Part shown: positions 1 to 64,000 of the stretch, one piece after another
Layout: each line of letters opens with the position of its first letter
Position numbering within the stretch: position 1 is the stretch's first letter
NCBI GenBank assembly: GCA_019054805.1
Contig: JAHQIY010000008.1
Span: 233,501-297,500, forward strand
DNA length: 64,000 bases
Direction of reading: 5' to 3'
Origin: Brachionus manjavacas
Lineage: Eukaryota > Rotifera > Eurotatoria > Ploima > Brachionidae
The notes under the pieces: generated by a model
What the model saw: only the letters and a program-made list of their open reading frames with translations
The model's database searches: none
Told to the model about the DNA's origin: nothing
Made by a program: the position numbers and the translations under genes

Positions 1-16
1 ATTAAACAATATTTTA

Positions 17-310
17 AACCAGACTTGTCTATAAGTCACAGTTTTAAGTCTATGTCACAAAAATTTAAGTCAAAGTCATGACTTGCACAAAATTTTTTAA
101 TAATACCTGCTTCATCTGGACCAGTTGAAAAAATTATTTTCTAAATCTGGTTACATTTAAAGAGCACATAGGTCAAGATTAACGTCAAGGAATTTGGAAG
201 CAACTACTTTATTGGTATCAAATATGGATTTAATAAATCATTGACTTGACTTAAAAAAAAAAAGACTTAAGACTTGTGACTTAAAAAGTTAGGTGACTAA
301 GTTTAATATT
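17..310. mobile_element. E5 copy 1: inverted-repeat element with iterated AAGTCA/GACTT
   Basis: The left part (17-95) carries CCAGACTTGT followed by repeated AAGTCA and AAGTCT. The right part (240-310) carries the same motifs inverted (TTGACTTGACTT, AAGACTTGTGACTT). Its left end matches the reverse complement of the right end of copy 2 at 15165-15570. No protein remnant is visible inside. Borders are approximate. Confidence 0.55.
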
Positions 311-1214
311 AAGTGACCATTGTTATTAAATCGGTGACAAATAAAATAATCGATCGATTTTATCATTTTTTTTTGTAGAATGAGCTAAAATTAAAGTTAA
401 ATTATTTTAAAAGTCAATTTTTAATTTTGTATATCAACAGGCTAGTGGCCATATCTATTTTATTTGATTTTAAAATTTTTAATAAATTAAAATATGCTAT
501 TTAGAAAATCATTTAAAACAGTAAATCATTGAACTATTTAAGTTTAATTTTTTGAAAATTTGTTAATATCAAATTAATATTATTGAATATTGAATGCTTG
601 AAAGTTCAACATCGATCTCTTGATCAAAAATCTTTTCATCAGTCTTGTAAAAAAAATCCAAATGTTTTTTCACCATTAACTTCTTTTGACGCTGGAAATT
701 CAATCAGTTTCTCACTATTCCTTAAATTTTGTTTAAAATTTCTTGAGTCATATTTTTTATCAATTTCAATCTTAAATTATCAAGTGAATTATGAAAAAAA
801 AAGAATTTTATAAGCAAAAGATAACATTCTTTCCAGTATTCTATGCTGAATTGATAATTCCAGCAGTAAAGTGACTTTATGTCGCTTTTGTAACCAGATT
901 TATTTTGTTGACTGGTCACCTAATATGTGACCAAGGAAAAAAATTTTTTAAGTATCTGATTTCAAAAAAATAAATAAAAAGTATTATTTATGCATCTTTG
1001 AGATGTGTTGCTTTACATGTACATTTAAACAATCACCAAATTCAGACCCTTGCAAGGAACCAAATATAGATTCAATGTTTTTTCCTTTTTTTCATCTCCA
1101 TTTTTAGTGTAGTGCCTTAATTGAATTGAATCATCATTGAATTGAGACATTGAATCTACATTTGATTCCTTGAAAGAGTCTAAATATGGGTCCTAATCTG
1201 GGTCTGAATTTGGG
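311..1214. other. No recognisable feature
   Basis: AT-rich sequence. The short open frames at 583-813 (+) and 722-919 (-) overlap each other, lack any motif I know and have no coding bias. I see nothing supportable here. Confidence 0.5.
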
Positions 1215-1590
1215 GATCATATAAATTAAATCAGAAGAGTTAAATGGGCTCAAGTTTGTACAAAACTTGGCCAATTTTAATGAAAGTGACGAAGAAAGTT
1301 TTGCACAGATAGAAAGAATCACAGTAAAAGAGAGTGAAATTTTCGCAACAGATTCTGCTGATGAAGAAGAAGATGTTGAGTCAACTGTTGGAGAGTTTAT
1401 TGAAGCCATTAATAAACTTAAAATAAGTGAGAGAAGTATTTAAAATTGTATCAAAAGTTCCAACTGCTTCTGAAGAAACACAATTTTCAGTCAAAAGAGC
1501 CCTGAGCAAAAATAGCTTGTCCAGAGTGCAGTAAATTAATGAAAAATGAGAGTGGTGTAAAGCAAAACATCACAAAGATGTACTTTTTGC
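1215..1590 (+). pseudogene. Decayed coding remnant, possible transposon ORF with zinc-finger-like end
   Basis: On the plus strand an open stretch of acidic character (EESFAQIERITVKESEIFA... then DSADEEEDVESTVGEF) runs to a stop near 1441. After frame changes a CPECSKLMKNESGVKQNITK stretch appears, resembling a C2H2 finger whose histidines have become Asn and Tyr. Coding-like composition is visible; origin is unknown. It is probably a dead mobile-element ORF rather than a host exon. Confidence 0.3.
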
Positions 1591-2239
1591 TTATTTTTTT
1601 TGAGATCAAGTATTTAAAAAAAATTTTCCTTGGTCACATAAATTTTGTTTACTGGACGTAAATTTTGTTTTTTGTTTACTGTTTTAAATAATTTTTAATC
1701 TTGATCAAATCTCTGGTATCTTTGGAGTTCTTCATTTCTTAAAATTAATTGTGACATTATTGATTCATTTAACGATTGTATTAATAAAAGATTTGATAAT
1801 TCCAACATTAATTTAATTACAACTCAATTTTTTTTGATAACAGACCACAACAAGTGACAATATAAAATTTTAGTACAAAAAAGAAAAAGGTTTTGAAATG
1901 TAAACATAACTAAAAACTGTGAAATTTTCAGTATTAATTAAAATATGCTAAAAAATGAAAAGTTGTTGCAGAGCTTAAAATTCACAAGTAAAAATTTGTA
2001 TATTATTGTGCTGTTTGCAGAACAATTTTTGAAAATTAGAAAAAAATTTTAAAATTTTTTTTTTTGTACTAAAATTACAATTAGTTAAATCATCTAAAAA
2101 TGTCTGACAGTGTAAGAATTATTTTTTCTATAGATAATTTACTTACTGAACTAGATTTTTGATTTCATTCAAAAAAAAATTAAATTTTAATTAACATACA
2201 ATTAAAGATGAGCAAAAATCGCTGAGCTTAAAAAATATT

Positions 2240-2487
2240 TTTTTAATTGCACATGTTAAGGGAATATTTCTAATCATGTCTTAGTTATTCAAAATTGATC
2301 TTACGTTCCCATTAAGCAATGCAAGTTCTGAAAGATCTTTTCTAAATTAAAAAGTCCAAAAACAGGTTAAGCATTTCGATAAGACAAGAAAGATTAGATA
2401 AAATTGCTCGATTAAATATAAAGCCGGAAGGAAATTATAAAATTCAATTGCATAAAGTTGTTGTGATATATCTTCAAAAAAAATAGA
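2240..2487 (+). pseudogene. hAT transposase C-terminal (dimerisation) remnant
   Basis: The frame beginning near 2346 reads IKKSKNRLSISIRQERLDKI then ARLNIKPEGNYKI. This matches the hAT C-terminal block in which 'SSASAERSFSxLKxIKtrLRnsm..erL..L' is diagnostic. Just upstream, in other frames, SNASSERSF and LTFPLSNA are legible, so the copy carries frameshifts. Only this end is recognisable. It sits right before the first dynein exon of the window. Confidence 0.6.
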
Positions 2488-2714
2488 AAATGAAGATCTT
2501 TTTTAATTTTTTTCAACGCCAGATTTCGAACACTAAATATGTTCAGGTCAAGATTTTGAAATACCTTAAAAATAGACAAAAGTTGTTTAGAACATTTTTA
2601 TTTTAAATAAATATCATAAAAGATTAAATTTTTTATTTAAAAATTCCCTCTGGTTTTAAATATTTATTTCCATCATAATTTACTTTTGTTATAAAAAAAA
2701 TTTTTAATTTTTAG

Positions 2715-3561
2715 AACGAACATTTCCAAGAGCTTTTAGCAGCTATTGGCCTTGAGTACGATCCAAAAAAGGTTTACACGGTAGAGGAACTAATGGATCT
2801 TAGACTAATGGATTATATTGATCTGATCAATACGATTTATAAGCGTGGATCGATAGACTCAAATCACATATCTCAATTTAATTCAATTGTTGAGTTATGG
2901 AGTGCCAAATTAAAATATAAACTGGCCAAACACTTTCCAATCAAGCTTTATAAACAGGACAAATTTAAATTAGAAAAGATTGAAAGCAAAAAAACAAAAG
3001 GCTCCAAGACGAGTCGCATCAAAGAACTCAAAGAACAATCGAGGAAACAAAGTGATGAACAAATTTCGTTGCTAAATGATGTAAAATATAAATTGATAGA
3101 TATTGATGAAATAAGATTTAATGCTGATGTAAAATTTAGAATATTTTTTGTTTGAACTTTTTTTTTTAAACAAATTATTTAAAAGGATTCATTGATAAAA
3201 TTAGACATGATTCTTGAGTCACAAGTGAACAAATCTTTAAAAGACGAAGTGCTGGAATTTAAGAGTAAAATAAATAAGATTATAGAAATAAGCGAATTAT
3301 GGCTTGAAGTCCAGTACAGAGTAAGTGAAAGTATATTTGTATTTTTTGTTGCTATTTTTATTTTTTAAGTGGTTATGGTTGGAAAAAATTTACTCAGACA
3401 TTGACTGCTATGTTCGACCAACACAAAATTCCATTCTATTTCAAAGCATTGTTGCTGATTTTAAAGATGTACAAAATAAAATAAACGCAGATCCATATGT
3501 GATGAATATTTTGAAAGATGATCTCTACAAAATAAAGCTTTCCGAATTATTAATCAAATTT
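2715..3561 (+). CDS. Dynein exons 1-3 of window: linker N-terminal part
   Basis: Three exons joined in phase 0. The first carries the dynein linker pattern around EYDPKKVYTVEELMDL (family: a 'DP..TL.DLL.L.L' stretch). The second (DSLIKLDMILESQ...ELWLEVQYR) and third (WLWLEKIYSDID) match the family block in which a 'WLxVQRKW.YLEPIFSS.DI' segment crosses an exon junction. The lysine-rich insert at about residues 75-95 of the first exon is not typical. The acceptor before 2715 shows that this is an internal exon, so upstream exons exist to the left or were missed in the AT-rich first 2.7 kb. Domain assignment is from remembered family patterns. Confidence 0.8.
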
Positions 3562-6500
3562 GTAAGTATTTTTTTGCATTGAATTAAATTTCAAGAAAAA
3601 AAATTTAAGAATTGAAAAAATATGGCATATATTTTTTTGAGTAGCTAATTTATTTTTTTCGAGTAGCTAATTTAATTTTCAAAATAGCTAATTTATTTTT
3701 GAAAAATAGATTATAAAAGTAGCAAAAATAATTTTTTTTCGTAGCTAAAATATTCAAAAAGGAAGCAAAAATACTTTTGTCAGTAGCAAAAATAGAAAAC
3801 AAAAAATCGAAAAAAAAACAAAAAAATACACAAAAATTAATTTTTATTTTTTCTTGGGCGACCTCTTGGGCGCTTTGTTGGGGCTGATTGATTTGTTAAT
3901 TCATTTATGACTGGCTGAGAATTATTTGTTTCACTATTTGAGACTAATTGTGTTGGCATATTGAAGGCGTCCCGATTCAAAGGGCCAGTTGAGTTTCTCT
4001 GTAGTGCAGAAGAAGCTTTTTTGCGTCTACCTCTCTTCGAGTTTTGCTCAATATTCAAGTCCAAAGCTGGAAAGGTATCAAACTTAGACGGTTCATAGCT
4101 TATACCTATTACATGTTTGCAAATGTAATTTTTTTTCCAATACTGACAAGAACATTCACTTAATTCCCATACTTGTTCATTGATTTCGATTATCTTGTAA
4201 GAATCGTTCCATGACAAATAAAAGTAGCCCAAGGTCCTGTTGAGTTCAAATAATTTCGACAGCCTTCTTTTGTCGCTTCATAATTTACATCAGTTGAAGT
4301 TACCATGTAAATAACCTTATTTTGATGTCTTAATTTAACGATTCGTTTGTTGTTTTTTTCTTTTTTTGCCCAAGTTGTTTGTTCGATTTGACCCGAAGAA
4401 AGTTCTCTTATACACTCTTCTAGATTTTTGTAAGAATCATACGGTTTAGAAGAGCCACGAAACTTTTTGGTAGGCAATTCATCGGCGTCGTTGTCAGTTT
4501 GATTCGCTTCATCATATTCATCCTCTCGTCGAACAAGTGAAGTCGTTGATGATTCAGAATTTTCTTGGCTCATATTTTGTTTTTACTTTAAATTTTTTGT
4601 TTCGAAGTTACTCAAAAGTCTGTTAATTTTATACTCATAATAATTAAACATTATAATTACCATTATAAAAATTATAGAATTCTGACTTCTTATCTAATTG
4701 TCACTTATATGATGTAAATTAAGTGCTATTTTAGATTAAAATTAATTTTTTATCAGTTGCTACTTAAAAAAATAAATTAGCTACTCAAAAAAATATATGC
4801 CAAAAAATATAAATGTCATTAACGTAAAAGGTGCTAGTCGACAAAATCTAAATAATTAATTAATAAAATTGAAAATTAAAAATAAAAAAAAACGATTTAG
4901 TATTTTACTAAAACTTCTTTTTTTTTGTATATTTTTTTTTATTTTACTCTTTAGTTTTGAAATTTGAGGAAAATTGAAGTTTTAATAAAAATGCTCACAA
5001 ATTATCATTAAAATGTCTCGGCATAAAACTCCATAGTAAAAAATCTTTTATTTAATAAAAATTTTTTCTATCATGATCAATAAAAATTAATTTTAAACTT
5101 GAATTTTCTAAATTTGACCAGTATTCTACTCTTTGATCATTCTCTTCTTAGTCAATCTTAGTTCAAAAAAGCTCTGCAGAAAATTTAATTTAAAAAAACA
5201 AATTCAGTTTAATTTAAAAAAAAATTATTTTTTTTTAATATAAGTATTTGGCTCGGACTTTTGAAAAACAAAAAAAATTTAAAAGATCGGACTTGTGATT
5301 TTTAAACAACTCTGAAAATGACCAAATTTAATTGCTAATAAAAAAAAATCCATCTTAATTTTTTTAAGCTGATTCCATTTTTAGTTAAAAAATTTTTCAA
5401 ATATTATTTTTTATTCAAGCAAAATCATTGTAATAATTTTGACAATATTATTGAACAAAGCTGCCTGGAATTCCCGCGATTCTATTTCCTGGAAAAACAA
5501 AAATTAATTGAAACTTTGAGTCATATGAGAGATTGTCGCATGTATCTAGACTCGGTGAAAATATGCTTCTCGGGCATCAAAGATTTGATCTATTCTCTGC
5601 CAAAAGATGTTGCGGCAAACGAAAAGCCAGACTCTTTGGCACTGGACATTTATGGTTTTGTTTATTTTTGTAGCAACTTTTCATTAGATAACCAATTTTA
5701 AAACATTTAGCTAGTGATTTGGAAGTGACAGGTCTGATAAGCCGAAATGGATCCGAAGAATTGAAATTTTTTACCGCCTTGAAATCCTATAGCCTTCAAA
5801 AGCCTTCAGAATGGTTCAAAAATTTTTCCAAAATTTTGAAATCAAGTGTTTGTAAGAACTTGCATTCCTACATGGACATACTTGAGGAATTTTCAGGTAT
5901 TTGAAAAAAAAAATTGATTTAGAATTTTTTTTTGTTATTTATTAAAAAAAAAGATTATCAATGTATTCCATCGATGGACAAGCGACTCGATGAATTAAGC
6001 CAATTTCCGTCTCAAGTAATTGTTTTGGGCGAATCGCTCACATGGTGCAAGCATGTATCCAGGATTATTGAGCACAAAAAATACGAAGAATTTAAACATA
6101 TTTTGTACTTTTTTTTTAATTAAATTTTTGAATTTTTGAATTTTTTTCATTTAGATTTTATTTAAACAATTCAATATCAAAATTATCGGCTCTTCAACTG
6201 ACAACCTTAGGGCCGGGTCGTAGGGAAATATTTTCCAAATTGATTCTATGGCTTCTCTATACCAAAGACTTGACTTCAAGTAAAATAAAAATAAAAAATT
6301 ATTTTTGGTTGATCAATTGAAATGTTTATTTAATTAAAGGTTTGATGGAGATTACAAATTTAAATCAATTTAGCTATGAATGGCTTCGAATGTTAAAATA
6401 TACATTCGAAAAAAGGGTCATTCTCAAAAACAATGACGAAACCGACCCGTCAGTCATTTTGTACAATAAATACGAAAATGTTCAAGTTAATCAATTGACT

Positions 6501-9500
6501 TCAAATATTATCTATGATTTTGAATTTCATGGTTTTTTTAATTTTAATTTTATTATGAATTCGAATAATCATTTTTGTTTAAGATTTATCATCTCAGTTG
6601 GTTATTAGTCCATTGACTGATAAATGCTTTTTGAATCTTACATCGGCTGTGGCATCTTTCCGATGTGGAGCTCTGATCGGTCCAGATTCATCAGGAAAGA
6701 GACAAACCCTTAACCTCTTAGCTCAGGTAATATATTTTTCAAAAGATTTTTAATCTATTTTTTTTGTGAAATTTAACTCACTTTAAAATGCAATAAATCA
6801 CACTTAAATCGAATTTTTCTGTCAAGTCTCTGGTCGAGTCTTGGCAAAAATGTGATCACATTTTATGTAACCACGAAATTTGGTTACCGAAAAATTAAAA
6901 AAAAAGCGTTATTGATCAGCAAAAAAATTTTGTTTCAATATTTATTGAGAAAATACGAAATTATTTAATTTTAATAGAGTAAATAAGTTTTAAGTTTTTT
7001 TACAAAGTGGTATCAATAAAGTTAACTGGACAAAACTTCCTACTAGATGTAACTCGATAGCTTCATCAGGTTCAGCTCAGAGAATCAGAGGACACAAGAG
7101 AAGACTATCAGGGCAGACCATTAAAAATTGTACTCAGAGGGAACACTTTTTAACAATAAAGTAGTAAATGAGTGGAACTAGATTTTTGCTCAGTTAATCA
7201 CTTCAAAAATGAATACGATAAGCTCAAAAATCCCTATCTATAGAAATAAGTAATAACCTGTTTTGAAATTGATTGATTATGTTAGAAGAGAAAATTTCAA
7301 TTTAGTTACAGTCGAGGAGCTGAATTGATTTTGTTGGTTGGCGCAGGTCGGTTCTATGTGTCAGGTACTTTTCTATCGGTTGAGAGCTGGTAATTGGATT
7401 GAAAGTTACAATATTTTTTATCGAAAGTATGATATGGACAGATCCATTTTGGGAATGTTTTGAACTATATTAATTTATTTATTTTGGATAATTAAAAATC
7501 ATTTTTTTTCCGTGTAAGACTTCTCCGCATGTTTCTTGCAGTAGCTATTTATTATTTTGATTATTATTATTTTAATTATTTAGTATTTGACCAAACTTTT
7601 TTAAGCACATTTTTTAAACTTCATAATGTGAAAATTTACTTCTTCCATGTACTCTCCTCATTCTCGACAAGGAATTTGATTTTTTCCATTAATAAAAATT
7701 GACACCAACTTATAGGAACTCGTCAATTTCAACAATTTCGGCAATGTGAAATAAGATACAGGAAGCAGAGCTTTATACATGCGAGTAACGAGCCGTTATT
7801 TTATAACAAATGTGTTGAAACATTGATGGGCTTAGTTCAAAAAGGGTAGAGGAAGTTTAATTTAAATATGTTTATTTTTCAAATTGTAAATGAAATAAGA
7901 TTATAAGATATCAAATAAAAGTATAAAAAAAGTATTGATAAACATTTTAATCATATAATGTTATTAATAAGGCAATAAATTTTTAAATATTGATAATGTT
8001 GAATCTTTTAACTAATTTAATCTTAATTCTTCTGTTTGTCTTGGAATTAAATTTATTTTATTTTTTTTTCCTTATTCACTCTTTGTGGAGCATAGGGTCA
8101 TTACTTTTGATTTCCACTTAAGTCGATCTTTTGCCTTTACCCTTGCTTCTCCCCATGTCATACCCATTTCGATGAGCTCTTTCGTGATTGTTGACCTCCA
8201 TGTTACTGCTGGTCGTCCTACCTTACATCGCCCTTGAGGTGTCCATTGAAGGGATCTTTTTGGTCACCGTGTTTCTTTCATTCTAAGTACATGCCCGAGC
8301 CATCGCAGTCTTTTGTTCTTAATGCATTGACTTAATGGCTCTGAATTTGTTCTTCTGCATAGGTCAGCATTTTACAATGTCTCAGGCCAGTGTATCCCGA
8401 GAATTCTCCGCAGGCTTCCAGTGTGGAAGGTGTTAAGGCTTTTCCTGTCAGATTCACTCATCCCCCAACATTCACTTCCGTACATCAATGTTGCTTTTAC
8501 TACACTGTTGTATAGTTTAAGCTTTGTTTCCCTGCTATAGCTTTTTGATTTCCATGCTGGTCGGAGTCTAGCAAAGACACTCTTTGCTTTACTCTTTGCT
8601 TTAGCAAGTCTATTCTTAATGTCTCTGTGTGTTCCCAACGTTGTGCTGATAGTGCTACCTAGGTATGTGAATTCATTTACACATTCGATTTGTGTACCAT
8701 CGATGATGATCGGGGTATCCAATTTGGTGTTTATGCACATAACTTTCGTTTTGGCTCCATTTATTTCGAGTCCGGTTGGTTTAGCGTTGTTCGCCAAGTC
8801 TTGCGTCTTCATATGCATATGTGCTTCTGTATTAGATATTAGCACCAGATCATCCGCAAAGTCTAAGTCTTCAAGTTTTGCAGTTAATCCCCATTGAATA
8901 CCTCTCGCACTAACAGTAGTTATCTTCATGACATAGTCAATCAATATTAGAAATAGTGTCGGAGATAGAACGCACCCTTGTCTGAATCCTGTACACACTT
9001 TGAAACTCTCAGATTTTCCTTTTTCCAGAATCACGTTACACTCGAAATTTTCGTAGAAGAGTTTTATCAAGTTATCTATCTTCTGTGGTAGGCCATAAGA
9101 TCTTAATATAGCCCACAAGGTTTCTCTGTGTATGCTATCAAAGGCTTTCTTGAAGTCAATGAAGTTAAGATACAGGGGGCTATTCCATTCCAGACATTGT
9201 TCTATGATGTTCCTAAGTGTAAATATCTGGTCTATGCATCCTCTACCTCGTCTAAAACCTGCTTGTTCTTCTCTAAGTATAACATCCAAAGAATTCATGA
9301 TTCGTTCCAGTATTATACTGCAGAACGCCTTGCTTGCTATTGGTAGCAGTGTTACTCCTCGCAAATTGTCACATATCATTTGTTACCTTTCTTTGGGAGC
9401 CTGACTATTAGGCCTTTTGACCAGTCCTCTGGTATTATTTCTTGCCGCCATATCTTACTGAAGAAGTCTTGCAATATCCTTACTGTGATACTGCCATCAG

Positions 9501-12500
9501 CTTTTAACATTTCTGCTGTGACTCCGTCAATGCCGGGTGCTTTCCGGTTCTTCAGAGCCTTTATCGCAGCTTCTATTTCTCTTAGGCTTGGCACTTCGAT
9601 GTTTATATCGAGGTCAGTGCTAGCTGCTTCTGGTAATTAAATTTATACTTTCTTTAATTTTAGTAAGCCTATCGTAAGGAAAAGGAACAATTAAAAAGTC
9701 ATTTATATTTTTTAAACGCGACAAACGTTAAGCCTAGTGATGTTTTAGCTAATGCAATTATCTCTTTTGATTTCTCTTTGTTCGCGTGGAAAAATTGTTC
9801 CATTTTTAATTTGTTCTAAACAAACCTCCACTAGATGCTGCTCTTTAATCAAATGATTAATTAACTTATTGGTGTCAGGATGACTATTAATGTCTTGAGC
9901 TAAGGCTTTATGCTAGGCTTCTATGCTATTATTTGATCTAAGTAAATTTTCGTGTACTTTATTGACTCAAGACAATTTGATTTTAAGAAATTGAATATTT
10001 TAATTATACTTTTTGGGGGAATAAATGGTAAAACTTTTAGAAATCTAAAATATTTTCTAAATTCACTTTCGTTGCTTTATGCATTTCTTAAACCATTAGA
10101 AACATGCTTCCAGATATTAGCCGTCAGGTGAGAAAGATGGGTTTTTAAAATCACTTTCAGTATCACAACTAGAAGTTTGTGTAATATTTGTTGAAATTTT
10201 GGTCACACGAGGCACATTTCTACTTCTTAATCTCATAGGTGACATTTCTGGATTCTTTAGATAGAGACTTAAATTTTTCTTCCATTTTTTAGTTTTGATA
10301 AATTTTAGAATTAAATAAATTTTATAAATCAATTTTAAGCTTTTTTTTCAATTACTAAACTACAAATTTGTCTTGGGCGATAAAAAAATATCAAAATTTT
10401 AATTTAATTATCTTTAATAAAAAATTTTATTATTTTCAATTTTGATTATTCAATTCTAGAAGAAAAAAATTATTTTTGTAATGTTTTGGAAAATTCTAAT
10501 TTTCTGATCAAGACAATAATTTTGTGATCGGATAGACGCGCTTAGGTAAAAATTACAAGATTCAGTGTTTGATTTATAACCTGAAATATATTAATTAGAG
10601 TGAGTGATATCAGACGTCGAGCTATAATAAATATCTTAAAATCACCCTTTTTTGGTTGATGGTAAAACTTGAAAAAGTAAATAGTTGCTCGTCTTCATTT
10701 GGAATTGCGCATCTCTTTTAGACCCAGTTTCTTAAATCAGCAATGTTCATAGGCTTTAGACCTTGGATTTTTTAATCAACTCACTATGGTTCGATAATCA
10801 GCTCTTTTTTCTGGTACGTCCCATGATTTTCTGCATTTACATGATCATTATTTTCTCCATGCATAGAAATACTAGAATTTGTGTTATTCTTGAAAATGTA
10901 AAGCCTTTTCTGACAATTTTTGAAAAATTCTTTGAATTTAGTGACATAATCTACTAAATCGAATACTGACATGTCACTATAAAATGAGCACTGGCTTTAA
11001 AAAGAGTATTGTTCAATTTTTATGACATGTCTTACAGAATTTATAAATTTATAAATTTTTATCATTTCAATTTAAACTTTAAGTACTTAAACTTTAATTA
11101 AATTAATAAATAAATTTGACCCAAAAAAAAACATCCGACTTTAACATAAATAATTTAATTTTCATTTTTTAAAGAATTTTATACAAGCTTTAACAATTGA
11201 TAATATTTTTAAAGTGTGTGCACTTTTTATTACATGTCACTAGAATTTAATTTTTTTTTTAAACTGTACTCTATTTTAAAGACATGTCAATCAATTTGGA
11301 TGATTACGTTATTTATTTATATTAATTTATTATTTATATTGCTTTTTTACATTGATATTGAAGCATAATAAAAAAAAAGATACAAGAATTGGCTAAAATT
11401 TTTATTTTGGGATTCTGCACAACCCGTATATATTTATTAAAAATTTTAAACTCGTAATGTATCAGAATTTGGAATTAATTTTTTTTTAAATAATAAAATT
11501 AGCTCCTTGAAAAACAATATTTTAAACAGATTAAAAAAAACATTTTTTATAAAAAAAATTATTAATTTTATTAATTTGAAGAATTGTGGACAATTTTTAA
11601 TGCAAATAAATTGTGATCGTGACTTAACCAGTGAAGTGTGCGAACGGATGCTCAAAGGTTTTGTTTTTAGCGGTTGTTGGATTGTTTTTGATCGAGTTGA
11701 CCAGCTTGAAAAAAGTATTAAAGAATTAAAATATTATTTATTTAATTATTATTTTTCTTTTTTAGACGTTCTATCAACTATAGGATTTCATATCGAATAT
11801 TTGCGAAATTCAACAAAATTTTTGACAGAAAAAGATCATACTCTAAATGGAATTCTGGATCCATACATGATAAGACAGAGAGTAAAATTTTTCGAAACTT
11901 TTTCTTTTTCAATTTTTCAATTTTTGAGCATTTTTTCTTTTTTGAGTTGGATTTTTAATCTAAAGTGACCAAAATTTCCCAGAGGGGTCTATGTCCATTA
12001 GACTTGGCAATCTCATTTTTAAAAGTGTGATTAGAAAATTAAATTTAAAAATTAGATGATCAAAAATTTTATTATGTGACAAAATGAAAAAAAATTAAAT
12101 AAATTTTAAGATATTTTTTAACCTGTCAGATTTTAAAATCAAAAGTGTTGATGATATTTAGTCTTTAAAAAAAATTAAATGACTTGTTATGATTCAATCA
12201 AACTTTGGTATCGAATAATGCTCTTATGAAATAGCACCATTTTGGTCGACAAACTTCTTGGTAAAATTTAATAAAATTTAATTAATCAATTTATGAGTAG
12301 ATTTGAATTTTTTTTTTAGGATTTAAAAGATTTTTAAATTAAAAAAATGAAACAAAAATCTAACTAAAATTTGGTCAATTTTTTTTTCTACCAAGAGTCC
12401 ACTTTTTGAAGACCCAAGAAAGCACAAAATATTTTTGGATTAGAATCAAATTTAAACTTGTTCTTTGAGTCACATAAATTAATTATTGAAGTGTTTGAGG

Positions 12501-15500
12501 GATCAAAATTAGTAAAAAAATTGAATTTCAAATAATTAAGATACTCTTTATTTCTTTTATTAATAAAATTGAATTAATGAATAAAAATATTTTCAAATAG
12601 CCCATGACCAGTCAAAAGAAAAATCCAAAAAATCAACGGGTTCACACAGTGCCATTTTATTCACTGGTAATTTTTATTATAATTAATTTTTATTTATTAA
12701 AAGAAAAAAATTAATTTTTTCATCTGACAGAACTCTGGTCTAAAGACCTATTTTGAAGAGCCATATGATGAAGAATTTGATAAGATTCCAATTTTCGAAG
12801 ACATGTCAACCATCGGATCGAGTCTCAAGTTCAAAGGTACCAATTTTTCTCACTTTTTTGTTAAACAGAATGAAGTTAGCTTGACATTATTTGTAAAGCT
12901 TTACGCTTTTTTCAATTAATAGCCGGCGGAGATTGAATTTTCATAAATAATTTTTTTTATATCATAGGAACGAGACCAAAATCTAGTGGTCAAAAACCAG
13001 ATGGTTTGTAACTTGATCTGTCATAATCTTCTTGATTTATCTATCTATCTATCTATTTTCATGATTATTTTAAGCACTAAATGTTCTTTTTTTTTGAGTT
13101 TGGATAAAATTAATACTTGTTATTTTTCTATCCAAACATGATGGAATTTTTATACTTTTGGTATCCAAACTATCTTTTTTTTTTGAAAAAAATTTACTAA
13201 CAATTTTTTTTATTAATATTTATTGTCTCTTTGAACCGAAAAATAAATGCTTTAAAAAAAAGATGATGAGCTCAAGAGAATTGAGGACGCGATCAATTAC
13301 GGAACTAACAAGCCAGACTTGCACTACAAGAGACCCTTTTTGGGCTACATTCGCTTTATGGGTCGCATTGTGCGCATAAATCCAAATCTAGCTTGCTTCA
13401 TTACTTCAAACTCTTATAAAAAATTACCAGAAAATTTAAAAGTATTAATAAAATATTTTGTTAATTTTTGAAGTGAATATTATTTTAATTTTCAGTGTTG
13501 CATTCGTAATGTGAGAATAATTGAGCCTGATTTAAAACAGATCACAATTGGTCTTCTATTTAGCCAAGGAATGAACCAAGGTTTGACCGATGTGGAAATT
13601 TTGGCCAAGAAAATACTCGATTTTTTGACCATCTTGCCTGCGATTGTTTGCTCAATGATTTTTTTCTTCCAATTTTTTAAAATTTCTTTTTATTTCAAAG
13701 ATTCCAAATGAGTTTGTTAAAAACTGCAAAAGCATTGGAACAATTTCCAAAATAATTAAACTGTCGGCTATTAAGTACAGACAAGATAAAGGTCGACAAG
13801 AGAGAGTTTTGGGTCTGAGCATTTCATGCTTATTTTCACCAAATTTTACCACCGCAAATGACAAAGTTCTTTTTAATTCTCTGTTGAAAAAAATATTCGA
13901 CTACGAAGCTACAAATTTTATCGAGGACACTCTTACCAATTTAATCAAAGCTCAGATGACTGACAATGGTCTTAGAATAAACAACAAACAAATTCAAAAG
14001 GTAACTTAAACGTGTCAAGCTTTTTTTTGTTTTTCCAAAAACTCTATCAAGATCTGGAAATAGATAAATTAATCCATAACCTTTTTTCGTATTCTAAGGG
14101 TTGACTATAGCTAATTTCCAGTTACCTGGAATACTCTTTAAAATAAGGCATCTATTCAAAAGTATCTGAAGAATGATAATAAATATTTCAGGGAGGGCTT
14201 TTTAAATTTTCGAGCCCTCTCGAATCAGATCAGGTGGGCTAGGAGAGGGTAATTAATCGAGAACAATTTTGATTTATGTAATGCCGATGGATGGGTTTTT
14301 TCCTGACAATGAGACGGACAAGTGAATAGTACTTAAATGTAGTATGCGGGTGCTTTTTCCTAAATACCTTAATAAATCCCTATGAGACTTATGCAGCCCC
14401 GTATGGATGACTTATTCAGCCAGAGCCTAGAACCAATCAGTTGGTTCTGTTTATAGTCTGTTGGTCAGCAACCGACTTGAACTAACTTTTTAAGCTGGTT
14501 CCGATTATAGAGACACCTATTCGGCACCTCTTCGAAGCAGTACGCCTACTACTTCTATCTTTTGATATTTATTGAAATATCCAAAAGATTCGAGTTCTTG
14601 TTCAGAACCCTGGATGACTTATTCAGCCTTACTTTAGTTTAACGAGAGACTTAAATCTTAAGCCGCTCGGATAGAACAAGTAAAAGAAAAGGTTAAGTTT
14701 ATTCTAAAAATATTCTTTATTTCAAATACTGTAATATGTAATTTAAAAAATTTAAAGTTATATTTATGTTAAAATATTAAGCTAACGAATGAAGTAATTT
14801 TCTTCAACTTTATAACACATAAAATTAAAATAAATAAAATTAAATTAAAACAAATAAAATGTCGGGGAACATCTTCATTACATTTATTTAAAAGCGAACT
14901 CATGCATTGATTTAACTGGTTCTATAAAAGAATCATTTTATCATAAATCCTTAAAACCGTCAAAAATAATCTAAGATGTCATTTTCACCGGACAAAGTAG
15001 AACACTCAATAGACGCAAAGCTAAAACATATGGAAAAAGATTGGCAGAATGTAAATAATTCTATATTTTTACATGTTTTTAAATTTACAATATTATTGTG
15101 CAATACTTCAGAAAATAAAAAAAAATTTACTTTTCAAAAATTTTCTGAAATTTTCAGAGTTGATTAAAAGTCACAAGTCTTAAGTCAAGTCAAAGTCTTG
15201 ACTTTGTAACCTTAAAGTTAATTTATTTAAAGAAATTAATTATTGATTCAGAAATATTATTAATTAAAAAATATATTCATTTCATATATTCTATCAAAAT
15301 AAAGTAATTAAGAATTTTAGGAATTTTTTATTTAACTTAAAGATAACTTTTATTTAAAAAATGTTTAGTTTTAAAAGATCAAAATTACACCGCAAAAGTG
15401 TAGTATTTTCTAAATTTTTTGCTGTCATTCTTGATCTATGTGGTCTGTTTATATAGCCAGCAAAAAAAAAGTCAAGACTTGTACTTTTAAAATTTTTAAA

Positions 15501-18500
15501 GTCAAATTCTTGACTTTGACTTTTTAATGACTTGTTGAGACTTTTTTTCGTGACTTTTGTACAAGTCTGGAAATTTTGCACAAAAAATATCAAAAAATTA
15601 AATGTAAAATCGTAAATTATTTACATTTTTCCAAAGGATTTATGTTTAATTCCAATCCTAGAGGGCACATCAAATTTAAAAAACCTGGGATCTCCATTAT
15701 TATGATCCATTCTAAGATCTCCTATATTAACAAATCTTTATTATTATTAGTGTCATTTTTGATAATAAATTGCTCTTTATTTTTTAAGAATTGAATTGGT
15801 TTAATTTTTTGTGTTTGAATTACAAAATGTATCCAATGTTGAAATAACATTGAAAAAGTGCGATGTTAGTCTTAAGATAATATTTGTAGTTTAAAAAACT
15901 ATCTACGCTCTGTTTTACATTTTTTATCAATTGAGTATTTGTTAAAAAGCACCAAACGAAAATAAATTATCACTAAAGTCAAAGTTTTATAAGAATAAAA
16001 CAAAGTTTTTCTTGTCAAGTTCGTTAGGTAAACTATGGTTCAGCTGTTATTGGAACGATTCTTGTTCTCAGGTTTTATGAACTATTAGTTCACCAAATTT
16101 AAAAAAGCTAATGTAATGATAAAAAATAAGATAGAAAAGATAATTACATAGAAAATTTAAAGTTGGGCGGAGTAGGTAAATTTTGCGAAATAGACGAATC
16201 TTTTTCTGCCAAAGACAAACACTAAAAGGGTGGAAATTTAATTTTAATTTTTTTAAATTTTTATTATTTATGCTGAAAGGCAAAGATTTAAGAAGAGAGC
16301 GCATTTAGGTATTTGGGATTATGGAAAGAGTAATACCAAGTCAACCAGATCATAGCAAATGCTATTTCTAAAGCTCCTCCAAAAAAAAAACCTAAAAAAC
16401 AATTAACTAATTTTTATTTTAGTTTCGAGAATAAGTCATTCTATTAAATTTTGAGCTTTATTCAATTTGTTCACAATAATCTAAAAAATGTGAGTCTAAT
16501 TCTATTTTGAACAAAAAAATTTTGGTGAACCAATATTATAATAATTTTACGGATAATAAGTGAACTATGGTTCACATAACCGATTAGATCCTGTTTTTTT
16601 AATGATTGAATATAAAATTTAATCAAAATGAATTATTTATCTATTTTTTTTCTTTTTAATGCTCATTTTTATTCTTTTTATTTATTTGATTTTATATTAT
16701 TTAACTATATTTTGAGTTTTTTCATATGCTTCTAGTCTGAATGAGCATTTGCTCGGGAAAAAATAAAAAAATGAATTATTTAAAAATTAAAAAAGAATTT
16801 TCAATATTTTTTTCAGATTTTAAAATAAAAATTAAACTCATTCTATTTCACTAAAGAGTTTAATTTCAAATATGAAAATGCTTGCAATATTAACTTAAAA
16901 TTATTTTTTTATTTGAGACTAAAAAAAAAATTTGAAACATCGCACTTTTTAATGCTATTTCAACATTGAATACATTTTTTACCGTCTCTATTCCTATCTT
17001 TACGCTTTGCAGTATAGTAAGAACAATAGAAAAATGAAAAAGGAATAGAGTCATCTAGTCTTGTTTAGTAGATAAATTAATTAGAAATACTTTCTTTTGC
17101 TGACGACCTATTCATTTTTTTTAATTTAAATTGAAATGGTAGTGCAGAAGACAAACAAGCTTGAACAAATTTGATATTTTTTTTATGGTAAAAATGAAAA
17201 AAAAACTTAAAAAAATTTAGTTAGATTTTAATTCCTATCAACTATTATTTATTATTTATTCCTATTTTATATTTTTATTAATATTGCATTTTATTTAACA
17301 AAAAAAGTCTAGAACGGAATAATTGAATTTTTGTTTCATGTTTAATTTTACATTCTTGCTCTTTTGAAGAAGCTTAAGCTCTAAACAGATTTATCAATAG
17401 ATATAAACATCGGTGATTTGATACATGAAGTTGACAAAATTTCACGTTAATTCATAAAAAACCGTCAATTCCTGAATTTTTTCATTTGGGATTTTACGGT
17501 AATTTACGCGAATTATCAAAATATTTTGTCAAATTACGAAAATTAAGGTAAAGACAAATTTTTTAGGATCCTAATATCATCTCACCACTGTAAATAAAAT
17601 TTTTAGCTTAGGAACTTTTCTTTAGATGTCTTGTTTCAGGAAAAAATTTCAAATAATAAATTGTAATAAGTGATTCTAATTGCTTAGTTAAAAATAAAAA
17701 TCAGCATTTATACTTTATTATCCATTTCTTATTCACATGATTGTCACAATTTTTGAAATAAATGAAGAAATTCACAGAAAAAAATTAATAAAATACTTTT
17801 GCTTTCACAAATTTAAGTTTCTTGAAAAAGACATTTTTTTGTTGTAAATAATTGAGATATTTTATACTCTAAAATATTCTGTCTTTGTATTATTAACAAT
17901 TTTTTCAATAATAATAAGATGGTTGATTTGTACACGAGCCTGAGAGTGAATCAGACCGTGATTTTGAGTGGACCTGCCTTGGACGGAAAGAGTACCATTT
18001 GGAAAACACTTTGCAAGGCTATTAATATTTTGCAATCAAAAGAAGATAATGTAAACTAGTTTAATTTTGTTAACTTTTGGCTTAAATTTCTCAAAGGAAA
18101 CAAAAAGCAGCGAAGTATTCAAAAAATATTCAATTCTAAATAATTTCCTGAATGAAGAACAACATTTTCCAAACATAAAAACACATCACACTTTTCCTGC
18201 CGCTTACTCTAACGCTCTGGTAAGCTTCAGAATTCTAAATAAATAAAGTAATCTCGATAAAATTTAAATTTCCAGGAAAAAAATGAACTTTTTTCTCGGA
18301 TTTTAAAAAAATCGATTGATGCATACAATTCAACTTATAACTTACAAAAAGACCTAGTTAATAATAAAGTAGTGTTTTTTATTTTTTAAAAAGAAAGAAT
18401 TTTATACACATTTTTTTTGTCTGAATTAGAAACATCATTATAGACACATAGAAAATTGGATAATACTTGACTCGGATATTAATGATACCAATTTGATTGA

Positions 18501-21500
18501 ACACTTGTCGATTTTAAATGGCAAAAATGAACCCCTATCATTTCCAAATAGAACACCAGGTAATTTAAATTATTAATCTATTGTTTAAATACGAGTTTCT
18601 TTCTAATAAAAATTTAATGTAAAAATATAAAAAAATTATTTCTAAATTTTCAAAAGAAAGCAAGGATTGAGGCTTAAAAATAGGTCTAATTCTTTCTAAA
18701 TTCTGATCAATTTTAAGGCTTTTTAATTAAATCAGATTGATTTTTAAAATTTTCGTTGATTGATATTTCTATCATTTCAGATATTCGGATTTGTCCAAGA
18801 AAAAATCTATTTTAGGTGAAAAATGAGTTTTTATTTCATAATATTTATTCAAAAACAAAATTAGTCTAACATTTTTTATTTTAATTTAAATAATTAATAA
18901 TTAATAAAAATATATAAATATTTTTTTTGTTTATAATCAGAAAAAATATTACATCAGCTTGATTTTCCACGGAATTTTAATCATTCAAATAGGAAGCCCA
19001 TGATTTGCAGAATAACACTGCATTTTTCAATAAACCTGATTGTATGTTTCATCATTTTTAAACATTCCAAATTTATTATTTTTAAACAGGTTAAGCATGA
19101 AAAAAAATTATTTGTTTTTAAAAACAAATTTCACATTCTGTAGGACTGAGAAAAAATTAGCAAAAACTCAATCTTAAGCGAGATAGGAGGAATTTTTACA
19201 CGTGAAATTGGAAACAGCGAAGAACTAAGCAAATTCTGTGATAGTAAAGTAAAAGATATCTCTAGAGAGAGAAAAGAATCAGAGAAAAATGGAATTGTTG
19301 AATCATTAAGATACTGCTTAAACTCAAACTTAGCTGATTAAAAAAATATACAAATACTTGAGCTCTTAACTAAATCGTACTAATAAAACTAAAATTGGAA
19401 AAATACTTACATAAAGCTACTGAACGTCCAGCAAATGCGAAGATGAAGTTAGAAAGAGTGACGGTGGCAGTCTCGAAAGCTAGACCAGTATCTTGGAGAT
19501 AAGTTCGTTAATTATGATTTTTTCTAATATTCATTTTCCTTTATTTTTGTTAATAAAACCAATTCCTTTTCTGGGCTTTTTTTACATTAATGCTTATTGA
19601 AAAATGTTTAAGAAAAAAAATAATTTGCCATTTATTAAATAATTTAACATTAGTTTGATCTTTTGAATTTTATTTAAAACTTAAGTTTAAGTCTATATTT
19701 AGGTCTATGATAGTTTTCAGGTAATCGTGCCCAAAGAGGCTATTATCACCATAGTGGTCTTTTTCCTCTTATCAAGGCTTACAAGTCCGTTTATTTATTT
19801 ATCTCTATTTTTTTCAATTTAGAAAATATAAAATTTATCATTGAGACCACCAACTTGGATAATGCAAGTCCATCGATAATTAGCAAGTCAATGCTGATTA
19901 TCCAACAAGATCTTGACTGGAAACATGTTCTTGAAACAAAAGTAGTTCAAATGGGTCTTAAGTACAGTATTCCAAAAGCTAAGTAAGCAAATGTTAATTT
20001 TCTAAATTGGGCAATATTTTTATTTTATTTCAAAAAAGAATTTCAATCCTTCAAGAATATGCGATTCGATGCTTTAATCAATATGAGTCAAGAGTTGATC
20101 TTTTAGATTTTAAATCGATCATTCACGGAAATATTCTTATCAAATCAATTGGCCTTAATACTTTTATATTTGCTTACATTAACTTAGTAGATTGTCTCAT
20201 GAAAAAATTTGGTGCTGAACTTAAACAAACTGATGACGGTATCCACACACAATAAAATCAAAATCCAAATTTAATTTTTTTTTTTTTTTTCAGATGATGT
20301 ATCTAATTGGAAAAGTCTCAAAACAATAAATGCCTATGCTTTTTTTTGGTCAATTGCAGCTTATTTGGCCACAGAGTAATTTAGATAAAATTTTTTTTTT
20401 CTATATTTTTTTAACTGTTGTCCAAAGGGAACATGTTTCTTTGTTCAACGACTTTGCCATTGATATTATATCAAAAAGCAATCCGGAATGGAATTATGGC
20501 TACAAGAAAATTTCCGAAAGTGACATTGATATCAAGTCAAATAAGCTAATTCCTTTTCAGAGAAATGTGAATAATATAACAACGAAAGATTGGATTATTA
20601 TTGACGTAATGTTTAAATTTTAATTAGAAAAAAAATCATTTTTCATTCTAAAGTATCAATACCATGCAAATTTTATTAAATTGTGTGTAGATAATTCAAT
20701 GCCATGTCTAGTGTATGGTGATATTGGAATTGGAAAAACAAGTTTAATAGAAGTACAATTTTTTTCCATTTCATTTAATATTTTGAACGATGCGATTCAA
20801 TTAAACATATGTAACAAAACTAAAATGCAAATTGACTGTCTTTTAAGATAAAAATAATATTCATATATTGTAAATTTAGGTCAGCCGAAAATTGGTTGAG
20901 ACTCTAAACCTTTTTTTAGGAGAATTTTCATTACAGTATACTTACTAATCCTAATTTCTTGAGTCTCAGAATTAAAATCAGTGGCGAGATTCTGATAACT
21001 AGATATAGGGTCTTTTCTAATCTCTATAAAAATGTACCTTTTATCACAAAAAGCTAACTTCCTAGGCCTACTAGGACGGCTTCGATCAGGCACAGTCCTA
21101 ATCAGTCTCTTCATATCGTCTTCATGTTGAAGAGACACATTTTGGGGATACTCCTAACAGCTTGGCTATCTCCTTTTTGCTTCTTACCTCTAATTTGTAG
21201 CAGACCCATGATTTGTCTATACACATTTTTTCAATCCGTTTTTTGGCAAAAAACGGATTTTTTGGTAATGTTATTTTGGAAAGACATGAGCCATGAGGAG
21301 TTGGAGAGTATAAATTGCTATAATTGTATAATCTTTTATAAACATTTTGGATTATCCGAATTTATAAACATTTGAATCGACATTTATTTTTTAATTCTAA
21401 TAGGAAGTTTTTTGATTATAATTTTTAAAAGTTAATTATATTTTTATGCCGAAAGTCAGTATCAAATTGTGGAGAAAAAAATCTTCAAATTAGTATAGTA

Positions 21501-24500
21501 AATTAGTAAATCTTCAAATTAGTAATCTTCAAAAAAAAATATTTGATTTGATTATTGATTATTGATTTTTAATAATCAAATAAATATTTTAAAAAAAATT
21601 TAAAAAAAAATATTTGATTTGATTATTGATTATTGATTTTTAATAATCAAATAAATATTTTAAAAAAAATTTAAAAAAAAATATTTGATTTGATTATTGA
21701 TTATTGATTTTTAAATATTTGATTATTGATTTTTAGATATCATTAAAAATTGATATCTAAAAATTTTTAGATATCAATTTTTAATGATATCTAAAATTGA
21801 TTTCCATATCAAAAAAATTTTATATGGAAATCAATTTTCCGTCAATTTCAATAAATAAACAAATTTAGATAAAAAAAATAATTAATTTCTAAATTTTTTC
21901 AAAATACTGTATTAACGCAATATAATTTCAATGAAATAGCAAGTTTGCTAAAAAATCATTCTTTCAAGAATAGCTAGATTAGGAAGCTTGAATAAAGAAA
22001 ATGCATAATAAGCGGCAAGATCTATTATATACAAAAAAATGACTCAATCTAAGATATGTTAAAGAATTAAAACGTTTTTTTACCAATCTCAATTTTATTA
22101 TTGTTGTTATTTATTCATAAAATTACGCCAGATTCGCCGATGTTTAAAAATAGAATTCAATAAAATAAAATAAAATAGAATTCAATAGAAGAAAGTTTTT
22201 TTACAAAATAACCACAAAAGTTTCAAATTTAGATTATTTATTTCTGGTAATTTGTAAATTAATGTCAAATGATTATAATGTCAAAAAAAAATAATGCCAA
22301 GATTTTTTTTTGGAAAGTTTAAAATAGATTTATTGCTAATTTAGAAAATAAGAAAATAGTATCAAAAATATATAATGATAATGTAATCTAATGCCAATTA
22401 AAATAATGACAAAAAAAATCAATTATAAGAAAAAATAAAAACAAATAACAATCTATTTCAATATATATCTTCTTAACTTTCATTTTTTTTTAGCTTATTT
22501 ACTTTGTTTTGTTTTTTTTTCTTATTTATTTACTTTAATTTTATTTTTTATTTTAATTTTTATTTAATTTATTCTGAAGGAGCCGTAGCTCAAAAAATAA
22601 CAAATAAGAAATTCTAGAGAGAACTCTGAGTCTCGCCGTATTTGTTTAGAAACTCAAATGCTAATTGAACTTCCACTATTTTTACAACTTTTTTGCGTAA
22701 TATACACATAGCAGCGTCTAGGTCTTTTTTCGAAAAAAGTTCTCTTGATTCGCACCCACTGGATCTCCACATACGTTTTACTTCATTCCATATCCTTCAA
22801 GGAAATAGCAGCTGTGTATTCTTCTTTTAATTGTTTTATACGCTCTTCTTCAGCTTTCTTTGCTTTGACATGGCATCTAAAGTTTTTCGATTTTTGGAAA
22901 GTTTAATTTTATATTATGTAAACAAGCGATTTCTATTTCTTGATTATTAATAATAAAAAAATTTTAATCAAATCAAGAAATTCAATCAAAAAAATTTTGT
23001 CATTGCTTTCATTAGCACTAGTTTCTTTAATTTTTATTCGGAAATATAAAATTGGCTTTAGTTTCATTATTTAAGAAAGAACAATAGATTCTTTATTTTA
23101 TTTTTGACACTTTTTTATTATTTAACGATTTGACATTAAATTATGGTAAATTTTGTTTATTAAAAATATAATCTAGAGGGAAGTTCCTCTTGGCAGCTCT
23201 TTTTAGCCAGCCTGTTTGGAATTTTTTTCTTTTTGTTACGCTAGCTTATCAAAAACGGTTCTGAATTTTTGTTGTGCTGTATTGTGTCTTTTTGAAAAGT
23301 ATTCGTTTATTTCACTAGCGATTAATTCATGTTGAACTCTTGTTTTCATAAATTATATAAATAATTGGTTTGATCTGTCTTCTATTTTATCAATTTTAAG
23401 TACTCTATGCATAGTATTGATGCTTGTTTTACGAAGAAAAAACTTGATTATTCTCAAAATCTTGTTTTGCTTTTTTTGTAAATTTAGCTTTACTTTTTCT
23501 GTTCCTGAATTAAAAATAATGAAACAGGAGTCGAACAATGAAAGGATCAGTGATTTGAAAATTGATATCCATTTAAAGCTTTTGATTTTTCGAATTGGAT
23601 TCATTTTTGATTCAAATTTAGATTAAATATTCATAGAATGAGAAAAAAAAATTAACTGATCACATTTTTGTTGTATTTTATTGTTTTATCAAAATCAAAG
23701 CGAAATAAAAAAAAGGATTATATCAATTGTGGAAATATGAATAGCCGGCAATTAATTGAAAAAATTTGAAAGATGTGTTTGCAGAAACTAAATTTATTTA
23801 AACTGTTATTTAGAGTCTTATGTATGTGTGTTTGATCTTTTTTATTTAATTAAACGAATACAAAATGATTTTAGTTCTTCTTGTTCGTTTACCGACATGT
23901 CGTTAATTTTGACACTAATTTTTGCAAAAAATGACTTTTTTGGTCATATTCAAATTTAACGACATGAAGTTAAATGGTTTTAAAATATTGTGTCCACCAA
24001 TTACCGACATTGTCGGTATGTACATAACGACAATGTTTTTTTATTATTTTTCAGAGTAGAAGAAATTTTGAATAGGATTTCTGCGTTTTAATGATTTAAA
24101 TTTTCTTTAGACACCTTTAAAATTTGAAAGGGTCTTTTGAGTTTTGATGAATTGAATCGTTTTTTAATTTTTGTTTTGAAAAAAAATTAATCAAATTTAA
24201 ATTGAAAAAAAAAAGAAAATCCTTGCAAATAAATATGACTTTACAAGATTGAACAATGTGGAACCATGTTGCTTTGTTTACGAAAATCTGCTCAGACAAG
24301 TCCAATTTTACAGAAATAGAAAATACACAAGCATAAACGGCTACAAGGCCAACTATTTATTTTTTATCGATGATCTAAATGTGAACTATTCATGTTCAAC
24401 TTTGGCCTGTTCTAGCATAGAACTAATGCGCAATGTGCTCGAGACCAGAAGCCTGTTTAACAAAGATGAAAAAATATTCACTTCCTTTAATGACATAAAC

Positions 24501-27500
24501 TTTATTTTCACATGCACTTATCCATGTAAATTAAAATTCATATATTTGCATACAAGTTAACTTCATTTTTTGACAGATAACTCTTATAATTACAAACCGG
24601 TCAATCAACAGCTTTTAAAGCATCTAATTCCCATTCATTTAAACTCAAACCATCTATCACTCTTGGAAAGTATTTACTCGCAACAAGTGCGAAATTGGCT
24701 CGAAGAATTTCCAACAGCCTCGGTTCAATACCCCAGAGAACTGGCCCAAGTAATTTTCTTAATGAATAAATTCTCCCAAAAAATAATTTTTTTTGCTCTC
24801 AAGTCGGTAATTAAATCAGTGGGCGACATGTACTATTATATTAAAGAGACCCTCAAGCCAGTGCCGAAAAAACCCCACTATCTTTTTAACTTTAAAGACA
24901 TAACCAAAGTTGTGCAAGGTTTGCAATTACTTGCCTCCAAATCAAAAGTAATTCCGGTCAAATTAACAAAAAAAAGTAAAAAAAAATCAAACAAAATTTT
25001 GCATTTATTTTTCAATTAATTAAATAAAAAAATTTTTTTTTGTTTAGTCAAAGACCCTGTTCAAGACCAAGTTCTTCAGCAGACTATTACAATTGTGAAG
25101 CTTGTGGCACATGAAATTATGCGCGTCTTTTTGGATCGAATAACTGATCCAAATGGTATTCCAAATTGTCCAAATGAAAAATTTTTTTGAATAATTTTTT
25201 TTAAATGATAAGATGAAAAATGGTTTAAAATAAAATTGGCGCGAATACTGGAAAATAGTTTCTGCTATCCGAACGAAACAGAGTTAGAGGAAATAAGCGA
25301 AGGGTTTTACAAACAAACCGATTATGTTCAAGTCGGAAATGAAGACTACTATGAGTTGACAAACAAAGAAAAATCATTGAAAAAAGTTGTTACTTTTAAA
25401 GTTGGCTTGACCCAGGATAGAAATTTTCAGCCTTATAAAGGCGCCCTCATATCGAAAGAAGAAGTAAGAGGAAAAAAAAAATTTATAAAAAATAAAATTT
25501 ATTCCATCATTTATTAAATAGCTTGGCATTGAGAATTTCGAACAATTTTTGAACATTATATTTTCAAAATTAATTATTCGCCAACCTAACTATGGATCGC
25601 AGCGTTCTCTATCCTTGGCAGAGAGAAGCAGTATTTTTTTTGACTCATTTTTAATTTTTTAATTTTTTTTTCAATTTATTTCTTAAGCTTATGTTGAATC
25701 AAATATGACAGACTTAATGAACGCAGCAACATCTAGTCTTGACTTGTATGAAAAGAACAAAAGTTTGAGAATGAACTTTTTTTTTCATGAAGATGCCATT
25801 AGACACCTAGCCCGATTGACAAGAATCTATGTAATTTTTTTTTTCTTAAATATAAATTATTTTCTTTTTCAATCAAAATTAAAATCAAATTTTAAAATAG
25901 GCTTATTGTATTAAAGCTTCAAGCTTTAAAAAAGTTTTTTAGTACTCCTTATCAAGACAAAAATTTACCATCATTTAATACATTAATATATTTTTATAGA
26001 ATTTTATTTTTATCTACAAAGTTTGAAATAAAGAACAAAAACAAAATTACCGAAACAGCTTTGTCTGTTTAGAACTAAACTTATTTTAATTCTAATTTAA
26101 AATTGGAGAGAAAATAAATTTCTTGGAATTTTGCAACCAAAACCAAAAAAGCGCCGCGGTTTTTCTTAAAATTCACAAGCAACCATAATTAATTCGATAA
26201 GGCTAAAAAAATAAGGCATCGCATGGCTGATTCCTAAATGTAAGCCCAAGGGCCTTAAAACAAAAAAATTGTTCCTAAAAAACTTAAACAATGATCTTTT
26301 GATATCAAAGCAATTTGCAAGATTTTTATTCTGTTAATTTTTAAATAATTAAGTTCAATTATTTTATTGGATTTTTTTTATTTCTAAATTGGAAAATAAA
26401 ATATATATCAATGATGCTTAAGATATTTTTTTTTATTTATTAAGTATTTTATCTGTTCGAGCATAAGCTCTTTCAGAAAGATTTTAGTATGTTAGTAGAT
26501 TTTTAATTATGTTTTCATTTGTATTTAATTTAATTTGAATATTGAATAAAATATTATTTATTGAATAAAATAATGAAAATGTTAATGATCTAAAGTTTAA
26601 TATAGATTGTATGTTATTTTGATAGGGTTAGAAGAAAATTAATAGATTCATGGAAAGTAATTTTGGATGATTAGATAGTAGTTACATAATAGAGTTGGTC
26701 CTTCAATCATACGTGATTCAAAAACCAACTTGTACTCACTTACCAGCCTTACTATTAATGAAACAGATTTCTCCAGAGCTTGTTGTTTATTTTTCTCATT
26801 TAAATCAAAAAGACGATTGTCAACACGATGTAACTTTAGCTTTTCTAGAGCCAGGTGGTGAAGTATTTCGGAGGATGTTTCGTAGTGGAGTTTTAGAATG
26901 CTGCGAGTAGCTGTATTCTGGACTGCTTGTCATTTTCTTATGCTAGAATCTGATAAAAGATTTAATAATGGAAAAAAGTAGTCCAGAATAGACCCAATTA
27001 AAGATTTGTAGAGAGAGCTTAATGTCTTTTGACTTGGGCCCCACCTACCATTAGATAGAATCTTAATTAAATTTAGTCTCGAGGTGAATTTACTTTTAGT
27101 TCCATTGATTATTGAATCAAATGCAAGCTTGTAATCGAAGGTAACTCCCAAAAATTTGGTTGATTTGGACTCTGGAATTTTTTTATTATTAATGGTTAAG
27201 TTGAGTTTTGGTGACTTGGAATTTTTGGAGAATATAAGATTGGTGTATTTTTCTGGAGAGATTTTCATCTTCCATTTGACTAGCCAGAGTTCAAGTTCTT
27301 TTAGATATTTATTTATTTTTGATTGAAGGTGACCAAACTTACAGAAGATAAAGAAGGTTACAAGGTCGTCAGCATATAATAATGAGTTACTGTCACTGCT
27401 GATGTCTCTTTTTGGGATATCATTTATATAAATGCTGAAAAAGATTGGACTGATAACTGATCCTTGTGGGACCCCAGCCTTTATAGGGAATTGTCCGGTG

Positions 27501-30500
27501 ATATTATTATTAACATTCACTACAAATAGTCTATCTATTAAGAAAGACCTTAACCATGTAACCATATAATAAATGACTTCGTATTGAACCAATTTATAAA
27601 GTAGACCTTCATGCCATGATCAAAACGATCAAATGCTTTAGAGATGTCAAAGAATAGAGAGCAAACTTTTTTCTTTCTATCGAAAGATTCCGCTACTTTC
27701 TGGATACAGTGCACTCGCGCTACAACGAATGAGCGGGACTTTATAATGTCATTCGTTATATGAAAAATCGTTATATCAAATTTTCCATGTTAATTGATTG
27801 GTGTTAAAAAAAAATGTATAATTGGGCGGTTGATAGATTTTTTTAGTTTTTTATTGACAAAATAAGATAAGAAAACACAAAGTAATTAACATAAACAATA
27901 AAAATAAGAAAAAATTAAATAAACTAATTAGATAAACTGAAAAAACTTGTGATTTTCGATTGTTTTTTTTGATTCGATAGATTGAATAGAGGCGATGAGT
28001 TTGAAGACTGAATTTATCTCATTTCTACAGTCTTCTTTGCTATTCATAAAATATTCTCTAGCTGTATTCAGTCCGGCGATTGCTTTTTCTTTGCTTATAA
28101 ACTCTGTTTCTGTTTCTATGGTTAGGGATGGTTCTGCTTCTTCGGTTTGTTAAAATTTCATTGATAAACAAAAATTTTAACGAATGTGCTAAAAAAAGAT
28201 TGTATTCGTTAAAGAAAGTGACAATTAACGTTGTTATGTATAAGTTAAGTATGAAAATGGGCTTTGATTTCCCATTCGCAGTAGCGAATTTTTCATAATT
28301 TCATATTCGTAATATGATATTTTGTTAGCCATTGATTTGAATGGAGAGGAAAACGGGGCTTATACATCATTCGCTGTAACGCGATATTCGTAATAAAGCG
28401 AATCGTTATAGCGCGAGTGCACTGTAAGAAAGGAGACATTGTCTGCAGTCCTTCTCTGTTTTCTAAAACCCAATTGCTCTTGAACTAATATTTTTTTTTC
28501 TTCAAGAAAAGAATATAATCTATAATTGATTATTCTTTCAAGAAGTTTACCTAAACAACTTGCAATGCTAACTGGGCGATAATTTTGAGGGTCAGATGTT
28601 ACTCCAGTTTTTTTGGGGATCATGGTAATTTTTGACATCTTCCATGTTTTGGGGACTTGACCAGTTTCGCTACTTGTATTAAATAAAAGGAGGATTTCAT
28701 TGAGAGTGCGGTTCGGAATATTTTTAAGTATAATATTATGAATTTGGTCCAAGCCAGTCGAAGAAAACTCATTAGCCTTCTTAATGGCAACGTTTAATTC
28801 AGAGATAGTAATTTTTTCAAGGTTTCGAGTCTTATTTGTCGCGGGATCAAAATATTGAGATAAGGTTTCATTTACTCGATTTGTGAAGTCTTGGTCTGAC
28901 CCTTCATCATTAAGACTAAACGTTTTTGAAAGAATATCCCCAAAGAGATTTCCTTTTTTGAGATCATCATCTTGTAATTGGCCATTTAAGCAGAGTGATG
29001 GAATGATGTTTACAGCGGTTTTGGTTCGGAATTTGTTGGTCCTCTGTCAGAAACGTTTGGCAGACAATGGATTTGGGCCCATTTTTGAGACAAATTCAGA
29101 CCAGTTCTTAATGGTGAAGCAGAGCTTTATATATGCATGAACGAGGCGTTAACTTTTTTTAAAATTTATTATTAAGATTATTATTCTTCTATTATAAGAG
29201 TTTCATTTCAATCAATAATGTATTACTAAATTAAAATATTGATCAATTTAAATGTAATTGACATTAATTACAAAAAAAACTAAAATGTTTTTATTTTGTT
29301 CCTAATTCAGTATTTTAGTTTTTAAATTGTATATTATTGTTATTTGAAAAATATAATACGCGCCTTTAAAACAGTTTTTGCCCAATTACTAATTCGAGAC
29401 TTTTTCACCTCATTAGACGCAATAAAACTTTAAGAGAAAAAAAATGTTAAATTTTTAGTTTAAATATATCACACATATCATTTGATTCTTCTCTTCGAGT
29501 TCTTCATGTTTACATATTTTTTTTAGAAAATATCTTTCAAAATGAAGGAGATACAGCATTTTTTCAAATAAGCTCACCCTTTTGACACAAAACCCCTTTA
29601 GACGTCGCAAGCGAGTTTGAGGAGATAGCTTACTCGGAAGCCATCTATGGTAGCTAATTGCACAAAAATCGAGAGATAAATTAAGGAACTACAATAAAAG
29701 TTACAGAGACGAAACTGAGGTACAAGACGAATACGAGAGATTATACAGATTGATGAGTTAAGTAGATTTAAAGTAAATCAAAAAATTTGTCATTAATAAG
29801 AAATAAATAAAAAATAAATTAAATAATTGAACAATAGTATAAAAAACTAATAAGAGATGAGTAATTTCATTTATAGGTACAATTGATTAAGAAAAAAGAA
29901 TATGTAGAGACATTACAGATATTACATAAGACTATAGAGAACATTACAGTTAAAGAAAAATATAAAAAGAAAATAATATACAGAAAAAATAGCTACTATT
30001 TTAAATATAGATAGAAAAAACTAAAGAATTAAAAAATAAATATTAGCATCATCCTGAACAAATCCCGAAGAGAAGTGTTCGAAAGTTTTTGTTTAACTTG
30101 ATTTGGCTGATACAGTAGATCTCGCAAAACTGTAACGTTACCGTAAGCGTTACCTATTCAAATTTTTTTATAAAAAATCTCAAATTAAAAATTTTAAATG
30201 ATTTTTATTTTCAAATTAATTTTTGATTCTGTTTATCTTCAAAATTTTGAAATTAATAATAATAATTTTATTATTTTATCTTATCAATTTTTTTTTATTA
30301 ATTAATTTAAGTTTAACAAGAATTAATTTTTTTTTGAAAAAAATTAAAATCAAAAACTTTGTTAATTTCCACATTTATGAGAACTTAAAAAAGAAAAATT
30401 ATGAGAAGTAGTAGTAGTAGTAGTAGTATTGAAAGCTGTGACACAGGCGAACCTGTGTGAACGCAGTTTATAAGGCTACATTATATCAGCTAAATCCTTA

Positions 30501-33500
30501 TCTGCTATGCCAATTTCTAAACCTGATATACCGTGAGTAAAATAAAATTTTATGGGAAATCTGACTCTAACGCTTACGTTAACGCTTGCGGTCCGCTTAC
30601 GGAAGGGTAATGGTAACGTTACATTTTTGCCAGATCTACTGTACAAAAAAATGTTCAAATTAAAATTTTTGTTTTTGTTTTTTGGGTCAAAATTCACAAA
30701 TAGCAGGAAATTATTTCGAAAAAAAATATTACAACAAATAATTTTTTCTCTCTATTTCAAATTAAAAAAGTGTATGAGCCGAGGCCATGCAGTGCTGATA
30801 TCGCAGCAGTACGGCCTGGGCCGGACCAACTCAGTTCGCCTCAGCGCATTCCTATCCAAAATGAAGTATTTCGAGGCGCGCCTCACTCACGACCACGACA
30901 AAAGCGAAAAGTACTTGCGCGCAGTTCTACGCCAATGCTGTCTAATAGCGGGCATCAAAGCATCCAACTGCATACTCTACATCAAAACAGAACACTATGC
31001 GCACACAATGCTCGAAAATGTGCTCGCGTTCACCAAAACCGGCACCTATCCGCACCTATTCACTGAACAAGAAATATGGAACATTGCCAACGAGATCAGT
31101 CCGCACACAAGCGCCTCCAGACGCGTCGAGCGAACACTCTCCATCTACAACAACTTCATCAACTCGATACGCGATCGAGTCCACGTGATCATCAGCTTGC
31201 CCAGTGGTCTAAGCGAACACCAACTGGGCGACTTGTTCCGCAAACACACCGAACTCTACACCGACTTCTATGTGGACATTTACAGGCCGCTGAACACTCA
31301 AACGCTCAACTCCATCGCCAGATACTACCTGGCTCTTCAGATCGAAGAGAATCGCGCCCGAAAACTCAGCCGCAAATACAACCGCTTCGACGACGACGAC
31401 CACAACTTGAACATGAACGAAATCCAGCTGTTCAGCTCGGCCATGGTCCAGCTGCACTTGACCGCCACGCACCAATACATCAAGCTGTACAAGCCAAGCT
31501 GTGCAGCCAAAAAAAGAAGCTCGTTTTTGCCCAAGCCGTTCAATGTCAGCATGTTCAAGCAAATGTCCATTTATTTTCTCATCTACATGAAGCGCATAAA
31601 GGAGCAGGAGAATTTGAGGATGGAAAAGTTCGAGCGAGTGTTTGGCAAAATGGGCCAAGTGAGCGAGAAGCTGAAGAGCTACGATTCGCTGAGGACCGGT
31701 CTGCAGAGCCAAGTGGGCCAGTTGAAGCAAGTGATTGCCGAGTGGGACGAGAAGATCGGCAAGCAGAAAGAGTTGTTTCAGATTGCGGTGAACGAGTGTC
31801 GCAAGGAAGAGGCTCTAGTGGATGAGATGAGCGGTGCGCTGGAAAAGCTCAGGCAAGACGTTAGCAAGGACGTGAACGAGTTTAACAAGTCGTTTACGCC
31901 TCAGTATGAAATGGCCGTCAAGGCCATTCAGTCGTTGAGTCAGGAGTGTTTTAGTGAGCTGAAGAGCTTTAGGTTTCCGCCTAGGCAAGTTTTGACCGTG
32001 GTCGACACTTTGTGTGTGATGTTCGAGAGGCCGACCGGCTGGGAGTCGGCCAAGCTGTTGTTGATCAAGAAAGGCTTTTTCGACGACTTGCTCTACTATG
32101 ACAAAAAAAATGTGTCCGATAATGTGTTCGAGTATTTGGAGAGGATTTGTGACGAGGACGAGTTTGAGCCGGCCAGAGTTCGCCAGGGCAGCATAGCGGC
32201 CGCGTCTCTCTGCACATGGATTCGGGCCGTGTACGAGTACTCGAAATTCGAGCGCACTGTCGGCCTCAAGACCAAAGAGCTCAAAGAGTACGAGGAGTTG
32301 TACAACCATCGGCTGGCTGTTCTTGGCGAGAAGCGCATCGAATCCGAAAAAATGTGCAAGCTTCTTGAAGACTTTTGTCAATGTAGAGTCAATGTTATCA
32401 AGGACATTAAGAAAATTCACATCGAACAAGAAAAAATCGATCAGGAGGAGCAAAAGGCGAACATGCTGCTCAAGCTGCTGAGCGACGACTACGCCAATTG
32501 GAAGAGCGAGTACAACCTGTCGGCTAGCCTGATCGACTCGTACAAACTGGACGCTGTGCTCACATCGGCGTACGTGTGCTACGCGGGCATATTCGACGCG
32601 GCCAACCGAGCCAAAATATTCGACCAGTGGAAGCAAACACTGGTCGATTTCGAGCCGAGCAAGTACCAGCTGCGCCACGACTACAAGTTCAAGGACATAG
32701 TGATAAACTCGTTCGAGTACAAAAACCTGATCATTCAACTGAACCGAATCGGCCTCAAAGACCAACATTTCATCAACAACGCGCTAATATTGCGCGAGCT
32801 GTGCGCTCTGCCGAGCACAATGAGCTGGCCGCTCATATTCGACCCGGAGAACAACTCAATTAGAGTGATGTGCATAATACAAGAGTCGGTGGACTATTTG
32901 AAAAATTCGCTCCACACCGAGTTCACCAACTCGACGCCGATCACAAACACTAGCGGACCGCTCAAAAATCAGGGCTCGGTGTTCGCGCCTCTCCGCGCTC
33001 ACCACGACTCGACCGACTCGTACGAAATGGCCGAACACGACCCACGACACGCGCCCATCTACGACACCACCTTCACCTCGATCAACTACGACCAGAGCCA
33101 CAAATACGAGCCGAACAGCACGCTCAATCAGAGCATGCTGATGTCGGCGTTCGAGTCCATCCAGCCCAATGTTGAACAAGTGGAGTCGCTGGCGCCGTTC
33201 TCGGCCCAATCGAGCCGCTTGTCGCACTCGCGCAAAAGTGTGTCGTCGCGCGTCAGCGATCGCTCCAGCATCTGGGAGGCGTCCACGTTCTATTCGCGAT
33301 CGCAAACGGTGGCCACCGTTTATCACACTAAATCGGGCCGGCCTCTGCTCGAGTCGCTCCAGGCCAGCTTTGAGCTGGACGTGCAGATGCCTCAGATCGA
33401 GACCGATTTGAATGTGATGCCCAAGGACAATTTGTGCGTGTTGGACGCGTGCGATCCCGAGCTAGAGTACAAGCTTGTGAACGCGGCCGTTCATGGTGTG

Positions 33501-36500
33501 GCCGTCTTTTTGAAGAACAGCGAACGCTATCCGCTGCACAGTCGCATCGTCGAAATAATCCTCGAACGAGACTATTTCTACAACACCAGCTTGAACAAAG
33601 AGTTTCTCAAGTTTGGCGAAGAAGAGGTCTACATCAGTCCTAGTTTTAAGCTTATATTGCAAGTGAACGCGCCCATCTTGTCCAACAGTGAGTCGGCAAA
33701 CAACTTCCTGTTCCACCGCTACACCAGCCAGCTCAATCCGGCCCATTATGTGCTTGACTTTGCGCCGAGCACTAGCTTTGTGGCCAGTGACTTTTTGCAC
33801 ATAATCATGGACATGGAAAAGCCCGGATACATCAATCAAATGCTTTTGGCTGACAAGATTTACTTTGAGTCCGAGTTCAATATTCTAAATAGACAAGTAG
33901 GTTTTTTTTCTCCATTATATTTTCTGGGTTCTAGTTAACAAATTTTGCCAGCTACCCACCTGATACAATGAGATAATTTTTTTTTAAAAACATAAAATAT
34001 TTTTTCAGTATAACAAGGTTTTACCTGTTGCTCCGCTGCCAGAATAATAAAAAGATTTACTATAATCTAATGCTAAATGAATCTAATGCCAAAAATTTAA
34101 TGTCAATTACTTTAATGTCAAATCGTTAGATAAGAAAAAAATGCCAAAAATCAAATAAGGAATCTATTGTTCTTTCTTAAATAATGAAACTAATGCCAAT
34201 TTTATATTTAGGAAATTAATCTCTTCTCTCTAAATAAAGAAATTATTGCCGAATAAAAATTAAAGAAACTAGTGCTAATGAAAGCAATGACAAAATTTTT
34301 TTGATTTAATTCCTTGATTTAATTAAAATTTTTTGATTAACAATAATCAAGAAATAGAAACCGCAAATTTACATAATATATAATAAACTTTCCAAAAATA
34401 AGTTTCTGAAGGAGCTTTAGCTCGGTACAGTTAACAAATAAATAAATAATAAAACAATCTTTTCCAATTTATGTCTTTTCAACTTTAATTTTTTATTAGC
34501 TTATTTACTCTATTTTGATTCTTTTTTTTTTTTTTTTTTTTTCTTTTTTTATCTAATTTTATTAACTTTAATTTTATTCTTATTTTGTTTTTTTTTATTT
34601 TATTTTTTAATTTATTCTGAAGGAGCTTTAGCTCGGTACAGATAACAAATAAATAAATAAATAAAATAAATAAGTAAACCATTCTATTCCATTCTATTTA
34701 TTTACATTAAGATATAATAAAGTAAAACGCATGTGGAGATCCAGTGGGAGCGAATCAAGAAAACGTTTTTCGAAAAAGGATCGAGACGCTGCAATGTTTA
34801 TTTTACGCAAAAAGGTTACTGAAAAAGTGGAAGTTCAATTAGCATCTGAGTTTTAGAATCATTTGACATTAATTTACAGATTACCAATAAAAATAAAAGA
34901 AAAAGAAATTAGTATTGATCATTTAATTGATTGATTTATTTTATTTATTATATTGAAAAAATTTTTTTTTCATAAGTGTTGATTATATAATTTAATGAAT
35001 GTTTCTGTACAGTATTTCACAAAAAGTAAGAATCAAACTTTTTTTACTATTTGATTGTTTTTTTGTTCATTATTTCGTTAACTCGGCTATTTCTCTTTCA
35101 GTCTTTGTCAGATTTTTCAAAAAACATGCAATATGCCATCTCTGCTGATCAATTATTTTATTTTTACCCATTTTTTCTCTATTTTGTCAGATTTTTAGGT
35201 AGTCTTACTTTAAAAAAGCTATTATTTGAAAAAAATTCATAGTTAACGATTTTTGCAAAAAAACAATTTTTTATTTTTTTCAACTTGATTCTAACTTTTT
35301 GTGACTTACTGAACAATCAACATTTCTTGTAAAAAAAACTTGAATGAATGAATTTTAATGAATTTAATTGTTTTTTTCTTTACTTAATTTTTTAATTAAA
35401 ATTTATTTTTAAGTTGTAAAAATTTTAATATATAATATGTAATCTAAAAAAATGGACTAAGACAATTATAAAAGCACTTTATTCAAATATTAAGTTAGTT
35501 ATCGTAAGTATATGCATGAAAATTTTTTTTCACACATTTGGGTTTTAAATATTAAGATTAGTCCTGAAAGGCAACTCCTAATCGACTTAAGTCGAAGCTT
35601 AAATCAAATAATTGAAATAAATTTTACGTAGTGTCGATTTGACACTACGTAAAAACTGGCAAAAATGAAAAGTTGAAAAAAAAGTTAAATTTTTTGAATT
35701 TTTTAATATTTTCTAATAAATTTTGCAAAAAAGTAGTTTCTATTTTTTGTTTATATTTTTACCAAAAGTTACTTTTTTGTACTATTTTTTACGTAAATTT
35801 AGGTAAAGAAAGGTAAATTATGGTAAAAAAAAAGTTTTTATTCGAAAATTAAACTTTTAAATTGTTCATCAGTTTGAAGAAAATTTGCTCTAATAATTCC
35901 AAACCATTTCAATCGGGTTTAGATCTGGTGACTAAGCAGCCGCTTTAACCTTGATATTAAACTAAAATTTTACAATCATATCTTATTGTTTACTAAACTA
36001 TATTTTACTCAGTTAATGTTTTTTGTATCTAAAAAGGTTGTACATACGCAGAGTTGTTTAAAAGTAATAAAGTCAAATGTTGAATTTTTTTTTAAAATAA
36101 GTCTTTTGCTGTTCCATCTAGTTCACTTGACTTTGAAAAGACTTGAAAATGACTTTTTTTTCTGTCTTTTTGCGCAAGTCTGTACATACGTATGGCTTGT
36201 GTTTAGGATCATTATCTTGATGAAGTTTAAAATTTTCATTTAAATTAGAAGCAACATACGGAAATAAATATTCTGCCAAAATATCCCTATGATAAAATTG
36301 ATCCATATTTTCTTTAAATACCTTTTTAATTTAGAAATGATAACTAAAGAACAAAATTTTTTTTTTAGAAATAATATATACTGTAATTCCTTTACGAGCT
36401 ATCTCATCCCAGATATGAATTTTACTCTTAAACTGGTTGAGACGAGATAAGCCTCAAATGGCATCGAGGCTTATCACTAACTTAAATGCTTGTCTAATCT

Positions 36501-39500
36501 ACAAAAATTGAATCATCAAAAACATAGTTTTTATGTCTTAGACACCAAATCAGACGAGCTTACTTATGCAGTTCTGTTAAGTAAGGTGTATTTCTTAGTC
36601 GTCTACAACGAAATCCTAATTTAATTTAATTTAATTTTGTTAAGTTATTTTTTATTCTTTTAGTAATTGATATAGTGATGGATAAAAATGACTGATGGTC
36701 GGACTGCTAGTTTGTTAGGAAAAATATAAATTTCTTGATTTTTTTTTTTGAAAAAATACTTTATTTTTACCATATTTTACCTTTTTTTGCCTAAATTTTA
36801 GTAAAAATTAGAAAAAAAATAGTAAAAAAAATCACTTTTGGTAAAAATATAAACAAATAAATAGAAACTACTATTTTGCAAAATTTATTAGAAAATTAAA
36901 ATAAAAATAAAAAATTAAAAAAAGACTGTTATTTTTTCATTGTATCTAATTCTTTTTTTATTGTATCTAAATATAGTGAATAAAATTTTTTTTAGTATCT
37001 AATTATTTTATCTAAGTATCAAATTTTTTTTTGTTGCTTCTATTACAAAAAGGAAGAAAAATTAAGAAAACGAAAAAAGTTAATCTTTTTTTGTTCTTTT
37101 GTTTTGAGGTTGATCTTGAATTGATTTCGGCTTGTTTTTTGATCCAGTGAGTCTCACTCTTTTCTTTTTCGGAATCTCAGACTGAGCTGAATTTTCATTA
37201 AAATTATTTTCAACTCCAACTTAATTTTGAATTTCCATTTCTGCTTCTTGAGCCTTAATTTCTTCCATCACATCAACTTGACTCAAAATTGAATTTACAA
37301 GAGCCTCTGGTAATTTCTTTTGATTTCGCACGCAATCTCTTACTTGTAACTCGGTTGGTTGAATTATTAAAGCTTTTTTTGTTGTTACTGGTTTCCCGCG
37401 TTTCCTATTTCACCCAAAGGAACATTTTTTGCGTTTCTATGCCATTCCAATCCTCGAAAACGACGAGCAAGAAACAAAATGTGTTTGCAAATATTATTTT
37501 TTCTCCAATATGGGCATGTGCATTCACTTTGAGACCATTCTAAATGAAAAGTAGTCATCCAGATTTTGCGAGCTTGATTATATTTTTCAATTAGATATTA
37601 AATTGAATTATTAAAAATAATTAGATACTGTAATAAAATATCAGATACAATTAAGATTTTATTAAATACAATAAAAAACAAATTAGATACTAATATTAGA
37701 TACATAAATAAAAAAATTAGATAGCTTTGAAAATATAAGCCTCAAAAAAAATTGAGCCTTTTTTGGCCTTTTATTTTTTTTTCGGTTTTAAAATTACGTA
37801 ATTTCACGTAAATTTGCGTAAATTTAAGCAATTTTACGTAAAATCACCTTAATTTTTGTTTAAGTTGATTTAAATTTTAAATGGCTCTCAGTAATAAAAC
37901 TCCTTTCCCCATTATATAAGATAAAAATAACATTTAATTGTTTAATTGTTAGAAACAATCGAACCTAGTTTCGAATTAATTTGTTTAAGTTACCGAAAGT
38001 TGGGAAAAAAGTCGACTCGAAAAAAAATTAGTCGATTAAAGTCGACTTAACAATTTTCTAGTCGACTCACAATACTAAGAATACTGTAAAACTGTAATGG
38101 TGACAAAGTCTAACCAGTTGCTCAAATGAAGAATTTAACCCCTTTTACCTATTTAGCCGATTAAAGATAAATTTTGTTAGTTATTTAATAAATTTATTAA
38201 AATATTCTTTTGTACAAAATAAACTAAGTTTTCAGGATTTGATTCCATTCCATAACAATTAATTTTTTTACGTAAATTTACGTAAAAACCTTTTTCTGAA
38301 ATGGTAAAAAATAGCAAAAATTTTTTATTTGATAAAATTAAAACAAAAAAATTAATGATTTGACAAATCTCCGTTTTTTTCGATCACTATTTTTTGATAT
38401 AGGTAATACCTTTATTAAAAAATTAGCTTTTATGAAATTATTCTATCGATTAGGTTTCTTTTTTTTACCTTTTTAAGGTGCTTACTGTAACTCATGCATT
38501 TCTCTTCATCTAAGATATTATTAAATTTGAAAATTGCTTTAATTACATCTTCTTCATCTTTTGAATCTTGTGAGAAAATAAATTTCTTTAACACATTCCT
38601 AACACATATCAAATAAAAATTTTTGCTATTTTTTACTATTTTTAAACCATTTCAGAAAAAGGTTTTTACGTAAATTTACGTAAAAAAAGTAAAATTCGAT
38701 GAATTATTTTTTTACTAAAATTTCAATGGTTTCTTTAAATTCTTCAAATTTAAAGAAATATCAAATATTGTTCAATTTTTTGGCATTTTTGTTTTTACGT
38801 AAAATTACGTACAAACACAAGTTAGAAGGGATAGAAGGACCTTAGGGTTCTAATGTAACTAATTTATCATTTGCTAATCAATTATTAGATTAAAAAAAAA
38901 TATGTAAAGAAAAAGTAAATGAAATAAGCCTTGAAAAGACCACTGGAAATTTTGGTCCTCGCTGAAAGGACAACCAACGATACTTGAAAATGAGTCAAAA
39001 TCCTCTTAATCAATATAGTTTAGCTGGGTAAAAAAAAAGCAAAAAAATAAAAAGCAGAAAAATATAATATTTTTTTTAAACTTTTTAGAAATTGAATTCG
39101 ATTTATTGATTTATTTTTTAGGAGGAAATATTGGAAAGATTGAACAACATTGATCAATCAATTTTAGACGACAAAAATTTGATAAAATATGCCCAAGACA
39201 AAAATCAAAAGCTCAAAGAAATAAATGACTCGTTTAGTGAATCGTTACACTTAGAGTAAATATTTTTTTTTGTATTTTTTGAATAAAAAATTCATTTTCT
39301 TTTTTTCAAAGAAAAACCCTGAAAGAGTCCAGTAAAGACTATGAGCCAATGTGTTCGGCAATATCAAGCATTTTCGAAGCACTCAAGCTTATCTATTTAA
39401 TTGAGCCTCACTATTACATTAATTGGTCTCTTTTCAAACAACTTCTCCTTTCTAACTTTGAGCCTCTTCACCGAGAAAAAGGTCCTATGGGCGCTGCCAG

Positions 39501-42500
39501 AGCCAAGCAGATAGAAATTTATTGCTTAAGACTTTTCTACGAACACCTGTCTTCCAGCATGAGCAGAAACCATTTTAGCATATTTTTATTCATCCATTCC
39601 ATTCTAATCCAAAAGCTAGACTCCAAAGGTTCGGACAAAATCGACACAATTTTTCAAATGCTCGACACAAGCATCTCATCAGCTATGCCTTTGAAAGAGC
39701 CGAGTGCGTTCAAAAAGCCATCGAATCTAAGTCTTTCGAGCTGGTCAAATTTGAACACACTCGAGCGCCTCAACCCAATCGCTTTTAAAAATTTGGTAAA
39801 GTCAATTTCGTTGAGCAACCACAAATGGAATGAATATTTTAATATTAACAATTGTGACATCACTGAAAAAGATGTAGATCTAATAAACTCGTGTCCCTTG
39901 GAGCAAGAGTTGTCAATATTGGAAAAAATGGTCTTGTGGACTTGCTACAGGCCTGAGAAATTGTGCGACATAATTTCTAAATTTAATGTGTACCATTTGG
40001 GCGGTCTAATGCCAAAGACAAATGATCTTAATTTAAAAAATGCTTACAAGCTGTCATCGCGCTCTGTTCCGATTTTAATTTCTACACCAAAAGGTTTTTA
40101 CAATAAAGCTGAAAAAAATAAAATTATTTGTTTTTTAATTTTAATTTTAAGAGCATGGATATTTTAGTGTTACAATCGAAATAGGAAAGCTGGCCAAAGA
40201 AATCCACGAGGATATTCGTGTGGTTATTTTATCTCTGGATGATGAAGAGAACAAAATTAAGCGTTTGGGCTATGCGATCAAAGAGTCGATTCGAAACGGC
40301 TCTTGGGTCGTGGTCGAAAATGTTCACCTGTTAAATCAATGGTCACGTGATGTTTTAAAACTTTTATATGTAAAATTTTTTATTTTTAAACATTATCTAC
40401 CCTACTATTAAACACTGAACCAGTTAATGGTTGATTTAATTTGGCAATTCATTTTATTTTTTTTTTTAATTTTAAATTGAATAATAACAGTAAAGAAGAA
40501 TTATTTGCCATTTTCTTTTAATTTCTAAAAGAGAACTTTATTGTTCTTTCTGAAAAAGATTTTTGTACAAAATACATACAGATCAAAGGACATGAGTTTT
40601 CAAATATTATTATTATTATTATTGTTTATTCATAAAATTACGCCGGATTAGGCAATGTTAAAATAAAATTAAAAGCAAAAGAAGGAAGCTTTGTACTGTT
40701 TGTTTTCCTTTTTTTTTATTAACAATTATGTTTCAGAAATAAGTCTTAAATTTAGATTAAATATTCATAGAATGAGATTAACAAAAAAAATTTATAATTA
40801 AATAATTTTTTTTAAAAATTTTGAATTTTTCTCAAAAAAGTTATGCTTTTAAAATTACAAAACAAATAGAAAATAAAAGGTTTTGTATGTATTATTTACA
40901 TAATTTTACAAAAAATAAATTGAAAAATTATTCACAGAAAGTTAATAAAAATTTAAGATGTTGATTCTTTGATTCTAATGTCTTTTTGCTTTTTTCTTAT
41001 TAATTTTCATTAAAGATTAATTTTTATTTAACTTTCTAATTTTGTTGAAATTTACAAAATGTTTTTTTTTTTGATTTTTTTAATTTAGTGAGTTTAGAAT
41101 ATTTTAAGAACTGAATTTAATAAAAATATAATTGTGAAAATTGATCTGAAAAATTTTTCAAAATTAATTCAAGAGATTAAATTCCACCTAAAAGTACAAT
41201 AAATCTTTAAAACAGATAAAACTGATAATTCTTGGGAAATTTTTTCTTTATTAATTTTTATATGTTAAAGGACATAAAAGACTCAAGTCGTTCAAAAGAA
41301 GAAATGGAACTTTGGAACGACTATAGTTTGAATATACCAGAAACAAAGAATGAAAGGACTCGGAACAGACGAATTGGTATACACGAAAATTTTCGGCTTT
41401 GGTTGCTGGCTGATATGGAAAATTTGTACAAAATACCAGGTATTAAAAAAAATAATCTAAATTTTATTCAAACAATTATGATTTTTTGTTGTAATCTCTT
41501 TTAGATTCATTAATATTTGATTCAGTTAAAGTAGTGTCACAAAGGCAGAACATGGAACAAACGTATATGAGTTGCGTTAAAAGCATCGAGTCACTAAAAG
41601 TAGAATTTTGTTAATTGGAATCAAATTTTTCACAAATTTTTATTTTAGACAATGAATAAAAGTTGGATTGAAGAAGCCTCGATATTGCACAGTTTGATTG
41701 TTCACAACGAATTCAGAAAACCCAATGAATGGCATTTCCAGGATTTTTACAATTACATAAAAACACTAAAAGATCTGGACGAAATGATTCAAGATGCTGA
41801 CACAGATCTGGATAACATTCAGTTCAACATTCTTAATGATTTAATTTATACTGTTCAATTAAAAGATCATGTTGACATTCTTTTTGCCAAAAAATTGATC
41901 AAGCAGATTATTGTTGATAAGGTAATAACAAATTAAATTTTTTATTATTTAGATTAAATTTAAGATTATTTTAGCTTATATTTTTTTAAAATGAAGATAT
42001 TTTCTACAAAGTCTAATGTCATCTAATTTATATCAAAAAAATATATATCTCAATTAAATTAATTGATTAAAAATTATTTATTAAATTAATAATTAACATA
42101 CTTTTCTTTATTTTATTTTTTATTTAAAAGATAACTTAGGAAAGGAGGATTTCCAGGGCAGCTCCGAGTGGCATAGCCTTCTTTTCGGCCCTCTTGTTAG
42201 CAATTTAATTTTACAAAATTTAGATTAATTTAAAAAAATTATTTTATATATTTTTTAATTTTTTTTATATTTAGCAACAAATTTCAAAAATAGCTTGTTT
42301 GCCCTGTCATTGCAGACTTTTCTTAAGGCTCATAATTTTCCTCAGCGCTAATTTTAAAAATACAAACCCTTAAATTAAAAAGGTATTTTCGGCTTATTTT
42401 AAAAAGTCTTTTACCTTTGTTTTGTGAAGTTCAGTACAAAAGAACAGATCAGAGTATTAAAAAATTTAATAACTTTTTATCTAAAATTTTAAAATAAATT

Positions 42501-45500
42501 CTGTAAATGCAGCATTGTGCAACATTCAAAGTTGCATCAACTGTAAAAGTCTGCTAATGGTGTGCAGAATCTCTGCAAAATGCACCACGCTCGATTATAT
42601 TGAAATTTAATTTCTGATTAACTCTTCAAATTTATCAGGCTTTGATATTTGATGCAACTTTGAAAATTGCACTATGATGCATTTACAGAACTAAGTTTAA
42701 ACCTTTAGAAAAAAAGTTATTCAATTTTTTTACATTTTTTCTGTTCTTTTTTTCATTTTGTACTGAATTTCACAATACCCTTACCTTTTGCTTACCTGAG
42801 ACCCTAAACTAGGGAGTCCGAATGGCTGCACCCGCTTCCAATTTAGATGAACCAAGAAATCTTAGCCAAAAGAAAGGTTAAAAAAATAAAAATTGAGAAT
42901 CGACTTAAATAAAAAATTAATTTAACAATCAAAAAAAAATTGATCAGATTTTGTAAATTAAATTATAAATGAAATTCAAAAATTACGCCAGATTCGGCGA
43001 TGATAAATGAAATTTAAATATAAAAAAAAAAGAAAAAATATAAAAAAAATAAGACATTTTTTTCTAATTTTAGAAGTATATGCTTAAAAAAATCAACTTT
43101 TTATTTTTTTTGACATTACCACATACAGACACATGTTTGTTTAATTACTATTTTGAGCTTTTTGAAGGATTTTTGGCTCATCCATTTTTAGTTTTAGTAA
43201 GAAAATTCTAAATTTCTACATGATAAATATTTTATTATCTTTTATTTTTAATTTATCAAAAAAATAAGAATCTGTGTTCAATTTGTATTTGAATTTCACA
43301 ATATAATGTTTTTGTTTTATTAGATTTTTGAGTTTTCCAAAACAACAAAGTCAAAAATATTAAAATGATTATATTAAGAAATATTAATTTAAAAGAAGTT
43401 TTCATTAATTAATTAGTGAATTATTAAAAAAAATAAAAATTTGCTGAAATTTGACAAATTTGGCCATAAATAACCTTTTTTTGGTTCTATTACAATTTAC
43501 GTAGAATTTCATTATCTTACCAAAATTTATCAAAAATCCTTGTGGTAATTCAATACTGTTGAAGTAAAACTCGTTTAGAAACATTAATTTTTTTAAAATT
43601 TTTTGCGTCAAATTTATTATTTTGAATTAGTATAAAAATTTTTAAGCACTAGTTTAATCAAAATTAATATCTTTAATTCTTAATTGAAAAATCGAACTTA
43701 GATTTAAGCATCGTTTTATCATAATAAGTGCTATTTGCTTCAGATGACTAAATTTCAAGCAATACATCGAAAAAAATTATTATTTTTTAAATAGCTTAAG
43801 AGCTTTTTTTTAAATTTAAATTGATCAAATCAGTTTGAAAAATTTTGAAGATGAATTATTTTTTGATTTTATTTTGAACATGAAAAAAAGATATTTAGGC
43901 AAAAATAAAATATATGAATTTTTAAATCAATGAACAATAGAACTTGCTATAAAATACCTTGCTTTTTTCAATACAACAAGTTTAGTTAATTTTTTATTCA
44001 GGTAAAATAAATAAATTAGATGTGTTATGTTAAATAATTGTTATTTGCTTAAGTTGATAATTAATTTCTGGTTCATATCTAAAGCAAACATTAGAATAAA
44101 TTTAATTTAAAAAATTCCATTCAAAAACTGAAAATTCTATGATCGAAATTGTTAAATTGAGAATTTTTTTTCAAAAGACCACAAATTATTATAGCAGGAA
44201 ATTTAATTATCTGCAAATTTTTTAATTAAAATTAAATATAATGACTGTCAAAGAATTAAAATTGAAAAATTGTTAACTATTCCAAATTTTTCAATCCTTA
44301 TTTTTTTGACAAATTTTTAATTTAATATGCTTTCAAAGAGTATAACTTTGCATATTTTTTCCAAGATAATGAAGCATAAAATTGAATTTTTAAAAAAAGT
44401 ATTTTAATGAAACTATTTACTGCTAACCTTTTTTTGATCTACTCTTGAAAAATAAGGCAAACTTCAAGTTCATTTGGTTTAATTTTTTGTGTTTGAATAC
44501 AAAATGTATCCTTTTTTGATAAAAATTCAAAAGTGCCATGAATATTTTTTATATTTTTTCATTTTTTTCAGTTTCAAATAAAAAAAAAAAATTAATTTAA
44601 AGTGAATATTGCAGACATTTTCATTCGGCTTATATTTTTTTTTTTTCTAATCTATTTTCAAATAGTAGATAAGAAAATTAAAAAAAAAATTTTTTTTTTT
44701 TTTGATAAAATATTTCCGATTAGCTACTTTATAAAAATAAAATAGCTATTCAAAAAATATAGACCATTTTCGTATTGAAATAAAACTTTATTGATGAAAA
44801 AGGACGCGTTTAATTTCTATTTGAAAAATTGAAAAATAAATCGAGATAAATGATTGATAATTAAATCATTGATGAGTTCTTTATAAAAAAAAAATCAATT
44901 TTCATTATTTTTAAAATTTTAAGTAAAAAAACTCATTAAATTAGTCAAAAAGAACCCAATACAGTCCAATTTTTATTTTTTCATTGAAAATCTTGAATCT
45001 GCTTCATCATCTTTCACAAAATCAATAATTTTAAACCAAATGAAAGCATAATTTATGATGCCATAAAAATTTAAAAAAAAAAAAAAAAGAATTTGAAAAA
45101 TTAAAAAATATTTAATTTTATCTTTTTGATTGAAAAAAATTTTGAGATTTTAAACAATCTCTTATCCTCCTCATTCCTTTTAGAACCTTAGAAAATTAAA
45201 TAAAAACTCAAAATGAATCCAAATAATTTAACTTTTAATAAATCGGTGTCAAGCAAAAAAATCTTTCTGAATACCAAAGAATAAAACAATTTTTTTTTTC
45301 AGAAATTCGAAGCTTCACAGCTTGTGGAGAACAGTGACAAATTCTATTCAACAACGCAAAAAAATCAGCAGTCAAGGTATTTTTAAAAGAATTTATTGAA
45401 ATAAAATAAAATTTAATTAATCATTAAATTAAGCCAACTTATTGAGGATTTGGGCAGAATTTTAAGTATTCTAACATTCGATGAGAAGATAACCGAGTAC

Positions 45501-46508
45501 GAACCAGAAGTCTATCGCTATGAGACTAATTGGCGAACCATTTGGCAGTTTGGAGATGATTTTGTACCTAAGAGCCAAAAATTATTGCAAACAATTGACT
45601 CATGTTTGGACCAAATTGAAGATGTGGAGAAAAAAACTGGAGAAATTTGCACAAATTTTAGTTCAATTGTCCTAAAAGATGATATGATCAAATACAAATC
45701 AGTTTTTGAAAAAATAAAATCTGGCATTAAATCAATTCTAAATTGCATCAAAGGAATCGAGCATATTGATAAGAAAATTTCCAATTTTTATAGCATAATC
45801 CAAAATTTTAATAAAAATGAAAAAATTGATTTTTTCCAAGCCAGTGAATGTTTAGTCCAAAATGCAACAATTTTGTCAAAAATTCATCTCGATCTTTACA
45901 CAGAATCCAAAGCTTCGAACAAAGACTGTAATTTGTTGCGATTGGATCTGGACATTCCAATGGACCCGTGGCTTACCATAAAACGATTGACGGTAGACAA
46001 GTACAATCAAGCTCTAAAAGAGTCCAAGATAAAATCAGCACCAATAATCACAGACTCGGAGAGTAGGAAGATTTCAGCTGAAAGTTTGTTCTATCTTGAA
46101 GTGGTTGATGATGTGAATGAGGAAAATGAGCAAAGTTTAATTATTGAAAATGTTTATTTGTCTAATGCTTGCTATGATTTGATGACAAAGTCTTTTGTGT
46201 CAAGTAATAGGAAGATGTTGAGCAAAATTCCGCTGGTAAAAATAACCCCAATAATAGACATGACGCATAGAGCCCAGGACGCATTTAAGCAAGTTCCTTT
46301 TATAGACCAAAATGGCGATATAATTTGCATGTTTGGCATTAAATTTTGGCACAGCACAAACTCAAGTCTGTCAAGTACACTGAGCCAAGAGACCAATGTG
46401 GAAAAATCCAATTCACCCAGCAAGCTAAATCAATCAACGCCCATACACTATCCTCTTCATTTTCAAATAAAAAATTTATCTCATTTCTTTTTAAATGCAT
46501 TAAATTAG
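2715..46508 (+). CDS. Divergent dynein heavy chain gene, 5' end outside the window (about 42 exons)
   Basis: Microtubule motor subunit: linker, six AAA modules, stalk with microtubule-binding domain and C-terminal domain can be followed in order. Exons (GT-AG, phases checked by hand): 2715-3128, 3186-3320, 3370-3561, 5420-5654, 5711-5896, 5954-6104, 6155-6279, 6340-6531, 6584-6726, 11582-11714, 11766-11881, 12601-12666, 12731-12836, 12968-13003, 13263-13441, 13496-13645, 13701-14000, 17919-18050, 18097-18219, 18276-18368, 18430-18559, 19823-19982, 20039-20238, 20294-20375, 20428-20605, 20654-20752, 24216-24525, 24577-24749, 24804-24975, 25048-25155, 25213-25463, 25521-25630, 25688-25830, 30771-33896, 39122-39255, 39312-40093, 40152-40369, 41271-41439, 41505-41599, 41649-41921, 45303-45376, 45434-46508. 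This gives roughly 3750 codons. The open frame across so many exons argues for a constrained gene despite degenerate nucleotide motifs. The exact paralogue (axonemal or cytoplasmic) is not assigned. Confidence 0.88.
3623..4802. mobile_element. E1: MULE-derived element with iterated GTAGCTAAT termini and a deleted transposase
   Basis: About 37-bp terminal inverted repeats start TGGCATATATTT at 3623 and end at 4802 with the exact reverse complement. Flanks AAAAATA (3616-3622 and 4803-4809) fit a 7-8 bp target duplication, though the sequence is low in complexity. Inside each end the motif GTAGCTAAT or GTAGCAAAAAT recurs several times in opposite orientation. The minus strand carries two overlapping frames, which are described separately. 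The element lies in a dynein intron (3562-5419). Terminal structure is seen directly; MULE affiliation is inferred from the SWIM finger and the size of the target duplication. Confidence 0.75.
3837..4573 (-). pseudogene. MULE-type transposase remnant: N-terminal domain joined to SWIM zinc finger and AT-hook tail
   Basis: Two overlapping minus-strand frames. The upstream one (4573-4190) starts MSQENSESSTTSLVRREDEY, is acidic, then has a charged region. The downstream one (4232-3837) holds CSCQYWKKNYICKHV, a clear SWIM zinc finger (C-x-C-xn-C-x-H), and ends with an AT-hook, KRPRGRPRK. SWIM fingers sit C-terminal to the DDE core in MULE transposases. Here no room is left for the core between the two frames, so the copy looks like an internal-deletion derivative with a frameshift at the join. 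A host protein is possible, but enclosure by matching terminal repeats makes that unlikely. Confidence 0.6.
5420..6531 (+). CDS. Dynein exons 4-8: linker C-terminal half
   Basis: Five exons separated by 50-60 bp introns. The first contains LEFPRFYFLEKQKLIETLSH, matching the diagnostic dynein linker block FPRFYFLS..ELLEIL, followed by CFSGIKDLIYS (family: 'CFeGI..L'). The second begins with a degenerate form of the 'GM.S.EGE.V' block. Later exons hold FPSQVIVLGESLTWCKHV (family: 'Q.vl...qi.WT..ve') and NQFSYEWLRMLKYTFEKR (family: 'FeWlsQLRyYw'). Phases are consistent throughout (for example TAT G|CT AGT). The linker is the element that swings on the AAA ring; this part leads directly into AAA1. 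Confidence 0.85.
6584..14000 (+). CDS. Dynein exons 9-17: AAA1, with degenerate Walker A and Walker B
   Basis: The first exon reads LVISPLTDKCFLNL, the family AAA1 start, then the P-loop GPDSSGKRQT where GPAGTGKTET is expected: the lysine stays but the Thr/Ser is Arg. A 4.9-kb intron full of mobile elements follows. Next comes GCWIVFDRVDQL where GAWxCFDEFNRI is expected, so the Walker B glutamate is replaced by Arg. Exons 12601-13003 and the start of 13263-13441 add about 90-100 charged residues not seen in standard AAA1. The sensor region returns as NPNLACFITSNSYKKLPENL (family: 'FITMNPGYAGRtELPdNL') with PGYAGR lost. The last exon matches the AAA1 C-terminal helices. AAA1 normally powers the stroke; here hydrolysis looks doubtful. 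Confidence 0.85.
7035..7245 (+). pseudogene. CR1/Jockey-like LINE fragment, 3' end of the reverse-transcriptase ORF
   Basis: Plus-strand translation gives AQRIRGHKRRLSGQTIKNCT, then after one frame change LFNNKVVNEWN. This is the typical C-terminal tail of CR1-like LINEs ('lRGH...l......R...F.nRvvn.WN.LP'). It is a short, frameshifted relic inside the long dynein intron 6727-11581. Confidence 0.6.
7762..7797. repeat. R3 repeat copy 1
   Basis: GAAGCAGAGCTTTATA, then ATGCGAGTAACGAGCCGTTA. It pairs with 29116-29151. The function of this short dispersed block is unknown. Confidence 0.5.
8045..8056. repeat. Target-site duplication, left copy, of the LINE
   Basis: AATTAAATTTAT, identical to 9635-9646, directly beside the poly-A end of the minus-strand LINE. 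Confidence 0.75.
8057..9634 (-). mobile_element. 5'-truncated non-LTR retrotransposon with 12-bp target-site duplication
   Basis: The minus-strand reverse transcriptase runs from about 9634 (INIEVPSLREIEAAIKALKN, RKAPGIDGVTAEMLKADG, IIPEDWSKGLIVRLPKKGNK). One frame change follows, then RGVTLLPIASKAFCSIILER, QAGFRRGRGCIDQIFTLRNI, the FADD catalytic box in LEDLDFADDLVLI, and a last frame with WTPQGRCKVGRP ending near 8085. A T-rich stretch (poly-A on the minus strand) adjoins AATTAAATTTAT at 8045-8056, and the same 12 bp recur at 9635-9646. The clade was not determined; the 'NWRGvtLL...K.f' style is shared by several RT families. It is dead through frameshift and 5' truncation. Confidence 0.85.
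9635..9646. repeat. Target-site duplication, right copy, of the LINE
   Basis: AATTAAATTTAT directly beside the 5'-truncated end of the LINE. It pairs with 8045-8056. Confidence 0.75.
10967..11288. mobile_element. E11: MITE-like element with iterated GACATGTC
   Basis: TGACATGTCACTATAAAATG at the left is mirrored at the right by CTTTTTATTACATGTCA and a final AGACATGTCA. Four GACATGTC or near copies occur at about 10967, 11030, 11236 and 11281, and inner segments (AAAAGAGTATTGTT versus AAATAGAGTACAGTT inverted) also pair. No coding capacity is seen beyond an overlapping short minus-strand frame that starts inside the left end. Confidence 0.6.
13039..13058. repeat. (TCTA)n microsatellite
   Basis: About five tetranucleotide units of CTAT/TCTA inside a 259-bp dynein intron. 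Confidence 0.8.
14068..14240 (-). pseudogene. LINE reverse-transcriptase fragment (N-terminal part)
   Basis: Minus strand: PDLIREGSKI, a stop, then LPEIFIIILQILLNRCLILK and IPGNWKLAIVNPxNTKKGYG. This is the usual LINE motif in which 'P..Wk.A.V.Pi.KKG' precedes the RT palm. Two internal stops are present. It sits at the left of the 3.9-kb dynein intron 14001-17918. The neighbouring 14390-14640, with two copies of GGATGACTTATTCAGCC, may be part of the same or another dead element. Confidence 0.55.
15165..15570. mobile_element. E5 copy 2: inverted-repeat element with iterated AAGTCA/GACTT
   Basis: The left end runs AAAAGTCACAAGTCTTAAGT with further AAGTC repeats. The right end runs through TTGACTTTGACTTTTTAATG and finishes ACTTTTGTACAAGTCTGG. 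The right end, inverted, matches the left end of copy 1 at 17-95. About 400 bp, inside dynein intron 14001-17918. Confidence 0.65.
15796..16985. mobile_element. E8: about 1.2-kb element with 45-bp inverted ends
   Basis: The left end includes CAATGTTGAAATAACATT followed by GAAAAAGTGCGATGTT. The right end (16935-16985) is the near-exact inverse, with AACATCGCACTTTTTAATGC and CAACATTGAATACATT. Internal AACTATGGTTCA occurs at about 16032 and 16564. A 78-codon minus-strand frame at 16068-16304 has no recognisable domain. A solo copy of one end lies at 44475-44640. Confidence 0.6.
17919..20238 (+). CDS. Dynein exons 18-23: AAA2 with intact P-loop
   Basis: The exon at 17919 follows directly from the AAA1 end (IQK|MVDLYTSLRVNQ, family: 'KviQLYe...vRhG') and contains the Walker A motif GPALDGKST. 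The exon at 18430 carries ENWIILDSDIND, the AAA2 Walker B block (family: 'WIvFDGdvDa'). The exon at 19823 contains NASPSIISKSMLIIQQDLDW, matching the 'ASPATVSRCGMVY....LGW' block. The intron 18560-19822 contains a non-Met open stretch at about 19147-19341 that I could not identify. Nucleotide binding at AAA2 appears preserved. Confidence 0.85.
19147..19341 (+). other. Unidentified open stretch in a dynein intron
   Basis: A frame without Met reads LSEIGGIFTREIGNSEELSK and on through SRERKESEKNGIVESL to a stop at 19339. Its composition is more coding-like than the flanks, but it does not continue the AAA2 sequence, which already joins 18559 to 19823 in phase. Possibly a relic of a mobile element. 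Confidence 0.3.
20294..25463 (+). CDS. Dynein exons 24-31: AAA3 with intact Walker A and B
   Basis: FFWSIAAYLATE (20294-20375) matches the AAA2-AAA3 'F.wsigg.l' helix. The exon at 20654 carries Walker A YGDIGIGKTS. After a 3.5-kb intron the exon at 24216 contains Walker B NYLFFIDDLNVNY (family: 'vvFvDDLNMP') and FTSFNDINFIFTCTYP (family: sensor 'f..CAmgPPgGGR'). The exons at 24577 and 24804 cover the helical lid, ending with HYLFNFKDITKVVQGLQL, nearly identical to the family block 'HY.FNlRD.srv.qG'. Exon 25048 has KLVAHEIMRVFLDRITDPN (family: 'LW.HE..RVf.DRL.d..D'). AAA3 is the best preserved nucleotide site in this protein. Confidence 0.87.
20881..21190 (-). pseudogene. Tc1/mariner transposase N-terminal fragment
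   Basis: The minus strand starts with a helix-turn-helix, SKKEIAKLLGVSPKCVSST. After one frame change follow SRPSRPRKLAFCDKRYIFIE and ISKYTVMKILLKKGL, the second DNA-binding domain of Tc1-like transposases (with a GRPR-like motif). The frame stops at 20881 and the DDE domain is absent. It lies in the AAA3 intron 20753-24215. Confidence 0.65.
21530..21730. repeat. 71-bp tandem repeat, about 2.6 copies
   Basis: A unit beginning ATATTTGATTTGATTATTGA starts at 21539, 21610 and 21681 (period 71 bp). Each unit has an internal dyad, TTGATTTTTAATAATCAA. The third unit is truncated. Confidence 0.85.
21730..21838. repeat. Two adjacent long palindromes
   Basis: 21730-21796 is a palindrome with 33-bp arms centred near 21763 (TTTTTAGATATCATTAAAAA and its inverse). 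21793-21838 is a second one (AAAATTGATTTCCATAT ... ATATGGAAATCAATTTT). They abut the 71-bp tandem array. Confidence 0.85.
22094..22144 (-). repeat. R2 repeat copy 1
   Basis: Contains ATTCATAAAATTACGCCAGA then TTCGCCGATGTT, preceded by an ATT/GTT-rich run. Read on the minus strand, it ends in ATGAATAAATAACAACAATA, like a LINE or SINE 3' tail. Related copies lie at 40604-40660 and 42971-43003. Confidence 0.55.
22449..22612 (+). repeat. R1 repeat copy a
   Basis: A pyrimidine-rich stretch with TTTTAGCTTATTTACTTTG, then ATTCTGAAGGAGC, GTAGCTC and AACAAATAAG. The same order is seen at 34453-34675 and 61411-61590. The end is degenerate here. It is inserted in element E3 copy A. Confidence 0.65.
22614..22874 (-). 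CDS. Conserved ORF of element E3, copy A (unknown function)
   Basis: Minus strand: KKAEEERIKQLKEEYTAAIS, then after one frame change MWRSSGCESRELFSKKDLDA and AAMCILRKKVVKIVEVQLAF, ending at a stop at 22614. The second part is conserved at the protein level in copy B (34731-34856), which supports coding origin. The charged helix plus W-rich block vaguely recalls FF-type domains, but I do not claim homology. Either a transposon protein or a host fragment captured by the element. Confidence 0.4.
23195..23604 (-). pseudogene. LINE reverse-transcriptase C-terminal fragment
   Basis: Minus strand: WISIFKSLILSLFDSCFIIF, QKKQNKILRIIKFFLRKTSI and MHRVLKIDKIEDRSNQLFI, then a stop and MKTRVQHELIASEINEYF. 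This matches the Jockey/CR1 thumb region ('slirpileYa...w.......l..lQnkalRiil..p'). 5'-truncated and interrupted by a stop, between E3 copy A and the AAA3 Walker B exon. Confidence 0.6.
23891..24035. mobile_element. E12: short element with iterated CCGACATGTCG-type dyads
   Basis: ACCGACATGTCGTTAA at 23891, TTAACGACATG near 23957, TTACCGACATTGTCGGTA at 24001 and ATAACGACAATG at 24024. The motif ACGACAT recurs in both orientations within 145 bp. It has no coding potential. The borders are unknown; this could be a MITE fragment. Confidence 0.45.
25521..25830 (+). CDS. Dynein exons 32-33: start of AAA4
   Basis: Two short exons, 25521-25630 and 25688-25830. The second contains MNFFFHEDAIRHLARLTRIY, corresponding to the family block 'm.LVLFedA.eHi.RI.Ril' just before the AAA4 P-loop. 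The donor after TAT at 25830 is in phase 0 and joins the TGT at 30771 without frame change, across a 4.9-kb intron that contains a LINE and a Tigger-like insertion. Confidence 0.82.
27707..28424. mobile_element. Tigger/pogo-like deletion derivative with TA target duplication
   Basis: The ends are inverted repeats, CAGTGCACTCGCGCTA at 27707 and its complement TAGCGCGAGTGCACTG ending at 28424. They are flanked by TA at 27705-27706 and 28425-28426. Removing the element plus one TA restores the LINE reading frame, which proves the insertion. Inner copies of TTCGTTATA and ATTCGTAAT occur near both ends. The minus strand keeps a transposase C-terminus (next entry). Confidence 0.9.
27928..28149 (-). 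pseudogene. Tigger/pogo-type transposase C-terminal remnant
   Basis: An open frame of about 73 codons contains LTIETETEFISKEKAIAGLN and TAREYFMNSKEDCRNEINSV, ending at TAA (27928). Tigger/jerky-like transposases end with a helical tail of this kind after the DDE domain ('...eAl..l..lr.y......'). The DNA-binding and DDE domains are deleted. Confidence 0.5.
29116..29151. repeat. R3 repeat copy 2
   Basis: GAAGCAGAGCTTTATA, then ATGC..GAACGAGGCGTTA. A close copy lies at 7762-7797. It abuts the 5' limit of the minus-strand LINE. Confidence 0.5.
30405..30430. repeat. (AGT)n microsatellite
   Basis: About eight GTA/AGT units, ahead of GAAAGCTGTGACACAGGCG. Similar trinucleotide runs mark the 3' ends of CR1-like LINEs elsewhere in this window (47211-47226), so this may be the tail of an unrecognised copy. 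Confidence 0.75.
30771..33896 (+). CDS. Dynein exon 34: giant GC-rich exon with AAA4, stalk, microtubule-binding domain and AAA5
   Basis: One 3126-nt phase-0 exon (1042 codons). Residues 1-25 hold the AAA4 P-loop region, SQQYGLGRTNS where GVGGSGKQS is expected (the Lys is Arg). About 260-395 is coiled coil 1. About 397-500 is a well conserved microtubule-binding domain (SFRFPPRQVLTVVDTLCVMF and SIAAASLCTWIRAVYEY). About 500-580 is coiled coil 2, followed by AAA5 from about 590 (SASLIDSYKLDAVLTSAYVC and STMSWPLIFDPENNSIRVM). About 710-885 is an extra low-complexity Ser/Thr/His-rich insertion, after which NAAVHGVAVFLKNSERYPLH resumes the family pattern. Its GC content is near one half by eye, against about a third or less in neighbouring exons. 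Antisense open frames here are by-products of that composition. Confidence 0.9.
34403..34675 (+). repeat. R1 repeat copies b and c (tandem)
   Basis: Two CTGAAGGAGCTTTAGCTCGG cores (34406 and 34617), each followed by TACAG, TAACAAATAAATAAATAA. The second is preceded by the full pyrimidine-rich body with TTATTAGCTTATTTACT. They are inserted in E3 copy B. Confidence 0.7.
34731..34856 (+). CDS. Conserved ORF of element E3, copy B (unknown function)
   Basis: 42 codons: MWRSSGSESRKRFSKKDRDA, MFILRKKVTEKVEVQLASEF, stop. Compared with copy A the protein is conserved while both nucleotide and amino-acid differences are scattered. The 5' part present in copy A is missing here because R1 repeats intervene. 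Fragment; function not identified. Confidence 0.4.
   Translation: MWRSSGSESRKRFSKKDRDAAMFILRKKVTEKVEVQLASEF
35622..35654. repeat. Perfect 14-bp hairpin
   Basis: Arms TTTTACGTAGTGTC and GACACTACGTAAAA with a 5-base loop, GATTT. It lies just outside the left end of element E6. Confidence 0.85.
35690..36900 (-). mobile_element. E6: decayed Tc1/mariner element with about 150-bp inverted repeats
   Basis: 35690-35840 and 36760-36900 are inverted copies (for example TTTATATTTTTACCAAAAGT against ACTTTTGGTAAAAATATAAA). GGTAAA/TTTACC is iterated in both. The minus-strand interior holds Tc1 transposase pieces. The element lies in dynein intron 33897-39121. Confidence 0.75.
35880..36620 (-). pseudogene. 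Tc1-like transposase relic of E6
   Basis: Legible in order on the minus strand: RRLRNTPYLTELHK, RLIWCLRHKNYVFDDSIFVD (first catalytic Asp block), IHIWDEIARKGITVYI, MDQFYHRDILAEYLFPYV, FKLHQDNDPKHKPYV (second Asp block DNDPKH), and about 180 bp later SPDLNPIEMVWNY (third acidic block SPDLNPIE). These are the three catalytic blocks of Tc1 transposases. Stops, frameshifts and an insertion before the last block show it is dead. Confidence 0.75.
36924..37741. mobile_element. E2: MULE-derived element with iterated ATTAGATAC termini
   Basis: The left end has repeated GTATCTAAT and the right end repeated ATTAGATAC, ending AAATATAAGCC. The outermost bases resemble E1 (GGCWTATATTTT). Inside, on the minus strand, is a SWIM finger remnant homologous to that of E1. 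It directly follows the right end of E6. The left border is approximate. Confidence 0.65.
37075..37560 (-). pseudogene. SWIM zinc-finger remnant of MULE-type transposase (E2)
   Basis: Minus strand: LEWSQSECTCPYWRKNNICK followed by HILFLARRFRG, a SWIM finger (C-x-C-xn-C-x-H) like CSCQYWKKNYICKH of E1. After a frame change RGKPVTTKKALIIQPTELQ aligns with the KRGRRKKASSALQ tail of E1, and the frame ends in a basic KKKRVRLTGSKNK tail. It carries stops and frameshifts. Confidence 0.6.
38263..38687. mobile_element. E7: 425-bp MITE with TACGTAAATTTACGTA ends
   Basis: The left end, TTTTTTTACGTAAATTTACG, then CCTTTTTCTGAAATGG and AAATAGCAAAAATTTTTTAT (38263-38332), is repeated inverted at 38608-38687 with one small insertion. 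Inside is a 60-codon minus-strand frame (38430-38612) without known motifs. A TACGTAAA-rich hairpin at 63208-63280 and the stretch 37795-37850 share the motif. Confidence 0.75.
39122..40369 (+). CDS. Dynein exons 35-37: AAA5-AAA6 region
   Basis: Exon 39122 (EEILERLNNIDQSILDD) corresponds to the conserved helix 'LE..IL..Ls...gnILdDe..I..L'. Exon 39312 covers AAA6 (MCSAISSIFEALKLIYLIEP and INWSLFKQLLLSNF; family: 'R.s.lYF.l.dL..idpmYqySL.wfi.lF'). It continues through YCLRLFYEHLSSSMSRNHFS (family: 't..vy..vcRgLFe.hKl.Fs') to ISTPKG. Exon 40152 gives SIRNGSWVVVENVHLLNQW (family: 'g.WV.LqNcHL...Wm'), a strong dynein signature. The phase-1 join G|AG at 40093/40152 is consistent. Confidence 0.87.
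40604..40660 (-). repeat. R2 repeat copy 2 with (ATT)n
   Basis: (ATT)n followed by GTTTATTCATAAAATTACGC, then CGGATTAGGCAATGTT. On the minus strand it reads as a unit ending in an AATAAA-like motif and an (AAT)n tail. Inside dynein intron 40370-41270. Confidence 0.6.
41271..41921 (+). CDS. Dynein exons 38-40: post-AAA6 C-terminal region
   Basis: Exon 41271 contains IGIHENFRLWLLADMEN (family: 'ihp.FRLwlts.p...FP'). Exon 41505 (DSLIFDSVKVVSQRQNMEQT) corresponds to 'iLq.siKvt.EpP.Glr.Nl'. Exon 41649 contains ILHSLIVHNEFRKPNEWHFQ (family: 'fFHavvqeRrkfgplGWn..YeF'), then DLIYTVQLKDHVDILFAKKL, replacing the 'l.YGGrvtD..Dr..l' motif with only partial identity. Introns of about 50-65 bp separate the three exons. 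Confidence 0.85.
42419..42780. mobile_element. M1 family MITE, copy 1, with 8-bp target duplication
   Basis: The left end is GTTTTGTGAAGTTCAGTACA and the right end is TGTACTGAATTTCACAATAC then CC. The interior is largely self-complementary and contains CTGCAAAATGCA-type segments. The flanks TTACCTTT (42411-42418) and TTACCTTT (42781-42788) are identical. The sequence is related to 55198-55528. Confidence 0.85.
42971..43003 (-). repeat. R2 repeat copy 3
   Basis: AAATTCAAAAATTACGCCAG then ATTCGGCGATGAT, matching copies at 22094 and 40604. No (ATT)n run here. Confidence 0.5.
43004..44474. other. Intron sequence without recognisable feature
   Basis: Part of dynein intron 41922-45302. The 68-codon minus-strand frame at 43405-43611 has no recognisable motif. 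Otherwise AT-rich filler. Confidence 0.5.
44475..44640. repeat. Solo end of element E8
   Basis: GGTTTAATTTTTTGTGTTTG, then ACAAAATGTATCC repeats the left end of E8. Further in, CAGTTTCAAATAAAAAAA and GTGAATATTGCAGACATTTT match the inverted right end of E8 at 16860-16930. Confidence 0.55.
44712..44770. repeat. Degenerate solo end of element E1
   Basis: GATTAGCTACTTTATAAAAA then AATAGCTATTCAAAAAATAT ends ATAGACCA, closely resembling the right terminal repeat of E1 (AATTAGCTACTCAAAAAAAT ... ATGCCA). Confidence 0.45.
45303..46508 (+). CDS. Dynein exons 41-42: C-terminal domain and stop
   Basis: A short exon, 45303-45376 (ASQLVENSDKFYSTTQKNQQ, family: 'GLHpNAdi.f...e...l'), joins AG|C to the final exon 45434-46508. 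The latter includes MDPWLTIKRLTVDKYNQ and ends with a beta-rich stretch (QSLIIENVYLSNACYDL and IICMFGIKFWHS), followed by a Ser/Asn-rich tail of about 40 residues. Standard family anchors such as 'lflqGA.wd' are heavily altered, so this end is recognised mainly by order and length. An AATAAA signal lies at 46552-46557, about 45 bp after the stop. Confidence 0.75.
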
Positions 46509-46551
46509 AAACAAGGATTTTTTTAACATTTTAAAATTTGAATTTTCTTTT

Positions 46552-46557
46552 AATAAA
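46552..46557 (+). promoter_or_regulatory. Polyadenylation signal AATAAA of the dynein gene
   Basis: Canonical hexamer 44 bp after the dynein stop codon. In sequence this AT-rich the hexamer occurs by chance, so the position relative to the stop is the only support. Confidence 0.4.
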
Positions 46558-46854
46558 TTTTTTTAATAATTTTTGTTTCATTTTTTGAATGATTTATCTT
46601 TAATGTATCCAGAGTGGAATTCAATTCGATTCGGCTTTCTTAAGTCGCTGAAACGACCTCAAACACTCACTTTTTATTTCAATTAAATAAATTTAACAAA
46701 TTTTATGCTTCACTTTTTTTAATATAATTTCATTTTATTGCCATTAGTTTTTGATTGCCATTTTGGTAAAGCTTTTTGGCTAGCATTTAGTTGAGTATCA
46801 AGCAAAAATTCACTTTGGATATTAAAAAAATTGTTGCATGAGTGTTGATTATTT

Positions 46855-46905
46855 TATTTATTTATAAATCTGTACCAAGCTAATACTCCTTCAGAATAAA
46901 AATAT
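46855..46905 (-). repeat. R1 repeat copy d
   Basis: On the minus strand ATTCTGAAGGAGTATTAGCT, TGGTACAGATTTATAAATAA: a diverged R1 core and tail just downstream of the dynein gene. Confidence 0.55.
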
Positions 46906-47210
46906 AAAAAAAAGAAAAAAAAGACATTTTTAGATATTTAATAGTTCAGAAAAAAGAAAAAATTGATATGTAGCAAAAAATAGCCAAATAGTTAAATATT
47001 TAATTGAGGTGTATAAAAATCAAATGAGTGTATAATTAAAAAATTGTAAAATTAACTATTCATTAGGAGTATTAATTAATCTTAGTGGAGACTTAATTTC
47101 ATAAAACATAAGATTTATCGTAAAGTAAGACCTCCATGAATAGCTAAACTAGTTTCCGTCGGACAAAAAAAAAGGGAAGCAGACCGCAAAGATTAGCAAA
47201 GAAAGCATTT

Positions 47211-47226
47211 AGTAGTAGTAGTAGTA
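47211..47226. repeat. (AGT)n at LINE 3' end
   Basis: Five trinucleotide units directly at the 3' side of the minus-strand LINE fragment 47227-47905. CR1-like LINEs often end in short microsatellites instead of poly-A. Confidence 0.7.
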
Positions 47227-47905
47227 AAATAAACTGCAACTTGAAACCAGTTCAAGTGAGCTCCGGAACAAGCTTCGTCGCTCTTCTCTGTACTTTTTCA
47301 AGCTCCGCGGTATCCTTTTCAAAAAACGGGCACCACGAACTGATAGCATATTCTAGATGAGGTCTGACCAATGATGTGTATAGTAATCTGATGTTTTCTT
47401 GGTTAGGAAAATTAAAAGCTTTCTTGATCATTCCTAAAACTCTGTTTGCCTTGGCAGTACAATTTTTCGCTTGTACGTCCCACTTAAAGTCGTTTTGGAT
47501 ATAAATACCGAGGTCTTTCTCACAAATCGACTTTGCCAAGGGTTGTCGACCCAAACTCTCTGACTTAATTTCATAGTCAAATCTTGTGTTTGAATAACCA
47601 AAGTGCACAACTTTACATTTATCAGTATTAAGTTGAGTAGACCAATTCGTTGACCAATTTGACACTTTGTCTAAGTCCCCTTGAAGATCTATCAATGATT
47701 GGAAATTTTTAACGACAGAAATAATCTTCGTATCATCAGCATAAGCTTCACAGTTTGACTCAATCATCTCTAACATGTCATTAATGAAGATGACAAAAAG
47801 AATAGGTCCTAAAACCGAACCTTGAGGTACACCACTAGTTATTTTAGCACATTGTGAAGATGATTCTCCAAGTACCACACAAAGAGTGGCAATCGAAATT
47901 TACTA
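47227..47905 (-). pseudogene. CR1/Jockey-like LINE reverse-transcriptase fragment
   Basis: A minus-strand open frame of about 220 codons: ITSGVPQGSVLGPILFVIFI, CEAYADDTKIISVV (catalytic YADD), LNTDKCKVVHFGYSN, KDLGIYIQNDFKWDVQAKNC, LVRPHLEYAISSWCPFFEKD and ELEKVQRRATKLVPEL. These are the palm-to-thumb blocks of CR1-like RT. The fragment is 5'-truncated but its frame is intact, so it is fairly young. A (AGT)n run marks the 3' end. Confidence 0.85.
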
Positions 47906-50900
47906 GAGAATAATTTTTATTTAATTTACTGAATTTGATTTTTACAATTATTTGATCAAAGTTTATAGATCAAGTATTTTCCAAATAATCAAATAAATAA
48001 TGGAAATAAATAAAATAATTAAATTTTGAAGAGTTTATATTATCAGAAAAATGATGTTTAATTTTCTTATTCCTCATAAACTCATAAATAAAGGACAATT
48101 AAAATCGATACCCCAAATTTTTATTTTTTTTCCCCAAATATTAAATAAATTATTAATTTCATACTTAAAAAAAATTAACACTTAATTAAATAAAAATCCA
48201 CCATTTTTGACTTATTGACACTTTTTATTAAAAAATGATAACAAATTTAAGAATAAGTACCTAAATTATGAGAATAGAGTGTTTGTAAAAAAAAAAAGAT
48301 AATATTTAATCGATTTTTATGCTGAAAATCTTGTCAGCTATATTTTATAGAAAGTTGTTCATGTCATTAAAGTTTTTAGCTTCAATTTTAAAATTTAAAA
48401 TTTAAAAATCGAAAAATAATAACTTTTAGCAAGTTTGATTATTGCATTTTTTGAAAAATAATATTCAAGAGTGGAACAATAATCAATGTAAAGCAAAATA
48501 AGTATAAAAATAAGTAAATTTTTACGTATATAGTTAGCTAAGTCTTCTATAAGTAAGCTTTGAAAAATTAAGAAAATAAAATGGTTCAACACTGAACCTT
48601 TTGGTGAAGCAGATTAAAATTTTACGTCTGATTTTATTTAAGAGTTTTGGCGTCTTTTAAGTGAGTTAATTATAGAATGTAAATTTACTTTATGTTTCTT
48701 AAATTTTATATAAAACAAAAAATGCAACATTACTTTATTTTTATTACAAAATTTAGGTACTTTATCTTAAATTGGTTAATATTTTTTAAATAAAAAGTGT
48801 TTTTGTTCTATCCAAAATTTACATTTACTTCATTAAAGTAAATTCCCCAATTAATTTAAATTTGGAGAAAAAAATAAAAAATTTAGGGTATTTTATTCAA
48901 AATTTGTGATGCTCGAACTAAATTTCTTAAAATAAATAAAGAATATAATTAATTTAAAAGTTCAGATATTTAAAAATGTTAAGTTTATAATTTAAAAGCT
49001 GGTTCTAATAATAGTAAGTAACAAGTTTAAAATAAAATTTAAGGCTCAAAATTTAAGAAATCTTTAAAACTTTTTAAATGATTTTTTTTCTCAATGCATT
49101 AAAAAGGTAACTAATATAACATTGATACTTTTATTGCTACATTTTAAAAATGATCTCTCAAAGATGATTTAAAACAATCATAAGTTTAAAAATAATGTTA
49201 ATTTTAATAATTTTAAATAATCATAATTCCTTTTGTTAAAATAAACTCAAAGAGTTGTCTCGGAGTTTAAAAAAAGAGTTAAATAAAAAAATTATTTTTC
49301 ATTTTTATTTTTGATTGAACCTCGGATTTAGAAAAATATTTTAACAACAAAAAACTCGAATATTTTTCCTAGAGTCTATCAATTTATTAAAGCATTTTCT
49401 TTTAAACAAATTAAAATTTCGATTGCCAATTTTGTTATGCGCATTTTCATTTTACATTTTTGGACAAAAAAATATATTTTAAAGGAAAAAAATAAGAAAA
49501 TAATTGAAAGCGCCTTTAAAATTAAATAGAGTCTTTTAAATAACGATTTTTTATTTAAAAGAAGTGAGGATTACGCTGTTGATTTAGATAAATGATAATC
49601 AAGAAAAAAATTTTTGTACAATCTTTTATCTATTTCAGTTTCTTTCATAAAAAATGATCTTTTTGATAATATAAAAAGGTATGCATTTTTTAACTTGGTT
49701 CTAAGGCTCATTTTGCATCACGTTTAGACAAAAAAAAGTTTAAAAAAAATAAAATAAAATACATTTCTCAAAATATGATAATATTGAAAATAAAATTAAA
49801 ATATCCACGACAAAATTTAATTAATTTATATAAGAATACAATTAAAGATAATTTTTAAACATTTTTGCAAATTTCTTGTTCTGAATTGGAAATTATAAGA
49901 ACTTTATTAATAAAGCATTAAATCCTTAAAGATTGTTAGATTTTCTGAAAAATATTCATTTCAGAAATCATTGAGAGTTTATTTGAATTCATAAAAATGG
50001 AAATGCATTTTGATTTTCTTTCACATTTAAGTAAAGAACTAAAATTCAATCGAACCAATTTTTATAAAATTAATTTTTTAAAATTATTTTGTTCTTAAAA
50101 GTTAGCAATAAAAATTTTATTTAAAATTTTTTCACGTTCACATTGCTGGTTCTAATAGTTGTAAGTAACAAATTTAAAATAAAAATTCTTTCATTTTCAA
50201 AATATTTTTCTATTAACGCCTATTTAAAAAAATATAAAATTAAAAATCTATAAAAATTCTCTTTGAAAATGTTTGGCCTGTTTTGAGCATGCGTAATCAA
50301 ATAGACTATATTACCAAACAATTGTCTCACATAATCTCCTTTGAAAAATCAATAGGTAATTTTAACTGACGAATTTAATTTCCTATTTATTTTTAAATAA
50401 TCACTCCATTTGATTATTATTTTTTCTGTTTTAAATGATAAATCAAACACAACCAAGGGTTGAAAGGAAGTAAGCTGTTTCCAAGCAGCATGTCCAAACT
50501 ACACGCTTTTGCGCTGCCAATCTGCTTTAGAACCAAAAAAAGCCAATGTTCAAAAATCGAATTGAATCAAAAAAATAATCCACAACCCCAACCCTCTTTA
50601 TTTTCAAATTAAAAATTTATCTAATTATTTTTATTTGAATGCATTAAATACAACAAAAAAGGAATTTTTATCATTTTAAAATTTTCGAATTGAAAACTTG
50701 AATTTTTCTCCTTAATCAATTTTAGAATAACAATTTGAGTGAAATTAAAGGTGAAATTTGCTAAGAAATATTTTTCCAAGTCTATCGCTAGGTGATTTGA
50801 TATTTCGAAATGTGTTTATATCATCGAAACGCTTCAAACAGTCCTTACAGGTAGATAAAATATTTCGAATAATTATGAATCACATTCACCTATGAGAAAA

Positions 50901-51080
50901 AATTCTTGAAACGTAATTTAAATGAGCCTAGCTACAGCTTTAAAAGATTTTTTTATTTCATTTAAATTTTAAAGCTTTTTAAAAAGCAAGTTTTACAAAA
51001 AAATTTTCTAGAAATTTTCTTAACCCGCTGTTGCGGAGATACCCAAACGACTCTGGTAGTCTAAGTACAAAAATTCAACA
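47906..51080. other. Spacer between the dynein and bHLH-PAS genes
   Basis: Over 3 kb of AT-rich sequence. The short frame at 48395-48592 (-) is not convincing. A GC-richer patch near 50455-50545 could be a promoter or 5' exon of the downstream gene but shows no clear signal. The last 70 bp contain a non-AT-rich stretch (CCCGCTGTTGCGGAGATACC) that is probably 5' UTR. Confidence 0.4.
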
Positions 51081-52808
51081 ATGGACATCAATCAAACAGG
51101 AAACTCGAAAGAAAGAAGGGAACAGCTCAAAAGGGAGATAGACGTGCTGGGCAAAAATCTTCCATTTAAATTTGAGAAAAATTCCCAGCTCAGAATTCTG
51201 AAAGCCATTTGTACATACATCAAAAAAGATAAGCACTTGGGCCACATCAACCAGCCTGACTCTTGCACTGGGCCGCCGTTCTTCAGTCCAAATGACAACA
51301 ACATGGACCAGGTTAGCTCGGGCTTCATCACTTGTTTCACCAAAAAAGGAGACCTAGTCTACATATCTGACAATATAAGCGACTACTTTGGAATTAATGC
51401 TGTAATTTTTTTAGTGGCAACATTTGTGTTTTGATTTAATAAAATTTAATAGTTAGATGTTCTCTTTGCCTATGACAACATTTCGGAAATACCTTGCAAG
51501 CATGACTCGGCAATTTTTACCAAATTGTTCCGCAATTACCAAAATTACGTGCTGCCCAACAAAGTAAGCTTCTATTCAAGTTGGTTTGTGTCGCGAATCC
51601 AAAAAAAAAATATCTACTTGAATGAATATAAAGTAGTTTAAAATTTTTTTTCTAAAATAGTTTATTAAATTAAAAAAAAAATGAAAAATTTAGCAATTTA
51701 AAATGAGCGGTCATTATGACACTAGAACTGAATTGTTTGTGTTCTCATGCGAGCCAGTTTTGTCGACCAGCAACAGAGACGTGCTCACACTGACTCATCC
51801 AAGATGCTTCAAGTCAACCCACAAGCTCAACCTGCAAATATTGGACTACACCTCTACATTCTACCAATTGCTGGGCTACACTAGCATTGATTTTCAAGAA
51901 ATATTCAACCTTTATCGCTTGATTAGCGCGGACTCCCTGCAAACCGTAGTCAAACGACACAAAGATCGTATGATCTTAATTTCGAAATTAAATTTTATCT
52001 AATTTTATCTTTTTTTTTTTTTAAATAAATTAGTTTTGCTTGTCAAGAACACACGAGGCTACATCGATAGAGTTAAGCTTACGCACCGAGATGGCGGCTA
52101 CATCGACTGCCTACTGAACATGTACTATGATCCCAAGGGATTCATTGTCTGTGTCTACCAACTAATCAAGTACTTTGCTAAATTTAGGAATTTTATTTCT
52201 CTTAAATTTTTTGTATTCAAAGTGATGAGGACATAGAAAATTACATGAGCTATATGAATGTGTTTAATTGCTGTAAGAATTTGGAAAAAAGCTCCGAGAT
52301 TTTTGAGGACTTTAGTCCGGTGAGCTCGGACGATGGCGAATTTTCACATGGCAGTCCGGCCGCTAAACACAAGCTAGAACAGGTGAGTGACGATGAAGAA
52401 AAAAAGGCCAAAAAGACTAAATTAAATGTGGCCGAGGCACTGGATATTTACAACATTGAAGAAGCTCTGAAAAAAGAGTTGTATTCGCCCAGATGCCAAA
52501 ATTCCAATGGATGCACAAATTTCGACTTTGGCCGAAATTGTTTGCCTAGTGACAATTATTTTGGTCAAGTAGAACACAGCACATGTGAGTATAATCAAAA
52601 TGAAAGTAAAATTGAGAATAATTTGGACAGCTTTGACTTTGAAAATCAATTTCTGCAAGATTGTGATTTGGAAAGCTTTAAGTGTGCGTACAATTTATCC
52701 AGCGACTTTTTAGCCGATTCAAATGAGAAATATAACATCAATAACCAATATTGTACCAACAATTATGACTATTTTTTTAATACTATTTACGATAGGCAAA
52801 TTTATTGA
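51081..52808 (+). CDS. bHLH-PAS transcription factor, NPAS4/dysfusion-like
   Basis: Five exons: 51081-51401, 51453-51632, 51694-51967, 52034-52169, 52223-52808; introns 51-66 bp. The start MDINQTGNSKERREQLKREI carries a basic helix with SKxRRxQxxxEI, the pattern of the NPAS4/dysfusion group (SKARRDQINAEI), not the NER type of other bHLH-PAS proteins. PAS-A: SSGFITCFTKKGDLVYISDN then LDVLFAYDNISEI. The linker includes FVSRIQKKNIYLNEYK (family: 'sFicRmr...yKvl'). PAS-B: YTSTFYQLLGYTSIDF, RVKLTHRDGGYIDCLLNMYY. The C-terminal about 170 residues are acidic and Asn/Ser/Phe-rich with a KKAKKTK cluster, likely an activation region with a nuclear signal. NPAS4 relatives dimerise with ARNT-type partners; the role here is inferred. 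Confidence 0.87.
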
Positions 52809-52919
52809 ATTTTTTTTGTTTATTTTTTAATTCAAATTTGGCTAAATGCTGGAAAGTTTAGCTTTTATTATTTATTAGATTTATTCAAGTCCTTGCTGGC
52901 AATGTGACTAGTTCAAGTC

Positions 52920-52925
52920 AATAAA
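52920..52925 (+). promoter_or_regulatory. Polyadenylation signal AATAAA of the bHLH-PAS gene
   Basis: Hexamer 112 bp after the stop. Support is positional only. Confidence 0.4.
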
Positions 52926-53274
52926 TTAGATATTTATACTCATTTTTATTTTTTTCTAAAATAATTTTTTTTTGCTATAAATTCAATAAAATTTTTAGAA
53001 TGCCACAATTTTTTACTTTATTGTAGTGGTAAAAGCATAAAAGTTATCTTCTGCAAGAAGCTCAAGGAAAACTTCCCTGGTAGTTCTTACAGCCTTCCTT
53101 CATGCAAACATTAGGCTCCTTTTTAAATAAATTAAATTACATAACCGGAATAAAAAATAACAAGTTGATAAAGCAAATCTTGCTCTGTCCGTGGAAATGG
53201 ACCTAGGATGTCCCATGATATTAAATGGAAGGACGTGCTGGACCGGCTATTTCGGCAAAATATGATGAATATTA

Positions 53275-54011
53275 TCTAAAGAACAGCATGGATTTGTCAA
53301 GAAAAAGTCATGTACATCTAATCTTATGGAAACTCTAGATTTCATCTCAATGAGTCTAGACAAAAGTATTCCTGTTGATGTAATTCTGCTAGATTTTGCA
53401 AAAGCATTTGATACTGTTCCGCACAGACGACTAATAGCTAAATTGAAAGCGTAAGGCTTTGATGGTCTGACACTAAAATGGATTGAAGCTTTCTTGAAAA
53501 ATAGAAGACAACGAGTCAAATTTTGTCGGATTGGGTTGAGATTTTTAGCGGTGTACCACAAGGATCAGTGATTGGTCCACTTTTGTTCGTTTTGTATATC
53601 AATGATCTACCAAAAGGAATAGAGAATATTGTCAAAATGTATGCAGATGATACAAAAATATTCTCGCAAACGGTATCAGAAAAAAGCGCAGTGAAATTTC
53701 AATCAGATTTAGATTTAATTTTCAAGTGGACTCAAGATTGGCTTCTTCTCTTCAACACATCAAAATGTGTGGTTATGCATTACGGTCATAAAAACAAAGA
53801 ATTCACTTATTTTATTAATGGTAAACAGTTATCAACGTCTGAAACCGAAAGGGATCTTGGAGTTATCTTCAATACAAATCTCAAATGGAAAAATCAAGTG
53901 ATAGAGGCTACAAACAAAGCAAATCAAATGTTGGGTCGCATCAGAAAATCATTCGCTCGTTTTGATTGTAAGTTATTTAGATCATTGTATTTAACTTTTG
54001 TTCGTCCTTAA
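53275..54011 (+). pseudogene. CR1/Jockey-like LINE reverse-transcriptase fragment
   Basis: Plus strand: KEQHGFVKKKSCTSNLMETL, LLDFAKAFDTVPHRRLIAKL, a stop at about 53452, then WIEAFLKNRRQRVKF. After a frame change come FSGVPQGSVIGPLLFVLYIN, VKMYADDTKIF, RDLGVIFNTNLKWKNQVIEA and LFRSLYLTFVRP, ending at a stop at 54009. The order matches CR1-like RT palm blocks. It is truncated at both ends. Confidence 0.82.
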
Positions 54012-54726
54012 CAAAGTAATGAAATTTTAAAATCAGTCTTTTAAAAAAATGTTATTTTTTTTTTACAAAATTCAAAACATAGTAGAGCAAAAAATTAAAT
54101 TCATTAGAAAAATTTAACTAATTAAACAAAATAAAATAAAATATTTAAAAAAAATCAAGTCTTCTATTCTTAATAATTTCTTAATAATCTCAACAATTTT
54201 ATTAACGTCAATTTCTTGTAATTAAGATGACTCAATATTCATGAAGCTTATTACATTTAATCTTTCTTGACCTAGTCTGCTTCGGAGACAATTTTTTTTT
54301 AATTATTTTTTAAACTGCAGAACATTTAAAAATTTCTAACTCTTTTTTAAATTAAATTTTAATAATTCAAGTTTACTGATTTAAAACTTAATTCTGACTT
54401 TTTTCATAATAAAAAATTATGTTTTTTCAAAAATTAGTTTCAAACTCATTTGATTCAATTTTATTTTGGCTTTAAATTCTAAAAATTAATAGATACATCA
54501 TCGAAAGTCTTTGAACGATCAATACAAAAGTGAAAAATACCATTATTTTACCATTTTTTGCCAAAATATCGATCTATTGGTAAAATAATAGGTTAAATTA
54601 ATACACCATTCAGTATATGAGACTGTGTGCTTTCAGAATATATACATATTAATAAGGTAATGTTTATTAGAACATGAGATATTTTAGCTCAAAGGTAACT
54701 AAATTTTGTTTTTTTTTTAACTTTGA

Positions 54727-54737
54727 GGGGGGGGGGG
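54727..54737. repeat. Poly-G run
   Basis: About 11 consecutive G in otherwise AT-rich sequence. Confidence 0.85.
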
Positions 54738-55029
54738 ATCAAAATTTTTTTTTTTGACAATACCTAAAAAATCATTTTTTCAAGATTTTCAAGAATGCAG
54801 ATTAATATTTTAAATTCGGTTTGCTGAAATTCAGATAGTGCTGTAGTTTTGCTACGCGCGAACCTTTATTTGAATTTTCAAAGTATCAAATAAATGAAGA
54901 TTTTTGTTTGTTAAATTTTTTTTATTTTTTTCAAAAGTCGACTGAAAAAGAAGAGATAAAAATAATTTTTTTTTTAATTTAAATTTTTTTACAATTCTCT
55001 CTTATGGCGGCGCCAAAATACCTCAAAAG

Positions 55030-55076
55030 GTGATGTGGTGATCGCCACACTTCGCCATGACGTAGCTCCGCCACTG
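55030..55076. mobile_element. Possible hAT-type terminal end
   Basis: On the minus strand the sequence begins CAGTGGCGGAGCTACGTCAT and continues with GGCGAAGTGTGGCGATCACC. CAGTGGCGG is a frequent hAT terminus and this GC-rich stretch stands out. The matching second end was not found. Confidence 0.3.
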
Positions 55077-55082
55077 ACGCGA

Positions 55083-55803
55083 CCTAAGAGTTTAAATTGA
55101 ACAACAACCTCAAGAAGGAATCTCAAGTTAACAGTGCAGTCACGAAAACGATATTTTAGGTAAACTTAAAGACAGCTTTTTAAATTGGGACTTAAAAGGG
55201 GTTGTGAAGTTCATTTCAATTCAGAAAAACTTGAATAACTTTTTAATTAGAAGAGATAATTTAGTTCTGTAAAATGCTTAATGGTTAAGGAACTTTGCTT
55301 AATCCTAAAATTCATGTCTGCAAAAACTCTGCAATGTAATTGCACACTCGATTGGAAAAATGGCAAAATGCAGAAAATTGCAGAGTATTTTGCAGACTTA
55401 TTTTACTGCATTAAGCAAATTTGCTTATAATTAAGCATTTTACAGAACTGAATTATCTCTTTTAGTAAAAAAGTTATTCAAGTTTTTCTGAATTGAAATG
55501 ATCGAATTGAAACGAACTTCACAACCCCGACTTAAAAACTCTATGACTCCTGTTTACATCTTATGTAAGTCTAATTTTGAAATATTGATCATCAGCTTGG
55601 AAGCCGTAACTAAAAAATAGACATCAAAAAATCGAAAAAGTGCAGCGAAGAGCTACTAAGCTTAAACCACAATTAGGGAACAAGAGCTGATTGGGGAACA
55701 AAGATGTTAAACAGCTTCAAGAAAAGATTAGATAATTTTAATTCATCTCAAAATAACTTTACAATCTAAATTTATCTGCAATAATAATAATAATAATAAT
55801 AAT
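55083..55803 (+). pseudogene. Decayed CR1-like LINE 3' fragment split by a MITE, with (AAT)n tail
   Basis: Plus strand: ESQVNSAVTKTIF, then VNLKTAF, interrupted at 55198-55528 by an M1 MITE. It resumes with LYDSCLHLM, VSLILKY, SSAWKP and KIEKVQRRATKLKPQLGNK, and ends at an (AAT)n run, 55780-55803. The order is that of the CR1 RT thumb and 3' tail ('vRP.LEYas..WsP.l..di..lEkvQRRaTklip'). Multiple stops show it is old. It overlaps in content with 53275-54011, so it is a separate copy. Confidence 0.7.
55198..55528. mobile_element. M1 family MITE, copy 2, with 9-bp target duplication
   Basis: Ends GGGGTTGTGAAGTTC and GAACTTCACAACCCC. Inner arms such as CAGAAAAACTTGAATAACTT and AAGTTATTCAAGTTTTTCTG are also inverted, so most of the 331 bp can fold back. 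The flanks GACTTAAAA at 55189-55197 and 55529-55537 are identical. Insertion into the LINE thumb region is shown by continuity of the LINE sequence on both sides. Confidence 0.9.
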
Positions 55804-56076
55804 ATAAAAATGATAAATGAAGCTTTGCGTAATAATACGAAAAATTACATATTTTAGAAAAAAATAAAATAACGTAAAATAACCAAAAACCCTGGTATCA
55901 AGTCAGCACTGTTGTAACTTCAAAAAAAAATTCAAAAAAATTTCAAAAAAATTAAATTTTGCAACATACTCTACAGAGCCTTGTTGATGTCATTTTTATT
56001 TTAGTTTTTTAAAAATTGAATTAGTGTCTATTAATCTGATTGCTTTAATCAAAGTAAATTAAATTTAAATTAAATT

Positions 56077-57057
56077 TTAAAAATGATGTTTTAAAAAATT
56101 GACCAAAGAGCTTGAATTACTATGGCAAAATTGCATTAATAATTCACGTAGATTTGAAACATTGAAATTTTTCAATTTTAAAGCATCAATTATATCATTT
56201 AAAATTTTTTCTATTTTCTTATCATGGAAAGTACAATAGTGAAAATCTCGGTTTGCTTGACTAGCAGCAATCAATTGTATGACAACTTTAAAAAATAAAA
56301 TAATAATTAAATTTTAAGTACCATTTTTTACATTTAAGTTGAATGTCGCCATTAAAAGCACCGCAACCCCAATTACCAGATGCAATAGGCAGTTGATTTG
56401 AGCCTGAACTGAAACCAATATATGCCTTAGTAATTTCCCTATCAATTAAATCTTTTTGATATTGGATTATAGGATCCGGGTAGCAAAGAGCATCTATCGC
56501 TAGTACATCTGTTCTCTTACGTCCATACTCATCTCTTTGAAATATTCAATTGCAGTTTAAAATAAAAATAACTCTAAATTTAAGTTATTTACTTTTGAAT
56601 TTTATCTTCAAAATTACCAGACCACTTAAATGACCAAGCATAGCCTGAATATGTACTAAACTGTTCTGAACCGCGTATGATGATACATTCGTTATCTTTC
56701 ATTGGTTCCATAAAAAGCATTGACACAATAAGTTCTGGACACATTAAAAATCTAATTTCTTCTTGAACACAGCCTGAATTTAAAACACCTCCTCCGATAT
56801 ACTTGTTGGCAAAATCAACCTGAAGTGCCCCCGTATATTCTTCAATTGTTTTTTCATTTGAAATGACTGGAAATCGAATTTTATTTCTCGAATTTTTAAT
56901 TGTTTGAATATCGAAATCTTGATAAAAGCGGCAAAATGTTATATTTCCCATGTCTTTTTCATTTTTTTGTGTAATTCTATCAAAATAGTGAAGAAGACAC
57001 TTAATTTTTTCAATTTTGACTTGATTTATTACTTTTTGATTTGATTTTGCATACCAA
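56077..57057 (-). CDS. PARG: PARG catalytic exons
   Basis: Three exons (57057-56593, 56534-56332, 56285-56077) with introns of 58 and 46 bp. The first includes KIEKIKCLLHYFDRITQ, then LQVDFANKYIGGGVLNSG and CVQEEIRFLMCPELI. This is the PARG signature GGG-x(n)-QEE with the catalytic glutamate pair. GSEQFSTYSGYAWSFKW corresponds to the substrate-contacting Tyr loop. The second exon holds RKRTDVLAIDALCYPDPI and NQLPIASGNWGCGAFNGDIQ. The T|TT junction gives LKFVIQLIAASQANRD (family: 'LKalIQmlAAA.a.Rd'), confirming the splice. The last exon ends LLMQFCHSNSSS and KHHF. All catalytic motifs are present. Confidence 0.92.
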
Positions 57058-60000
57058 CTAAAAATAAATATTAGCATTAGATTTTTTTTTGATTTTATTT
57101 CAATTTTTTAAACAAAATATAAAATTATGCATAGTCTTAAACGCCTAGTATGGATTAAAATTTAAATTGTCAAAAAATTAAAGTTTGAGAATTTTAATCA
57201 GCTGGAAGAACTCGTTCCAAGTCAAATTTAAAATTGTATTTTTTTTGTCATTGACAGCTTTAGTTTTGTCATCCCCTAAAATAGTGTAAAATTTTCACTA
57301 ATTTAAATAAGACAAATTGATTAATTGACAAATTGAATAATTTATGTGTATATTTAATATTTTGATAAATGCATGGTTGGATCCAATGTCTTCGGTTTTG
57401 TAATTATTCCCAGTCACAACCAAAATAATGTTTCATCGAGGAATTAGCGAAGTTCATCGAAAAATCATCAAATAACCCACTGATTTTACGATGAGACTAT
57501 TAAATCCCCAATCTTGACTAGTATTGTAGCTTGTGACTTAAAAACAAGCCTGGCCAAAATATAAAGATTATCATCATTAAAAAAAATATCTTTTTTTCTG
57601 ACAAATTAGACTTTGCTCAATTAATTAATTTAACTAATTAATAATTTTTTTTTTAAAGATTAGCCTAAATTAATAGAAAAATAGATTTCGGAAAAAATGA
57701 GTTATGGACCTGATCGTATATTTGAATCGAATACTTGGACTATTGAAGTCAACGACAAGCTCTGGTCTAGTTGAGACAATATCAACAACTCAAGTTAACC
57801 GTAGTCAAAAAAACAAAATCACACGGCTAGCGATGCCGGCTTTAATAAGTAGTACAATACGGCAAGGAGAACTTTAAAATTATTGTTAAATGATGAGAAA
57901 CCATAAACTACAATTTTTTAACAGTTTATGTTAATAATATTGGTTTTAAAATTTTTTTTCTTAATTTAAATGAAAATTGTATATTTTATTTACCAAGTAT
58001 AATTAAATTAATTTTTTGTATTTTATTAGAATAAATTCTTTTAAAAGCTAATTTTGAATTTTTTTAAAAAAGCTTGAGTATTTTATTATTTTTTTCAAAA
58101 ATATTTTATTAAATTAAAATAAAGAAATAACAATTGATAAATTACTTTTAAATTTATTTTAACTCGATGAAAAAAAATATATTGAAATATATGAAAAACC
58201 GAAGAAATTCATATTTTTCATCGATGTAACATAATGAATCCGCTCACTCCTCATCGATGATTACTCGATGAATTTTTTTTTTCATTGATGCAACATCAAA
58301 TTTTAATTTACTGGGAATTAGTCACCGTAAGGCCACCTGAAACGCGCTGCTTGAATCATTTATTTTGGCTTAAATTTTTCGGGGGTGACAAATTTAATTT
58401 TTTAAAGATGACAAAAATAACTAAAAGTGGTGACTAATTTAATCTATTCTAGCTGACTTTAAAAAACTAATTATTCTGACAAAAAAACTAAACAACTGAC
58501 AAATATTGAGATGACTTTTTAATAATTTTGCACTGACTATTTTAAAGACAGAGTTTTTTTGGTTTTATTTTATTTCTAATTAAAAATCATTTAATTGTTG
58601 AAAAAATAATTATATATTCAATCAAAAAGTATTATTGTCACTCAAATCATTATTTTATCAGTAAATTAATTTATTTGTCTTCAAATGTAGTTTTTTTGTT
58701 AGTAGATTTAGTCTTTTTTGTCAGTAAAATTTAGTTTTTTTTTTAAGTCCATCAATTGATGGCCTAAAAAAAACCCATTAAAACAGATAAAAACCTCTGA
58801 ACATCTCAAGTAAAACGATCTTTTAAGAGTTAATTCTCCAGCAATATAGTATTTTATATGAAATCCAACTTTTGGCCTAGCAATCTTGTTCTTATAGCGT
58901 CATCACGCTATAAGTTAAGTGGTTAAGTAATTTAAAAGATAAATTTCAAATGGAAAGTTCGCTAGCGAACTCAAGCCAAATTCAACGTTGGAATTTTAAG
59001 AATTCAGTCAAACTGAATCAAAATATGGATTATAAAGTTTGAACACGCCTTTACTGCATCAAGAGTCTTTGAACGTTTAATCGAAATTAATGGTGAATTT
59101 TTTAAGATTGAAGATGCAAACAAATTCCCGGAGACTCGATATTTAGGTTTCACAATCTCTCAGAAGATTTCAACAAGGAATCATTTTGACACTTTTTCGA
59201 AGCTGTTAAAATCAATGGTCTCAAAGTTGAACAAATTTCAGAAGAAACATGCAAAGAAAGTCAAGTAAAAAACATTGTGAAACGAGTAAAAGTTTCCTTC
59301 CCGAAAGAATCAGAACAATTAGTTAGAAATTTGTCTGGTCCAACAGTTCTATACGGATTAAAGTGCATAATTTCAATTGCTGGACAGAAACAAAATTGTT
59401 TTTTGGTAATGGTGAAGGGCACAACATTGCTAGATGTCGTGTTAAAACTAAGCTTGCAAAAACTGTAATCAAAAAGGACATTTGACCTAGAAGTGCTCTT
59501 TAGCTGAAAGGCTTAAATCGATTGAACGAGCAAAAATCGACTATAGCGAACTAGCGATTCAAGAAAAAAATTTCTCAAATAGAAACAAACATGTTGGAAT
59601 TGATAACCAAAACTCCATAGTTCCCAAATAACGAGTCAACAAATGAGGAATCTCTTTTGTCGTCACAGTCCAGCCAAAAAGTTTGCATACTCCAGTTCTA
59701 TCAGTTAATCTTAATAAAGATTCTGAACAAATAAACTGCTCAAATTTCGAAAAATTAAGAGATCAATCTATTAAGTCAACAAAATACCTTGTTTCCAATT
59801 TTCAAACAAGTACGCAAATCAAGCGCGTTTCAGAATCCGACAATTCACAAACAGCTGAATCGAAAAAACTCAAAGATCAAACTAATGAAAAGGAAAACAA
59901 TAAACTTAATGGCGTAATTCAAGACAATAATATTGGACAGAATTCAGATGAAAACAACAGCGATTTTATACACAATGATGAAAAATCTATCTAGTCTGCT

Positions 60001-62935
60001 TTCCTCCAAGAACAGGTTAGTAATTACACACTGGAACTGTCTTCACTTACCTAGGGTTCATCTCTTGAGAATTTTTTAGCTCAGAAATGCCCAGACATTG
60101 TTTTGCTCAGAGAATTAAAGATAGATTTAATCGAGGCAAATTTTTATCTTGATTTTCACAGTTCTTAACAAAACCACGCAACAAGTATAGAGGAGGAGTA
60201 GATTTTTTAATTAGAGAAGGAATAGAACTTATACAAGATTTTTCTTATGAGGAATTTAATTCCGAACTCCTTTGTATAAAACTAAATTTAGGAAAGAAAA
60301 ATGAATTAGTTATATTTAGTCTTTATAATCCACCCAATGTTCTTCTGAACTTTGAGCTTTTTAAAACAGTAAATAAAAAATGTAAAAACTACATATTAGG
60401 TGGCGATCTAAACGATAGAACAAAGCAAATAGACTGCGTAGGTGAAAATGAAGCGGTATAATGCACGAAAGAATAATCAATGAGTTAGACTTTTCAGTAA
60501 TCAATGATAAGGGCCCTACTTTCAATATTTTTAATAAGAATTACCATGAAATTCTTGATCTTTTTTTAGTTTCATCTTCATCAATTGACCAAATTACGGA
60601 CTTCAATGTCTTTAATAGTCAAGACATGACTAGTAACCATTTCCCAATCGAAGCATTAATTTCTATGGGCTATCAATTAGAAAAAAATCAACAGCTAAAA
60701 AATTTAACAATAAGAAAGCGAACTGGCAATTATTTAGCGAGATATTAAATTCTCAAATTGTTATTTTCCTTGAAAGTTCCATCACTATAGATCAACTAAA
60801 TGATAAAATTACAGAAAAAATTATTTCTGCTTCTCATAAAAGCATTCCTTTTCTTTCTCAGAAAATCTACAAAACCAGTCTTCCCCCCGAACATTGTTAT
60901 TCTGAAATATGAACGCAGGAAAGGAAGAAGAAACTTTCAAAAAACTCGCTGTCAAAAGCTCAAGAAAAAATATAATCAACTTACATTTGAGTTAAAGGCC
61001 TCTTTAAAAAAAATTCTGGAATCAAAATTGGTTTGATTTTATCAAGAAGATGCGAAAAAACGGCAGTAGTACGTATGTTCGCAGACAACAAATTCGCAAC
61101 ATTATGTTCGCAGAAATATGCTCGCAACTATTATGCTCGCGAGAAATGTCCAAATTAGATATTTTAGCATTTAAAAATTAGCACAATACTTTGATTTTTG
61201 ATCAATTTTATTGAATAAAAAAACATCAATAATTACAAAAATGAAATAAGAAAAAGAATTTGAAAAAAAACTTAAGGAAGACTATTATTATTTATTTAGA
61301 GCCTTATTCACATATGTTCGTCTTTGCGAACATATGTACTATCCCCGAAAAAACTATTTCCTCCTTTTTTCCTGAAAACTGAACTATGTAAACATTCGCC
61401 ACATGTAACAATCTATGTCTTCTAAACTTTCATTTTTTTTAGCTTATTTACTTTATTTTGATTATCTTTTTTATCTCATTTTATTAACTTTAATTTTATT
61501 TTTTATTTTCATTTTGATTTTTTTTTAATTTATTCTGAAGGAGCCCTAGCTCGGTACAGAAAACAAATAAATAAATAAAAATAATAATAGAGAAAGGTTT
61601 AGCATCAAAAGCTTAATAGAAATAAATCGCGAAAACAATTTAAACAATTTTAAGTCACAAGAACTATTTACGAAGTTAATGTCGAGACTGAGCAAGAAAT
61701 GAAAAAAACTAAAATACTTAATGTGTGCAGATTAAATCAGGAAAAAGAGAACAAACAAAAAGAAGGAAAGAAAATAGATTAAAAATAACAAAAAACGAGC
61801 AATTTCTACAAAATCACGATTTGGAAAAAAAAAATTAACCGTAACAAAATAGACACCAAATTAACAACATGAGGAAGTTAACAATAGTTGAATAACCGAC
61901 TTAATTTTCTTTTTAAAAATCAAATTTTTATTTACTTATCTTGAGCCACAACTTTTGTTTGCTTTTTTTATAAAATGGTAAAATTTGACTCGAATGACCC
62001 TCTTTGTATAAAATGGAGACAAATTAGCTCAACCCTTCCTAAACTTAATATTTTTTCTATCGAAAATTTTAGAAGTTTGATGATTTTTTTTCTTAATCTA
62101 ACTTTAATTATTTTTTTCAATTTTGCTTATTAATTTGAAATAAATGTTTAAAATAAAAGAATTAATGTAAATTTTTCTAGCTTACAAGTTATTTTACAGA
62201 TATTTTGTCTTTCAGTTATTTTTTTATTTTCCCGTTAATTAATAAAATGATAAATTTACTCTGAAAAGCTAAACATTTGATTTTAATTTGGAAAAGTGCA
62301 AAAAAAAGCATTTGCCAAAATACTAGCACATTGTTTTTGATTAAACGATATCGAATGAGTTTTACCTAAAAATTGGTATTTTTTCTTATTTGATAATGTT
62401 TTCATAATAATTAACCAATTTTACATGATTTTAGAATGGGTATTGGCCCTTTGACAATGTTTGGCAAATCAAGAGCTAAATCAGCCATTTTTGGAATTAC
62501 TTCTAGCAAGTAATAATCATTTTTTTCATTTTTATAAAAAAAATCATGCAAATTGTTCAAATTGTCAGAATTCAAAATAACCTTTAGATTTTAATAATCA
62601 AAAAATTAAGGTGATATTTTTATTTAGTTACTTTTAAAAAATTGAAAACAGTATTTTTGTCTTCCCTTTTGTATGTTGATTTTTTATTTTGCTCAATTAA
62701 AGCATTTAGTTGTTGTTCTTTTTCAAATGGTAGTGTTACAAACGATTTTGCATCAGTCGATCCACATGTTGAAGTAAAATCCTTTAGAAAGTATTGGAAT
62801 TTTTCCTAGAATTATTCTCATTAAATTTACATCATCAATGAACATAACATCGTGATTACTGGAATTTGTTAAATCAATAAATGTATCACTATTGGTCTCG
62901 CTTAAAGTTACATGGTTACAATTTACAGACGACAT
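56077..62935 (-). CDS. PARG: Poly(ADP-ribose) glycohydrolase gene, possibly disrupted
   Basis: PARG removes poly(ADP-ribose) chains through a macrodomain-type catalytic core. Minus-strand exons: 62935-62831, 62805-62632, 62502-62425, 62365-62286, then across 5.2 kb 57057-56593, 56534-56332, 56285-56077 (stop). Upstream exons carry IPKMADLALDLPNIVKGPIP and NQKQCASILANAFFCTFP, the accessory block 'LP....LAl.LP......iPlL' and 'sq.q.a.LLAnaFfctfP'. Downstream exons hold the catalytic core. Problems: the join 62632/62502 is one base out of phase with canonical sites, the exon at 62365 runs into a stop after FCTFPN without a good donor, and about 15 expected residues are missing before 57057. Either I missed a small exon or the gene is damaged. 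An N-terminal regulatory region is absent. Confidence 0.75.
57407..58317. mobile_element. E9: 911-bp element with iterated CATCGATG and TTA target duplication
   Basis: Ends TTCCCAGT (57407) and ACTGGGAA (58317), flanked by TTA on both sides. TCATCGA-type motifs recur at 57424, 57452 and 57464 near the left and at 58218, 58251, 58264 and 58282 near the right, in opposite orientation. A 3-bp TTA duplication would fit PIF/Harbinger-like elements, but no transposase is recognisable inside. It lies in the long PARG intron. Confidence 0.6.
58383..58745. mobile_element. E4: element with iterated TGACAAA/TGACTAA
   Basis: The left part carries GGGGGTGACAAATTTAA, AGATGACAAAAATAACTAAA, GGTGACTAATTTAA and CTGACAAAAAAACTAAACAA. 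The right part carries the inverse (TTTAGTCTTTTTTGTCAGTA, AAATTTAGTTTTTTTTTT). A related inverted end, TAGTTTTGTCATCCCC, lies at 57259-57276. Borders are approximate. Confidence 0.5.
58975..61066 (+). mobile_element. LINE with ORF1 remnant and AP-endonuclease, in the PARG intron
   Basis: The ORF1-like region (about 59000-59992) is frame-broken, with FPKESEQLVRNLSGPTVLYG and a Lys/Asn/Ser-rich C-terminus. ORF2 starts near 60016: VITHWNCLHLP, PDIVLLREL, YRGGVDFLIREGIELIQDFS, NELVIFSLYNPPNVLLNF and YILGGDLNDR. Then come PTFNIFNKNYHEILDLFLVS and DMTSNHFPIEALIS. These are the Asn, Glu, GDxN and SxH motifs of the apurinic-type endonuclease of Jockey/CR1 LINEs. A post-endonuclease helix-rich region (ERRKGRRNFQKTRCQKLKKK) follows, then a MITE at 61069. 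No reverse transcriptase is found. Frameshifts are present. Confidence 0.75.
61069..61339. mobile_element. E10: 271-bp MITE with TA target duplication and iterated ATGTTCGC
   Basis: Ends GTACGTATGTTCGCAGAC and, inverted, GTACATATGTTCGCAAAG. TA flanks at 61067-61068 and 61340-61341 suggest a Tc1/mariner-type transposase. TATGTTCGCA or TATGCTCGCA occurs four times on the left side, and a back-to-back pair sits on the right. Confidence 0.8.
61411..61590 (+). repeat. R1 repeat copy e
   Basis: CAATCTATGTCTTCTAAACT, TTTTTAGCTTATTTACTTTA, then ATTCTGAAGGAGCCCTAGCT, CGGTACAGAAAACAAATAAA. This is the best-preserved copy of the dispersed R1 unit, ending in (AAAT)n. Confidence 0.7.
61591..62282. other. 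PARG intron remainder, no clear feature
   Basis: A plus-strand stretch near 61598-61700 (SIKSLIEIN, NFKSQELFTKLMSRLSKK) looks faintly coding and may be a displaced LINE segment. The rest is AT-rich and unreadable to me. Confidence 0.3.
62286..62935 (-). CDS. PARG: PARG upstream exons
   Basis: Start ATG at 62935 (MSSVNCNHVTLSETN...FIDD). A 25-bp GT-AG interval (62806-62830) then leads in phase to EKFQYFLKDFTSTCGSTDAK and SFVTLPFEKEQQLNALIEQN, ending KNTVFNFLK at 62632. The next exon, 62502-62425, gives VIPKMADLALDLPNIVKGPI; after a 59-bp intron exon 62365 gives KTHSISFNQKQCASILANAF then FCTFP. These match the accessory domain that precedes the PARG catalytic domain. Without the 25-bp intron the first two parts are in different frames. 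Confidence 0.7.
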
Positions 62936-63785
62936 TTTATGCAGTTGATTATTAAAATTTGAGTATGTTTATTGTCTAAAAAAATTTTTGATAAAAATAA
63001 AATTTTAAACTGGTGATTTTAACCACTTAAGTAATAAATTATTTTGATGATTAAGTTTTCATTAAATTATAATTTTTTTTATATTTTGATTATTTCTAGT
63101 ATTAGCCACCGGGAATAACTTATCTTATTTTATATAAAATCGCAAACATTTGAAAAAAGTTAAGTTTGACTTTTCTCCTCAACTTTTACAGTGGTGATTC
63201 GCAACATGGATTTTACCAAATTTTACGTAAAATTACGTAAATTTTGATAAATAAAAATTTTGGTAAAATCTGCAAAATCCAAATTTTCGCTAAGTGTTGA
63301 AAGACACTTTCATAGTGTTTTTAATATGTAGCGTAATATTTTACTGGTACTAATGACACTTTTTCTTAAAAAAATGAAAACTAATTTAAAACAATTTAAC
63401 TCAAATTTTTTTATTGTTGATAACTTTAATTGATGTAAAATTTATAAAACGAAATAGAATTTCTTTTTTAAATTTATGTATCTTAAATTAAAAATTTAGC
63501 TTAATTTTTTAATTTGCTCGTGACAGATAGTTAAAAATTAGATAAAAAAATAAATAGTAATAATAATGATTTTAAAAGTTATTTTCGTAAGTATGTTACC
63601 CACACTTTAAGCACTTTTAAAAAATGATGTGTTTTTTGTTCTCATTTTATTTGATTAAAAAATGAGCACATAATTTAATATATTTTTATCCTTAATTATA
63701 AAATTTGGCTTCTTTGTCTTCTGTCAAATTAGTTTCATTTTTTAAGAAAAAGTTTCAACAAGTCAAAAAAATTGGATTTCTATTA
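62936..63785. other. Upstream flank of PARG; one TACGTAAA hairpin
   Basis: 63208-63280 is an imperfect hairpin (GGATTTTACCAAATTTTACG paired with AAATTTTGGTAAAATC...) containing two TACGTAAA motifs, as in E7. Otherwise AT-rich with no gene signal. The PARG promoter should lie here but no element is distinctive. Confidence 0.45.
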
Positions 63786-63966
63786 AATTAAGGCATCTTG
63801 AAGTTCACGATCATGTTTTTGAAAAAAAAAATTCAAAACAAACTTTACAAAAAATGAGTTAATACATTTAAACTTCTATCAATTTTCACAAAAAATCAAT
63901 TTTCAATGAGCTGAGAAAATATTTTTTAATTTATTTTTTAAATCTTATCTTCAAGATGCCTTAATT
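63786..63966. mobile_element. Short MITE with perfect 18-20 bp inverted ends
   Basis: TAAATTAAGGCATCTTGAAG at 63784-63803 and its exact reverse complement CTTCAAGATGCCTTAATTTA at 63949-63968. The outer TA on each side may be the target duplication. The spacer has no coding content. Confidence 0.65.
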
Positions 63967-64000
63967 TAGTGTATATTAATTTTTATATATATAATCTTAA

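Follow-up and report, generated by a model that had tools for sequence, protein, structure and literature searches.

Iterated words at the ends of Mutator-like elements (MULEs) have already been published for a mosquito and a nematode. In the account of Aedes aegypti by Liu and Wessler (2017; PMC5225508), 10 of 12 long-TIR families carry subterminal tandem repeats, 9-15 bp long; those of Muta1 are nine units of 12 bp set 3-4 bp apart, a pitch of about 15-16 bp, Muta5 has nine 15-bp copies, and 13 of 14 MULE families are assigned to FLYWCH and Muta6 to SWIM. In the Tm1 Mutator/Foldback elements of root-knot nematodes the units are mostly 14 bp long (191 of 334 and 144 of 238, as reported in PMC3169594). 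The closest measured case that we found is the hAT element Herves, whose transposase is described as binding a short word located subterminally at each end (PMC3143072).

The rotifer elements described here share with the Aedes Muta families, as that account presents them, a MULE transposase, 8-9 bp duplications, subterminal repeats and many non-autonomous derivatives. Unlike the families it describes, they include a second class with a pitch of about 21 bp, their arrays are looser and their terminal repeats are often imperfect. Tm1 is alike in its Phantom-like transposase, its 9-bp duplications and its ends made up largely of 14-bp units that carry a conserved word, but in its published description (PMC3169594) it is one family in two species, whereas about ten words occur here in one genome. 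The Muta and Tm1 repeat units, as given in these accounts, agree with our 13-16 bp class. Herves models what the window's AAGTCA elements may do, although, unlike Herves as described (PMC3143072), AAGTCA elements are non-autonomous, 280 bp long and carry dense arrays. We found no earlier account of two pitch classes or of a graded co-divergence of word and enzyme: among the open-licence papers listed, no title or abstract opening dealt with pitch by clade or with word-enzyme co-divergence in MULEs, and the word 'subterminal' is absent from the main text of two MULE surveys (PMC13359780, PMC6446971).

The window analysed here is a 64-kb stretch of the Brachionus manjavacas genome (C8:233501-297500; assembly of 114 Mb in 61 contigs). 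Dynein exons and pieces of reverse transcriptase also lie in it, and Rfam and tRNA scans of the 64-kb window were empty. An initial annotation had claimed that this window contains mutually unrelated elements, each with a private word iterated at both ends. We consider it likely, at a probability of roughly 75%, that these iterated words are binding-site arrays of the element's own transposase. The transposase of each lineage would bind several inward-facing copies of a 7-9 bp word per end, multi-copy binding at both ends would pair the two ends, and non-autonomous copies would retain the arrays and be mobilised in trans. The word would be what the transposase touches, the pitch would reflect the seating of transposase subunits along the helix, with 21 bp corresponding to two turns, and private words would lower cross-mobilisation. 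The hAT-like AAGTCA family and the CATCGATG family with its 2-bp duplications would be independent cases of the same arrangement. A broader proposal, which we put forward tentatively and regard as somewhat doubtful, is that pitch is fixed by clade, that the word drifts or switches with the enzyme, and that insulating private addresses arose independently in at least three superfamilies. If true, the pitch would be two helical turns in a SWIM-type clade and about 1.4 in a FLYWCH-type clade, the word would drift in step with the enzyme and switch in nearly all copies at once, matched enzyme-word pairs would form a graded series within a single genome, and the private-address arrangement would act as insulation against cross-mobilisation.

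The GTAGCTAAT element (3624-4801, minus strand) is a MULE, a SWIM-type deletion derivative with ends GGCATATA and the word AGTAGCTAA at a pitch of about 21-22 bp. The window copy is flanked by the 9-bp duplication AAAAAATAT at 3615-3623 and 4802-4810, and remnants within 3840-4582 are 88-96% identical to transposase pieces of loci L023 and L024. L024 is a 2.2-kb GTAGCTAAT copy that carries, between the same ends, a 562-aa frame that matches the MULE transposase domain PF10551 (E=3.3e-11); this frame is without the SWIM part, which other GTAGCTAAT copies keep. Among the eight copies with both ends (3 of 11 were not scorable), the duplication was 9 bp in five, 10 bp in one and 8 bp in one, exact in each case, and was absent from one. 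At least eight pairs of a GTAGCTAAT place and a MULE domain within 6 kb were found, against 0.68 expected, six of the eight at one place on C2. The pattern GTAGCTAAT-N9-GTAGCTAAT had zero matches in the whole genome, as is to be expected at a pitch of about 21.

The ATTAGATAC element (36924-37741, minus strand; word GTATCTAAT) is MULE-like by its 9-bp duplications, which were exact in three of five copies, matched with one mismatch in the window copy and were absent from one. A SWIM-region remnant at 37394-37609 of the window copy is 34% identical to a piece of L061, and the MULE frame in L062 adjoins a ATTAGATAC array, a position beside the element and not demonstrably within it. The GTAGCTAAT and ATTAGATAC families look like sisters whose words are one letter apart. 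Also MULE-like by 9-bp duplications is the TGACAAA element (58367-58764; GGC ends, pitch 20-23 bp): among five scorable copies (one of six was not scorable), the duplication was exact in two, had one mismatch in two and was absent from one, the window copy. The ATGTTCGC element (61062-61346; GG ends, low copy, pitch 14-15 bp) has an exact 8-bp duplication, GAAAAAAC, on both sides, in one copy and as the best match of a boundary search, and is a probable derivative of a MULE with a 15-bp pitch. At 9751-10130, on the minus strand, the window retains a remnant transposase sequence of a FLYWCH-class MULE, at most 53% identical to L066.

For GTAGCTAAT, L024 supplies a transposase frame between the arrays. 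No partner came to light for TGACAAA, ATGTTCGC, AAGTCA, CATCGATG, GGTAAA, TACGTAAA, GACATGTC or TAATGYCAA, and among the matches listed 0 of 39 TGACAAA copies lay within 6 kb of the 150 MULE domains. Adjacency within 6 kb, again among the matches listed, was seen once for ATTAGATAC, once for GGTAAA, twice for TACGTAAA, three times for CATCGATG, once for GACATGTC and never for TGACAAA, each against about 0.6 expected, and these numbers carry no evidential weight. The MULE neighbours of GGTAAA and TACGTAAA were rejected as partners, as they appear to be separate elements: L063 bears arrays of a word of its own, TTCGACATG, and the transposase of L061 does not include the TACGTAAA unit found there.

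A single element per species gives little scope for testing how transposase and ends remain matched as they diverge. Here, within one genome, a profile search for the MULE domain PF10551 returned at least 150 scored matches, all above cut-off (394 candidates), in many lineages whose words are directly readable, and enzyme-word pairs can be compared at about 57, 50, 43 and 35% identity. The matches lay in open frames of at least 500 aa in 29 of the 150 cases. Eleven loci were chosen for their long frames (512-700 aa) before their ends were inspected; L069, whose frame runs off the end, was left out of the locus test. Of the remaining ten, 7 (L064, L065, L066, L068, L070, L072 and L073) showed more both-end iteration than any of 60 random genomic places (maximum 8), while L067 equalled that maximum and L071 and L074 fell below it, L074 being without an array. 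Words of the TTCGACAAG type do occur at each end of L071, although at one end they fall within the stop-to-stop frame, a region that the test excluded. L065 carries six exact copies of GTCAAGC at each end, within a 195-bp terminal repeat with two mismatches, and L061 has one array only. Duplication candidates at transposase-bearing loci are best-of-search and were not counted as proof. DDE_Tnp_4 frames in L006 were rejected as partners of its TTCGACA arrays, since they seem to sit in another insertion; the remnant adjoining the L006 TTCGACA array is a MULE. A PDB sequence search with two proteins gave no usable match.

Pitch was measured in 15 arrays, which represent about ten independent lineages in one host genome. 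A motif finder placed the words 19-23 bp apart in L024, L062, L067, L068, L073, L065 and L061, and 13-16 bp apart in L063, L071, L072, L064, L066, L070, M802 (the array at C8:188-191 kb) and G95 (C8:366-376 kb), with longer gaps and some exceptions to the short spacings in both classes. The word found beat the best of eight shuffles in 14 of 15 arrays, L067 failing. When autocorrelation replaced the motif finder, the stronger of the two peaks (13-16 versus 19-23) was the clade's own in 15/15 arrays, although the class peak of M802, whose best overall lag is 17, is weak (1.0 versus 0.4) and G95 shows both peaks (5.0 and 3.5). The end stretches were defined after the sequences had been seen, except at L064, L065, L066 and L070, where plain frame flanks were used.

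On a tree of 15 transposases (L061 left out; L074 without an array), the two pitch classes fall on opposite sides of one branch, with a support of 94/97 that is slightly under the tool's own mark, and with G95, M802 and L065 as long branches. Label shuffles were equally clustered on the tree in 1 and 0 of 500 cases, and the pieces of L061 match only proteins of the first (21-bp) side. On the second side, L064, L066 and L070 have clear FLYWCH zinc fingers, and those of L071, L072 and L074, like that of L073 on the first side, score below the Pfam cut-off; SWIM is below cut-off in L067 and, in L022, L061 and the 314-kb copy, was recognised visually as CxC...CxH. Given this patchy detection, the clade names 'SWIM-type' and 'FLYWCH-type' are approximate. 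In these 15 arrays, pitch follows the transposase clade, at about 21 or 15 bp. Should pitch prove to be set by clade, it would offer an easy way of assigning orphan miniature elements to a type of transposase from sequence.

These spacings bear on an alternative in which slippage and gene conversion of foldback-type termini build the arrays and keep them uniform, binding is unneeded and the word is simply the last unit to have expanded. Tandem-unit ends are described as typical of foldback elements (PMC3169594), and longer units recur in some of our elements, such as L065. Yet the spacing of the copies is often irregular (pitches of 21, 21, 38, 29 and 30 in L065) while the word stays, and each pitch class is common to transposases only about 30% identical; a link of pitch to transposase clade is not predicted by slippage alone. 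We therefore regard this explanation as improbable, though it is the strongest of the alternatives to transposase-binding arrays.

Among relatives, word and enzyme change together, down to about 40% identity. In Mantel tests, word similarity correlated with transposase similarity across 14 elements (r=0.31, p=0.006), after reduction to a single element from each lineage (r=0.29, p=0.037, n=9), without L062 (r=0.40, p=0.003) and inside each class (21-bp, r=0.60, p=0.015; 15-bp, r=0.61, p=0.011). For the 85 pairs below 40% identity the link was weak and not significant (r=0.15, p=0.18), which makes the trend dependent on close relatives and explicable by descent alone. A word-enzyme link is thus seen among relatives and fades with distance. 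TTCGACA(A/T) is common to L063, L071 and L072, which are 56-57% identical; L024 and L062 (50% identical) have GTAGCTAAT and GTATCTAAT; at 43% identity, L067 and L068 have ACCACAAA and ACCCCAAA, the L067 array being weak, and L064 and L066 have GAGAAAA and ATAGAAA. The two apparent sister families differ at the same single letter in nearly all copies: seven GTAGCTAAT copies contain TAGCTAA 44 times, TATCTAA once and TAGATAA five times, and five ATTAGATAC copies contain them 0, 44 and 0 times, respectively. The copies of a family share ancestry, and so 44 words are not 44 events. The conservation of core versus spacer positions was discarded as evidence, being largely a product of the motif finder (shuffled null core, 0.90-1.12 bits).

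The same comparisons speak to the possibility that the words are sites for host factors, such as repressors, small-RNA or chromatin machinery, or replication, with their turnover an escape from the host. The initial annotation had raised host repression as a possible driver of motif turnover, and the large word differences among lineages would fit such an arms race. Common words would be the expectation for a host factor, however, and among relatives the words follow their own transposase; we regard this explanation as very unlikely. Transposase-binding arrays remain the reading we prefer, and the initial suggestion that arrays co-evolve with their transposases is borne out in the MULE comparison, where the two change jointly.

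The excess of both-end iteration was assessed by counting clusters of repeated 7-mers present at both ends in opposite orientation, with 12 order-3 Markov sequences as nulls. After three coding-repeat stretches had been masked and adjacent pairs combined into places, the window held 30 clusters, 14 pairs and 5 places (Markov null 0-5, 0-1 and 0-1), and a 264-kb recount gave 147 clusters, 84 pairs and 15 places (8-16, 0-1 and 0-1). An unmasked, binned count had yielded, for the window, 30 clusters, 14 pairs and 8 places (Markov null 0-7, 0-1 and 0-1) and 304, 104 and 32 in 264 kb (8-18, 0-2 and 0-2); its 8 and 32 places were set aside, as coding tandem arrays and binning inflate them. A repeat-distance spectrum of the 264 kb, topped by lag 21 (39 versus 10.6), was also discarded, being confounded by multiples of three. 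Three of the five window places lie inside one named element each (AAGTCA 17-310, ATTAGATAC and TACGTAAA), one is CATCGATG mixed with a TGACAAA pairing outside the CATCGATG element, and one consists of TACGTAAA words paired across elements. The arrangement also occurs beyond the window in the array listing, and each of the nine families for which the whole genome was searched is a dispersed repeat, ATGTTCGC at 8 places and the other searched families at no fewer than about 25-40 scored places each among the matches listed; TAATGYCAA was compared within the local sequence. A mere by-product of AT-rich sequence, which the 27.9% GC of the window (base counts) and repeat distances raised for other reasons, including multiples of three, might suggest, has a negligible probability and is excluded, since order-3 and order-5 Markov sequences yield almost no paired clusters and the copies form dispersed families flanked by target-site duplications.

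The core of the initial annotation, iterated words at both ends, is therefore real and withstands the objection of chance in AT-rich sequence, while its details differ. A sequence check of the window found its motifs at most of the positions given for them. Its count of three to six copies at both ends fits, for exact copies, only the 6-bp AAGTCA (left/right 3/3 in 17-310 and 3/4 in 15165-15570). The other words have 2/1 (GTAGCTAAT), 2/3 (ATTAGATAC), 4/1 and 4/1 (the two TAATGYCAA elements), 3/2 (GGTAAA), 2/2 (TACGTAAA), 4/1 (TGACAAA), 2/1 (ATGTTCGC), 2/1 (GACATGTC) and 0/2 (CATCGATG); most counts go up when mismatches are allowed. The opposite orientation of the two ends says little for GACATGTC, the TACGTAAA core and CATCGATG, which are palindromic. 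Target duplications measured 9, 8 or 2 bp instead of the 7-8 bp, 3 bp and TA first given, the 7-bp value for GTAGCTAAT having arisen because the boundary was placed one base out, and several elements had been drawn short of their true ends, TGACAAA and ATGTTCGC among them. The inference of several transposase classes is supported (MULE with 9/8-bp, hAT-like with 8-bp and a further class with 2-bp duplications), whereas the families are not mutually unrelated, given the MULE or MULE-like nature of GTAGCTAAT, ATTAGATAC, TGACAAA and probably ATGTTCGC. That all might belong to one known family is half true, as much of the material belongs to the MULE superfamily and other classes are present.

Two AAGTCA elements lie in the window. 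The one at 15165-15570 has an incomplete left end and is hAT-like by its sister copies; the one at 20-310 has the left end CAGACTTG and, although first described as two-ended, no matching right end. The family, with terminal CAGACTTG and a length of about 280 bp, has 959 first-look candidates genome-wide. An 8-bp duplication was exact in six of eight fetched copies and also flanks the copy at C8:306014-306293, which was chosen by its duplication. Duplication length and a CAG start, which we take to match hAT termini, point to a hAT-like family.

The TAATGYCAA element at 22240-23150 has closely placed words about 15-16 bp apart, and its second copy (34056-34895), in inverted orientation, has one candidate 8-bp duplication. 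The GGTAAA element (35688-36916) has long, imperfect terminal repeats, and its true ends seem to lie further out. The same seems to hold, relative to the earlier coordinates, for the TACGTAAA element (38259-38692), whose 53-nt ends are 94% complementary and carry the word twice per end at a 10-bp pitch, and for the GACATGTC element (10967-11288), a dispersed repeat with a palindromic word. We place these four families in no superfamily. The stretch at 23891-24035 contains CGACATGTCG, claimed as an iterated motif, a single time, and on present evidence is not an iterated-end element.

The CATCGATG element (57409-58315) has CCCAGT ends and the word TTCATCGA, mostly at the right end. CACTA (En/Spm) elements have subterminal repeats and 2-3 bp duplications, and CATCGATG resembles them in its subterminal repeats and short duplications; an assignment to CACTA was nevertheless rejected, as its ends are CCCAGT and not CACTA. 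The CCCAGT ends and 2-bp duplications also led us to reject a MULE assignment. Two PF02992 domains are present in the genome, at C1:6944498 and C3:1299351. One of eight CATCGATG copies was not scorable for duplications; among the seven scorable copies, none had a 3-bp duplication and six had a matching 2-bp duplication (chance 0.087 each), the window copy being the exception. CATCGATG is thus a third class, apart from the MULE and hAT-like elements.

Pfam domain matches placed three pieces of a dynein heavy chain on the plus strand of the window, at 11507-11968, 30552-33938 and 45450-46508. The AAA_8, stalk and AAA_9 domains exceed the Pfam cut-off, and the AAA_6 and C-terminal domains fall under it. 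The three pieces are collinear, and therefore many of the window's iterated-end elements may lie within introns of one dynein heavy chain gene. The 3.4-kb dynein exon is GC-rich (up to 41-50% GC in the 2-kb bins covering it), and an inverted repeat containing GTAACGTTAC-like palindromes (30111-30156 and 30598-30643) is found immediately before this exon and at its start. A poly(ADP-ribose) glycohydrolase coding stretch is present on the minus strand (56589-57077).

Reverse transcriptase fragments, all on the minus strand, occupy window positions 8372-9382, 26930-27619, 28360-29046 and 47252-47899. Similar fragments are contained in or adjoin the Mutator-like element (MULE) copies at four genomic loci (L021, L022, L025 and L061), perhaps reflecting a retrotransposon with a preference for MULE copies. 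A further locus, L006, encodes an 802-aa MULE protein at 4996-7401 (C8:188496-190901), the C-terminal part of which resembles a Ulp1-type protease on visual inspection; Pfam analysis at E 0.01 listed MULE as the sole domain and did not report the protease-like part. Among the matches listed, 10 of the 150 MULE domains fall within ~53 kb of contig C18 (1076907-1129517).

Outside the window, a ~1.4-kb element at C8:360128-361478 features palindromic AGTCGACT/AGTTAACT words at both ends, spaced mostly by multiples of 15 bp. Five ACATTGA clusters at C8:383352-395860, where three of the four gaps are ~2.78 kb, constitute a long-period tandem array. On contig C27, the spacing of three GTAGCTAAT copies (230550, 242704 and 255086; ~12.2 and ~12.4 kb apart) suggests a tandem duplication.
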